NCBI GenBank assembly: GCA_963921795.1
Contig: OY997643.1
Coordinates: forward strand, 9,393,033-9,457,032
DNA length: 64,000 nucleotides
Origin: Nannobrachium achirus
Taxonomy: Eukaryota; Chordata; Actinopteri; Myctophiformes; Myctophidae
Direction: 5' to 3'
Shown: in pieces, positions 1-64,000 of the stretch
How positions within the stretch are numbered: position 1 is the stretch's first letter
Layout: every line of letters begins with the position of its first letter
The notes under the pieces: model-generated
What the model was told of the DNA's origin: nothing
The model's database searches: none
The model's input: the letters and a program-made list of their open reading frames with translations, nothing else
Translations under genes and position numbers: made by a program

Positions 1-3000
1 TCATGGTCAAGGTAATTTTGTTATTCAGAAGACCGCGGGCCATAACTTGGCCATTGTTAGGAGTAAAAACAGGTGCAGTAGGTCTAAATCAACTAATGCT
101 GACATGTATAATTCATTTCTGACATTGTTTTGACCATTAAGGATAATCTTGTCTTTGAAATATCAATGTCAATGCCATTTGCTAAAAACGATTTTGTTCA
201 TTACTTGCACTTTTATAGTATTTTTTGTAAGTTTGTTACTATTTTATAGTAAGTTTGTTTTGTTTATAACAAAAGACATACTAGTGGGAAATACAACAAG
301 TAAACATCCACATTTAACTTTAAAGGGGGGTTTTAAATGGGTGTTTAAATGAGCAAATAAGACTATTTACGAATAAAGGTGACAAATAAAATCACACAAC
401 AAAAGCACACACAAAATTAAATAACAATTTCCCTCAAAGTGCACCATATTGGGATTGTGTGCATCCAAGTTAGTATGATGTGTTTTTACAGGATGTATTC
501 AGCAAGGCAGCCATATCCGAAGTCGAAGTGTTCCTTGCATCCGTCCATGTTCCATTGGTTCTAGTCTTTCCTCAGGTTCCTTGGCTGTTGCAAGCAGGTG
601 GCAAGACATGCACTAGAAAGGTGCCTTGTTGGTCTCAGGCAGCAGTTGTACTTCTCTGCTACCAATGCTGTCTTGTTCTGTCAAGGTCTTTGCCTCTCCA
701 AAGTTTGTTAGATATTGTATTCGGTCAGAAGCCATAGCTGCATGCTTAGTCCCCACCTCCAGTTTCCAAGGCATATGTCCCCTGATCACTGTCTTGGCTA
801 GTGGTGCTCCAAGATGAGAGACTGCTTGATGCTGTAGAAGCATGTGCCGCTGCACACCTAGTGCCATACTGCTACCAGATCTACTTAATCCCCAGTGCTT
901 GGAAGTATCACTACGACAACTCTCTGGGGTCCACTCATAATCCTGGCGACCCATTATTCCCTCCATTAGGTTAGGGTTATGGGTAGGTTTAGTTATAATA
1001 GGGCCAGTTGACTCCCCATGTACCAGCAGCTTGGTGACAGCCTCCTCAATCTAGTTCAATCTTTGGGATCTCTTCACCTCCAGCCCCTTTTGCAGGGAGC
1101 CACTCATCATCATCAGAGATAACAGAGTCGATAGACGCACCCATCCCTCATCAACTTTACAAATTCTGGGTGTCTGAGGAGAACAAACAGCTCTCCAGCT
1201 GTGTTTTTTTTTAAAGATTTGTTTTTGGGCTTTTTATGCCTTTATTCGATAGGACAGTAGACTGACAGAGCTCTCCAGCTGTGTGTTCGGAATATGGTGT
1301 CCATTCAAGCTTGTGGCGATGTAGGTAGAACGGCTGCCTTGGAATCTGAAGGTTCCAGGGTCGATTTATTTCTCCTCCTGCTTATTTGTCAAAGTGTCCT
1401 TAAGCAAGACACTGAACCCCTAACTGCTCCCGATGAGCACCTTGCATGGTTTCTTGGTGTGAATGTATGTGTGAATGTGTGTGTTAATGGGTGAATGTGA
1501 AATACATTGTACAGCGCTTTGGAGAAGAGCGCTATATACTGTAAATGCAGTCCATTTACCATTATCAGCTCTGTTGTCTCTGTTGATGATGTCGCTAGTG
1601 GAGAAGAGATCCCAGACATCTTGAATAGGATTGAGGAGGCTGACACCTGGTGCATGTACAGCCTCCATTATAACTAAGCCTATCCCTAACCTTCAATAAC
1701 CTAATGGTCAGAATAATGGGATGTCGGAACTATGAGCGGACCCCAGAGAGTTGTTGTCTCTTTCACATTACTGCTATACTACACCCCATATTTCCAAGCA
1801 CTGGGGATGAAGGAGACCTGGCAGCAGTATGGCACTGGTGAGACTCACTTTCACTGCATCAAGCAGTCTCATCTTGGAGCACCACTAGCCAAGACAGTGA
1901 TCAAGGCACATATGCCTTGGAGACAGGAGATGACTGCATGGGCCAGGTGAGGATTAAACATGTAGTTATGGCTTCTGACCGAGTACAATATCTAACAAAC
2001 TTTGGAGAGGCAAAGACCTTGACAGAACAAGACACAGTATTGGTAGCAGAGAAGTACAACTGCTGAGACCAACAAGGCACCTTTCTAGCGCATTTCTTGC
2101 CACCTGCTTGAACAGCCAAGGAACCTGAGGAAAGACTAGAACCAATGGAACATGGAACAGGGCATGACATAAAGGCTTGTCCTGTTGTCCGGGACAAGGG
2201 CCCATAATATGGAGTGGAGGGAGCAAGGGGGGTCATTAGCCGTCCTTTTGTTATTATTTAAATGTATGAAATTTTTATCCGGACAAGTGACTTTTGTCTC
2301 CGGACAAGTGAATGGGAAATATACTTGTCCAAAGGACAACTGCCTCAAAAAGTCAATGTCAAGCTCTGATGGATGGAAGGAGCACTTTGACTTTAGTACA
2401 CTCCTGCCATGTCTGAAGCAAGACACTCGACACTGATGGAGTTCTGTGCATCATATTTTGCCATGGAACAATGCCAAATCCATCCTGTAAAAACACCTCA
2501 TACTAACTTGCATGCACACAATCCCAATATGGTGCACTTTGAGGGAAATTGTTATTTAATTTTGTGTGTGATTTTGTTGTGTAATTTTATTTGTCACTTT
2601 TATTCGTAAATAGTTTTATTTGCTCATTTAAACACCCATTTTAAACCCCAATTTAAAGTTAAATGTGGATGCTTACTTGTTGTATTTCTCACTAGTATGT
2701 CTTTTGTTATAAACAAAACAAACTTACTATAAAATAGTAACAAACTTACACAAAATACTATAAAAGTGCAAGTAATGAACAAAATCGTTTTTGAAAAATG
2801 GCATTGACATTGATATTTCAAAGACAAGATTATCCTTAATGGTCAAAACAATGTCAGAAATGAATTATACATGTCAGCATTAGTTGATTTAGACCTACTG
2901 CACCTGTTTTTACTCCTAACAATGGCCAAGTTATGGCCCACGGTCTTCAGAATAGCAAAATGACCTTGACCATGACTTTTTGAGGTCCAAATCACCCAAA

Positions 3001-3271
3001 ATGGTCAAAACAATATCAGAAATGAATTCCCCACACCACAATTAGTCCAAATAGAGGTATTACATGTGCATATACACCCAGAAACAGAAAAGTTGGATTT
3101 TCATCATAGCCGATGGCAGCCATATTTGATTTGGCCATTTGCGCCATTCCTGGCACTATGGCGGACGAGCACCTCTGTGATTTTTCATGTCTAGGGACCC
3201 ACTGACTCAGTTCAGGTGAGAAACTCCCCTAACACCAAATTGCGAACAGGACTTTAAGCCAGATACTGTAT
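1..3271. mobile_element. Giant foldback DNA transposon, copy 1 (left end outside window)
   Basis: The first ~1.1 kb and the last ~1.6 kb are inverted copies of each other, so nearly the whole element is a palindrome. For example, 1-350 pairs with about 2620-2990 and 480-960 pairs with about 1730-2170. The right end (3180-3271) matches the right end of the complete copy at 42965-48978. By comparison with that copy, about 300 bases of the left end are missing beyond position 1. The arms hold only short reading frames that I do not recognise; the centre (about 1120-1660) carries a SINE. The superfamily is unknown; the complete copy is flanked by TA. No transposase was seen, so it is probably non-autonomous. 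Confidence 0.8.
1314..1561 (+). mobile_element. tRNA-derived SINE inside foldback copy 1
   Basis: The sequence runs from a tRNA-like head (GTAGGTAGAACGGCTGCC, then a degenerate B box near GGTTCCAGGGTCGA) through the linker GTGTCCTTAAGCAAGACAC and GTGAATG-rich repeats. It ends in the tail GCGCTATATACTGTAAATGC and CCATTTACC. This order is typical of a SINE widespread in teleosts; I do not assign a family name. It sits at the centre of the foldback element. The same SINE sits at the equivalent place in the second copy (46967-47404), so it was present before that element multiplied. Confidence 0.7.
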
Positions 3272-3940
3272 TAAAAAGCTGATGCTGTGATTATTACCTT
3301 TGCTGTCGACAAGCGCGGGGACTTCTGATGGTTCTACTGGGAAAAGTGTTATCCAATCCATTACTGTCGCATTCTTATAAAATCCAAACTTGCGTTTCTC
3401 CACTGGAATAACCCATAGTGAATAGTGATGGAACTAGTCTACCACGTTGTTGGTTTGTTTACAAGTCGCTGTGTGTCGCACATGCGAGCGTCATACACGC
3501 ACCAGTGTGCTATGTCGGAAGTAGCAGATCTATAAGTTTACAACCCATCCACATACAACACCCTGTGGGCTTGTAGATCTGCGGCTTCCCGCAGGACAGT
3601 GACTGCAGTACGCGGAAACCCAGCTCTAGCGGAGGACAGAGCAGCAGGCAGCTTTTTCTTTTTTTTCTTTCCATTGCACTGCAGCACTGACTGCTAGCAG
3701 CGCTCACTTTTGAAGTAATGATTTGTAACAGTAAACGATGAGTAAGTAAGTTCAGAATTTCACAGCAGGTTAATTATTTAATGCTAAAATCCGATTAATC
3801 CGATTAATAACTTTAGGACCGATACATCGACCGATACGGCCGCGATTTGGACCGATCCGGGTAAACGCGCATCGATGCGGCCGTATCGCTAGTGTTGAAA
3901 CCGATAATCGATTCATATCGATTTTTTCCCCCACCCTTAA
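3272..3940. repeat. Gene-free interval with hairpin and hAT-type end
   Basis: No coding potential is visible. The interval contains one copy of the window-wide hairpin repeat (3523-3582). At 3780-3955 there is a segment rich in ATCGAT and CGATAC motifs ending in CCCCCACCCTTAA, which looks like the right end of an old hAT element (reverse complement beginning TTAAGGGTGGGGG). The left half (3272-3500) shows nothing recognisable. Confidence 0.4.
3523..3582. repeat. Hairpin repeat (GATCTACAAGC core), degenerate
   Basis: The left arm GCAGATCTATAAG pairs with the right arm GGGCTTGTAGATCTGC across a divergent centre. See the finding on the dispersed hairpin family. Confidence 0.6.
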
Positions 3941-4400
3941 TAGATAGATATTAGTCCTTATCTTTCTGTATACATTTAGATATTCAACAGTTTGAAAAAT
4001 GTGATTTTTTTTTTTTAAACATTTTAACGACACAAATCTTGTATGGAGGTCTATTATGCTGTGCGGTCACGATGTCCCCTTCTCTGTTTCACCCGCATTT
4101 GATTAAAGTTATATCGAGTGACGTTTTTAACATTGCAAACACTGCAAATAGTTTCACTGTGTGGGTTTAGTTCCATATCCCCTCCGTCAGTCCGTGTGTC
4201 TGTCTGTCTCTGAGTGCAGTGAGAATAACACTGCAGGGGGAGGGGCCATGGAACCAAGCGTAGATCTTCAAGCAAATGCCCCGTAGAGCCGTGACACATT
4301 GTTAGCTTGTAGATCTGTTCTTTTTGGCAAATGACACCGCTGTACTATAGAAGTATAAAACAAGCTATTAGAGCTGTGATTCATAGAATGTGCACACGCT

Positions 4401-4476
4401 GTATCCAGAGTAGAGACCTGCAGTGGGAGCCATATGTTGTATCCAGAGTAGAGACCTGCAGTGGGAGCCATATGTT
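4401..4476. repeat. 38-bp minisatellite, 2 units
   Basis: There are two tandem units of GTATCCAGAGTAGAGACC...GGAGCCATATGTT. The duplicated block at 13917-14375 holds twelve units at the same place. Confidence 0.9.
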
Positions 4477-4692
4477 GCGGTGCGGGTGGTATTTTAATCC
4501 CTGCGGGCGGGAGCAGGCGGTTACAATAAAGCCAGCGGACCCCGCAAAATCCTGCACTCTCCCGCAATAAGCTATTATATATATTATCTATACTTTAGCA
4601 AGATGTTAATCTGTAGAGAACGTAATTTCCCCTGCTGAGCCTGAGGACAATTCGCACACGCAGCAAGCACCTAACAGTACGTGGAGTGGAGT

Positions 4693-4769
4693 TTCTATTT
4701 CTCTCTCGCTCTCTCTCCCCCCCTCCCTCTCTCTCTCTCTCTCGCTCTCCCTCTCTCGCTTTCTCTCGT
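4693..4769. repeat. CT-rich microsatellite
   Basis: This is a run of CTCTCT interrupted by CG and CCC, just after CAGTACGTGGAGTGGAG. The same microsatellite with the same flank recurs at 7495, 14589, 17802 and 19476 in the array. Confidence 0.9.
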
Positions 4770-5634
4770 TTGTTCTCACGCTACCCGGCGCGCAGATTGT
4801 TGCGGTGGCATTGTCATTCACTATTTAAATAACTATTTATTAGAATATAGATAGGCCTATGTCCCATCGCAGCATAAACACTTTCCCTCTGTTAGCAACC
4901 CCTCACATAATTATTCTCGTCCTCTCTCACGCACACTAGTCCTGTTTGGTAATGGTTTTGGATCTCAATGGATAAGATAGGCTAAACGTCAACGTGCCTT
5001 CTATACTTAAGCAAGATGTAAACATGTAGAGAACGTAATTCACCCTCTTGAGGACAACGCACGCACCTACAGTACGTGGTCTCTCTTTCCCTCTGTCTCT
5101 TTCTCTCACTGTGCAACCCCTCACAAATGCTCCTCTCATCGCGCACACTTATTCTGTTTGGTAATGGTTTTGGATCTCAATGTGCCTTCTTGGGAGGGAG
5201 GCTGTTGGACGTGCAATCACGCATAATTTGTGTGTTGCGGGCGGGAGCGGGCGGACAGGAATTGTCTGCGGTGCCGTGCGGGCGGTCAAAAATGAAATCA
5301 TTGCGGCGGCAGGCGGGAGTGGTCAGAAATCAAGCAGGAGGTAATGGGATTGAAAAATCAGTCCCGTGCAGATCTCTAATCCAGATCATTGTCTGTATCT
5401 CAATCTATACGATCTCTCTGAAAAGAGTTACTCAAGTGTCAGTCGACATTTCTATACCAACTAATCTCCATGGCTTTTCTTGCCCAAAACTTTATTAGTA
5501 ACGTGTAGCTTTTGTTGGAAGCTACACTACAGAAAAAGATATTTGGTTCAAAAGGAGCTGCGCTACCGTGACGCTACTGAGAAATGTAGTTAAGCTATGA
5601 AGCGTCGCTACTTGTAGCTCGCTACTGCCCATCA

Positions 5635-6262
5635 TAGTGTGGGGATTTAAGGGGAGCAAATGCTAATTTCGTGCAAATTTGTCTTAAAGCGCAAAATTTT
5701 GCACAGATGTAGCCCAGGGCTTGCTCTAATGATTTAGCTAGGGCACCCGAGTCGGCGACCTTCGGGGTCGCCACAGCTCCAGAAAACACCCACAAAACAG
5801 GTGCCCTAGCTAAATCGTTAGAGAATGCCCTGAGCTACATCTGTGCAAAATCTTGCACTTTTAGACTGATTAGCACGAGAAAAAAAACCCTAAGGCCTCC
5901 GACTAACATGAATGCTCACCCGTAAATGCATCATCTGAGGCCATTTCTAGCCAAAGGAATGTTTTTTGTGCAAAACAAATGCCTGCAATGGATTCAGCAT
6001 CATAACAAACCCCTAGTTAGACCCCTCAGATCCTACTTAAATACCCAGAAAGAAAAAAAGAATGTCTGGGTATTTTCCTTCTGTATAGAAAGTCAATGGG
6101 AGGCCAACTTGATTTGGCCGCTGTGGCGACCCCGAAGGTCGTCGGCTCGGGCGCCCTAGCTAAATCATTAGAGCAAGCCCTGGGCTATATCTGTGCAAAA
6201 TGTTGCGCTCTAAGACAAATTTGCACGAAATTAGCATTTGCTCCCCTTAAATCCCCACACTA
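5635..6262. mobile_element. Palindromic MITE with TAGTGTGGGG ends, 3-bp TSD
   Basis: The left end TAGTGTGGGGATTTAAGG is mirrored by the right end ...CCCCACACTA, and the arms pair for roughly 180 bp. TCA is duplicated on both sides (5632-5634 and 6263-6265). Related array units have the uninterrupted site GCCCATCACTGG. The middle contains a further inverted motif shared with 35945-36215 (a GAATGTTTTTTGTGCAAAAC segment). No transposase was seen; the superfamily is undecided (3-bp duplication). Confidence 0.8.
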
Positions 6263-6299
6263 TCACTGTTTACAGTATTGTATAGGAGGATTGACATAC

Positions 6300-6404
6300 T
6301 GTGTGTGTGGAGGTCCAGGTTCACTGAAGTGTGGAGGATTTCCTTTAGACATGTCACTCTTCACAGACACACAGCTGGGTGTTGGAGACTCTGCTCTGTG
6401 ACTT
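6300..6404 (-). CDS. NLR peptide-repeat exon, copy a (last in array)
   Basis: This 105-nt exon lies between acceptor ATTCCAG and donor GTATGT and encodes the 35-residue repeat with the variant PPHF in place of PPDF. It is followed on its high-coordinate side by a type A intron. It is the most downstream copy in the window. Confidence 0.75.
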
Positions 6405-7523
6405 CTGGAATCATACAAATATTTATACATTTATCATGTGAATGAAAAGCTCATTTTATTCCTAAGTAGTATGAGAGAGTAAAATTCTCTTAAAGGTTTT
6501 GTCTTTTCAATGTTGAAACAACAGGAAAAACTACAAAAAATAGCAATAGAAACTGATAAAAAGAGGTCCTTAGCTTGTTGTACATGTATTTATTTTATAG
6601 TTTGATACATCAGTTGAACCACTTTAAACCTAAGTACATCGGTTATTTGATAATCGCAGATAAACAAGCTCACACCATGTTGCTATGCATACCATTGTGA
6701 GCTTGTAGATCTGCTTTAGTGGTGACATTTTGGTGTAGTGTGTGTACTGTATGAAAAGGCTTAGTGCAGATGTGATGAAATGTTTACAATAAAGGATGCT
6801 GATAGTTAATGTCTTGTGTTTGCATTTACTCAGTTACTGTCCACCAGTGCACTCTTTTGTCCACAGCTAACTAATGACAGTGAAGAGGCAATTTAAGGAC
6901 CTTTTAGATATTTTTAATACCTAAAAGAATATAAATAAAAGACCAAAACTGCATAAAAAGTAAAAAAACTGGTCAAACGTTGGCCAAATTGACAATATAG
7001 TAAAAGAGGCACAAATTGTGAAAATGGCAGATCTACAAGCTCGAAACGCCTTGTGTAATGTAATGCCTCAACTCCTAATTCCAATTGCTTGTCAGGGTGG
7101 GGTCTCCAGTTCAAATAGGATTTTTTGGGGGGGTCACAGCCTGAAAAGGTAGGCTACACATTTAATTTAAAAAGTAAATGAAAGGATGACACAAAAAGCC
7201 AGACATGAGGGCTTGTTTACAGTTTTATAATAATCAATCGAACTGATCATTTTTTGCCTGCCTATTTGTTTGGTGGAAAGTTGTATTTGATCATACAGTT
7301 GATAAAAAAAAATAAAAAAATAGCTTTGTTGTAGTAAGCTACTTTTGCCGTGTAGCTTGTAGCTTGCTTTGCTACATTTTCTGTGGGTAGCTTCGTTGTA
7401 GCTTAAGCTATATTTCATCAAGAGTAGCTTGTAGCTTAGCTTACTACATTTTCCAAGTAGCTTGCCCATCACTGCCTAACAGTACGTGGAGTGGAGTTTC
7501 TCTTTCTCTCTCGCTCTCTCTCC

Positions 7524-7560
<37 letters not shown>

Positions 7561-8235
7561 TCTCTCTTTCTCTCGTTTGTTCTCACGCTACCCGGCGCGC
7601 AGATTGTTGCGGTGGCATTGTCATTCACTATTTAAATAACAACTATTTATTAGAATATAGGTCTATGTGGCTATGTCCCATCGCAATATAAACACTTTCC
7701 CTCTGTTAATCTCCATGGCTTTTCTCCAGGGATTTTTTCTTGCCCAAAACTTTATTAGTAACGTGTAGCTTTTGTCGGACGCTACGTCACTACTGGGGCC
7801 TAAAAATAGCTACGCTACAGAAAAAAGATATTTGGTTCAAAAGGAGCTGCGCTACCGTGACGCTACTGAGAAATGTAGTTAAGCTATGTAGCGTCGCTAC
7901 TTGTAGCTCGCTACTGCCCATCACTGGTTATACAGTATTGTATAGGAGGATTGACATACTGTGTGTGTGGAGGTCCAGGTTCACTGAAGTCTGGAGGATG
8001 TCCTTTAGACATGTCACTCTTCACAGACACACAGCTGGGTGTTGGAGACTCTGCTCTGTGACTTCTGGAATCATACACATGTTTATACATTTATCATGTG
8101 AATGAAAATCATTTCATTTGTAGCTAGTATGAGAGTGTAGATCTGTTTTGGGCTCTTCGGTGTTCAAACAACAGAAACAACTACTCAAATAGCAATAGAA
8201 ACAGTAAAAGAAAAGAAGAAAAAGCAGTTTATAAT

Positions 8236-8278
<43 letters not shown>

Positions 8279-11200
8279 GGCATTTATTCCAAAGTTGGTT
8301 GCATAGATAAATATTAGTCCTTAGCTTGCTGTATACATTTAGATATTCAACAGTTTGATACATAGATCATGTGGTTCTTAACTCATTTAAAGCCTCTGAC
8401 TTTAACGGATTATAAAGTCCAGAGCGCCACCTTCAGGCTCCCATTCACTCCCGTTATCTTATTTTGAAGGCCAGAAGTCCACAACGTAAACACTTCCGGT
8501 CTGACGTCATCGCGTCCTGCGCCGGAAGCGATCGTGTTTACGTTGTGTAATGGTGGATCGTATCGGAGCATTTCACCATGTGTTATATAAACTTGCATCT
8601 GCCTCCATCTTCGCTTCTAAAGTGTAGTTTTGAGATAATGGACATTAAAGATGAGATCCCCCGTCCACCTCAATGTTATGGGATTACTATTTTGTGCCCG
8701 TGGAGCCGTGATGATGATAAATCAGCGACGATTTTCGGCTCGGGGCCTTCCGCCATCTTACCAGGTACTGTAATCGCCGTTACAGTAATCTATTACTTTT
8801 CACGAGTATACTCGTGAATGGCACCATGTAATCCTTGAGTATTTTTCACGAGTATTCTCGGGATTGGCGCAAAATGAGTTAAAGTGGGGTTTGGGGTCCC
8901 CCAGGGGTCCTTGAGGGGGTTCCAGGGGGTCCTGGGTAAAAGTGTTTCAACTGATCCTGACTATATTATAGTCAGGATCAGTTGAACCACTTTAAACCTA
9001 TTTGATAATAGCAAATACACAAGCTCACATGTTGCAATGCCAACCATTATGAGCTTGTAGATTTGCTTGAAAAAAATTGTTTTTTTTAACGTTTTTGAAA
9101 CATTTTAACAACACAAATCTTTTATGGAGGTCATAAATATTTTCAGATAGTGGTCTGCGAACAAAAGCATTCATTTGGGGGTCCCTGAAATGAACATAAT
9201 TGAGAACCACTGACAGAGATTTCATAGTTTGTTACATAGATAAATACACACAGATATTATCATTGGTTGCATAATAATGTATATTCCAGATAGACAGAAT
9301 CAGAATCACAAACTGAACACTAACTAGTAACTAATGCATATGAACACATGCTGTTTTATAGTCATTATTTATTTTGCAGATGTAACTTAGCATGAGATAG
9401 CTTTGTCATGTTCTAGTGTTCTATATTGTATAGGAGGATTGACATACCGTGTGTGTGGAGGTCCAGGTTCACTGAAGTCTGTAGGATTTCCTTTAGACAT
9501 GTCACTCTTCACAGACACACAGCTGGGTGTTGGAGACTCTGCTCTGTGACTTCTGGAATCATACAAATATTTATACATTTATCATGTGAATGAAAAGCTC
9601 ATTGTATTCCTAAGTAGTATGAGAGAGTAAAATTCTCTTAAAGGTTTTGTCTTTTCAATGTTGAAACAACAGGAAAAACTACAAAAAATAGCAATAGAAA
9701 CTGATAAAAAGAGGTCCTTAGCTTGTTGTACATGTATTTATTTTATAGTTTGATACATCAGTTGAACCACTTTAAACCTAAGTACATCGGTTATTTGATA
9801 ATCGCAGATAAACAAGCTCACAACATGTTGCTATGCATACCATTGTGAGCTTGTAGATCTGCTTTAGTGGTGACATTTTGGTGTAGTGTGTGTACTGTAT
9901 GAAAAGGCTTAGTGCAGATGTGATGAAATGTTTACAATAAAGGATGCTGATAGTTAATGTCTTGTGTTTGCATTTACTCAGTTACTGTCCACCAAGTCAG
10001 TGCACTCTTTTGTCCACAGCTAACTAATGACAGTGAAGAGGCAATTTAAGGACCTTTTAGATATTTTTAATACCTAAAAGAATATAAATAAAATACCAAA
10101 ACTGCATAAAAAGTTAAAAAACTGGTCAAACGTTGGCCAAATTGACAATATAGTAAAAGAGGCACAAATTGTGAAAATGGCAGATCTACAAGCTCGAAAC
10201 GCCTTGTGTAATGTAATGCCTCAACTCCTAATTCCAATTGCTTGTCAGGGTGGGGTCCCCAGTTCAAATAGGATTTTTTGGGGGGGGTCACAGCCTGAAA
10301 AGGTAGGCTACACATTTAATTTAAAAAGTAAATGAAAGGATGACACAAAAAGCCAGACATGAGGGCTTGTTTACAGTTTTATAATAATCAATCGAACTGA
10401 TCATTTTTTGCCTGCCTATTTGTTTGGTGGAAAGTTGTATTTGATCATACAGTTGATAAAAAAAAAAAAAAAATAGCTTTGTTGTAGTAAGCTACTTTTG
10501 CCGTGTAGCTTGTAGCTTGCTTTGCTACATTTTCTGTGGGTAGCTTCGTTGTAGCTTAAGCTATATTTCATCAAGAGTAGCTTGTAGCTTAGCTTACTAC
10601 ATTTTCCAAGTAGCTTGCCCATCACTGCCTAACAGTACGTGGAGTGGAGTTTCTCTTTCTCTCTCGCTCTCTCTCGTTATTTAAATAACAACTATTTATT
10701 AGAATATAGGTCTATGTGGCTATGTCCCATCGCAATATAAACACTTTCCCTCTGTTAATTTCCATGGCTTTTCTCCAGGGATTTTTTCTTGCCCAAAACT
10801 TTATTAGTAACGTGTAGCTTTTGTCGGACGCTACGTCACTACTGGGGCCTAAAAATAGCTACGCTACAGAAAAAATATATTTGGTTCAAAAGGAGCTGCG
10901 CTACCGTGACGCTACTGAGAAATGTAGTTAAGCTATGTAGCGTCGCTACTTGTAGCTCGCTACTGCCCATCACTGGTTATACAGTATTGTATAGGAGGAT
11001 TGACATACTGTGTGTGTGGAGGTCCAGGTTCACTGAAGTGTGGAGGATTTCCTTTAGACATGTCACTCTTCACAGACACACAGCTGGGTGTTGGAGACTC
11101 TGCTCTGTGACTTCTGGAATCATACACATGTTTATACATTTATCATGTGAATGAAAATCATTTCATTTGTAGCTAGTATGAGAGAGTAGATCTGTTTTGG

Positions 11201-11290
11201 GCTCTTCGGTGTTCAAACAACAGAAACAACTACTCAAATAGCAATAGAAACAGTAAAAGAAAAGAAGAAAAAGCAGTTTATAATATAGAA

Positions 11291-11363
<73 letters not shown>

Positions 11364-13376
11364 GGCATTTATTCCAAAGTTGGTTGCATAGATAAATATT
11401 AGTCCTTAGCTTGCTGTATACATTTAGATATTCAACAGTTTGATACATAGATCATGTGGTTCTTAAAGTGGGGTTTGGGGTCCCCCAGGGGTCCTTGGGG
11501 GGGTTCCAGGGGGTCACCAGCAAAAGTGTTTCATATAAAGTCAGGATCAGTTGAACCACTTTAAACCTATTTGATAATAGCAAATACACAAGCTCACATG
11601 TTGCAATGCCAACCATTATGAGCTTGTAGATTTGCATGAAATTTTTTTTTTCTTTTGACGTTTTTGAAACATTTTAACAACACAAATCTTTTATGGAGGT
11701 CATAAATATTTTCAGATAGTGGTCTGCGGACAAAAGCATTCATTTGGGGGTCCCTGAAATGAACATAATTGAGAACCACTGACAGAGATTTCATAGTTTG
11801 TTACATAGATAAATACACACAGATATTATCATTGGTTGCATAATAATGTATATTCCAGATAGACAGAATCAGAATCACAAACTGAACACCAAGTTAATAG
11901 TAACTAATGCATATGAACATATGCTGTTTTATAGTCATTATTTATTTTGCACATGTAACTTAGCATGAGATCACTTTGTCATGTTCTAAGATCTGCACCT
12001 GGCTTAATGACAACAAACTATCAATTCACCTAGGCAAAACTGAATGTATCCTCTTTGGATCTAGTCAGAAACTTAGCCTAGTTGAGAACTTCACAATTAA
12101 AGTAGGTGACACTGTGATAGAAAGAAAAAACTACATCTGCTACCTGGGTTGCATCCTGGAGGCTAACCTATCCAGTGAAAAAATGACCACCAAGGTAATC
12201 AATAAAGTCAACCAACGAATTCGCTTCTTGCAAAGGGTTGCCCCGCTGATCAATATTAAATCCCGAAAGACACTAGGAGGTGCTCTTATTGGGCCCCTCA
12301 TTGATTACGGAGTCCTTGTCTGGTATCGCGACGCCCCAGCTGCCTTAAAGTTAAAGCTCCAAACAGCCCAAAACAAACTAATTAGGGTTGTGCTTGGTCT
12401 CCCTCCTCAGACCCACCTTACCGATCATCACCACGAAAGCGTGGGATGGCTCAAAGTAGCTGACAGAGTACAGCATCTTGCAATGGGCCTGGTGTACAAG
12501 ATACACTACACCTCCAAGATTCCCATGTTATGTACCTGACAAACTATTTCTTAAAGGTCAAGGATGTTCACAATCACAACACCAGAGGCAGCTCCACTAA
12601 TCATCATCAACGTAGATTTAACACTAAACAAGGCTCTAACTCGTTCTCCTGCTACAACATCAACATGTGGAACGCCCTTCCACAAGCCCTAAAGGAGAGC
12701 AAATCCCTAGCCTCCTTCAAAATTGGTATGAAAAGTCACCTTCAGACAGCTGCTACCCGTGACTTGTAAATAGACTAAGCCCCCATGCTCCCCCCCCCCC
12801 CCCCCCCATTTTCTCTTTTTTTGTTTTTGATGTTATGCTTTTGAAACTGATATTATCCTAGATAAAGTACTATGTTCTATCCGTCTGTCTTTCAATGTTA
12901 TATGAGATACTTAAAGTGTGGTTCCTGTGGAAATAAGCCTCGGCTTTCTAGGATCTCCTTTTAGTTGACCTTGTACCAGTGATTTGTACTGTCATGAAAC
13001 TGTACTTTTTTCTATTGCAAACTTCTAATAAATTCTTCAATCAATCAATCAATAGTGTTCTATATTGTATAGGAGGATTGACATACTGTGTGTGTGGAGG
13101 TCCAGGTTCACTGAAGTCTGGAGGATTTCCTTTAGACATGTCACTCTTCACAGACACACAGCTGGGTGTTGGAGACTCTGCTCTGTGACTTCTGGAATCA
13201 TACACATGTTTATACATTTATCATGTGGATGAAAATCATTTCATTTGTAGCTAGTATGAGAGAGTAGATCTGTTTTGGGCTCTCCGGTGTTCAAACAACA
13301 GAAAAAATAAAATTCAAAAATAGCAATAGAAACAATAAAAGAAAGAATAGAAGAAAAAGCAGTTTGTAATATAGAA

Positions 13377-13435
<59 letters not shown>

Positions 13436-16400
13436 TATTCCAAAGTTGGTTGCATAGATAGATATTAGTCCTTATCTTTCTGTATACATTTAGATATTCA
13501 ACAGTTTGAAAAATGTTATTATTATTTTTTTTAAACATTTTAACGACACAAATCTTGTATGGAGGTCTATTATGCTGTGCGGTCACGATGTCCCCTTCTC
13601 TGTTTCACCCGCATTTGATTAAAGTTATATCGAGTGACGTTTTTAACATTGCAAACACTGCAAATAGTTTCACTGTGCGGGTTTAGTTCCATATCCCCCT
13701 CCGTCAGTCCGTGTGTCTGTCTGTCTCTGAGTGCAGTGAGAATAACACTGCAGGGGGAGGGGCCATGGAACCAAGCGTAGATCTTCAAGCAAATGCCCCG
13801 TAGAGCCGTGACACATTGTTAGCTTGTAGATCTGTTCTTTTTGGCAAATGACACCGCTGTACTATAGAAGTATAAAACAAGCTATAGAGCTGTGATTCAT
13901 AGAATGTGCACACGCTGTATCCAGAGTAGAGACCTGCAGTGGGAGCCATATGTTGTATCCAGAGTAGAGACCTGCAGTGGGAGCCATATGTTGTATCCAG
14001 AGTAGAGACCTGCAGTGGGAGCCATATGTTGTATCCAGAGTAGAGACCTGCAGTGGGAGCCATATGTTGTATCCAGAGTAGAGACCTGCAGTGGGAGCCA
14101 TTATGTTGTATCCAGAGTAGAGACCTGCAGTGGGAGCCATATGTTGTATCCAGAGTAGAGACCTGCAGTGGGAGCCATTATGTTGTATCCAGAGTAGAGA
14201 CCTGCAGTGGGAGCCATGTGTTGTATCCAGAGTAGAGACCTGCAGTGGGAGCCATATGTTGTATCCAGAGTAGAGACCTGCAGTGGGAGCCATATGTTGT
14301 ATCCAGAGTAGAGACCTGCAGTGGGAGCCATATGTTGTATCCAGAGTAGAGACCTGCAGTGGGAGCCATATGTTGCGGTGCGGGTGGTATTTTAATCCCT
14401 GCAGGCAGGAGCAGGCGGTTACAATAAAGCCAGCGGACCCCGCAAAATCCTGCACTCTCCCGCAATAAGCTATTATATATATTATCTATACTTTAGCAAG
14501 ATGTTAATCTGTAGAGAACGTAATTTCCCCTGCTGAGCCTGAGGACAATTCGCACACGCAGCAAGCACCTAACAGTACGTGGAGTGGAGTTTCTCTTTCT
14601 CTCTCGCTCTCTCTCCCCCTCCCTCTCTCTCTCTCTCTCGCTCTCCCTCTCTCTCTTTCTCTCGTTTGTTCTCACGCTACCCGGCGCGCAGATTGTCGCG
14701 GCGGCATTGTCACTCAGTACTATTTAATATATAACTATTTATATATGTCCCTCCCATCGCAATATAAACACTTTCCTACATGTGTGACAGTGTGCAACCC
14801 CTCACAAATGCTCCTCTCATCGCGCACACTTATTCTGTTTGGTAATGGTTTTGGATCTCAATGTGCCTTCTTGGAAGGGAGGCTGTTGGACGTGCAATCA
14901 CGCATAATTTGTGTGTTGCGGGCGGGAGCGGGCGGACGGACAGGAATTGTCTGCGGTGCCGTGCGGGCGGTCAAAAATGAAATAATTGCGGCGGCAGGCG
15001 GGAGTGGTCAGAAATCAAGCAGGAGGTAATGGGATTGAAAAATCAGTCCCGTGCAGATCTCTAATCCAGATCATTGTCTGTATCTCAATCTATACGATCT
15101 CTCTGAAAAGAGTTACTCAAGTGTCAGTCGACATTTCTATACCAACTAATCTCCATGGCTTTTCTCCTGGGATTTTTTCTTGCCCAAAACTTTATTAATA
15201 ACGTGTAGCTTTTGTTGGACACTACGTCACTACTGGGGCCTAAAAATAGCTACACTACAGAAAAGGTTATTTGGTTCAAAAGGAGCGGCGCTACCGTGAC
15301 GCTACTGAGAAATGTAGTTAAGCTATGAAGCGTCGCTACTTGTAGCTCGCTACTGCCCATCATAGTGTGGGGATTTAAGGGGAGCAAATGCTAATTTCGT
15401 GCAGATTTGTCTTAAAGCGCAAAATTTTGCACAGATGTAGCCCAGGGCTTGCTCTAATGATTTAGCTAGGGCGCCTGAGTCGGCGACCTTCGGGGTCGCC
15501 ACAGCTCCAGAAAACACCCACAAAACTGATGACTCATCACTTTTCATCACTTAACACATCGGATGCCCACGTGGTGTCTACAAGTCAATTTCTTTGATGT
15601 CGCTGGAGGCCCACGACACGTTTGACGCGTTGTACAGTAAACTATACTGTACTGTAGCTACTGCACTTGGCTACCGCGGTGATGAAACAAACTCCATTTC
15701 CCAACATGCAGCGTGCAATTACGTCATCCGGACGCGCTGTGTGTCTCATTGACTTCCTGTTCAGCGGCTGCACAAAAATGCTGTTTTCTCCGGATTCTCT
15801 TCCTTTTTTCATTTTTTTCTCAAAACGGCAGCCTCTTCTACATGCCGTAACACAAACACTGTGGCTTAGAAATGATAAAAAACGGTCCTGACTGAAAGAA
15901 AAGATTTTCGCGAAATAAACAGGACATACTCGGATTACATTTACTCGGATTACTTTTCTCGCCAGTACTCTCGCCGGTAGGTAAAATGACGCGTTGCCAT
16001 AGGCACCAGCAAATTAAGACAACAAAACCACGTGGGCGTCCGATGTGTTAAGTCGATGGGAGCCCAACTTGATTTGGCCGCTGTGGCGACCCCGAAGGTC
16101 GCAGACTCAGGTGCCCTAGCTAAATCGTTAGAGAATGCCCTGAGCTACATCTGTGCAAAACTTTGCACTTTTAGACTGATTAGCACGAGAAAAAAAACCC
16201 TAAGGCCTCCGACTAACATGAATGCTCACCCGTAAATGCATCATCTGAGGCCATGTCTAGCCAAAGGAATGTTTTTTGTGCAAAACAAATGCCTGCAATG
16301 GATTCAGCATCATAACAAACCCCTAGTTAGACCCCTCCGATCCTACTTAAATACCCAGAAAGAAAAAAAGAATGTCTGGGTATTTTCCTTCTGTATAGAA

Positions 16401-19400
16401 AGTCAATGGGAGGACAACTTGATTTGGCCGCTGTGGCGACCCCGAAGGTCGTCGGCTCGGGCGCCCTAGCTAAATCATTAGAGCAAGCCCTGGGCTACAT
16501 CTGTGCAAAATGTTGCGCTCTAAGACAAATTTGCACGAAATTAGCATTTGCTCCCCTTAAATCCCCACACTATCACTGGTTATACAGTATTGTATAGGAG
16601 GATTGACATACTGTGTGTGTGGAGGTCCAGGTTCACTGAAGTCTGGAGGATTTCCTTTAGACATGTCACTCTTCACAGACACACAGCTGGGTGTTGGAGA
16701 CTCTGCTCTGTGACTTCTGGAATCATACAAATATTTATACATTCATCATGTGAATGAAAAGCTCATTTTATTCCTAAGTAGTATGAGAGAGTAAAATTCT
16801 CTTAAAGGTTTTGTCTTTTCAATGTTGAAAAAACAGGAAAAACTACAAAAAAATAGCAATAGAAACTGATAAAAAGAGGTCCTTAGCTTGTTGTACATGT
16901 ATTTATTTTATAGTTTGATACATCAGTTGAACCACTTTAAACCTAAGTACATCGGTTATTTGATAATCGCAGATAAACAAGCTCACAACATGTTGCTATG
17001 CATACCATTGTGAGCTTGTAGATCTGCTTTAGTGGTGACATTTTGGTGTAGTGTGTGTACTGTATGAAAAGGCTTAGTGCAGATGTGATGAAATGTTTAC
17101 AATAAAGGATGCTGATAGTTAATGTCTTGTGTTTGCATTTACTGTTATTTACTGTCCACCAAGTCAGTGCACTCTTTTGTCCACAGCTAACTAATGACAG
17201 TGAAGAGGCAATTTAAGGACCTTTTAGATATTTTTAATACCTAAAAGAATATAAATAAAAGACCAAAACTGCATAAAAAGTTAAAAAACTGGTCAAACGT
17301 TGGCCAAATTGACAATATAGTAAAAGAGGCACAAATTGTGAAAATGGCAGATCTACAAGCTCGAAACGCCTTGTGTAATGTAATGCCTCAACTCCTAATT
17401 CCAATTGCTTGTCAGGGTGGGGTCCCCAGTTCAAATAGGATTTTTTGGGGGGGTCACAGCCTGAAAAGGTAGGCTACACATTTAATTTAAAAAGTAAATG
17501 AAAGGATGACACAAAAAGCCAGACATGAGGGCTTGTTTACAGTTTTATAATAATCAATCGAACTGATCATTTTTTGCCTGCCTATTTGTTTGGTGGAAAG
17601 TTGTATTTGATCATACAGTTGATAAAAAAAAAAATAGCTTTGTTGTAGTAAGCTACTTTTGCCGTGTAGCTTGCTTTGCTACATCTTCTGTGGGTAGCTT
17701 CGTTGTAGCTTAAGCTATATTTCATCAAGAGTAGCTTGAGCTTAGCTTACTACATTTTCCAAGTAGCTTGCCCATCACTGCCTAACAGTACGTGGAGTGG
17801 AGTTTCTCTTTCTCTTTCTCTCTCGCTCTCTCTCCCCCTCACTCTCTCTCTCTCTCTCTCGCTCTCCCTCTCTCTCTTTCTCTCGTTTGTTCTCACGCTA
17901 CCCGGCGCGCAGATTGTTGCGGTGGCATTGTCATTCACTATTTAAATAACAACTATTTATTATAATATAGGTCTATGTGGCTATGTCCCATCGCAATATA
18001 AACACTTTCCCTCTGTTCATTTCCATGGCTTTTCTCCAGGGATTTGTTCTTGCCCAAAACTTTATTAGTAACGTGTAGCTTTTGTCGGACGCTACGTCAC
18101 TACTGGGGCCTAAAAATAGCTACACTACAGAAAAAAGATATTTGGTTCAAAAGGAGCTGCGCTACCGTGACGCTACTGAGAAATGTAGTTAAGCTATGTA
18201 GCGTCGCTACTTGTAGCTCGCTACTGCCCATCACTGGTTATACAGTATTGTATAGGAGGATTGACATACTGTGTGTGTGGAGGTCCAGGTTCACTGAAGT
18301 GTGGAGGATTTCCTTTAGACATGTCACTCTTCACAGACACACAGCTGGGTGTTGGAGACTCTGCTCTGTGACTTCTGGAATCATACAAATATTTATACAT
18401 TTATCATGTGAATGAAAAGCTCATTTTATTCCTAAGTAGTATGAGAGAGTAAAATTCTCTTAAAGGTTTTGTCTTTTCAATGTTGAAACAACAGGAAAAA
18501 CTACAAAAAATAGCAATAGAAACTGATAAAAAGAGGTCCTTAGCTTGTTGTACATGTATTTATTTTATAGTTTGATACATCAGTTGAACCACTTTAAACC
18601 TAAGTACATCGGTTATTTGATAATCGCAGATAAACAAGCTCACAACATGTTGCTATGCATACCAGTGTGAGCTTGTAGATCTGCTTTAGTGGTGACATTT
18701 TGGTGTAGTGTGTGTACTGTATGAAAAGGCTTAGTGCAGATGTGATGAAATGTTTACAATAAAGGATGCTGATAGTTAATGTCTTGTGTTTGCATTTACT
18801 GTTATTTACTGTCCACCAAGTCAGTGCACTCTTTTGTCCACAGCTAACTAATGACAGTGAAGAGGCAATTTAAGGACCTTTTAGATATTTTTAATACCTA
18901 AAAGAATATAAATAAAAGACCAAAACTGCATAAAAAGTTAAAAAACTGGTCAAACGTTGGCCAAATTGACAATATAGTAAAAGAGGCACAAATTGTGAAA
19001 ATGGCAGATCTACAAGCTCGAAACGCCTTGTGTAATGTAATGCCTCAACTCCTAATTCCAATTGCTTGTCAGGGTGGGGTCCCCAGTTCAAATAGGATTT
19101 TTTGGGGGGTCACAGCCTGAAAAGGTAGGCTACACATTTAATTTAAAAAGTAAATGAAAGGATGACACAAAAAGCCAGACATGAGGGCTTGTTTACAGTT
19201 TTATAATAATCAATCGAACTGATCATTTTTTGCCTGCCTATTTGTTTGGTGGAAAGTTGTATTTGATCATACAGTTGATAAAAAAAAAAAAAAAAAATAG
19301 CTTTGTTGTAGTAAGCTACTTTTGCCGTGTAGCTTGTAGCTTGCTTTGCTACATTTTCTGTGGGTAGCTTCGTTGTAGCTTAAGCTATATTTCATCAAGA

Positions 19401-20208
19401 GTATCTTGTAGCTTAGCTTACTACATTTTCCAAGTAGCTTGCCCATCACTGCCTAACAGTACGTGGAGTGGAGTTTCTCTTTCTCTCTCGCTCTCTCTCC
19501 CCCTCCCTCTCTCTCTCTCTCTCGCTCTCCCTCTCTCTCTTTCTCTCGTTTGTTCTCACGCTACCCGGCGCGCAGATTGTTGCGGTGGCATTGTCATTCA
19601 CTATTTAAATAACAACTATTTATTAGAATATAGGTCTATGTGGCTATGTCCCATCGCAATATAAACACTTTCCCTCTGTTAATTTCCATGGCTTTTCTCC
19701 AGGGATTTTTTCTTGCCCAAAACTTTATTAGTAACGTGTAGCTTTTGTCGGACGCTACGTCACTACTGGGGCCTAAAAATAGCTACGCTACAGAAAAAAT
19801 ATATTTGGTTCAAAAGGAGCTGCGCTACCGTGACGCTACTGAGAAATGTAGTTAAGCTATGTAGCGTCGCTACTTGTAGCTCGCTACTGCCCATCACTGG
19901 TTATACAGTATTGTATAGGAGGATTGACATACTGTGTGTGTGGAGGTCCAGGTTCACTGAAGTCTGGAGGATTTCCTTTAGACATGTCACTCTTCACAGA
20001 CACACAGCTGGGTGTTGGAGACTCTGCTCTGTGACTTCTGGAATCATACACATGTTTATACATTTATCATGTGAATGAAAATCATTTCATTTGTAGCTAG
20101 TATGAGAGAGTAGATCTGTTTTGGGCTCTTCAGTGTTCAAACAACAGAAACAACTACTCAAATAGCAATAGAAACAGTAAAAGAAAAGAAGAAAAAGCAG
20201 TTTATAAT

Positions 20209-20279
<71 letters not shown>

Positions 20280-23200
20280 GGCATTTATTCCAAAGTTGGT
20301 TGCATAGATAAATATTAGCTTGCTGTATACATTTAGATATTCAACAGTTTGATACATAGATCATATGGTTCTTAAAGTGGGGTTTGGGGTCCCCCAGGGG
20401 TCCTTGAGGGGGTTCCAGGGGGTCCTGGGTAAAAGTGTTTCAACGGATCCTGACTATATTATAGTCAGGATCAGTTGAACCACCTTAAACCTATTTGATA
20501 ATAGCAAATACACAAGCTCACATGTTGCAATGCCAACCATTATGAGCTTGTAGATTTGCTTGAAAAAATGTGTTTTTCTTTTAACGTTTTTGAAACACAA
20601 ATCTTTTATGGAGGTCATAAATATTTTCAGATAGTGGTCTGCGGACAAAAGCATTCATTTGGGGGTCCCTGAAATGAACATAATTGAGAACCACTGACAG
20701 AGATTTCCATAGTTTGTTACATAGATAAATACACAGATATTATCATTGGTTTCATAATAATGTATATTCCAGATAGACAGAATCAGAATCACAAACTGAA
20801 CACTAACTAGTAACTAATCCATATGAACAAATGCTGTTTTATAGTCATTATTTATTGTGCACATGTAACTTAGCATGAGATCACTTTGTCATGTTCTAGT
20901 GTTCTATATTGTATAGGAGGATTGACATACTGTGTGTGTGGAGGTCCAGGTTCACTGAAGTCTGGAGGATTTCCTTTAGACATGTCACTCTTCACAGACA
21001 CACAGCTGGGTGTTGGAGACTCTGCTCTGTGACTTCTGGAATCATACAAATGTTTATACATTTATCATGTGGATGAAAAGCTCATTTTATTCCTAAGTAG
21101 TATGAGAGAGTACAATTCTCTTAAAGGTTTTGTCTTTTCAATGTTGAAACAACAGGCTCAGTGCAGATGTGATGAAATGTTTACAATAAAGGTCTGTGTG
21201 TCTAGGGCTGTATTCCTGACAAAGACCTGTCTGGGGACAGCATGGCAACTAAGGTGATGAAAAAAGTCAATCAAAGAACAAGATTCCTGGACAGAATCTC
21301 CACTGTTGTCAAACAAAGTGCCCTCAGGACTCTTGCTGGGCCCTCATTCAGTCCCACTTTGACTACGCTTGCACCTCCTGGTGCTGCAACATCAAACATC
21401 CACTAAAGACTAAGCTCCAAACCTCCCAAAACAAACTGATTGGGCTACTTCTCCACCTGGGGTCATGACCCATGTTTCTCCCACACATTGTGTTAGCTTA
21501 AGTTGGCTCAGCGTTGAAGACAGGGTTAAACAACTAAAAATGGGATTGACAATAGTCAACGCAAATCTGCCCTCCATCCCCTCAGTACCAGCATATCTGA
21601 CCAAACCTGTTTCCCCTACTCTGTACATATAGTGTTTTTATAACTGCAATGTTATTGTATGTTTTCTTTGCTTGCTATTTATTCTGTCCATGAATTAAAT
21701 ACAGAGGGCTTCCAGAACGCATGTAAATGACATGTGACACCATGACTGTCCAAAATGACATGAGAATAAGTAGAACAGAGAGCATATCTCCACCAGGCCG
21801 GGTTGGATACAGTTTCAGTCTTTGACCGAGAGAAGGTCAAGACTTATAGGCCTTAGAAGAGAGCTCCTCTTGCACACCTACTAGGACAGGTGTGTTGGAA
21901 CTTCACTTACAATCCATAACTTTATTCAGCAACGTTTGAGTTCTTCAGACCTTCATCAGGCATAAAAGAAGCAGCTGGCATAAAGCCAGCTATATAACAT
22001 GTCTAGGGAGGGTGGGGGCCAATCAGATCCACACACCACTCCTGTTACCAAGGTGAGGGGCAGGTGGTAGTTTTGCCCATAGGCACAACTTGTTTTAAAA
22101 ACATCAAGTCTACAAAAGCCACACAAAAGTAAATCAGTCAGTAGAAAATGGGTGTTACGATCAAGAATAAAATCAAGAACAAATATACCCATAGAATCTA
22201 CTGAGTAGAGAAAGCAGAATATATACTGTATATAAATAAGTCAAACAATATGGATATAGAGTAATCAATACCAACAAAAGGCCCCTAAAAAGCTAAACAG
22301 AAATATTCAGTCCAAAGGTAACACACATCGGTACACATTGTCTCTGGGGTCTTGTGATCAAGACATGTCAGAATCCATCCCAATTGGCTATGGATGCTTT
22401 CCAAAGATTGCAGGCCTGGGTAGACAACCCGGCCTGGTGAAGACTGGCCCTCAGAGGAGCTAGTTGTTATAAATTAGATATTGCTGACTTTACAGAAGAC
22501 ATTTACTTTAATACATAATGAAGTGTTATTGTGTTATGACTTGTTAAGCCTCTAAACAGACAAGACCTTTAGAACCACTGGTTTAAACCTATACTCCATG
22601 GCTCTATTGATTGATTGATTGATTGATTGATTGAAGACTTTATTAGAAGTTTGCATAGGAAAAGGTACAGTTTCATGACGGTACAGTTCACTGGTACAAG
22701 GTCTACTAAAAGGAGATCCATGAAACGACTAAGCTTATTTCCACAGGAAACCATTTAAGTATCTCATATAACATTGAATGACAGACGAATAGAACACAGT
22801 ACTATGCAGTAGATATGTAAAGAAAAGAAAAATGAGAGAACAAAAAAAAAGAGTCTAAACAAACATTAAGTATATACAATGAAGGGGCAGGGCAGGGTAG
22901 GGTTGGGCTAGGTTAGTTTTTTTTACCAGTTGCGAACGGCTGCTGCCTGTAAGTGGTTTTTCAGGGCAATTTTAAAGGATGCTAGTGATCCACACTCCTT
23001 TATGGCCTTTGGTAAGGCTTTCCACATTTTGGTGGTATAGCAGAAAAAAAGAGTTTGACCCTTTGTTGGTTTTGACTCTAGGTTGAAAGTGATCTGTGGC
23101 GCTGCCTCTGGTGTTGTAATTATGGACATCCTTAATGTTTATAAAGTATTTTGACAGGTACTTGGGTATCATAGTGGTGTAGTGTATCTTGTACACCAGG

Positions 23201-25397
23201 CCCATTGCAAGTTGCTGTACTCTGTCATCTACTCTGAGCCACCCCACTCTTAACTGGTGAGTAGCGGTGAGGTGAGTCTGATAGGGAAGGTTAAGCAGGA
23301 CCCTAATTAGTTTATTTTGGGCTGTTTGGAGTTTAGTTTTCAGGGCTTGTGGGGCGTCACGATACCATACGTGGACTCCGTAGTCAAAGAGGGGCTGGAT
23401 TATTGCACCAGCTATGGTCTTCAGTGTGTTGAAATTGACCATTGGGGCGATCCTCTGTAGGAAACGAGTTCGTTGGTTGATTTTATTTATTACTTTTTAG
23501 AGGTCATCTTTTCACTGGAAAGATTAGCTTCAAGGATACATCCTAAGTAAGAGATTTCGTTTTTTCGTGTTATGACCTTGTCACCCACTTTGATTGTGAA
23601 GTTATCGACTTTTTTGAGGTTATGATTTGATCCAAAGAGGATGGACTCAGTTTTTCCCAGGTGAATTGATAATTTGTTGTCGTTAAGCCATGTGCAGAAC
23701 TTACTTAGTTCAGAGTTAAGTGTCTTTTCAACCTGCAAGTGGTCCTTGCCCGAGACTAGGAGAGCCAAGTCATCCGCGAACAGGAACAGGTTGCAGTCAC
23801 AAGCAGATGCCATGTCGTTCACGTATATTAGGAACAACAGAGGTCCCAGTATGCTTCCTTGAGGAACACCACAGCTTACTGGGAGGGGGGGGGGGGGGGC
23901 AGGGTACCGTTAATCTCCACCACCTGTTCCCTCCCCACCAGGTAAGATTGCATCCAACTCACTGCTGCGCTGTCAAGACCGATGGCTTTTAGTTTCTCAA
24001 TCAGAATAGAATGATTTACGGTGTCAAATGCCTTCTGGAGGTCCATCATGACCATGCCGCTATATTTGCCGTTTGATTTGGTCAGTCAAATAGAGAAGGC
24101 ATGTGTCAGTGGAATGGGATTTTCTGAATCCAGATTGGAACTCGTAAATCAGATTATTCTCATCGAGATATCTTGCAATCTGTTCGTAGACTATTTTCTC
24201 CATGACTTTGGATATGGAGCTAAGAATGGAAACGGGACGGTAGTTTCCAGGGTCTAGTTTGATACCTTTTTTGTGCAGGGGGGTTACTTTTGCTAGTTTG
24301 AAGTCCTGTGGGACATGACCCTGTTCGATGGAAAGGTTAATTATGTCGGTAATGATTGGAGCAATGGTGGCGGCTGAATCTCTGAGAAATCTAGCTGGAA
24401 TTTTATCAAGGCCAGTGGCCTTGTGTTGAGGTAGGGCGCTCAATTTTTTAAACACTTCATCAGTTGTCACTGTGGCAAGTTTAAAACTATCTTTTCTGAC
24501 GCCCAGTTTATTGTAGAATTTCTTAACAAATTTTACACCATACCGCCCAGATGGGGCGACCAGTCTTTCAACCAGTGAACGGGCTGTGGTGGTAAAGGTT
24601 TTGTTAAGATGGGTAGCCACTTCACATTTGTCAGAAATGAGAGCGGCGTCCATTTTGGTGTTTATGCTGTGGCATATGGTTTTAGGTTTTAAGCCTAATT
24701 GGTTGTTAAGCAACTTCCATAGGTCTCGTGGTTTGTTTTTGTATTTGTCGATTTTGTCGTCGATGTAGTTTTTTTTGGCGGATCTAACTAGGGCGTTCGT
24801 CTGGTTTCTAAGTTTCTTACACTGAGCAGTAAGATGCTTGATTTGGATTTTGAGGTCAGGGTTGAATTTTTTTCTAAGCGTTTTGCAGCACTTTCGTTTT
24901 TCATTGTACTTTTTGTCTCTGAGTTTAGCTGATTCGGCAATATCTGAGTTATACCATGGCTCTTGGCGGGCTTTAACCCTGGTGGTTTTCAAGGGGGCCA
25001 CGTCGTCTAGAGCATCGGTCAATTTGTTTTTTTTTCCTCTCTACACCAAACCTCAACACATGCTGATGTATTATTAACTTGTAGATCTGATATTTTCCTA
25101 GAATAATCACCCAAGAAAAGGAATACTAGGGATTGTGTTAAGATTGAAAACATCACTTTGAAGACAAAGATAAATCTATAAATAGAAACAAGACAAAGTG
25201 GCCTTTACTGACTCTAAACCATGTGTTGTTTTCTGACAGTTTTACTGACCTCTGATCAGTAGAGTGGTGTCCATCTTTGAAGTCAATCCATCCTCCCTTG
25301 GACTGGTCACTCTTCATGGAGACACAGCTGGGTGTTGTTGGAGACTCTGCTCTGTGGAAGTGGCGTTTGTCAGCTTCCATGTTGCTCTTTATTAAAC
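6300..25397 (-). CDS. NLR (fish NLRC3-like) gene: N-terminal exon array
   Basis: This entry describes the gene; its exons are listed separately. Fish-specific NLR proteins are cytosolic pattern-recognition receptors. Their N-termini carry short peptide repeats of the form RAESPxPSCVSMKSDxSM..., followed by FISNA, NACHT and often LRR or B30.2 parts. The window shows a probable start exon at 25250-25397 and nine tandem 105-nt exons downstream on the minus strand. All are in phase 2-2 with AG acceptors and GTATGT donors, and no stop codon was seen in any. Any number could be included without changing frame, so the array may set the length of the N-terminal region. FISNA/NACHT and LRR exons are not in the window and should lie left of position 1. 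It could instead be a non-productive remnant of NLR expansion; clean splice sites and frames in all ten exons argue against that. Confidence 0.7.
6405..7959. repeat. Type A intron unit (between exons a and b)
   Basis: It begins ATGAAAAGCTCATTTTATTCC. It then contains a hairpin-repeat copy (about 6653-6715), a lone hairpin arm (7027-7050), and two separate right-hand hAT ends (about 7310-7475 and 7750-7925). Both hAT ends are rich in TAGCTTGTAGC/GCTAC and finish ...CCCATCACTG, the reverse of the CAGTGATGGG terminus of a common fish hAT group. Between them lies a CT microsatellite (7495-7572). No gene was seen. The unit recurs at 9553-11008, 16717-18269 and 18375-19932. Confidence 0.8.
7960..8064 (-). 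CDS. NLR peptide-repeat exon, copy b
   Basis: It has the same boundaries and phase as the other copies. It differs by KGHPPDF instead of KGNPPDF. A type B intron follows on the high-coordinate side. Confidence 0.75.
8239..8280. repeat. GACA tetranucleotide microsatellite
   Basis: About ten GACA units. The homologous tracts in the other type B introns are longer (11291-11365, 13377-13434, 20211-20281), so length varies between duplicated units. Confidence 0.95.
8367..9212. mobile_element. hAT-like non-autonomous element (CAGTGGTTCTCAA type)
   Basis: The right end reads TTGAGAACCACTG and the left end GTGGTTCTTAAAGTGGGG, matching the inverted ends of hAT-type repeats common in vertebrates. Interior blocks of GGGGTCC match other copies at 11453-11781 and 20364-20696. 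No clear 8-bp target duplication could be read. Another element is nested in its left end. Confidence 0.6.
8382..8878. mobile_element. TTAA-flanked MITE (piggyBac-like)
   Basis: The ends CTCATTT and AAATGAG are inverted and TTAA is present on both sides (8378-8381, 8879-8882). The homologous units at 11453 and 20364 have the empty site GTTCTTAAAGTGGGG, so insertion and TTAA duplication are directly visible. TTAA duplications are typical of piggyBac (and Kolobok) elements. No transposase is encoded; a short open frame at 8578-8817 is not recognisable. Confidence 0.8.
9448..9552 (-). CDS. NLR peptide-repeat exon, copy c
   Basis: A 105-nt exon with two differences from the majority: NPTDF instead of NPPDF, and a final exon base G (CACG|GTATGT), which still leaves a good donor. 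Confidence 0.75.
9553..11008. repeat. Type A intron unit (between exons c and d)
   Basis: Near-identical to 6405-7959 but with a shortened CT tract (about 10655-10675) and without the following GCGCGCAG-containing stretch. It contains the hairpin repeat at about 9803-9864 and a single arm at 10178-10203. No gene was seen. Confidence 0.8.
11009..11113 (-). CDS. NLR peptide-repeat exon, copy d
   Basis: A 105-nt exon carrying the PPHF variant shared with copies a and g. Intact splice sites; phase 2-2. Confidence 0.75.
11114..13086. repeat. Type B intron unit with LINE insertion (between exons d and e)
   Basis: Homologous to 8065-9447 but lacking the TTAA element. It has a longer GACA tract (11291-11365), the hAT-like element at 11453-11781, and a LINE fragment inserted at 11989-13053 within the sequence CATGTTCTAGTGTTC, which is intact at 20888. 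Confidence 0.8.
11989..13053 (+). mobile_element. 5'-truncated LINE (CR1/L2/Jockey group), 3' part
   Basis: It encodes the region after the reverse-transcriptase active site. It starts at KICTWLNDNKLSIHLGKTE, continues through YLGCILEANLSSEK, and in another frame has HNHNTRGSSTN and NMWNALPQALKESKSL, the usual C-terminal motifs of this LINE group. One frame change lies near 12525-12535, so it is dead. The 3' end has a poly-C run (12787-12807), CTTCTAATAAATTCTTC and a (TCAA)n tail. It is closely related to the longer minus-strand copy at 22608-25030. Insertion between exons d and e is visible from the empty site in the homologous intron. Confidence 0.85.
13087..13191 (-). CDS. NLR peptide-repeat exon, copy e
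   Basis: A 105-nt exon with the majority sequence (NPPDF). The type B intron to its right is cut short at about 13450, where the second segmental-duplication block begins. Confidence 0.75.
13377..13434. repeat. GACA microsatellite
   Basis: Tandem GACA units after ATAGAAA, homologous to the tract at 8239. Confidence 0.95.
13917..14375. repeat. 38-bp minisatellite, 12 units
   Basis: There are twelve tandem copies of a 38-39-bp unit (GTATCCAGAGTAGAGACC...GGAGCCATATGTT); two units carry an extra T (CCATTATG). Long open frames on both strands across it are by-products of the repeat. The paralogous site at 4401 has two units. Confidence 0.95.
15363..16572. mobile_element. Palindromic MITE with TAGTGTGGGG ends, longer copy
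   Basis: Same insertion site and TCA duplication (15360-15362, 16573-16575) as 5635-6262, as expected if the insertion preceded the block duplication. This copy keeps a central segment absent from the other, including the inverted-repeat element at 15550-16052. Confidence 0.8.
15550..16052. mobile_element. Nested inverted-repeat element (CTTAACACATCGG ends)
   Basis: Left end CTTAACACATCGGATGCCC and right end GGGCGTCCGATGTGTTAAG are inverted repeats of about 27 bp. The interior has no recognisable gene; the open frame at 15667-15891 is not conserved with anything I know. A target duplication is not clear. Confidence 0.6.
16612..16716 (-). CDS. NLR peptide-repeat exon, copy f
   Basis: A 105-nt exon with the majority sequence: RAESPTPSCVSVKSD, MSKGNPPDF, SEPGPPHT. 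It lies beside the second duplication block, as copy a lies beside the first. Confidence 0.75.
16717..18269. repeat. Type A intron unit (between exons f and g)
   Basis: Same composition as 6405-7959; CT microsatellite at 17802-17885, hairpin repeat near 16970-17032, single arm 17344-17369. No gene. Confidence 0.8.
18270..18374 (-). CDS. NLR peptide-repeat exon, copy g
   Basis: A 105-nt exon with the PPHF variant. Flanked by type A introns on both sides, which breaks the A/B alternation and suggests an unequal crossover here. Confidence 0.75.
18375..19932. repeat. Type A intron unit (between exons g and h)
   Basis: Same composition as the other type A units; CT microsatellite 19476-19550, hairpin repeat near 18628-18690, single arm about 19003-19026. 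No gene. Confidence 0.8.
19933..20037 (-). CDS. NLR peptide-repeat exon, copy h
   Basis: A 105-nt exon with the majority sequence; the type B intron follows on the right. Confidence 0.75.
20038..20930. repeat. Type B intron unit (between exons h and i)
   Basis: Contains the longest GACA tract (20211-20281), the hAT-like element at 20364-20696, and the uninterrupted sequence CATGTTCTAGTGTTC that is the empty site for the LINE at 11989. No gene. Confidence 0.8.
20931..21035 (-). CDS. NLR peptide-repeat exon, copy i (first in array)
   Basis: A 105-nt exon with the majority sequence. On its right is a type A intron that loses an internal segment and ends near 21195, where a LINE fragment starts; this is the edge of the tandem array. 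Confidence 0.75.
21196..21640 (+). mobile_element. Diverged LINE C-terminal fragment
   Basis: Reading across frames, the plus strand shows LSGDSMATKVMKKVNQRTRF, SALRTLAG, KLQTSQNKLIG and VEDRVKQLKMGL. These are the same landmarks as the post-RT region of the LINEs at 11989 and 22608, but more diverged and frame-shifted. It ends near CCAACTCTGTACATATAG-like non-coding sequence. A dead, distinct subfamily. Confidence 0.65.
21791..22439. mobile_element. Inverted-repeat element (CACCAGGCCGGGTTG ends)
   Basis: The left end CACCAGGCCGGGTTG and the right end CAACCCGGCCTGGTG are perfect inverted repeats. Between them is a segment whose minus strand reads like the ...CTGATGAAGGTCTGAAGAA... motifs seen in some retroelements. 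No open gene and no clear target duplication; the type is undecided. Confidence 0.5.
22608..25030 (-). mobile_element. LINE (CR1/L2/Jockey group) with reverse transcriptase, broken
   Basis: This is the most complete LINE here. The frame at 25022-24060 covers the pre-RT region and RT fingers (HKATGLDKIPARFL, KVTPLHKKG, NYRPVSILSSISKVMEKI, QSGFRKSHSTDTC). The frame at 23837-23490 has the palm with FLIYVNDM, the catalytic FADD and CTWLNDNKLSIHLGKTE. The frames at 23442-22972 and 23129-22923 hold the C-terminal region (HNYNTRGSATDH, KMWKALPKAIKE). Breaks occur near 23870-24060, including a long poly-G run at about 23885-23901, then near 23490 and 23100. The 5' part with endonuclease is missing. 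The 3' end lies at low coordinates with a (TTGA)n tail at 22608-22635. Confidence 0.9.
25250..25397 (-). CDS. NLR N-terminal start exon
   Basis: The exon runs from acceptor TTGACAG (25398 upwards) to donor GTCAGT. A likely start codon lies at 25380-25378 with a strong context (A at -3, G at +4), giving 43 codons plus two bases, i.e. phase 2, matching the array exons. The peptide is MEADKRHFHRAESPTTPSCV, then SMKSDQSKGGWIDFKDGHHS and TDQR. It keeps the canonical SMKSDQS and DFKDG of fish NLR N-termini better than the array copies, which read SVKSDMS. The alternative is that translation starts further upstream and this is an internal exon. Confidence 0.75.
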
Positions 25398-25429
25398 CTG
25401 TCAATTAAGGTTACAGTCAATAAAATACA

Positions 25430-25570
25430 TCAGAAAACACTCATAGTAGGTTAATAACAATGCTGAGACTACAGTAGATGAACAACAATATCACCGTCAT
25501 AATGATGAGACTACAGTAGATGAACAACAATATCACCATCATAAGGATGAAACTACAGTAGATGCAGATG
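25430..25570. repeat. Short tandem repeat, about 47-bp unit, 3 copies
   Basis: Three imperfect units of GAGACTACAGTAGATGAACA plus ACAATATCACC(A/G)TCATAA. It lies in the intron upstream of the NLR start exon. Confidence 0.8.
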
Positions 25571-26390
25571 CATGCAGTAGCTCTTGTCAACCAACAGGGG
25601 TCCTACTAGACCACAGAGACACAGCTGTTGCAACAACAGAACTAACAGCTGGTCTGACTCTGAGGTAGACGTTGGAATATCATGTTAATAATACTATTAA
25701 TTAACATCCTCTACCATGGTTAAAATAATGTTTTATTCACTAAACTAAGTTATGGACTGCAGCTTTGAGATGTCCAATGGTTCAGCACTGGTTTAATCAA
25801 ATATTTAAAATAGAAATATTTTTCATTATCTGATTATTTTGATTGTAGCCTAAAACTGTTCATTGTAAAATATCTTATACTACATTCACAAACAGTAAAC
25901 ACTCAAAGCAAACCACACTGAAACCCTGCTGAAAACTACTTCAGTTTCCTCTAAACCACGTGGTTTACAATAAACTGCTGAGGAGGGACTTTCCCCCGAG
26001 AAAGCCTGGTGACGCGAGGTTAGGTGGGGATAGTCTCTTTGCATGTTGCAGATCCGGTCTGGAAAGGAAACGTTGCGTGTATGCATGTGTGAGTGCAAAC
26101 GACCGGATACAGTAGGCGGGCTCTGGACCGGATCTCACTGTTAACTCACAATGGAAACCAAGCAGCTTTCAGCCGTTTAGAAACAAGACCGCCGAGTGGA
26201 AATCTGACACGGGTTTACCTAAATTATACCAACCAAATCCACTTCAAGTCACTTCTAGCGTTAAATAACAGACATCATTATGTTCACAACGCTCTGCTCT
26301 GTCGACATGTTTTACTGGTGACATCAAGCAAACAGAACAAGCAGGACAGACTAGAAAGGGATGGTAAGCAGTAGAAACCTAGCCCTGAAT
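25571..26390 (-). promoter_or_regulatory. Putative 5' region of the NLR gene
   Basis: No coding exon was recognised. On the minus strand near 25930-25960 there is GAGGAAACTGAAG, an interferon-response half-site-like motif, and GGGGGAAAGTCCCTCC near 25981-25998. By distance this would be promoter or 5' untranslated sequence of the minus-strand NLR gene. This is inference only; neither motif meets the full consensus. Confidence 0.25.
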
Positions 26391-26982
26391 ACATGACCGT
26401 CATGTTTCCTCCTCCACCCAGCGACCAGCGAGGTTTTCATAGCGCAACCGTTTGAGCTACAAACATCAGATTATATAAATAAAGTGCTTCACCCAAGTCT
26501 CCTTTACTCTGAAATGATGCCGTTCAACCAGCTGCTCCCGGATTGTTGAATAAAAAGCAGTTTTATCCTGTTTTCCCTTGTATGTCCCCCTCCAGTGGAC
26601 AGTCGCGTCATGGCCGTTCGCTCACTGTAGTGAACGGAGATGATGCGATGACGAGACTGTCCAAGGGGGAAATACAAGGGAAAACTGGATAAAAATGCTT
26701 TTTATTCAACAATCCGGGAGCGGCGTGTAATTCTGGTTGAACGGCGTCATTTCAGAGTAAAAGGAGCCCAGTAAGCATTTTGAGGTGTATTAGTTGCCTA
26801 ATAGTCGTGTTTTTATCTTCTACACCACGCGTTGAAAATCAGTGTTGTAAAGGTCTAGATTTGATATTTTTGACTAGTTGTTTAGTCGGCTATATTTACA
26901 CGGGTTGCTACATATACCACTATTAGTCGGATACAAAAAGTCTACATTTCGCCGTTAGCGGCCGTCGAAAGTAGTGAAAAGT

Positions 26983-27051
26983 AGGGCGACGGTGGGATTC
27001 GATCCACTAATCTCTGACACTCAAGTCGCCGACGCTATCCACTCAGCCATC
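26983..27051 (-). other. tRNA-like relic (A and B boxes)
   Basis: The minus strand has an A-box-like TGGCTGAGTGGATAGCG and a B-box-like GGATCGAATCC at tRNA-like spacing, resembling a class II (Ser/Leu) tRNA. The flanks do not form an acceptor stem, so it is not a tRNA gene. It is probably an old tRNA-derived part of the transposon; the second copy is at 55152-55220. Confidence 0.5.
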
Positions 27052-27152
27052 AATGCTGATATGATAGTATAGACTTTCTGGCCGTATTAAAAGGTGACAT
27101 TGCCCACCTGTGTTCATTTTAGTGTAGTGCACATTGTTGAGGAAACTAAATG

Positions 27153-27155
<3 letters not shown>

Positions 27156-27236
<81 letters not shown>

Positions 27237-27256
27237 TGTGCGTGTGCGTGTGTGTG
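27156..27256. repeat. GT microsatellite
   Basis: About 50 GT units with GC interruptions at its right end, inside the 2-bp-TSD element; the homologous tract in the second copy is 55326-55425. Confidence 0.95.
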
Positions 27257-27993
27257 GCGAGGAGCTCATTCGGCTTGAGTTTCTTGCAGGTGGGATTTAT
27301 GGCTCTTTGAAGTGAGCCGAGCCGGATCTCTGCGATCCGTTCCTTTTCAAAGAGCCGTTCAAAATACTACATGTAAAAAGTACAAACATTCTTTACTACA
27401 ATGTACAAAATACACAAGTAGAAGTGTAATTAAAATGTACTTGAGTAAAAGCACTAAAGTATTGGTATCAAAATGCACAGAGTAGTTCACCCCCCAAAAT
27501 GACTTTTTTTCTATTGATTACTCGTGCCATGGAGACTTGAGTTCAATAATGTGTTGTAGACTATTTGTAGCATTCCTAAGACAAAAATATGATTATAGTA
27601 CATTTAGCCCCATATTGAATAGAAAGTACTCAATATGCAGAACGTCACATTTCACAGGTTTTCCAATTAATAACATTTGGAAAAATCATTTGAAAATAGC
27701 AGATCTACAAGCTCACAATGTGTCGCAACGTGACACATTGTGAGCTTGTAGATCGGCTAATATTTTCAAATGGCGGAAATGTATATGGCCAAAATGCAGG
27801 CCTATATAGGGTTGAAGTGATTTGTAATTATAATCAAAATCTAGAAAGTAACAAAATAACTAAAAGTAACTAAAATGAGACAGTATTTTGAACGGCTCTT
27901 TGAAAAGGAACGGATCGCAGAGATCCGGCTCGGCTCACTTCAAAGAGCCATAAATCCCACCTGCAAGAAAATCAAGCCGAATGAGCTCCTCGC
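27257..27993. mobile_element. Palindromic element nested in the GT tract
   Basis: The ends GCGAGGAGCTCATTCGGC and GCCGAATGAGCTCCTCGC are perfect inverted repeats, and the arms continue with GGGATTTATGGCTCTTTGAA. It is absent from the otherwise near-identical copy at 54936-56243, so it inserted after the two copies separated. The ACGGCTCTTTGAAA blocks relate it to the elements at 29766-30317 and 49588-50150. A hairpin repeat (27698-27758) lies near the centre. Confidence 0.8.
27698..27758. repeat. Hairpin repeat, near-perfect
   Basis: The arms AGCAGATCTACAAGCTCACA and TGTGAGCTTGTAGATCGGCT extend through an inner stem AATGTGTC/GACACATT around a 7-base loop; one mismatch in 27 pairs. Confidence 0.9.
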
Positions 27994-28974
27994 GTGTGTA
28001 CGCCCCGGACTCATTTTTGAAGCTTGTGATTGGCTGAACCGGACGTAGGGAGCGCTCCGTTGTAGTCACTTGGACCGCGCGAGGTGCACCAAAACCCAAT
28101 TATCATGGCGTTTATCGTGCGCTTGCCCAGGCCGTAAATATAACGATTGCATTCACCACGGCTTCGTAACTCGCGCGGCGCTCCGCCGGCCGCTTGCAAT
28201 GTCGTGGACAATAACTGAAAACGAGCGCTCTTTGCCGTTTCCATCCATCTTTCCCAGTTGGATCCATAATCACGCGGCACTGCACTGTCTGACTGACAGA
28301 CGAGGAGTTCATTTCATCGTATATTTTTGTTTTAAAGACTTTATATTGACATTGGTTTAAAAAAAGGCGTTGAAAAGCCGGCTATACAACGACTACACCC
28401 AGACAAATAGCTTAATGATCGGATGGCTATTGGAATCATTTTACACCAATATTTCGAGATCAGTTCTGCAACGTGGAGTTGTTTTTTTAAAGAAATGTTT
28501 ATTGAAATATGGATTAAATCTAATTGTCTAAATTCTGTGTAAATATAAACGTTGATACGGCGACTATAATTAGTTGGCTAAATCTCGGCTAGATCTAAAC
28601 TATACTTAATAATGATCAACGGATATTATAATTATGTTAGTCCAATATTAGGAGATCAGTTAAGCACCTTACTGTTGTTTTTTTTAATAAATTGTTATCG
28701 AATCATGGAATAAATTGCAAAGTATATTTTCGGTGTGAATATAACCGGAATCTAGCCGGGTGAAATTAAGGCTAAAAAAAAACTAGTCGTGTAAAAAACG
28801 ACTATTGCTCAGTGGGAGACTTGGGTAAACACTTTATTTTAGAAATCTGACGTTTGTAGCTCAAACCGTTGCGCTATGAAAACCTCACTGGTCGCTGGGT
28901 TGAGGAGGAAACATGACGGTCATGTATAACCATAAGTAGGCTATGAAGTGTTTGTGTGTAAAAGCAGTGGTTGT

Positions 28975-29582
28975 AGACTAGTCTACTTGCCAGCCCATAG
29001 AGCCCCATTGTGAACCCGGACATATTGAGTACAGTAAGGTTTTATGTTAGAAATGTTGAGTATGGGTCCCCAGCATGTAGAAACTGCCGGATGCTAACTT
29101 GCATATGTTGAGCAATTTTCATAATTTGCATAATTCGATTTATTTAGCATAATCCTCCATAATAATGGATAATATGTCAAGAACTAATTGGCCGATTTGA
29201 ACAATATTAGAGTGGTTTTGGGGGTTATTGAGGATGCGATTTTGATACTTTTTTGTTGATTTTCCAGTTGGTATATGGCCATTTCCGGTTTAAAACGGCC
29301 ATTTTGAATTTAGAAAATGACAGAAATGGATTCAGCATCCTCAATAACCCCCAAAACCACTCCAGTATTGTTCAAATCGGCCAATCAGTTTTTGACATAT
29401 TATCCATTATTATGGGGGATTAAATCGAATTATGCAAATTATGAAAATTGCTCAACATATGCAAATTAGCATCCGGCAGTTTCTACATGCTGGGGACCCA
29501 TACTCAACATTTCTAACATAAAACCTTGGTGTACTCAATATGCCAGGGTTCACATTCTGGCAAGTGGACTATAGTCTAGCAG
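28975..29582. mobile_element. Palindromic MITE, arms about 280 bp
   Basis: TAGACTAGTCTACTTGCCAG at the left is mirrored by CTGGCAAGTGGACTATAGTC at the right. The arms pair nearly throughout (e.g. CAATATTAGAGTGGTTTTGG with CCAAAACCACTCCAGTATTG). The centre is about 29280. No coding content. Confidence 0.8.
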
Positions 29583-29765
29583 TGATATTAAAACAGCAAC
29601 ACTTACTTTATATCATGTTGTGGTTCTTCTGGTGTGTTTTATAATCCAATAAATTGTCCAGATGTTAAATTCACTTTATTGTGTCTGATCAAAACGCTTC
29701 CTTCCTGTGTTTGTTGGAGGAATTAGCGTCACAGTTGATCCTCCTCCTCTCGGTCCTCTGAGTTA

Positions 29766-30317
29766 GAGATGGGACGTTCGTGAACGAATCGAGTCTTTTG
29801 AACGGCTCTTTGAAATGAACAATGGGATCCGGTTCGCAGTAGGGAGCCGTTCTTTTCTAAATGAACAGTTGTGGAGAAAAATACAAACATTCTTTACTTA
29901 TCTAAACGCATCAACACTGCCACAATTAGAAGTTTGGAATTAAAATGTAGGCCATGTAAGTAAAAGTAGGCCTACAACATTTTCGGTATCAAAATGCACT
30001 TAAAATACCAATGGTACAAAATAGTCATTATGCAGAATGTCCCATTTCACAGTTTTTCCAATGTAGAAAATGTAGAAAAATTATTTGAAAATAGCAGATC
30101 AACGCGACGCATTGTGAGCTTGTAGATCTGCTATTTTCAAATGGCAGGCATGTACCTATATATGTCCGAAATAATTGTATTTAGGGTTGAAGTGATTTGT
30201 AATTATAATCAAAATCTACAAAGTAACTATAGTATCTAAAATGAGCCAGTCTTTTGAACGGCTCTTTGAAAGGAACGGATCCCAGAGATCCGGCTCACTT
30301 CAAAGAGCCATAAATCC
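29766..30317. mobile_element. hAT-like element (TAGAGATGGGA end)
   Basis: It starts TAGAGATGGGACGTTCG, fitting the TAGAG-type terminus of hAT elements, and ends CCATAAATCCCAG. Both ends carry GTCTTTTGAACGGCTCTTTG in direct orientation, with the inverted form nearby. A shortened hairpin repeat lies at 30091-30134. A related copy is 49588-50150. The target duplication is not legible. Confidence 0.6.
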
Positions 30318-30714
30318 CAGTCAGGGAAGGCAGTGAAACCTAACGGCCGGGGGGCGTGCCGCGTGCCTCCTCTTTGTAACAACAACATGAGTAAACAACA
30401 AACAAGCTGACGACAGTAAAACTACTGTTACTTATTATCACTAATAAGAGCTGTTTTCTTTTTAAAATAATTATAAACTTCATTATTACAGAACTCTACT
30501 TTGTCAGGACCCCCATGTGGCACAATGCAGTCCTACACGTGTGATATTTGGTTCTTTAATAGACTAAAAATAAAAGCCATTTCTGTTGTCTTTCTGTGTG
30601 AAAGTCTGTTGACAGTCTGACTGGACTACAAACAGTGAACACACACAGGTGTTTCTGCTTGGACCATCCCTGATAGCTTATTATTATTTATACCCACCTT
30701 GTTTCTACTTAAAT
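30318..30714. other. Gene-free interval
   Basis: AT-rich non-coding sequence. I see no exon, repeat family or RNA gene here. Confidence 0.4.
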
Positions 30715-31849
30715 TAGTTAGGGGAGAGCGGGGTAAACTGAGACACTTTTTACACTTGCTCCCCTCTAGGCGAACTAAACGATATATCAGTAAAAATGTA
30801 CTTCTACCACTTTTTCTAGTCACATGTTCAAATACTGGATTCTGATTGGCTAAATTCCGGAGGTTATGGCAGAACAACCGCCGCAGTTGTGTGAGGACGA
30901 GATCAATGCGCCTCAGTGTACATCCGGGGACTTCAGGAGGTAGTCGGAACACCTTTCCCCCAACCAACATATGACGGTCGTAGCGGTCCTATGTTTACTA
31001 ACGTGCGTACGACGTCGCCGATTTATTTGGATCCAATGCAATCCGCCAACTTTAAAGCCCCTTTTCTCTGAACCTATGCCTTTCTGGAAGCGAACAGCCT
31101 CTATTTACGTCCGGAACGGTCCTTCTAACTGACGTTAGCTTAGCTGTATGCTAGACATCTTTCTCTGCATGGAGTTGGCGTCATCTGGTGGTGAGTAGAA
31201 GATGTTGTTTGTGGAACTATTTGCTGTCGTCACGGAAGTTTTATAGGCAATAATGATTGTAACTTAATATCCTTGCAAGTTACAACTATGTGTTTTCTTT
31301 CATGTATACGGAAAAAAGTGGTAGAAAAGCTATTTACCACTCGGGGTCGGACATTATGCTCTGATAATGTCCTGTGTGAGGGTGTTATCGGACTCGGCTT
31401 CGCCTCGTCCGATCACCCCCTCACACAGGACATTATCAGAGCATAATGTCCTCTCACTCGGGGTAAATTGCTTACACATTTCCCAGTAATTTGGGATGTT
31501 TCCTAACAATGGAAGTTATCAGAACATATTATTCAAGACAAAAGGCAGAGAAAATATGATTGTTTTAAAAAGAAAGTGGTCTTGTGTCTCAGTTTACCCC
31601 AGGACCGGGGTAAACTGAGACAGACCAGAGAAATCAACAGGGTAAAGTGATCCACTCACTTTTTTCACTTTAAAACTACCATAAAAACGCAAAAACCCGG
31701 TTAACCGGGTTAAATATGCGCAATACAAAAATGTACATAGCAGACATTCTTTTAATAGGGTTTGTCCTGTCATTTCCACCCATGTGTCAAATAATGTGAC
31801 ACATGGGCGGAAGGAAAAAACTAAAAACCCTATAAAAAATTGATAAAAG
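30715..31849. repeat. Inverted-repeat region (GGGGTAAACTGAGAC) with inner palindrome
   Basis: GGGGTAAACTGAGACACTTTT near 30730 is mirrored by GTGTCTCAGTTTACCCC near 31590, suggesting an old inverted-repeat element of about 0.9 kb. Inside, 31352-31450 is a strong palindrome (GGACATTATGCTCTGATAAT pairing with ATTATCAGAGCATAATGTCC). The open frame at 30626-30970 is not recognisable. Confidence 0.5.
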
Positions 31850-33396
31850 TGTTTACCAAACTTTCCTCAGTTGATCCTTATGTAATCTTTCCTGTAGAAT
31901 CTATTTCTGCAAAGTATATTGTTGTATTGTGCATAACTAATGAAATAATTAGCATATTAGTTAGATCAAAAATGGCAGTTCCGTGACCGTGGAGAGCAAA
32001 GGTCTGTTTCTCAATGGATTTGTCATCTAGAAGGGTTATTAAACACATTTGGCCGGGGTGTCTTTTTTAAAAGGGTCGGGAATTTTTTTTAGAGCCCAAA
32101 ATCCAAATTGGCTACAATCAGCTATGACGAAATTGAACTTTTCAATGGTTTGACCTACAGTTATGAATACAACTAGTTTTCTGTGACTTTTTGGGTTGAG
32201 GAATCCATAATTGATGTTAATTTAATGATTTAACCTGTTTTCAAACTTCTGATCCAAGATGGCTGCCGACTATCGGCTCTGAAAGGTCATTTTTTTTTAC
32301 ATTGTCATAGAACCTTCATATTAGGCTCTAATGAAAGCTCTGCTCAAGCTAAAGCTAGTACAACTAACATAATGACACAGAGGTCTTCTCAAAGGTCATC
32401 TCAAAGGTCAAAAAGGTCACTGTTGTCTTATACAGTGATTATTTATCAAACTAATAGACTTCTACACTTCATCGGAATCTGTTGATTCTCCACACTGGCT
32501 CCACTCATCATCAGTACTACTGTCATCTGAAGAGTGACAAGGTGGGAGCTGCTGGGGCAAAGGGTGGGAGGGGGGGGGGGGGGGGGTATGATGCACTGGT
32601 CAGCACTTCCCATTCACAAGTTCCCAACCATAACCAAGGGGTAAGGGATGCTCTACCAGGTTGTAATGGAGCTGGCAAAATGTAAGGTTGTCCTTTCAAG
32701 ATAAAGATTCAGTGAGTCATCATCAGGTGGAGGACAAAGTGTAAATTGTTTTAAATTGCCACTTTGAAGCTTTGACTTCCCCACAGGTAACTAGACCAGG
32801 TCAACCTGGTTGTGCCAGACCCCGGTTCTGCCAACCCTCTGGGCCTATAAATTTAATGGTACATTAAATTGTCTGTCATCATCCCCCTGTCTGTCATCAT
32901 CATTTATGACATCATGCCTTTTGTAGGCATGTCATCATCATGTCATCATCATATATACCCTTTATATAGAAAACCCGGACAGACCGACATTTGCTTATGT
33001 AGGCCTACCCATTTCATGGGTCTGGCAATAACTGCACTCACCATAGACGACAAAGAGGACACATACTTTCAAGTCTCCTCTGACATCTTCTAACTCTTGC
33101 CTCAGGATCAGACATCACCTTCTAACACTTTCTTATATAGTAGCCCTTTCATGGACCGGCTAAAGTGCCATGGCATACACCATGACTATGGGAGGTGGAT
33201 GTCAGATTATTTGCCAACATAGCCTCGGCAAATCTGTACCTTTTCTTTTTTGGGGGGAGGGATGGGGGGCAGATTGGCCTGGTATCAACTGCCTTCATTG
33301 ATGAGGACCCATTTGAATACTGAGCTATTTGACAGGTCTTTTCCTACACTGGTAGGTCATGCACTACCTCACTAGAGGTAGTGACTGCACTTTTAG

Positions 33397-33960
33397 ATGG
33401 CCAAACTGAGGTTGAAACATTCCTTCTCGCTGTTAGCTGAAATTATCTGTACACCATCTGGTGCAATTATGAACGTGGCCCAGAAGGAGAGATTGAGGCT
33501 GTCTGCCCGGGTGGACCGATCTCTCCATCAGGGTCAATGTGCAAGACTGTTAAGATGTTTGTTAGAGTTGTTAGAGTTCTTCAACCTGGACCCAATTACA
33601 GAGGAACCAAAAGACCAGATCACCCTTGTGGACATGGGGCTGAATTGGAGGCTAGCGATCCCCACACTTGAGGACTGTGAGGCTAGGAAGAGGGATGACT
33701 CAGAGTACCCCTGGAGTGACTATCTGGATAAAATCTGTTCTGACGCCATGCTGATGTTGAAGCTGACCTACTCTCCAGCATCAAGGCTTATGAGCATGAT
33801 CGTCAAGCAGCAAAACATCCATACATCCCAAATGTTATCCTCAAGCCTGAAGAAAAGTTCCCAGGAGCTGCTGAGTTCAACCAACTCATGGTCAACTCAG
33901 GAAACAAGGTGAGATTGAAGAAGCTTGTGAAGGAAGAGTTGAAAGCAAAAGTTTGTCAGG
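33397..33960 (+). pseudogene. Transposon-borne protein gene remnant, part 1
   Basis: The open frame at 33397-33912 contains SARVDRSLHQGQCARLLRCL, VDMGLNWRLAIPTLEDCEAR and EYPWSDYLDKIC. Downstream sequence to 33960 still resembles the same protein in other frames, so the gene is interrupted. From memory such proteins are repeated many times in fish genomes as uncharacterised loci; the function is unknown. Being enclosed by ~700-bp inverted repeats suggests it belongs to the element and is not a host gene. Confidence 0.45.
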
Positions 33961-34032
33961 TGCAGGGTGACATTGTATAGTGTGAGGGAGAAATGTCAAA
34001 TGCCCCGACAACTGGCATGACATGTAGGAACT

Positions 34033-34266
34033 ATGTCTTCAAGCATCCATTCCGAGGACACAGACGTGTATGTCCATGCAGCTTTTGTCTCACGAAAACT
34101 CAGCATGCCATCCTGCAGCCAGAAGAGGCTGCAGACACCTATCCATGTAATCACTGGCAGTGACCACACCTCAGGGTCCTATGGGCACGGAATGAGGAAA
34201 GTGATGTCTGGTCCTGAGGAAAGAGAGCTCATGTGTGAGAGTTTGGAGTTAGTAGACCTCCCATAG
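34033..34266 (+). pseudogene. Transposon-borne protein gene remnant, possible PIN/FEN-like module
   Basis: The frame reads SSIHSEDTDVYVHAAFV, then PIHVITGSDHTSGSYGHGMR. A DTDV motif followed by a G(S/C)D(x)TS...G(H/K)GxR motif recalls PIN/FEN-type nuclease folds, where acidic residues bind metal and the second motif sits before a helix-turn-helix. The likeness is by eye only. It probably continues the gene that starts at 33397. Confidence 0.35.
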
Positions 34267-34593
34267 TCATGGTTGTCATATGCCATGGAACTTTAGCCAG
34301 TCCATGAGAGAGCTACAATAAGAAAGTGTTGGCGAAGATCAAGTCTGATCCTGAGGCAATAGTTAGAAGATGTCAGAGGAGACATGAGGTCATGTGTGGT
34401 CTTCGTCATCTATGGTGAGAGTGCAGTTATTACCGGTGGGCAGGCCAGAGCTTCAAAGTGGCACATATAAGAAACAATTCACACTCCGTCTTTCTCCTGA
34501 TGATGACTCCATAACAACATGCTAGAGCATCCCTTACCCCTTGGTTATGGTTGAGAACTGAATAGGCTCTATGCATATACGCCATTTTGTTCT

Positions 34594-34969
34594 ACTTCCG
34601 GGTGTCTTTCGACTTCCTTCACAGGTGTTACCGATGATACTAATGAAGGGTCTGTTCCATTCTGGTCAAACAGAGTCAGGGTGCTGATATTGTGCATGTT
34701 GGCTCACTGGAAACACTCTGCTACACCAGTGGGTCTCAAAGTGTTCTTGAGTGGGTTCCAAATGTCCCCATGCAGGTGTGTAACTCTGAGAGTGTACAAA
34801 TGTAAGCAAATGGACCTGCAAGGGTCCATTTGATTCCATTTGTTGATTCCATTTGTACAGAGTTATGGGGGTCCTTGAAATTAAAGAACCACTGTACAAA
34901 AAATCAAACAGAGCCTTAATTAGTATCATCAGTAACACCTGTGAAGGAAGTCGAAAGACACCCGGAAGT
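34594..34969. mobile_element. MITE (CTTCCGGGTGTCTTTCGAC ends) with nested hAT-like piece
   Basis: ACTTCCGGGTGTCTTTCGAC and its mirror GTCGAAAGACACCCGGAAGT bound the element; the arms include CTTCACAGGTGTTAC. Inside, 34723-34893 has CAGTGGGTCTCAAAGTG and AAAGAACCACTG ends like the hAT group at 8367 and may be a separate insertion. Confidence 0.65.
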
Positions 34970-35727
34970 GCCGACCAGTGCGTCACACCTTTCCCCCTTG
35001 CCCTAGCAGCTCCCACCTTGTGACTCTTCAGACAGTTGTACTGATGATGAGTGGAGACAGTGTGGAGAATCAACAGATTCCGATGAAGTGTAGCAGTCTA
35101 TTAGTTTGATAAATAATCACTGTATAAGACAACAGTGACATTTTTGACCTTTGAGATGACCTTTGAGATGACCTCTGTGTCATTATGTTAGTTGTACTAG
35201 CTTTAGCTTGAGCAGAGCTTTCATTAGAGCCTAATATGAAGGTTCTATGACAATGTAAAAAAAATGACCTTTCAGAGCCGATAGTCGGCAGCCATCTTGG
35301 ATCAGAAGTTTGAAAACAGGTTAAATCATTAAATTAACATCAATTATGGATTCCTCAACCCAAAAAGTCACAGAAAATTAGTTTTATTCATAACTGTAGG
35401 TCAAACCATTGAAAAGTTCAATTTCGTCATAGCTGATTGTAGCCATTTTGGATTTTGGGCTCTAAAAAAAAATCCCGACACTTTTAAAAAAGACACCCCG
35501 GCCAAATGTGTTTAATAACCCTTCTAGATGACAAATCCATTGAGAAACGGACCTTTGCTCTCCACGGTCACGGAACTGCCATTTTTGACCTAACTATATT
35601 TAGTCAAATGTAGTCAAATATGCTAATTATCTAATTAATTATGCACAATACAAAGAAATATATATCAGAATGGATTCTACAGGGAAAAATACATAAGAAT
35701 CAACTGAGACTAGTTTGGTACACCCTT

Positions 35728-36240
35728 TAATCAGGTTTTTACAGCTTTCTCCCTGTCTATCATGTTGGGATAATGTAGACGATGCGGAGAAGATGTCTCA
35801 CGCATATGTGTGAGTCCGGCCTTAGAGGGAATTCATTATGGATCTCTCCCTGGCTTTTAACCAATAGGACAGAGGCTAATACTGATATTTTCACAAATTG
35901 GCACCACCCAAGGTGACCGTAAAATGTTTGGATTTTCTTCTTCGTACATGTAACAATGAATCAGCTTTAAGTAGCATATGCGGGGTCAAACTAGGGGTTT
36001 TTCATGATTCTGAATCCATTGCAAGCATCTGTTTTGCACGAAAAACATTCCTTGGCTAAAAACGACTATGGCACTTTTCACATTTTTGAGGGGGCCATTT
36101 TAGCCCAAGGAATGTTTTTTGTGCAAAACAGATGCTTGCAATGGATTCAGAATCATGAAAAAATCCCTAGTTTGACCCCTATGCTACTTAAAGAAGATAC
36201 ATTTTTACCTTTTTTTCCCTGTAAAGTGCAGAGTGAAAGG
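35728..36240. mobile_element. Palindromic MITE (about 35945-36215)
   Basis: AAGTAGCATATGCGGGGTCA and its mirror TGACCCCTATGCTACTT bound a palindrome whose arms carry GATTCTGAATCCATTGCAAG and its complement. A half copy lies at 37095-37175, and related sequence sits inside the TAGTGTGGGG elements at 5930-6050 and 16240-16370. Confidence 0.7.
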
Positions 36241-37094
36241 TCAAGTGTATTATGTTATGACGGTTCAAGTGGTTAAATATCTGAAAACACAAATTGACAT
36301 GAATCCAAAATGTATAAACAATATGGAATCTATGAACAGGTTGTGGGGGTCCCTGCTTCATCTCTCGCTCAACTAAGGGGTCCTTGGCCTGAAAACGTTG
36401 AAGACCACTGCTCTGACTACACCATGTTACTTAATACACTATACTGACGGGAACTGACAGGGTAAGTAGTGTGCAGTATGGCTACAAGCAATGCATACTA
36501 CTGTATTGAGTATGCAGTGACTGACTGAGGTACTGACTAGACCGGTGCAGACTTGTTACTGACCAAACAAACTATGACACAGACAGGCTCTCCTTCCATT
36601 CAACACTTATAAAAACCAATGAGCAGGACACTGCAGGGAATTGAACCCCGTCCATAGTCAACTGTGGAACTAGGAGTTCCATACCAGTGTCTTTTGCTTT
36701 TGGATTCATTTAGGTTGAATGGATCAGTGTAGTGTGGTGTTTCACTCTGTTTCAAACTGTCACAACATGTAGAATGCATACTATGGTACTGACTAAACTA
36801 TGTTTTACCTTTTTTCGGTATGCACAGTATGGCTACAAAGAACGATGTAGTATACAGTGAGTGAGACTGACTATGGTACTGACTAAACTATAGTAGTCCA
36901 GTCAATCTGAGGTTTGACCCAAAATAAATTGCAAAAGTAATGGTTCAATGTTTTTTTTTATGATCCTTAGGGTCATCCAAATAACATATTAAAAGTTGTG
37001 AATTATATATTTAGTGGATCAAGGTAAATTCAGGGGGTTCAAGTTTGGGTCCCTTCACTTACTATACAGGAACAAAAGACCCCCCCAAAAAATC
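36241..37094. repeat. Gene-free interval with hAT-like fragment
   Basis: 36340-36410 reads GGGGGTCCCTGCTTCATCTC...GAAGACCACTG, a hAT-like end. It contains one unit of the motif tandemly amplified (in reverse) at 40735-40990. The rest is non-coding, with short repeats of ACTATGGTACTGACTAAACT. Confidence 0.45.
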
Positions 37095-37465
37095 TTCTTT
37101 AAGTAGCATGTGAGGGGTCTATCTAGGGGTTTTTCATTATTCTGAATCCATTGCAAGCATTTGATTTGCACAAAAAACATTGGTCGGGTTAAAAACGGAC
37201 AGCACAAAACGGAGCTAACCCGAGAAAAGTGATGACTCATCACTAAACCATAGTTTTGTTGTGTTTATCAGAGACAAAGGGGGCTTGAGCCCCTGTCCTT
37301 TTATCCTTCTGTAAAAAGTGCCCTCTCCAGACCATGAATGCAGTTTTTACTATGGTGAAAGAAATGCAAACGCCCTTTTCCGTGCCATATACCTCAACGC
37401 AGCTCCTGAACTTGAATGCAGCATCTTAGGTTGAAAGAATTGCCCTCTTTTAGAAATGTCTTGGG

Positions 37466-38060
37466 TATATATGCTTATTACCCGGCTTGTTTGAATGCTT
37501 GATTCTGATTGGTCAGTTGCTGAAATCAGCGGTCTGTTATTTCTGGATAACAGACCGCTGCCTAATCAAAGACTCAGAGCACCTGCTGCAGTCAAGCTGC
37601 ACTGTGTGAATCTTGTGCTGTATCCAACATGTCAGCCATGTAAACAACCACACAGCGACATTTAGAACTAGACTTTGCTCTCAAGAATGTTTTAAAAAAT
37701 ATTTTAAGCCAGAAATAGACGACGTACCAGAAAATGGATTCTATCTAATCAGCACTTCCTTGTTTTCCAAGGCGACCGTGTCACGCTAGGGGGACGCCCA
37801 GCGCAGCACTTCTGGAACACTTCCAGCCATCTGTAAACAAGGAAATACTTTGTTTTGTTTTTAGTTTTGAGTCAAATGTATTTATTTAGTAGCCGGGTAA
37901 TACGCGGAATAAATACTGGCTCCTTGGGGGTTATCCCTTGGGGGTTATCCCTTCGAACTGATAACTCCCCTCGGCTAGCGCCTCGGGGCGTTATCAGTCC
38001 GTCGGGATGTTATATATGGACAACCCCCGCAGAGCCAGTATTTATCCCTTACTTAGTTAC
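37466..38060. repeat. Inverted-repeat stretch upstream of the C1q gene
   Basis: ATTACCCGGCTTGTTTGAA near 37480 is mirrored by AGCCGGGTAATAC near 37892. A perfect 14-bp stem CAGCGGTCTGTTAT/ATAACAGACCGCTG lies at about 37527-37560, and ATAAATACTGGCTCC pairs with GAGCCAGTATTTAT near 37907 and 38030. Probably one or two old MITEs; the second adjoins the C1q promoter. Confidence 0.5.
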
Positions 38061-38134
38061 ATTCCACCACCAAGCATTAGACATAAAGGGGAGGAGTTGG
38101 TTGTCTTGTGTCTTGTGGCAGCTCTGTCTCTGCT

Positions 38135-38143
38135 TATAAAAAA
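38135..38143 (+). promoter_or_regulatory. TATA box of C1q gene 1
   Basis: TATAAAAAA lies 54 bases before the start codon, so transcription would begin close to 38165 with a short 5' untranslated region. Confidence 0.5.
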
Positions 38144-38188
38144 GGCCTCCTCTGTGCCCGTGTCAACAGGTGCACAGACATCCCCACC

Positions 38189-38393
38189 ATGGCTCACATC
38201 CTGCTCCTCCTGACCTGGACGCTTCTGCTGGCTGTCGGCGGGTGCGACAGCGCAGACACCTGCATGGCGGTCAGGGCGTGCGACAACGCCAAAAACATCA
38301 GATCCCTGGAATCCGTGACGGACAAGAAACTGACCGAGCTGCAGGCTGCACTGGACTCAGTGGTGAAGCAGAATACAGGCCTGGTCTGCCAAG
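38189..38393 (+). CDS. C1q-domain protein gene 1, exon 1 (signal peptide and coiled coil)
   Basis: It starts at ATG 38189 (context CCACCATGG, close to a perfect Kozak) and codes for 68 residues plus one base before donor GTAACT. Residues 1-18 (MAHILLLLTWTLLLAVGG) form a hydrophobic signal peptide, so the product is secreted. Cysteines at 25, 31 and 67 may link chains, and residues 38-65 (SLESVTDKKLTELQAAL) look like a coiled coil. This exon organisation, all junctions in phase 1, is typical of fish C1q-like/cerebellin-like proteins, which form trimers and act in innate immunity or cell signalling. Confidence 0.8.
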
Positions 38394-38623
38394 GTAACTT
38401 GAGTTGAATTACCTTGTTGAAAAATAATAATAACAATACAATAACCCATTTAGGCCTGAACACATTATTACGCAATATTTTAAGCTTTAAATATTAAAAA
38501 ATAGCAGATATCTGCTATTTTTGAAAAATCTTGAAAATTTGTGCAAATCTTTGAATATTTTGACCCGATTCTATAAGTGTCTTCTAAATCCTTCCAAGTT
38601 TCTTTTTTTTTCATTATGTTTCT

Positions 38624-38850
38624 GTCAGTGGTTCTCAAAATGTTTCATGCCAAGGACCCCCAAAACTACATGTATTTGGCCACGGACCCCCATCTCAAAA
38701 TATGTTGTTCCAGGGACCCCCCCCCCCCCCCCCCCCATCTCAAAATATTGTATCAGGGACCCCCCAGAAGCAAATATTTGAGTTACAAATGTTCACTTTC
38801 AAAAAAATATATTCAAAGACTTGCCAAAATATATATACTGTATATATATC
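38624..38850. mobile_element. hAT-like fragment in C1q gene 1 intron 1
   Basis: It starts CAGTGGTTCTCAAAATG and continues with repeated GGACCCCC blocks and a poly-C run (38718-38736), like the hAT-type repeats at 8367. The right end is not clear. Confidence 0.5.
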
Positions 38851-38860
38851 ATGGTTTAAA

Positions 38861-38930
38861 AAAAATAGCAGATCTACAAGCTCGCAGCGCGGCACTCGGT
38901 GCCGCGCTGTGAGCTTGTATATCTGCTATT
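38861..38930. repeat. Hairpin repeat, near-perfect
   Basis: The arms AATAGCAGATCTACAAGCTC and GAGCTTGTATATCTGCTATT continue into a GC-rich inner stem AGCGCGGCAC/GTGCCGCGCT around TCG; two mismatches in 32 pairs. Lies in intron 1 of C1q gene 1. Confidence 0.9.
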
Positions 38931-39164
38931 TTTCAATAGCTTAAGCATTCAATAATTCTATTAAAATCCTGAATGCATTTCTCCATAAAACAATATGATC
39001 TGACATTCACTATTCAATCCAATACCTCTGAAATGTCAGTGATACAAATTATGTGTCATAATTTTAGAATTAGATCAAATCAAATCGTTTGGATCAAATC
39101 TCATGAATCACTAAAACAAATGTATTTTTTAATGTAAGCTATATTTTTTTTCATGCTAATGCAG

Positions 39165-39260
39165 GGATGATTTCAGCCCTCCTTGCTCAGCTGTCCACCC
39201 TAGAAAGGAGGCTCAACGCCACTGAGAATGAAATGCAGGAGGTCAAGAGTCACAATGCAG
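39165..39260 (+). CDS. C1q gene 1, exon 2 (coiled coil)
   Basis: A 96-nt phase 1-1 exon between acceptor CTAATGCAG and donor GTAAAA. It encodes MISALLAQLSTLERRLNATE then NEMQEVKSHNA, a leucine-rich coiled coil with one N-glycosylation sequon (NAT). Such stalks precede the globular C1q domain and help trimer formation. It corresponds to the 72-nt exon at 61771-61842 in the other C1q gene. Confidence 0.8.
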
Positions 39261-39844
39261 GTAAAACTTTATACATGCGTTATATATAAGCTGTGGATCA
39301 TTTTGTGCTTACTGTGCAGTGGGTCTTTAACACCAATTGGGGCCCTATTTTCGTACCTCTGTGAAGTTGGCACCCCATATGATGAAAACATAATAAAAAT
39401 GGTGTCATTCTTTAGTGCTGGATTTGTGCTGAATTTTGCCATACATTTTAGAATCTGTGCTGCTATCATTTTTTAAATTGTCTACACACCAAATCTGTTC
39501 TGCTGCTATGTTCTACTATTAAGTAGAACTAGGTCACTACATTGTACTGCTGCTAATTCATAACCATATACATATTTATATGTATAATATATATAAAACA
39601 CAATTGATGATTTCAACGGCACAAATTAGAGCACATCCAGCTCTAAAGAATGAGACCCTTTTCCCCCGATTTGGAGCCAAGAAATTGGGGGTGCAACCGT
39701 GCAAGGCTCAGCAAAACTATAACTTGTTAAAATTATAAAATTATAGCAGCACAAATTATAAAATGTACGGCACAATTCAGCACAAATCCGGCACTAAAGA
39801 ATGAAACCATTTTTATATTATGTTTTCATCCCAACTGTGCTGGA

Positions 39845-39886
39845 GATTATTTGTACACAGACGGACTGACGGATTCTCTCTCTCTT

Positions 39887-39929
<43 letters not shown>

Positions 39930-39930
39930 C
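39845..39930. repeat. ACGC microsatellite
   Basis: About ten GCAC/ACGC units after CTCTCTCTCTTGC; in intron 2 of C1q gene 1. Confidence 0.9.
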
Positions 39931-39992
39931 ACTGACAGGGTGCAGTCTCAGCAATGCCCTCGTCCTGGCGGAGACAATTATATGGATTAGAC

Positions 39993-40438
39993 CAGGGTTC
40001 CCCAATAGGCGGCCCGCGGGCCGCACTGTCTGGCCCCCATTAACCCCAGTAATAATGGTGGTATAAGAGCAGCAACAACATTGTCGTTGTCAGGTGGAAA
40101 CCTCGTATCTCCAAATGTGTACGTTCTTTCGCAAAGTAAAGCCCTGCTTCATCATACAAGGCCGTCGCACAAAAGTAGTGAAAACAGCCAATCTACAAGC
40201 ACACAACGCCTCGCGATGCGAGGCGTTGTGTGCTTGTAGATCGGCTGTTTTCACTAGTTTAAATCATTTATGCAAAACGAACGGTTTTGGACATACAAGA
40301 TTTTCACCCGACAACGACGATATCTGAACTGTCGCTGGAGTAGCGGGAACGCCACCGTCGACCCTGCAATGTTGTGGCCCACGGCTTGGTACCCTAGATA
40401 TAATTCGGCCCTTGGGGAAAACTAATTGGGGAACCCTG
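39993..40438. mobile_element. hAT MITE (CAGGGTTCCCC ends), copy 1
   Basis: The ends CAGGGTTCCCCAAT and ATTGGGGAACCCTG are inverted. The 8-bp target duplication GATTAGAC is perfect at 39985-39992 and 40439-40446, which identifies a hAT insertion. It has no transposase; its middle holds a hairpin repeat (40181-40250). An opposite-orientation copy is at 51550-51965. Confidence 0.95.
40181..40250. repeat. Hairpin repeat inside hAT MITE, copy 1
   Basis: 34-bp arms with one mismatch: AAAACAGCCAATCTACAAGC...CGCCTCGC, loop GAT, GCGAGGCG...GCTTGTAGATCGGCTGTTTT. Confidence 0.95.
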
Positions 40439-40575
40439 GATTAGACAAATGGCAAATCTGATTGGATTATTTGCATGGTACTGACAGATTGACCTGATTC
40501 ATGGATGAACCACAAACGTCAAAGGAAATTGAATTGTAATATCTTGTCCCTGCTTTCTTTCTCCTTTGTCCTCAG

Positions 40576-40704
40576 TTGGTCCGAAAGTGGGCTTTTCAGC
40601 ATCGTTGGCAGATAAGAGTGCTGTGCTAATTAACTCTGCTTCCCAAACCCTCGTGTTCAAGAAGGTCTTCATCAACGACGTCAACGCCTACAACCCGTCC
40701 ACAG
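40576..40704 (+). CDS. C1q gene 1, exon 3 (start of C1q domain)
   Basis: A 129-nt phase 1-1 exon between acceptor TTTGTCCTCAG and donor GTGAGC. It encodes VGPKVGFSASLADKSAVLIN, SASQTLVFKKVFINDVNAYN and PSTG, the first strands of the globular C1q domain (compare VAFSAG...VYKRVFTNIGNAYNPSTG in gene 2). The final exon, expected to begin with a FTAP-like stretch leading to GVYxF, was not found on the plus strand anywhere to the right within the window. The gene is therefore either a truncated remnant or has a displaced last exon. Confidence 0.8.
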
Positions 40705-40734
40705 GTGAGCCTCAGAGAACTGCTCTTTGATGGG

Positions 40735-40990
40735 GTATTTCACGTTAAGGACCCCTTAGCTGAGAGAGAGATGAAGCAGGGACCCCTTAGCTGTAAGAGA
40801 GATGAGGCAGGGACCCCTTAGCTGAAAGAGAGATGAAGCAAGGACCATAGGCAAGGAGCCCATAGCTGAAAGAGAGCGAGAGAGATGAAGCAGGGACCCC
40901 TTAGCTGAGAGGGAGATGAAGCAGGGACCCCCTTAGCCTACAGAGAGATGAAGCGGGGACCCCTTAGCTAAGAGAGATGAAGCAGACATT
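40735..40990. repeat. Minisatellite (GGACCCCTTAGCTGAGAGAG unit)
   Basis: About seven imperfect 31-34-bp units. The unit resembles a segment of the hAT-like fragment at 36340-36410 in reverse, so it probably grew from a transposon piece. It begins ~30 bases after the exon 3 donor. Confidence 0.85.
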
Positions 40991-41219
40991 TAACCACCTA
41001 AACCGTCAATACCGTAAATATAACCTTTGTCGCTGTACTTGGTTCGCTCTTTATTCCCTTCAAACCAAACCTTGAAAAATCTCTACAAGCTCACACTCGC
41101 TTGAGAGCTAGATTTTACATTTTGAATGTTCCCACCAAGAATAGGGATGCAAGGTTTCAATTGGTAAAAGGAGTAGATCACCCAAAAAAATGTAGGTTTT
41201 TATTTTTTGTCACACTCAT

Positions 41220-42540
41220 AAGACAATAATTTGATGACTGGAGTCATCACTCAACAACTGGGGACTGAGCATTGGTTAGACACCACTGTCATGGAAATTA
41301 TGAAGTATGTTGTGAAACATTATGAAATGAACAAAAATGTTACTGCTATATGACTGTCTTGTCATACTACCTGTTTGCAGAGGATCGATTGATTTAATCA
41401 GCTGTGTCCTGACAGCTGCTTTGAGTTCAAACTTCCTGAGGAGTCTATTCTTATCAAGCTGTTAACATACAGTCCCTAACCTATGTCTTGTTTAGTTCGG
41501 ACTAGCAGCTGCAACAGGCTGTCTGTCAAAGGGTGTTAAAACTAGGCCTGGCCTATCTATCTATATAGCTGATTGTATGACTTGTATTGAGAGAGCTATA
41601 CCCAGGCCGCTGCTGGGAGAAGGGTCTGTGCCCCGGCACAAGGCTGAGGGCAGAGAAGACTTTAGATTTGAGTTATGCTCTATTAATGGACTTGTTGCTA
41701 TTATCTCTAAATAAACTAAACATCTTCTACTCGTCACCATGGGTTGGACTCCATATTTCTCCTTGACACCACCAGCGTTAGCTTTACTGAGGCTATAATG
41801 AAGAGGATTCTTGCCTGCATGGTATAGCCTTTGCCGAGTTAGTAGCATACCTAGAAGACATGAGTAGTGATGAGGACAATGCTCCTGTCTTCAAATTGGT
41901 TGACATCGCCCAGCTGTACAAGACCAGACTGGAACAGCTTGATCTGACTGTAGAGACCCTGAGGGAGGGTGATGATGATTATGATAGCACTGTAAATGCT
42001 GAGAAGACCAAAGTAGATGAGCGTCGCCAAAGGTACGTGGAATTGAAACAACGCTCCCAAACCACTTTATGGAAAAAGTTTGTGCAGCACAAGTTTGAGG
42101 GGCTTAAAACAGACTGCAATCATCATTTAGACACTGCAGAGCATGAAGAAGGGCGAGAGATGTCGCAACTAACATATGCCAGGGTACGTGCGGGAGCGAA
42201 GACCGCAGTCAACTGGAACAGCTTGATCTGATTGTAGAGAAACGGATTCACACCACCAGACTGAAAGACCGAATGCTTTCTGCGCTTCCTCATCTGAAGG
42301 CAAATTCACAAGGAAGAGACACACTTCTCAGTTTTGGACATCGGACCAGCTCTGGGCATCCCTAACTTAGTTGGAAATGACACCTTAAGTGTTATCCTAC
42401 TCTGTTTGGTTCCAAAATTATGTGTGTTTGAACATTATACACACTGGACTGGTGGACATCTTGAATTTGACTCTCCCGGGCCTCAGGGGTCAAATCTGAC
42501 TTGCCTCCACATCTGAAAATAAACCTTATGGTATGTACTA
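41220..42540 (+). mobile_element. Possible LTR-retroelement fossil (LTR-like part and gag-like frame)
   Basis: 41310-41790 resembles an LTR with an AATAAA signal (about 41709). It is followed at 41860-42231 by a frame reading MSSDEDNAPVFKLVDIAQLY and rich in charged coiled-coil residues, and beyond it a stretch resembling gag-like repeats of fish retroelements. No second LTR, polymerase or integrase was seen. The remnant is partial and broken; age and family are uncertain. Confidence 0.3.
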
Positions 42541-42964
42541 ACTATGGTAGAAATGTCATTAAAAAAAATCAAAAAGTGCACAATCTCTCATAATATGAGA
42601 GGTTAGCCGCTGTACTGTTATACTGTAAATGCATTGTTCGGCTGTCCCAGTGAAATCCCAGGGAAATATGGGTCTCATGCTCAGTGTTGTTATATGAGCA
42701 GACAGCGTGTGACCTGTGTTTAGGGCAAGGGTGTGCCCTAGTGTCGGAAGCGGGGATGTACAGGGGCTATATATTGCATTTATGTTTCGAGTGTGTTATG
42801 GGTAGTATTTTTAAGTACGTTGTTGTATGCATGCGTTGAGTCGAGATGCGCTCAGTTCTCCGTTGGTTCTTGGACATATCGGTTGGTATGTAGAGTGCAC
42901 GTGAAATTATTATAATAGTAAATATGTTATTTATACTCTATTCATGTAAATATTGTCAGTTGAT
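42541..42964. other. Gene-free interval before foldback copy 2
   Basis: AT-rich sequence; I see no gene, and no repeat boundary other than the element starting at 42965-42969. Confidence 0.35.
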
Positions 42965-43523
42965 TTACTCCAGTACCTGGCTTAAAGTCCTGCTCGCAAT
43001 TTGGTGTTAGGGGAGTTTCTCACCTGAACTGAGTCAGTGGGTCCCTAGACATGAAAAATCACCAAGGTGCTCGTTCGCCATAGTGCCACGAATGGCGCAA
43101 TGGCCATATCAAATATGGCTGCCATCGGCTATGATGAAAATCCAACTTTTCTGTTTCTGGGTATATATGCACATGTAATACATCTATTTGGACTAATTGG
43201 GGTGTGGGGAATTCATTTCTGACATTGTTTTGACCATTTTGGGTGATCTGGACCTCGAAAAGGTCATGGTCAAGGTCATTTTGCTATTCCGAAGACGTGG
43301 CCATAACTTGGCCATTGTTAGGAGTAAAAACAGGTGTAATAGGTCTAAATCAACTAATTCTGACATGTATAATTCATTTCTGACATTGTTTTGACCATTA
43401 AGGATCATCTTGCCTTTGAAATATCAATGTCAATGCCATTTTTCAAAAACAATTTTGTTCATTACTTGCACTTTATAGTATTTTTTCATAAGTTTGTTTT
43501 GTTTATTACAAAATACATACTAG

Positions 43524-45731
43524 TAGGGTGGGGGGATAAACATCAAGTTCAAAATTTGAACACACCCATTTGGGACATGATTAACACTATCAATACAAGA
43601 CTTTTGACACCAAAAGTAACTCTGTATCTTGAAAATAACCCCCCACCCCTTGAAAATCAAAAAATACCCCAAAAAGGGGCATTTTCTGCCAATTCCGCCT
43701 GGTATGCATGAGCTATTCTTAATGTTTGCCTATATACTGTTGAATAAATACTTTAAAACTCATTTGGGAATTAATAAACACAATAAATAGAAGAACTGTT
43801 ACACCTCAAAGTAACACTGTACCTTGAAAATAATCCCTCATCCCGCTTTAAAATTAAAGATAACACGAAATAATTTAGTTTTCTGGCTTTTCCACGCATA
43901 CGTAGTCCACGTATGCCGAACACGTCAACATGTACATCGCACTGGGCACGCCTGCCTTCCCCACTGGGTCTGAGTCTCGCCGTGTTACCCGTGCTCTGTT
44001 GGACTTCCTCACGTGGATGTCCCTGCAGTAGCTTCCTTGGCCTCCTGTGAGGATGGCCAAGCCTGCAAGAACCCCCAATGACTGGGGCACCCGGTGATTC
44101 TCATGAGACCGCAGTCGACACCTTGAGTCCTTGAGGGCTACTGAGAGTACTGGGTGAGACTCTGGTGTCTATGGGTGCCCCGCCATACCACACAACGGTG
44201 GGCATCCTCAGATGGTCGGCCATGGCGCGCTGGACAGGGTTCTCCTCCCGCCCTTGGTGCGACTGTCGAACTCCTCCTGCCCCCAGTGCGTCCTGACCAC
44301 GTTTTGGTGCCCGTCAGGGACTGGCCCTCGTACAGCGGGCGTGAGGGGTTGGCGACAATTTTGGCTACCCACCAGACCTGTCTTGAAACACGGACCAAGG
44401 AGTCTAACTCGTGTGTGAGTCGTAGGGCTCACTCGAAAATCGAAACCCTGTGGCACAATTAAAGTGAAGGATGGCCCAGGCTGCCCCAGCTGGGATTGTG
44501 CATGCTCCACACGATGGGACCCGAAAGATGGTGAACTATGGCTGGCTGGTCAAAGCCAGAGGAAACTTTGGTGGAGTCATGACGTGCAACTCGGTCGTCC
44601 GACCTGAGTATAGGGGCAAAAGATGAATCAAACTCTCTAACTAATTGCTCATCACACCCCATTAAAGGTGTTGGTTGATATAAACAGCAGGACCGTGGCC
44701 ATGGAAGTTGGAATCCGTTAAGGAGTGTGTAACAACCTGCCGAATCAACTAGCCCTGAAAATGGATGGCGCTGGAGCGATGGACCCGGCCGTAGTTGGCC
44801 ACGAAATGCCAATATGATGATACGCGATGAGTAGGAGGGCAGCCGCGGGTGCAGATCTTGGTGGTAGCAGCACGTGTTCAAAGGGTTCCATGTGAACCCA
44901 AGGCTCCCACTCGCCATGGCTGAGTCAGATTGGCAGGGCTGTTGTGTGCCGGGTCTTGGCTGTACTAACTATGGGGGTTACAATCACCCCTCCCGACCCC
45001 CCCCCCCCCCCCCCGAAGTGTGAAGCGCGTCTTCACGCTGCAGACCGCTGCACACAACGTCCCTCCATGTCCCTCGTGTCCCTCATGCAAGGATATTACA
45101 GGCACATGCAGAGTGGGGTGGGGTTGCTTGGGCACCTGCCCTTTTGCCTCAAAGTGCACTTTTGGATGCTAAAAACGTTTTTATTCTAAGTTATATATAT
45201 GCTAGCTACTGTACATTTCTGGTGTGAAATGGCACCATGGACCCCACAAAAAGACCACCCCCAAAATCGACACGTGCTGCAGAAGGGCCCATCTGTGTGG
45301 TTCGAACACCTGACCACTCAGTGCCCTCTGCACAGCCCTGCGTACCACTGCCTATATGGCTGAGCCAATTGGCAGGGCTGTTTGTGCGCCGGATCTTGAC
45401 TTTACTAACTATGGGGGCTACACTTGCAGTCAACCAGGAGCCATAATGCATAATGTGAATGTACTTTATTACATTATAACTTTGCAACATCTACCAGGTG
45501 AACCAAAGTCCTCTCTTAAGATTTATTTATATTTTTTTAATGAAAATTGGGGTGAAAAGTGGGAAAAAACATGTCCGATTTAGTTTTTTGGGTGGGGTGG
45601 GGGGTTTATTTCATCCTAGGTACCAACTCCCAATACAAAATATCTCCCAAATGACCCAATGCACCATCACTGAAATGGGCGTAATCATTTTCCAAAGTTT
45701 TTAATTTTAGGCCATTTATCCCCCCACCCTA
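43524..45731. mobile_element. hAT-like element (TAGGGTGGGGGGATAAA ends) nested in foldback copy 2
   Basis: The ends TAGGGTGGGGGGATAAA and TTTATCCCCCCACCCTA are perfect inverted repeats. ATACTAG is duplicated on both sides (43517-43523, 45732-45738), and the other foldback arms show the empty site ATACTAGTGAGAA. A TAGGG start and 7-8-bp duplication fit hAT. The 2.2-kb interior is GC-richer (43900-45100), holds two related segments (44915-44985, 45356-45420), and has no frame I recognise. Confidence 0.8.
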
Positions 45732-46966
45732 ATACTAGTGAGAAATACAACAAGTAAACATCCACTTTAACTTTAAAGTGGGGTTTTAAATGGGTGTTTA
45801 AATGAGAAAATAAGACCATTTACAAATAAAAGTGACAAATAAAATCACACAACAAAATCACACACAAAATGAAATAACAATTTCCCTCAAAGTGCACCAT
45901 ATTGTGATTGTGTGCATGCAAGTTGGTATGATGTGTTTTTACAGGATGGATTTGTCATTGTTCCATGGCAAAATATGATCTACAGAACTCCATCAGCAAG
46001 GCAGTCATATCGTCGAGTGTCACGCTTCAGATATGGCAGGAGTGTACTTAAGTCAAAGTGCTCCTCCCATCCATCAGAGCTTGACATTGCCTTTTTGAGG
46101 CACTTGTCCTTTGGACAAGTATATTTCCCATTAACTTGTCCGGACACAAAAGTCACTTGTCCGGATAAAAATGTTATACATTGAAATAGAATTAATAACA
46201 AAAGGACTGCTAATGAGCCCCATTGCTCCCTCCACTCCATAGTATGGGCAGTCCATAGTCTGCATACAGCACAAAGCTGCTTGGAGCGCCACAGAAAAAG
46301 TGAAACCAAGAGCCACTTGTCCTCATATGCACGGACAACAGGACATGCCCTGTTCCATGTTCCATTGGTTCTATTCTTTCCTCAGGTTCCTTGGCTGTTG
46401 TAAGCAGGTGGCAAGAAATGCACTAGAAAGGTGCCTTGTTGGTCTCAGCAGTTGTACTTCTCTGCTACCAATGCTTAGTCTTGTTCTGTCAAGGTCTTTG
46501 CCTCTAAACATTTTGTTAGATATTGTACTCGGTCAGAAGCCATAACTGCATGTTTAATCCTCACCTGGCCCATGTAGTAATCTCCTGCTGTCTCCAAGGC
46601 ATAGGCCTACAGTATGTGCCTTGATCACTGTCTTAGCTATTGGTACTCAAAGATGAGAGACTGCTTGATGCAGTGGAAGCATGTGCTGATTCTCACCAGT
46701 GCCATACTGCTGCCAAATCTCCTTCATCCCCAGCTTGGAAATAGGGGGTGTAGCAGTTATGCGAAGGAGATTTGGCAGCAGTATGGGGTCCGCTCATAGT
46801 TCCGACATCCCATTATTCCGACCATTAGGTTATTGAAAGTTAGGGATAGGCTTAGTTATAATGGAGTCAGTACATGCAGTCATGCACCATGTGTCAGCCT
46901 TCTCAATCCTATTCAAAATGTCTGGGCCGCCTATGTCATCATCACCAGAGACAACAGAGCTGACAA

Positions 46967-47404
46967 TGGTAAATGGACTGCATTTACAGTATTGCTTTTC
47001 TCCAAAGCGCTTTACTATCCCACTGAGCACGCCGTCTAAAAGTGGTCTAATAGTGGTATAGATTTGAAAGTTTTTTAGTTGTCTAAACTTAGACTAGACG
47101 ACTATTAAAAGTCTATTAGTCGTCTAGTCTAAGTTTAGACAACTAAAAAACGTTCAAATCTATACCACTATTAGACCACTTTTAGACGGCGTGCTTAGTG
47201 GGATGTATTTCACATTCCCCCATTAACACACACATTCACACATACATTCACACCATGAAATCATGCAAGGTGCTAATCAGGAGCAGTTAGGGGTTCAGTG
47301 TCTTGCTCAAGGAACCTTCCATACATAACCAGGAGGAGCCGGGAATTGACCCTGGAACCTTCAGATTCCAAGGCAGCCGTTCTACCTACTGAGCCACTGT
47401 CGCC
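46967..47404 (-). mobile_element. tRNA-derived SINE in foldback copy 2, split by a MITE
   Basis: This is the minus-strand equivalent of 1314-1561: tail GGTAAATGGACTGC at 46967 and head with GGCGACAGTGGCTCAGTAGG near 47404. Its head is better preserved than in copy 1 (recognisable A and B boxes). A 184-bp MITE at 47019-47202 interrupts the tail region. Confidence 0.75.
47019..47202. mobile_element. 184-bp MITE of the CCCA(G/C)T(G/A)AGCA family
   Basis: An almost perfect palindrome with CCCACTGAGCACGCCGTCT at the left, TCTAAGTTTAGAC motifs in the middle, and GTGCTTAGTGGG at the right. AT is duplicated at 47017-47018 and 47203-47204. The interrupted SINE gives the empty site. Confidence 0.85.
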
Positions 47405-48979
47405 CAACAATGTGGGTAGCATTGCCACAGGCTTGATTGGACACCATATTCCGAACACACAGCTGGTGTTCTCCTCAGACACCCAGAATTTGTAAAGTTG
47501 CTGAGGGATGGGTGCGTCTGTCGACTCTGTTAGCTCTGATGATAAGGGGCTGGTGGTGAAGAGATCCCAAAGATTGAACTAGATTGAGGAGGATGACACC
47601 AAGCTGGTGGTACATGTGGAGTCAACTGGCCATTATTACTAAATCTATCCATAACCCTAACCTAATGGACGGAATAATGTGACCCCAGGATTATGAGTGG
47701 ACCCCAGAGAGTCATAGTCTCCTTCGCATTAATGCTATACTACACTGCATACTTCCAAGCACTGGGGATGAAGTAGATCTGGTAGCAGTATGGCTCTAGG
47801 GGCGCAGCGGCACATGCTTCCACAGCGTCAAGCAGTCTCTCATCTTGGAGCACCACTAGCCACGACAGTTATCAAGGCACATATGCCTTGGAGACTGGAG
47901 ATGACTGCATGTGCATGGGCCAGGTGGGGACTAAACATGCAGTTACGGCTTAGCTACAATATCTAACAAACTTTTGAGAGGCAAAGACCTTGACAGAACA
48001 AGACAAAGCATTGGTAGCAGAGAAGTACAACTGCTGAGACCAACACGGCACCTTTCTAGTGCATTTCTTGCCACCTGCTTGCAACAGCCAAGGAACCTGA
48101 GGAAAGACTAGAACCAATGGAACATGGATGGATGCAAGGAACACTTAGATACTCGACAGCTGACTTGCTGATGGAGTTCAGTGCATCACATTTTGGTAAA
48201 TCCATCATGTAAAAACATACTAACTTGGAAGCACACAAACACAATACTGGTGCACTTTGAGAGAAATTGTTATTTAATTTTGTGTGTGCTTTTGTTGTGT
48301 GATTTTTATTTGTCACTTTTATTCGTAAATGGTCTTATTTGCTCATTTAAACACCCATTTACCACCCCCCCCCCCTTTAAAGTTAAATGGGGATGTTTAC
48401 TTGTATGTATTTCTCACTAGTATGTATTTTGTAATAAACAAAACAAACTTATGAAAAAATACTATAAAAGTGCAAGTAATGAACAAAATCGTTTTTGAAA
48501 AATGGCATTGACATTGATATTTCAAAGACAAGATGATCCTTCATGGTCAAAACAATGTCAGAAATGAATTATACATGTCAGAATTAGTTGATTTAGACCT
48601 ATTGCACCTGTTTTTACTCCTAACAATGGCCAAGTTATGGCCACGGTCTTCAGAATAGCAAAATTACCTTGACCATGACCTTCTTAGAGGTCCAAATCAC
48701 CCAAAATGGTCAAAACAATGTCAGAAATGAATTCCCCACACCCCAATTAGTCCAAATAGAGGTATTACATTTGCATATATACCCAGAAACAGAAAAGTTG
48801 GATTTTCATAATAGCCGATGGCAGCCATATTTGATTTGGCCATTGCGCCATTCGTGGCACTATGGCGAACGAGCACCTCGGTGATTTTTCATGTCTAGGG
48901 ACCCACTGACTCAGTTCAGGTGAGAAACTCCCCTAACACCAAATTGCGAGCAGGACTTTAAGCCAGGTACTGGAGTAAT

Positions 48980-49270
48980 TACTTATCCTGCGTTTTACAT
49001 TATATTATGTGTGTTTTCTTACTTCAACAGTAGAAATGACCTACCATTTACCTACTGCTGCAATTGCAACAAAGAAAGATTGTTAGCATACACCGAGCAG
49101 GCTGGTTGACCATTATAGAAAGTTTAGTCAGTGGTATGTTTGTACGTGTGTGAGTGTGACTAATAAACAACAAAGACAATTTTCGTTGTGGTCTGGTTTA
49201 TTTTATGTTGTTATGCAAGGTTGAGTGATTGCAACTGTTTCGTCCATACCAATGGTCCCTGTCAGAGGGT
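48980..49270. other. Gene-free interval
   Basis: Non-coding; no element boundary or RNA gene seen. Confidence 0.35.
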
Positions 49271-49271
49271 G

Positions 49272-50295
49272 AATTAGCCGATCGCTATGCCCCTCCTAAA
49301 GCCGTGCTTGCCCAATGCCACGTTTAGCGACAGGTTACTAAGGCGGGTGCCTTGGCAAGCTGCCATGGCGGCGTGCAGCAATAGCACCCAGCTGCAGACT
49401 AACCTGCCACAAACGTCCAGGAAGAAAACAATAGCCTATACTAAAGTCAGATTAACATACAGTACACAAGTGTTACCAGTTATATTTTCTCATGAAGTGC
49501 TCCTAAATTATTCCCGTGGGTTGGTTTGTGTAGGTCAGTGCAATCCGTTCTGTTTTTGTTTCGGTGTTTGTGACACGGAAGCGAGTGGGTGGGACGTTCG
49601 CGAACGAATCGAGTCTTTTGAACGGCTCTTTGAAATGAACGATATGATTCGGTTCACAGTAGGGAGCCGTTCCTTTCTATGAACAGTGGTGGGAAAAGTA
49701 CTACATTTCTTTACTTAGGTAAACATATCAATACTGCAATCAAGTTTGGAATGTTATTAATGTAGGCTACTAGAGTAAAAGTAAAATAGTATTGGTATCA
49801 AAATGTAGGCTACTTAAAGTACCAATATTAGAACGTACTCATTATGCAGAATGTCCTGTTTCACAGGTTTTCTAATGAGTAAAATGTAGAAAAATCATTT
49901 GCAAATAGCTGATCTACAAGCTCACAATGCATCGCAACGTGACACATTGTGAGCTTGTAGATCACCTATTTTCAAATGCCAGAAATGTATCCAATGGCCA
50001 AAATGTACAGGCCTATTTGGGTGGAAGTGATTTACAATCATAATCAAAATCTACAAAGTAACCAGTAACTAAAATGAGCCAGTCTTTTGAACGGCTCTTT
50101 GAAAGGAACGGATCTCAGAGATCCGGTTCACTTCAAAGAACCATAAATCCCATCTCTATCTAGCAGCCAGACTAGCGGTACACCGATGCGCGCCGCCATG
50201 GCAGCTTGCCAAGTCTGCTGCGTTAGTAACCTGTTGCTAACTTGGCATTGGACGAGGACGGCTTTAGGAGGGGCATAGCGATCGGCTAATTGTGT
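49272..50295. mobile_element. Inverted-repeat element (AATTAGCCGATCGCTATGCC) hosting a hAT-like element
   Basis: ATTAGCCGATCGCTATGCCC at the left is mirrored by GGGCATAGCGATCGGCTAAT at the right. The ~110-bp arms include GCCTTGGCAAGCTGCCATGG-like text mirrored at 50190-50215. The hAT-like element at 49588-50150 lies inside. Confidence 0.7.
49588..50150. mobile_element. hAT-like element (GAACGGCTCTTTGAAA type), copy 2
   Basis: Same organisation as 29766-30317: GGGACGTTCGCGAACGAATC at the left, AACCATAAATCCCATCTCTA at the right, direct copies of GTCTTTTGAACGGCTCTTTG near each end, and a hairpin repeat at 49906-49970. Confidence 0.65.
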
Positions 50296-50879
50296 TAATA
50301 ACCGTGTTATTGAACAATATTCTGAACATGCACCATTTACCATTTTTATGTACATTTTGTTTGCATTTAAGTTCATAAGGTTAACATAAGTATAACTAAA
50401 TGCATTTGAAATCAAATCAAAATTTCATGATTCCAATTCAAAAATAGCAAATATAGCCGATCTGTAAGCTCAAAACGTGTCACGCTGTGCCGCGTTGATC
50501 AGCTATTTTTGCCGGAGATGATGTTTTTGCTCAACAGTAGCAATGCAATGTGGCCCTCTGGAGTGAGTGTGGAACCTCTTGCCAGTCTTTTGTGTTTCAC
50601 ACTGTCGACTAAAACTAGTTTAAATCTTACAGCATTAATTTAGGGTAATAATAATTTAAAAAAGTTACGTAACACTGTCTGTGGCTTTTAATACATATTG
50701 AACCATTAATACCATGATATTCTGCATATTAAAAACTTCTTCTTTTAGATGCATAATTATAATGTGAAAGATAATAAATTAAACATAAAATAAACAGACA
50801 TCACTGCTTTTGAATATGAGTTTATTCACCGAATGAATATGAGCATTATACAATACAATGTTTAAAGTAATGGTACAGT
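50296..50879. repeat. AT-rich interval with hairpin repeat and candidate poly(A) signal
   Basis: A diverged hairpin repeat lies at 50442-50509 (AAAAATAGC...GCTATTTTT arms). On the minus strand AATAAA occurs at 50826-50821 and could end the transcript of C1q gene 2; this is inferred from position only. Confidence 0.4.
50821..50826 (-). terminator. Candidate poly(A) signal of C1q gene 2
   Basis: AATAAA on the minus strand, ~1.17 kb beyond the stop codon at 51995; the intervening 3' region would contain two transposons and a minisatellite. No nearer AATAAA was noticed on that strand. Confidence 0.25.
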
Positions 50880-51431
50880 GGGTGCATTCGGAAATGTGCA
50901 CTCAACGCACTGGTGTGCCATGTTGTCGTTCGTTTATTCGGTGCACTTGGTGCGTTGTCGTTCAGAAATCCAGTGTGTGGAGCACCAGTGTGTTGAGTGC
51001 ACGCACTGAACAACCCTACTCAGAAGTTGGGGTTTGGCGGTGTGGTGCGGTGGTGCGGTGTTCTGATTGGTTGGTTTTCATCGCTGTGTCTCAAGCGCTT
51101 CTCAGCTGTGAACAATGGAGGAAATGACCGCAAAATGCAGCATTTGCAGCTTAATTGGTCGTTTGGGCTTGATAGTTTCACAAACATCAACACGTAAACT
51201 AACAGCAGGTATGCCAATGTTATGAATTACATCTCCTTTCAATATCAACGTTACGTTAGCAACTGCTGCTTTTCAGAAAGTTTACCTTCAGAGTTCAGAG
51301 TGAAAAAGCACACAGCTGCCTGTTAAAACTGGTCGTTCGTAAATAAGCCACACTGAACGCACTCAACAACGCCACGCCCACTGCACTCACTACACTGAGC
51401 ACACACCCGGTGCGGGTTTCCGAACGCACCC
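50880..51431. mobile_element. MITE (GGGTGCATTCGGAAA ends) with 3-bp TSD
   Basis: The ends GGGTGCATTCGGAAA and TTTCCGAACGCACCC are inverted. AGT is duplicated (50877-50879, 51432-51434), and the surrounding minisatellite gives the empty site GGTACAGTAACAGTG. A 3-bp duplication suggests the PIF-Harbinger group, although its usual target is TWA. The open frames inside are not recognised. Confidence 0.8.
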
Positions 51432-51549
51432 AGTAACAGTGTTACATACAATACACTGTATAAAGTAATGGTACTGTAACAGTGTTACATAGAACATACT
51501 GTATAAAGTAATGGTACAGTAACAGTGTTACATAGAATACACTGTATAA

Positions 51550-51965
51550 CAGGGTTCCCCAATTAGTTTTCCCCAGGGGCCGAATTATGTCTAGGGTACC
51601 AAGCCGAAGGCCACACCATGGCGACGGTGACAGTGGCGTTCCCACTACTCCGTTTTGCATTTTTCATTTTAAAAATGATTTAAACTAGTGAAAACAGTCG
51701 ATCTACAAGCACACAACACAACGCCACGCACCGCGAGGCGTTGTGTGCTTGTAGATCTGCTGTTTTCACTACTTTTGTGCGACGGCCTCGTATGATTTGC
51801 AAAAGAACGTACACATTTGGAGATACGAGATTTCCACCCGACAACGACGATATACTAGTGTTGTTGCTGCTCTTATACCACCATTATTACTGGGGTTGGT
51901 GTGGGCCAGACAGTAGCCCCCCGCGGGCCGCAAATGGCCCGCGGGCCGCCTATTGGGGAACCCTG
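51550..51965. mobile_element. hAT MITE (CAGGGTTCCCC ends), copy 2
   Basis: Inverted relative to 39993-40438, with the same ends and a perfect 8-bp duplication CTGTATAA (51542-51549, 51966-51973). The hairpin repeat lies at 51690-51768. Confidence 0.95.
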
Positions 51966-51994
51966 CTGTATAAAGTAATGGTACAGTAACAGTG

Positions 51995-52281
51995 TTACAT
52001 AGAACAGACCAGAACACCACTCCACATGTTGAAGTTGTTTGCGTTATCAAAGAGCCTGCGGTTAGAATGTAATCTCATGTAAACGCTGTCTCTCTGCTCC
52101 AGCTCTAGGATCATTCCATTAGAAATGGATTCAGTCTTTCCATGATTATTGTATCCAGAGTTCCACATGAGTTGCTCATCATTTTTATACATCTTGACAG
52201 AAACAAACTCTTCTGATTTCCCATTGACAGCTGCAGTGAAGATGAAGTGATAAACTCCTTTAACAGGAGCTGTGAAGATAC
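51995..52281 (-). CDS. C1q gene 2, last exon (globular C1q domain)
   Basis: 287 nt from acceptor GTGACAG (phase 1) to stop TAA at 51997-51995. The 94 residues include IFTAPVKGVYHFIFTAAVNG, EEFVSVKMYKNDEQLMWNSG, ESISNGMILELEQRDSVYMR and NNFNMWSGVLVCSM. These are the C-terminal beta strands of the C1q jelly-roll, with the conserved FTAP..GVYxF and the aromatic-rich closing strand. It joins in phase to 56377-56511. The domain forms trimers and binds ligands in the C1q/TNF superfamily. It is the only C-terminal C1q exon in the window. Confidence 0.9.
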
Positions 52282-52287
52282 CTGTCA

Positions 52288-52340
52288 CAATAAACAAACA
52301 AACAAACAAACAAACAAACAAACAAACAAACAAACAAATA
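52288..52340. repeat. AAAC microsatellite at the exon 4 acceptor
   Basis: About 12 AAAC units; on the coding (minus) strand this is (GTTT)n a few bases before the acceptor AG, so it makes up most of the T-rich tract used in splicing. Confidence 0.9.
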
Positions 52341-52452
52341 CATAAATCACAGATTAATAATAAGACCATTACTGCATCAGTATTCATCAAACATTAAAAA
52401 CTGGTCAAACATTAATCTGCCAAATGATTTAAGAAAGTGTCAAACATTGTGA

Positions 52453-52510
52453 AAATAGCTGATCTACAAGCTCACAACGCCTTGTCTTGTGAGCTTGTAG
52501 ATCAGCTATT
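52453..52510. repeat. Hairpin repeat, perfect arms
   Basis: ATAGCTGATCTACAAGCTCA and TGAGCTTGTAGATCAGCTAT pair without mismatch. Here the outer pair is T-A (GCTGATC/GATCAGC) where other copies have A-T (GCAGATC/GATCTGC), a compensated change. Confidence 0.9.
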
Positions 52511-52866
52511 CCCACTTAGCAATAGTCGTCTACTAGCCGGCTAGTCTAAATTTAGACCGAAATTAGCCCTGCTAGAATCGGTCTATTTTAGACCAAATCT
52601 ACACTTTTGGATTTTAATCCATTATTCAATAAATATTGATTCATAAACTATACATTATATATATGATCTCCAACTATTGGATTAAACTAATTAGAATTGC
52701 CATACAGTAGAGTTTATATTTAGACGTCATTTAGACAGCTAATTTTAGACCACATTTAGACGTCTAGAGTCAGCCTATTTTTAGACCCAATCTAGACCTT
52801 TGAATTTTAATCCATTATCAAATAAATATTGATTAATATGATTAATATGCATAAGTTATATATATA

Positions 52867-52912
<46 letters not shown>

Positions 52913-52970
52913 TATATGATCTCCAACTATTGGATTAAACTAATTAGAATTGCCATCCATATAGGCCTAC
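52511..52970. repeat. Probable old member of the CCCACTTAGCA family, with internal duplication
   Basis: CCCACTTAGCAATAGTCGTC follows directly after the hairpin (about 52511), and TCTAAATTTAGAC-type motifs recur as in the 2-bp-TSD family. A ~90-bp segment (GATCTCCAACTATTGGATTA...) occurs twice (about 52660-52705 and 52918-52960). A TA microsatellite lies at 52857-52909. The right end is not clear. Confidence 0.45.
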
Positions 52971-52973
52971 AGT

Positions 52974-53076
<103 letters not shown>

Positions 53077-53085
53077 ATATACTAG

Positions 53086-53190
53086 GATCTCCTTTTAGTT
53101 GACCGTGTACCAGTGAACTGTACTGTCATGAATCTGTACCTTTTCCTATGGAAACTTCTAATAAAGTCTTCAATCAATCAATCAATCTCT
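53086..53190 (+). mobile_element. LINE 3' tail fragment
   Basis: GGATCTCCTTTTAGTTGACC, ACTGTACTGTCATGAATCTG and CTTCTAATAAAGTCTTC followed by (AATC)n match the 3' ends of the LINEs at 11989-13053 and 22608-25030. Only ~100 bp remain, a typical very short 5' truncation. Confidence 0.85.
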
Positions 53191-54935
53191 TTGGGTATGC
53201 AGAATGACATACATTCTGCCGTGGAGTGGAGCATTGGTTTGTAGATCGGCTACTTTTGGCTATTTTTCCATATTTTTTTCCTGGGGGTCCCTGGAGCTCC
53301 GGGCACTGAGGCCGACGCGTGGGTACCACCCCAAGTGATAACTTGTGGTCTGGAAGTGATAACTACCTCCTTCTCTGGCCTCCTGAAAGGTGAGTTTTCA
53401 GGGCAGTTTTGAAGGATGCCAGCGAACTACATGTTTTAACCTGTTAACAATCCTGTATAATTTGCAAAAAACGCCTATACACAGTGTACCCAAAGTAAAT
53501 TGATTGTTGTTTTTAAACCATTTGGAGTATTGCATTGGGCATGGTCTCATTTTGAAGGAAACATTTTGAAGTTTTACCCAGAAATAAATGATCACTCTCT
53601 GTGCAACTGACATTGAGTAATGCAATTTTTAACTTACTGGAATAGCAGGTTTTTAATCCTCGCCTAAATATTTTCAGTAAATAGATGCCTGCATAACACT
53701 GTTATTATCATATAGGAGCTGAAAAACACAATGTGGCCACATTTTGAAGCCTTACCTAGCCCAATTTCAAAGGGCATGATAAAACTACAGAATATGAATA
53801 TTTTACACATGTTTTACTAAGTGTAAGTCTATGCGTTTTCATTTGGAGAGATTTGCATATATAAAAAGGTCAAAAAAGGGGTAATAGACTGGATTTTTTT
53901 ATTTTTTATAATTTTTATTAATTTATTATTATTATTATTTTATGTATTTATTTTACTGACACCCCTAACACTCTTGGTCTGACATGCGGCGCGCTTCTGC
54001 ATATTTACGCACATCCAGTAGTGTTGTTACGCAGGCATTTTTGGGTATTGTAGTTCACTTCAGCCAAAACAAATTAGGCATAATTTTTCTGAGAATTTTA
54101 TTGGCTATAAGATGTGCCAGTCATCAGAACAACCTGTTGCCACTGGCTGAATCTATGGCACAGGAAACATGGCCATGCACCGCCTCTGAACACAGACCAT
54201 TGGTTGCTATTGGGGGGATGGGCAGGACTAGAAGCTCCAATTGGGTGAAATGAAGTGTCAATCGTTTGGGGGGCATTTTGAGCTATGATTCTGAGAGCAA
54301 ACAAAGGGTTATACCGAAAATGTGGACTGGATTTACATGTAAAACACCGTGAAGTATTGTCTTTCGTCGTCATCAGTTTGTATGTCTGCCAATGGGAAAC
54401 AGTGATGGCATGAAGGAAAACATGGTTTGGACTATTTTCAATCAATGGCTTGGATTATGTGTACTTTACACGAACTAAGAACATCATTATTGTGGAAATA
54501 GATCATGTTGGTGGACTAGAAACCATCTCTGAACGTGAGTAGTTACAACTTTATCAACATTTGTTTGTTTATGTATGTCGGACTTCAACGTTGATAGTAG
54601 CGCGAGTTTTGATGCTACACACACCTGGTTTGCAGCTCTGTAATCACAAGACTTGTGGCTTTCTATAGATATGCATGCCCGTGTAGGTGAAACACACGCT
54701 TGCGTGGACGTGAATGTTTGTCAAAGTACGGCCGTTGGGCCCGCCGGCGGGCAGAGAACTGATAACAGGTTAAGGGAAGTAGATTTCACGGTTCACGGCT
54801 TTACAGATGTAAACAAACGATGGATACCGGCTCTAGCATTACATGCTACTGGCATGTCATGAAAAATGGACTTTAGAGTGTCCAAAAAAACCAGATTAAT
54901 GATTATGCAGTCCTGTATGGAACCGTGGTCGGCTA
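53191..54935. other. Gene-free interval in C1q gene 2 intron
   Basis: A lone hairpin-like arm (TTTGTAGATCGGCTACTTTT) is near 53239. The remaining 1.7 kb has short unsupported open frames only. The 53340-54900 portion may be part of an old transposon, but no ends were identified. Confidence 0.35.
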
Positions 54936-55325
54936 CCCAGTAAGCATTTTGAGGTGTATTAGTTGCCTAATAGTCGTGTTTTTATCTTCTACACCACGCG
55001 TTGAAAATCAGTGTTGTAAAGGTCTAGATTTGATATTTTTGACTAGTTGTTTAGTCGGCTATATTTACACGGGTTGCTACATATACCACTATTAGTCGGA
55101 TACAAAAAGTCTACATTTCGCCGTTAGCGGCCGTCGAAAGTAGTGAAAAGTAGGGCGACGGTGGGATTCGATCCACTAATCTCTGACACTCAAGTCGGCG
55201 ACGTTATCCACTCAGCCATCAATGCTGATATGATAGTATAGACTTTCTGGCCGTATTAAAAGGTGACATTGCCCACCTGTGTTCATTTTAGTGTAGTGCA
55301 CATTGTTGAGGAAACTAAATGTTAG

Positions 55326-55405
<80 letters not shown>

Positions 55406-56243
55406 CGTGTGTGTGTGTGTGTGTGTACGCCCCGGACTCATTTTTGAAGCTTGTGATTGGCTGAACCGGACGTAGGGAGCGCTCCGTTGTAGTCACTTGG
55501 ACCGCGCGAGGTGCACCAAAACCCAATTATCATGGCGTTTATCGTGCGCTTGCCCAGGCCGTAAATATAACGATTGCATTCACCACGGCTTCGTAACTCG
55601 CGCGGCGCTCCGCCGGCCGCTTGCAATGTCGTGGACAATAACTGAAAACGAGCGCTCTTTGCCGTTTCCATCCATCTTTCCCAGTTGGATCCATAATCAC
55701 GCGGCACTGCACTGTCTGACTGACAGACGAGGAGTTCATTTCATCGTATATTTTTGTTTTAAAGACTTTATATTGACATTGGTTTAAAAAAAGGCGTTGA
55801 AAAGCCGGCTATACAACGACTACACCCAGACAAATAGCTTAATGATCGGATGGCTATTGGAATCATTTTACACCAATATTTCGAGATCAGTTCTGCAACG
55901 TGGAGTTGTTTTTTTAAAGAAATGTTTATTGAAATATGGATTAAATCTAATTGTCTAAATTCGGTGTAAATATAAACGTTGATACGGCGACTATAATTAG
56001 TTGGCTAAATCTCGGCTAGATCTAAACTATACTTAATAATGATCAACGGATATTATAATTATGTTAGTCCAATATTAGGAGATCAGTTAAGCACCTTACT
56101 GTTGTTTTTTTTAATAAATTGTTATCGAATCATGGAATAAATTGCAAAGTATATTTTCGGTGTGAATATAACCGGAATCTAGCCGGGTGAAATTAAGGCT
56201 AAAAAAAAACTAGTCGTGTAAAAAACGACTATTGCTCAGTGGG
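54936..56243. mobile_element. CCCAGTAAGCA-type element with 2-bp TSD, copy 2
   Basis: A complete 1308-bp copy with TA duplicated (54934-54935, 56244-56245). It is near-identical to copy 1 apart from a few substitutions, GT-tract length and the absence of the nested 737-bp palindrome, so one or both moved very recently. It contains the tRNA-like relic (55152-55220, minus), the GT tract (55326-55425), and the same open frames as copy 1 (e.g. 55438-55707, minus). Confidence 0.85.
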
Positions 56244-56376
56244 TAGGACATGTGATCCTAAATGGAAAATGTTGCTTCTTATGAAAGAAATAACAACCAC
56301 TGCATATTATTTTGAGGTAGGAAAGACGTTTTTACCCCGAAATTCTCCTTTAAATGAAGGTTAAAATCACACCTAC

Positions 56377-56511
56377 CTGTAGATGGATTGTAGGCGTTGC
56401 CGATGTTGGTGAAGACTCTCTTATAGACCAGAGTGGTCTCAGAACTAAATGGACCAACATATGTACTACCACTAATACCCAACCCAGCAGAGAAGGCCAC
56501 CTGTGGTTTGT
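56377..56511 (-). CDS. C1q gene 2, third-from-start exon (start of C1q domain)
   Basis: A 135-nt phase 1-1 exon between acceptor TGTTGACAG and donor GTAGGT. It encodes DKPQVAFSAGLGISGSTYVG, PFSSETTLVYKRVFTNIGNA and YNPSTG, the N-terminal strands of the C1q domain with the family hallmarks VAFSA and VFTNIGNAYNPSTG. It splices in frame to 51995-52281. Confidence 0.9.
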
Positions 56512-56605
56512 CTGTCAACACAGGAACATGAAACAACTGTTAATAATACAAAACAATTCATTATGATAAACACTCAAACCTTACAATATATACTTCATTA
56601 TACCA

Positions 56606-56677
56606 AAAATAGCAGATCTACAAGCTCACAATACGTTGCAGTGCAACACATTACAGGATTGTAGATCTGCTAATTTT
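56606..56677. repeat. Hairpin repeat, imperfect
   Basis: AAATAGCAGATCTACAAGCT pairs with GATTGTAGATCTGCTAATTT across an inner stem around GTTGCAGTGCAAC. Confidence 0.75.
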
Positions 56678-56820
56678 GCTACTAGGCCTATAAAGGAAAA
56701 TGTGTTGCAGGGGGCTGTTTCACTGGACTTTCTGCCCCCTAATAACCAGTACCTTACATTCAACTATCATATATCTATAAACCATTCTATAGTTTCAATA
56801 AGGGCACTGTAGTAGGATCT

Positions 56821-59556
56821 ATTGTTACATTCTATTGTTAACACTTCATGAATATTCAGTAGGCTTACAGATATTGTTACATTATATTGTTATAACTTCA
56901 TGAATATTCAGTAGGCCTACAGATAGTGTTACATTATATTGTTATAACTTCATGAATATTCAGTAGGCCTACAGATAGTGTTACATTATATTGTTATAAC
57001 TTCATGAATATTCAGTAGGCCTACAGATAGTGTTACATTATATTGTTATAACTTCATGAATATTCAGTAGGCCTACAGATAGTGTTACATTATATTGTTA
57101 TAACTTCATGAATATTCAGTAGGCCTACAGATATTGTTACATTATATTGTTATAACTTCATGAATATTCAGTAGACCTACAGATAGTGTTACATTATATT
57201 GTTATAACTTCATGAATATTCAGTAGGCCTACAGATAGTGTTACATTATATTGTTATAACTTCATGAATATTCAGTAGGCCTACAGATAGTGTTACATTA
57301 TATTGTTATAACTTCATGAATATTCAGTAGACCTACAGATAGTGTTACATTATATTGTTATAACTTCATGAATATTCAGTAGGCCTACAGATATTGTTAC
57401 ATTATATTGTTATAACTTCATGAATATTCAGTAGGCCTACAGATATTGTTACATATTGTTATAACTTCATGAATATTCAGTAGACCTACATATATTGTTA
57501 CATTATATTGTTATAACTTCATGAATATTCAGTAGGCCTACAGATATTGTTACATTATATTGTTATAACTTCATGAATATTCAGTAGGCCTACAGATATT
57601 GTTACATATTGTTATAACTTCATGAATATTCAGTAGGCCTACAGATATTGTTACATTATATTGTTATAACTTCATGAATATTCAGTAGGCCTACAGATAT
57701 TGTTACATTATATTGTTATAACTTCATGAATATTCAGTAGGCCTACAGATATTGTTACATTATATTGTTATAACTTCATGAATATTCAGTAGGCCTACAG
57801 ATAGTGTTACATTATATTGTTATAACTTCATGAATATTCAGTAGGCCTACAGATAGTGTTACATTATATTGTTATAACTTCATGAATATTCAGTAGGCCT
57901 ACAGATATTGTTACATTATATTGTTATAACTTCATGAATATTCAGTAGGCCTACAGATATTGTTACATTATATTGTTATAACTTCATGAATATTCAGTAG
58001 GCCTACAGATAGTGTTACATTATATTGTTATAACTTCATGAATATTCAGTAGGCCTACAGATAGTGTTACATTATATTGTTATAACTTCATGAATATTCA
58101 GTAGGCCTACAGATATTGTTACATTATATTGTTATAACTTCATGAATATTCAGTAGACCTACAGATATTGTTACATTATATTGTTATAACTTCATGAATA
58201 TTCAGTAGGCCTACAGATAGTGTTACATTATATTGTTATAACTTCATGAATATTCAGTAGGCCTACAGATAGTGTTACATTATATTGTTATAACTTCATG
58301 AATATTCAGTAGACCTACAGATAGTGTTACATTATATTGTTATAACTTCATGAATATTCAGTAGGCCTACATATATTGTTACATTATATTGTTATAACTT
58401 CATGAATATTCAGTAGGCCTACAGATATTGTTACATATTGTTATAACTTCATGAATATTCAGTAGACCTACAGATATTGTTACATTATATTGTTATAACT
58501 TCATGAATATTCAGTAGGCTTACAGATATTGTTACATTATATTGTTATAACTTCATGAATATTCAGTAGGCCTACAGATAGTGTTACATTATATTGTTAT
58601 AACTTCATGAATATTCAGTAGGCCTACAGATAGTGTTACATTATATTGTTATAACTTCATGAATATTCAGTAGGCCTACAGATAGTGTTACATTATATTG
58701 TTATATCTTCATGAATATTCAGTAGGCCTACAGATAGTGTTACATTATATTGTTATAACTTCATGAATATTCAGTAGACCTACAGATATTGTTACATTAT
58801 ATTGTTATAACTTCATGAATATTCAGTAGACCTACAGATATTGTTACATTATATTGTTATAACTTCATGAATATTCAGTAGGCCTACAGATAGTGTTACA
58901 TTATATTGTTATAACTTCATGAATATTCAGTAGGCCTACAGATAGTGTTACATTATATTGTTATAACTTCATGAATATTCAGTAGACCTACAGATAGTGT
59001 TACATTATATTGTTATAACTTCATGAATATTCAGTAGGCCTACAGATATTGTTACATTATATTGTTATAACTTCATGAATATTCAGTAGGCCTACAGATA
59101 TTGTTACATATTGTTATAACTTCATGAATATTCAGTAGACCTACAGATATTGTTACATTATATTGTTATAACTTCATGAATATTCAGTAGGCCTACAGAT
59201 ATTGTTACATTATATTGTTATAACTTCATGAATATTCAGTAGGCCTACAGATATTGTTACATTATATTGTTATAACTTCATGAATATTCAGTAGGCCTAC
59301 AGATATTGTTACATATTGTTATAACTTCATGAATATTCAGTAGGCCTACATATATTGTTACATATTGTTATAACTTCATGAATATTCAGTAGGCCTACAG
59401 ATATTGTTACATTATATTGTTATAACTTCATGAATATTCAGTAGGCTTACAGATATTGTTACATTATATTGTTATAACTTCATGAATATTCAGTAGGCCT
59501 ACAGATATTGTTACATTATATTGTTATAACTTCATGAATATTCAGTAGGCCTACAG
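56821..59556. repeat. 52-bp satellite array, about 52 units
   Basis: The unit is TGTTATAACTTCATGAATAT, TCAGTAGGCCTACAGATAGT, GTTACATTATAT. Each unit contains the 10-bp palindrome TGAATATTCA and the palindrome TAGGCCTA. Two main variants (AGATAGTG and AGATATTG) occur in clusters, TAGACCTA replaces TAGGCCTA in a subset, and several units are 47 bp (TTACATATTG instead of TTACATTATATTG). GTAGGATCTAT occurs at both edges. Lies in intron 2 of C1q gene 2. Confidence 0.98.
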
Positions 59557-61319
59557 TAGGATCTATCTATCGCGGGGGACAGCGTTCCCACACTTCTCTC
59601 ACCCCCCAAAAATAATTTGGGGGTAAAAATGCTTTTTGTTTTACATTTAAAAACAACAAATTTGTAACAACAGCATAACATTACATTGTGCGACTTCAAG
59701 AGCTAATCTCTCTATTGGTCGTGAACTCGTGATGACAATGCGCAGCTACAGTGAATGCTTTAATAACATCACTCTGTTTGAGACTGCATACAGAACGTGT
59801 GTCAGCTCTAATGTTCATCAGACAGCATGGACCTCCACTCCGGCTCTGGAAACAGAGCCCTGTTTGGCTTTACTAATTAACATATGTTTTATGACCATAT
59901 ATGGAGATTCCTATATTATCAATATAAAGGACATACCGGTATCTGGGAATATCCATATTTGGTAATGCCCAAATATGGGCAAGTTTTGACATAACATTGT
60001 TGACTATCATGCAGGGGTCTCCATAATTGGTCGCATTATTGCGACCGAAGGTCGCATTATACCCTGAAAAACCTCGTTGCTTGTCTGTCCGGCTGTACAG
60101 GAAGTGATGTCACGTGTTTTTCAGTACAGGAAGTGATGTCACGTGACATCACCTTTATGCCCATATATGAGTCATTATGTACCACATCACTGTGACTCAC
60201 TGTCACTCTGTGCCACATCACTGCTCTGAAGTTGATTGCATGACAAAGCGAAAGTTGATCACAGTGATGTGGTACAGAATGACTCATATTATGGGCATAA
60301 AGGGTCACGTGACATTGTACAGAAAATGGAGGCCGAAAATGAGAATGTTAGGGTACCCCCTTATGCCCATATATGGAGATCCACAGGCATCAAACCAAGG
60401 CCCTAACTCACCAAGACCCTGCTTGGCATTACTTACGTACGTTTTATGCCCATATATGGAGTTTCCTATATTGTCAATATTAAGGACATTATTAAGGATA
60501 TTATGTTATCAATATTAAGGACATAATATGGGCGGTGTGTTCCTCCCTCTGCGTCATCAGCGCCCACACTCTAGGTGGGGTTGGCGATAGGGCCTTTCTG
60601 TGTGGAGTTTGCATGTTCTCCCCGTGTCTCCTAGGGTTGATACCCTCACAAAAACATGAACAAACTCCCCCCAGAATGACAACAACTAGAATCGTCAGAG
60701 AAACGCTGTGGTTGGCCAGATGGCCAAGAATTGGCGCGACGGTCGCATGTCACCCTGAGGTCGCATGTCACCCTGAGGTGTCTTACTAGTGAGTAACTGT
60801 TCCCATATACATCACTGGCCAGATGGCCAATGTCACCCTGAGGTGTCATAGAGGCCCTCATTTATCAATGGAGTGTAAAAAGCAACGTATTGTTTTCCCC
60901 CTAAATATTTGTGTACGGCAACATTGAAGTGGCATGTATGAACACATCCTAAACTAGAGCTGGGAGCAGTTTTTCGTCCGCCCCGAATCGACGTCCGAGA
61001 ATTAATCATTAAAATGCGTCCGACCCTTACATTTCCCACCGCTTTTCCCCCTTCTTCTTTTTCTTGAGGAAGCCGCGGATTAAACTGACTATAGTCTAGC
61101 AAACGTATTCTTATGTTCAGAGCACACAGCTTGCCTGCTTGTTACCCTTAATATGAATATTAAACCACACTGTGGCTTGTGAAAGTGTTAAAATAGTAAA
61201 ATGTAAATAGTAGGCCTATGTCGATTATTAAATAATATAAATAGTAACTGCACGACCGTCTGGTCTGACTACAGTGACTCGTTGCACAGCACACTCATCC
61301 TGCAGGTTTCTCCGTCTGG
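59557..61319. repeat. Gene-free interval with foldback hairpin
   Basis: 60139-60312 forms a long imperfect hairpin: GTGACATCACCTTTATGCCC mirrored by GGGCATAAAGGGTCACGTGAC, and ACCACATCACTGTGA by TCACAGTGATGTGGT. CCATATATGGAG-type motifs recur at about 59898, 60367 and 60456. GTCGCATGTCACCCTGAGG is duplicated near 60743-60780, and GGCCAGATGGCCAA occurs twice (60714, 60819). No exon seen. Confidence 0.5.
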
Positions 61320-61420
61320 AAAATAGCTGATCTGCAAGCTCAAAATGCACCGCGGATGCGAGGCGCTTAGTCCTGAAACATGACGGTCGTTGAGAGCTTG
61401 TAGATCAACCACTTTTGGCA
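61320..61420. repeat. Hairpin repeat, expanded centre
   Basis: AATAGCTGATCTGCAAGCTC pairs with GAGCTTGTAGATCAACCACT, with a longer, poorly paired centre than other copies. Confidence 0.6.
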
Positions 61421-61770
61421 CGGAACACCGTATTTGAGAGTGCCAGTGCCTTGGGTCGGTTGGCCTGCCCCTCTTCATTGCCCCCAGCACTGCCTGATTA
61501 TTTATTAGTGTGTTAGCTATACATTTTGTAGTGGATACATGTGTCAGATAGTGAGAGAATGCTGCTCCGCATGTCTACAATGTAACAAAGTGGTATAAGA
61601 TGAATCCTACACCACCTCTGAACTTGAGGTGAGATCTGATCCTACCCTACGCCAACGTCAAAGTAACAATGCCTTGATAAATGCAGACATTTGCCTACAT
61701 TTCGTTGGACTTGGACGCCAAAAAATCTATCTGCACTACGTTGATAAATGTGAGAAAAATGGGTACTTAC

Positions 61771-61842
61771 TCCTCAGTTCCTCCACTTGGGTCTGTACGG
61801 TGGACACTTGGGTCTGTACGGTGGCCAGCTGAGCAAGGTGGG
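61771..61842 (-). CDS. C1q gene 2, exon 2 (coiled coil)
   Basis: A 72-nt phase 1-1 exon between acceptor TTATTTCAG and donor GTAAGT. It encodes HLAQLATVQTQVSTVQTQV then EELR. Two 7-residue units (VQTQVST, VQTQVEE) are also visible as a 21-nt DNA duplication, i.e. a heptad added to the coiled coil. The signal-peptide exon was not found up to 64000 and should lie further right. Confidence 0.8.
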
Positions 61843-61940
61843 CTGAAATAATACAACATGCATATATGAAATCATTCATTAATACTCACACAGGTAATAT
61901 TAACGTTAATTAACATTAAATTAAGTAATTTTCAACTCTC

Positions 61941-62080
61941 CTGTAAGGTTCCATTTGTACACTCTCAGAGTTACAGACCCATAAGGGTCCATTTGGTTGC
62001 ATTTGTACACTCTCAAAGTTACAGACCCATAAGGGTCCATTTGGTTGCATTTGTACACTCTCAGAGTTACAGACCCATAA
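61941..62080. repeat. 48-bp tandem repeat, 3 units, interrupted
   Basis: Units of GTACACTCTCAGAGTTACAG followed by ACCCATAAGGGTCCATTTGG. The third unit is broken by the element at 62081-62681 and resumes at 62682. Confidence 0.85.
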
Positions 62081-62681
62081 CCCAGTGAGCACTAGACCCC
62101 ATCTAGCCGTCTGGTTTCTGGTTAGACCTCATTTCAACCGGTTGAAATGAGGTCGAAACATAGACCAAATCTAGCCCATCGCAATTAATGCATTATTCTA
62201 CTATAGTCGATGAAAAAAACACATTTAATATAGACACCTGACTTTCAAATATTGGACTAAAATACTTTTAAGAGCCAATGATCAATATATGGTCTAGTTA
62301 GTTTTAGCCACGATGTATACGTTTATAGTTCAACCATATTTCACCGTCATGGTTTATACCATTTTTAAACCATTAATAATTTATATTGATGTTGTGCAAA
62401 TGTATCATTATCGGATGCTAATATTATGGATTAATTGATTAGATCTCACTGTTATAGCTAAATAATGGCATATATTGGTCTCAAAACCAAGAAATTGTGT
62501 TTTTTAACCCTGCCCTCATTTTTCACTACTTTCGGCGGCCGCTAAAGGCGAAATGTAGCCATTTAAATGACGTTGATACAATGTCTAGTCTATGTATAGA
62601 CGTTGAAAAAAATTGCCAATCTAAACCCTTGATAAACTAGTTTTAGCTAGACGTCATTTAGCCCTCAAATTGCTCGTTGGG
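62081..62681. mobile_element. 601-bp element of the CCCAGTGAGCA family, 2-bp TSD
   Basis: The ends CCCAGTGAGCACTAGACC and ...TGCTCGTTGGG are inverted. AA is duplicated (62079-62080, 62682-62683), and the neighbouring repeat units give the empty site ACCCATAAGGGTCC. It shares the subterminal GCGGCCGCTAAAGGCGAAAT segment with the element at 26767 (there GCCGTTAGCGGCCG in reverse). Confidence 0.85.
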
Positions 62682-63287
62682 AAGGGTCCATTTGGTTTCA
62701 AGACACTGTATACAGTATTGTTATTATCAGTCCAGAAGACACATTTTAGACCAATACAAATACTCAGTTGATGGAAGACTTGCTCAATTCTTCTGAAGTA
62801 CTTTGTCATGTAAAAGTACAAAAGTATTGGCATAAAAGTTTTTAAAAAGTAGTAAAAAGTATGCATTTCAAAACGTATTAAAATCATTTGCAAAAAGCCC
62901 AAGTATACTGTATAGAGGGCTGACGGGGTTAATGTATGTGTTGTATGTTCAATTACCTTTTACCCACAAATCGACATAGAACTGCACCTACAGAAAAAAA
63001 TAACAGATCTACAAGCTAACAATGGCGTGTAGGCTTTAACCATATAGCTTAGCAAAAAATAGCAGATCTACATACTAGCTCACCGTGTGCCACGTTGCAA
63101 CAACTGGGCTTGTAGATCTTTTATTTATTTATTATTATTTATTTTTTCATGCTCCAGACTTCAAACCTACTGCAAGTCGAGAGCCCCTTCCCAATTCGGG
63201 GTTTAGACACTATTAAGTGCAGGTTTCAAGTGCGATGACGTCACAGGGGCGCGCCGAGTGATGTCCTATTTTGTAGACCCCTTCAAA
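62682..63287. repeat. Gene-free interval with hairpin copies
   Basis: A lone hairpin arm (TAACAGATCTACAAGCTAAC) is at 63001-63020 and a full imperfect hairpin at 63058-63128. The rest is AT-rich, non-coding. Confidence 0.5.
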
Positions 63288-63640
63288 CCTACCCTTTGAA
63301 TGTGCACTATTCATTTAACTATTCATTTAACCTACCCTTTGAATGTGCACTATTCATTTAACTATTCATTTAACCTACCTTCTGAATGTGCACTATTCAT
63401 TTAACTATTCATTTAACCTACCTTCTGAATGTGCACTATTCATTTAACTATTCATTTAACCTACCTTCTGAATGTGCACTATTCATTTAACTATTCATTT
63501 AACCTACCTTCTGAATGTGCACTATTCATTTAACTATTCATTTAACCTACCTTCTGAATGTGCACTATTCATTTAACTATTCATTTAACACCCTTGGAAT
63601 GTGCACAATTCATTTAACACCTTTGGAATGTGCACTATTT
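63288..63640. repeat. 43-bp tandem repeat, about 7 units
   Basis: Units of GAATGTGCACTATTCATTTA followed by ACTATTCATTTAACCTACC; the last units shrink to about 28 bp. Confidence 0.95.
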
Positions 63641-64000
63641 TGGACACTTTAAGCACTTTGTTGGATAGTGGAGTCCCACAATGCAATGCTACCCCACGAT
63701 TCAACCCGGATCAAACTGAAAACAACCGAGCGTCCGCCATTGAAATTCCATCGCCTTAAACTTTTAGCACCAAAAGAGCTCTCTAATGCCCCTTTTTCAC
63801 TGAGCAAAACTTCTGGAAGTTTTGTCAAAAATGACGGCAATTTTGAAATTCACGCCATGATGGCAAAATACCTAGTAATTTTTGCTGAAAGTACCGTGAG
63901 AATACAAATTTCCCTTCTGTGAAAACGCATACCGTTATTTTTGACAGTTTTTTGACAAGCAGGTGCGTAAGGAGCCAATGATAACAGTTAAAGCATTGTA
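63641..64000. other. Gene-free interval at window end
   Basis: I see no exon. Open frames on both strands (63649-63922) have no recognisable similarity. The missing first exon of C1q gene 2 is not here. Confidence 0.3.

Follow-up and report, generated by a model that had tools for sequence, protein, structure and literature searches.

The 64,000-nt window analyzed here (Nannobrachium achirus, contig OY997643.1, positions 9,393,033 to 9,457,032) contains intact, shortened and decayed copies of a short palindromic unit, some of them within hAT MITEs, which are designated below, like the other hosts, by letters. When up to three mismatches are allowed, the core arm GATCTACAAGCTCACAA has 39 matches in the window; 100 shuffles gave 0.22 on average and never more than 2. 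Arms are present at or near (within 14 bp of) the places at which the original prediction, made from the same DNA, had reported a recurrent hairpin. Several of these places, listed there as separate loci, are duplicated blocks with the same flanks, namely 4260 (with 13780), 6653/9803/16970/18628 and 9003 (with 11580 and 20504), and the single arms at 7027, 10180, 17347 and 19004 are likewise one repeated block with the same flanks. By eye, the isolated arms that were examined have the look of deletion products. The outer 14 bp or so, described as nearly constant, are visibly decayed in the copies at 3524, 4260, 6653, 9003, 50442, 61320 and 63058. No tRNA genes were found in the window.

Copies of the palindromic unit and their host elements in the window
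Feature	Position	Strand	Remark
77-bp palindromic unit (37+3+37), host E, GTGAAAACAGCC...GGCTGTTTTCAC	40178..40254		inverted repeat 43 nt, 95%; filled/empty comparison
TA flanks of the preceding unit	40176-40177 and 40255-40256
Host E hAT MITE, 446 bp, ends CAGGGTTCCCCAAT / ATTGGGGAACCCTG	39993..40438		8-bp target duplication GATTAGAC
Second host-E unit copy, 5 bp longer, A-T arm pair	51688..51769
Host E hAT MITE, 416 bp	51550..51965		8-bp target duplication CTGTATAA
Hairpin in host A, hAT MITE family CAGTGGTG...CCACCACTG	27693..27763		within nested 27257-27993 structure
Hairpin, host A	49902..49972
Host A type copy, left arm mostly deleted	30091..30137
Hairpin with different inner stem (GCGCGGCAC), host H	38862..38932		host GGACCCCC-rich, hAT-like by sequence
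Tip-shortened hairpin, GATC to GATC 43 nt	52449..52515
Hairpin with one decayed arm	56606..56676
Decayed hairpin, changes mostly one-sided	3518..3588
Decayed hairpin	4254..4324		duplicated block 13771-13841
Decayed hairpin	6650..6720		same block 9798-9868, 16963-17033, 18620-18690
Decayed hairpin	9005..9072		same block near 11574-11641 and 20498-20565
Single left arm without other arm	7021..7046	+	repeated at 10174, 17341, 18998
Strongly shortened hairpin, diverged host-B element	41075..41116
Decayed hairpin	50450..50509
Decayed hairpin, enlarged middle, left flank of host C type	61320..61415
Decayed hairpin	63056..63127		second single arm at 63003

The unit has the form AAAATAGC-N-GATC...GATC-N-GCTATTTT and, in host E, consists of two long inverted arms around a tiny middle. 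The hairpin of about 60–70 bp first described is real, but the unit reaches further out, to 77 bp when its ends are GTG...CAC. Counting outward from GATC, arm conservation drops around the tenth letter, and the terminal tips are not conserved but vary by family (GTG, TTG, CTG or CCR), which is unusual for a transposon whose tips must be bound by a transposase. Genome-wide, paired exact arms occur at 18,411 sites in a form that has T-A at one particular pair and at 20,710 sites with A-T at the same pair, a mismatch there being present at 329 of 39,450 exact-arm sites; palindromes whose 17-bp arms are exact number at least 39,121 in this one genome, and a reversed-pattern control for paired arms gave no match in the whole of it. 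Four strings of 14–17 bases gave no paper when searched for in open-access full texts, and broader literature searches likewise gave nothing on this repeat. A microbial or viral source was considered and rejected, a search for exact matches to a single arm having found one match each in 8 viral and 17 prokaryotic stretches, which is chance level.

Three of the hosts, A, B and E, each represent a hAT MITE family of its own, with CAG-type inverted ends and 8-bp target duplications; many A and E copies lack the hairpin. The target duplication is complete (8/8) in both window copies of host E and in three copies of host A (L002, L003, L020), reaches 7/8 in two copies of host B (L009, L014) and in an H-type element that contains a tip-shortened hairpin (L074), and is lacking in the host-A copy L005 (2/8). 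At least three hAT MITE families that differ in their ends thus carry the hairpin, which is not confined to one parent transposon; such confinement had been named as fatal to the original prediction. In the 446-bp element of host E the hairpin lies at 0.50 of the element length.

A clean filled/empty pair exists in host E only. There the 77-bp unit stands between AAAAGTA and TAGTTT, and 18 of 23 hairpin-less copies read AAAAGTAGTTT, with TA present once (one of the 18, L086, has a further deletion beside the site). Among arms with exact ends, TA adjoins CAC in 59 of 63 (from an A-T sample of 80, mostly one host) and in 5 of 6 (from a T-A sample of 100, all five in host D), and TA is found on both sides in five of the six host-M copies that keep the hairpin. 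Hosts D and E share letters past the TA (AAGTA / TAGTTT) and may therefore be non-independent. The search for target duplications and empty sites, proposed with the original prediction, yielded the 8-bp host duplications and the single-TA empty form of E; duplication of TA is seen from the filled/empty comparison in E and as flanks in D and M, but not in A, B or K, and TAG or TAGT also fits when E is taken alone.

The palindrome has been lost repeatedly. On a tree of 51 host-E copies (28 filled, 23 empty), from which L179, eight members of a diverged subfamily of E, L162 and L170 (no anchor) and seven copies with an untrimmable insert were left out, the hairpin changed state at least 15 times, and neither the filled nor the empty state forms one clade (AU p 0.0009 and 0.0003). 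Mean distance is 0.221 among filled and 0.114 among empty copies. The clean sites of E had at one stage been taken for the ancestral state, and an earlier small tree (6 filled, 23 empty), in which four of the six filled copies were query hits, had seemed to agree; this was overturned by the larger sample, in which filled copies are more diverse and the states are mixed on the tree. A reading of the hairpin as no more than an ancestral module, drawn from host A, was also dropped later. Because hairpin presence in E has switched repeatedly, most simply by loss, we infer the original insertion from the TA repeat.

Junctions were examined in 24 of 32 contiguous-looking matches of host A, in eight of eight of host M and, for host E, in 22 of 31 matches plus two partial matches. 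The precision of the loss falls with the flanking direct repeat, from 18 of 23 copies with TAGT in E to one of eight with TA in M (the other seven not being precise) and 23 distinct junctions in 24 copies of A, where no repeat is evident; these values are to be read with the junction queries in mind, which were joined at the expected site and favour precise junctions in E and M. This gradient argues against active, footprint-leaving excision by a transposase as the cause of hairpin loss in E in place of deletion between direct repeats. Excision would suit the precise losses and four other copies in which extra letters occupy this site (L081, L084, L091, L092), but in L081, L084 and L092 the extra letters are GTA repeats, and remnants of arms or ends are common (L076, L094, L135, L137, L138, L141, L142), and we hold it to be unlikely.

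The comparison of compensatory with single changes, also proposed at the outset, was made on 575 paired positions from 23 copies whose selection was not by exact arms: 474 match the consensus in both arms, 78 depart from it in one arm only, 21 are altered alike in both arms and 2 are altered in both but unpaired, and at least 11 of the 21 are shared family states. The distance from GATC to GATC is exactly 53 nt in 38 of 50 listed T-A copies; in these 38, the other 12 being left out, inner arms agree within a copy at 0.773 against 0.704 (sd 0.017) for shuffled arms, and an inner 8-bp stem is perfect in only 10. Inner stems do differ between families, but their self-complementarity within copies is only somewhat above that of shuffled arms. 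The exchange of an A-T for a T-A pair, for which the copies at 52453 and 27698 had been quoted, is no evidence of compensation because the latter has A opposite G at this position beside GATC, where C opposite T is also common. The A-T form goes back to a single founder, 39 of 40 sampled copies lying in host E (36 by anchor and three by eye via the other flank, with one unassigned). Each host family probably keeps its founder's stem, and the paired differences between families would therefore be founder states and no sign of ongoing compensation.

For these reasons a structured RNA (e.g., a microRNA-like precursor) with pairing kept by selection, one of the explanations first offered, is scarcely credible. 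A near-perfect, single long hairpin is predicted as the fold of many window copies and, according to PMC1784062, mir-548 derives from the human element MADE1, which has the same architecture. Recurrent compensatory changes, however, were not found in these copies, in which the compensated A-T state belongs to one founder family and decay is one-sided; the whole structure is deleted recurrently, and of Rfam's two matches in the window neither is at a hairpin, with none at gathering score at the hairpins. Stem renewal, in which template switching in replication would copy one arm onto the other and extend the palindrome into its flank, could explain the two-sided changes at family level in E (T-A to A-T and AATAGC to AACAGC), the two-sided change from ACAAGC to ACATGC in L074, the shortened stems with matching arms (L074, L016, L143, L144) and the mirror-like flanks of host K. 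It is nevertheless rather improbable, in that one-sided changes predominate and frequent renewal predicts symmetric transitions in the inner stem, which is so often imperfect; template switching may have been the route by which the founder became symmetric.

The origin of the palindrome itself can be read in more than one way. It may never have been self-mobile, but have arisen once when internal sequence of a hAT MITE underwent inverted duplication, and have spread to other families via recombination or conversion between nested MITEs, a course of events that is conceivable though doubtful. It would agree with several features of the flanks: by eye, AACCACTTNAACCCTA recurs 25–50 bp outside the hairpin in A, B and the window types 6653 and 9003, the BLAST match of L009 (host B) to L001 and L007 (host A) extends about 40 bp beyond the hairpin, the flanks of host K are mirror-like well beyond the core (GTTGCATGCTG / CAGCATGCAAC), and the outer part AAAATAGC is common to hosts with otherwise different flanks. 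Hosts A and B also share the stretch AAGTGGTTAAT about 40 bp outside the hairpin (by eye), and may therefore have acquired the hairpin together. Against such a non-mobile origin, E and M are alike up to TA/GTG...CAC/TA, with nothing evident by eye further out, and the precise E form retains one TA. A further reading, which we consider quite improbable, makes of the unit a palindrome of about 77 bp that moves by itself and is amplified through its perfect symmetry, with only restored perfect hairpins founding new families; the hairpin would then help its hAT carriers to multiply, or its own transposition would need a perfect hairpin, and the unit would amount to a transposon with nothing left but its two arms, a parasite within other transposons.

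The reading that we prefer, and regard as probable by a modest measure, is that a very small palindromic MITE with TA flanks inserted into several hAT MITEs and multiplied as their passenger. This miniature element, with two 37-bp arms around a loop some 3 bp long, presumably transposed by itself, and a TA-inserting transposase (Tc1/mariner-like) would first have moved it. In all likelihood it got into a few hAT MITEs at some distance from the ends, where an insert does not harm host transposition, and its position in the host may reflect survival. The hAT transposase would then have amplified the composites to tens of thousands of copies, and copy number comes mainly from this hitchhiking; every host family would descend from one founder, as the A-T form does. 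Since the spread, copies have mostly decayed in one arm and not in both together, the changes in the inner stem being chiefly transitions at CpG-type positions, and the palindrome has been deleted again and again, cleanly in the presence of flanking direct repeats (TAGT in E) and raggedly in their absence (host A). The observation in the original prediction is in this way partly confirmed and its interpretation partly supported: the very small mobile hairpin, so amended, is best supported, by sharp edges and TA in E and by TA in D and M, but a targeting of palindrome centres is not evident. It follows from the same data that hitchhiking can carry a tiny insert to very high copy numbers, and that family founders are easily mistaken for RNA covariation.

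Among known systems, the target of MADE1 is TA. According to PMC1784062, MADE1 is a human mariner-derived MITE of 80 bp with two 37-bp arms and a 6-bp middle; the two elements are alike in being non-autonomous, near-perfect palindromes of similar length (80 vs 77 bp), with 37-bp arms in both and a middle of 6 vs about 3 bp. Unlike the present unit, MADE1 has a known parent transposon, Hsmar1, and the likeness is one of architecture. The sampled hairpin copies, moreover, are mostly passengers within repeats, including hAT MITEs, their tips vary by family, and they are documented to have been deleted repeatedly. The hAT MITEs (A, B, E and H-type) are the carriers, with CAG-type terminal repeats and 8-bp target duplications, whereas the palindrome is an inner module common to families with different ends. 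Palindromes are also known to provoke deletion, with slippage between the short direct repeats that lie at a hairpin's base. The losses described here resemble this process in that they span the palindrome and their end points often track direct repeats or short matches, and this repeated loss offers a natural test of hairpin instability. Intact, tip-trimmed, one-armed and precisely deleted versions coexist, many in hosts of known structure, and germline palindrome stability is therefore measurable in an animal, including deletion rate, end points and dependence on flanking direct repeats, from a natural series of many copies in one large genome and not from a reporter construct.

The dispersed hairpin is real and very abundant, and its general kind is already known; what is unusual is its spread across several hosts, that is, repeat families carrying it (here designated by letters), together with a natural deletion series. 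In the window, the arm GATCTACAAGCTCACAA has 39 matches with up to three mismatches, against an expectation of 0.22, and the positions in the original prediction are correct to within 14 bp, although several of these entries are one duplicated block and thus not independent. The core common to 50 genomic copies (the first ones listed on contig C1, selected by exact arms) is AAAATAGC-N-GATCTACAAGCTCACAA-8 bp-3 bp plus its mirror, and from GATC outward conservation drops at about the tenth letter. Paired exact arms at 5–30 bp spacing, a count that leaves out decayed copies, occur in the 1.66-Gb genome at 18,411 sites with T-A and 20,710 sites with A-T at the twelfth arm position, beside GATC, and at 329 (171 + 158) with a mismatch there, while reversed-pattern controls in the same search gave 0.

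Clustering 50 T-A copies by their flanks yielded groups of 21, 9, 5, 4, 2 and 2 plus seven singles; by eye, the largest comprises 18 host-B and 3 host-M copies, those of 9, 5 and 4 are hosts A, K and D, respectively, and one single (L011) is host A too. Hosts A (ends CAGTGGTG...CCACCACTG), B (beginning CAGNGGTCTTCAACG...) and E (beginning CAGGGTTCCCCAAT...) belong to the hAT MITEs and have target duplications of 8 bp; in their copies the hairpin lies at 0.29–0.59 of host length. An H-type element (CAGNGGTTCTCAAA) with a tip-shortened hairpin inside (L074) has a target duplication alike at 7 of 8 positions. Two genomic stretches (L013 and L017, 1456–1571) share a 116-bp BLAST match (96%) that surrounds the hairpin, and their flanks differ on either side; this is possibly a further small mobile unit.

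An RNA structure under selection had been proposed, but comparison of compensated with one-sided changes gave no sign of selection on the stem. Of the A-T copies listed (at least 50), 40 were read: an anchor in one flank places 36 in host E, inspection by eye of the opposite flank adds 3, and 1 is unassigned; the A-T form (20,710 copies) is therefore that of host E, and the compensated T-A/A-T change is a single event that was then multiplied. Across 38 copies 53 nt long, left-right differences in the inner stem comprise 55 transitions vs. 14 transversions, the former mostly at CpG-type positions, and left-right identity is 0.773 vs. 0.704 when shuffled, a modest excess that family structure would be enough to explain. 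Among 23 copies not selected by exact arms, 78 changed pairs are one-sided and 21 alike on both sides; at least 11 of the latter are family-level states shared within E and H, so that two-sided changes do exceed chance, yet as a few founder events.

The host-E unit, GTGAAAACAGC...GCTGTTTTCAC, is 77 bp long with TA on each side, and 18 of 23 empty copies read AAAAGTAGTTT, with a single TA, which in host E alone is indistinguishable from TAG or TAGT as the flanking repeat. Between hosts M and E, similarity covers the unit as far as TA at each end, with none evident further out (read in five of six host-M copies retaining the hairpin); host D also has TA on both sides, but a few additional letters in common with E. 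TA follows an exact CAC end in 5 of 6 arms of the T-A sample (100 arms) and in 59 of 63 of the A-T sample (80 arms), the latter being non-independent as nearly all come from one host. No clear TA was seen at the hairpin edges in hosts A, B and K.

Loss of the palindrome differs among hosts. A joined-flank query for host A gave 44 matches, 32 contiguous-looking; in the 24 of these that were read, a scripted fit places deletions of 58–86 bp across the palindrome; their end points form 23 distinct pairs, some within the arm (L049, L054) and some far outside (L061, L065), with no evident flanking repeat and no common deletion junction. One of eight host-M copies is precise (L139), and most keep remnants of an arm or end. 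In host E, a tree of 51 copies requires at least 15 changes in hairpin presence and neither filled nor empty copies are monophyletic (AU p 0.0009 and 0.0003, respectively), on a ~110-bp alignment in which conversion between copies could likewise mix states. Precise loss tracks the flanking direct repeat (TAGT in E, 18/23; TA in M, 1/8), which favours loss at the palindrome by slippage or end joining over loss by a transposase. Host-E loss may instead reflect transposase excision, as four empty copies (L081, L084, L091, L092) carry GTA-repeat or GTGAG insertions exactly at the hairpin site; these may be excision footprints or, alternatively, repeat slippage. Tip-less hairpins with arms still matching were also seen (L143, L144, L016:2168, L074:2347), the tip perhaps being lost by deletion between self-complementary words (e.g., AGCT) in both arms.

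The most likely overall mechanism is that several hAT MITEs acquired a tiny palindromic MITE by insertion, a step that we infer; those with undamaged ends would have multiplied, carrying founder stems, and the multiplied copies would afterwards have decayed and lost the palindrome. A rival possibility, birth of the palindrome within one hAT MITE followed by exchange among families, has support in that hosts A and B have a stretch in common outside the hairpin. By eye, AACCACTTNAACCCTA lies ~25–50 bp outside the hairpin and is common to A, B and the window hairpin types starting at 6653 and 9003, despite different host ends.

Two RNA-like matches also lie in the window.

RNA-like features in the window
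Feature	Position	Strand	Match
mascRNA-menRNA	36627-36691	-	Rfam, 44.4 bits vs. gathering score 42.5
28S ribosomal RNA fragment	44634-44783	+	134 bits, model positions 1186-1340

The letters upstream of the former, AAAAGCAAAAGACACTGG, resemble the A-rich tract preceding mascRNA in MALAT1. Elsewhere, a ~780-bp interrupted palindrome (L016:1075-1855) has a host-D element in its middle and a tRNA-like reading in its outer arm (GGCGGCATAGCTCAGGGGTAGAG).

Among known systems, hAT elements are among the most abundant DNA transposons of the European anchovy genome (24 chromosomes), with TcMar third, according to a passage of PMC13403563. While membership in MADE1 is not claimed, since the unit's tips vary and it has no known parent transposon, its architecture is like that of this mariner-derived element, described in a passage of PMC1784062 as 80 bp with two 37-bp repeats around 6 bp.
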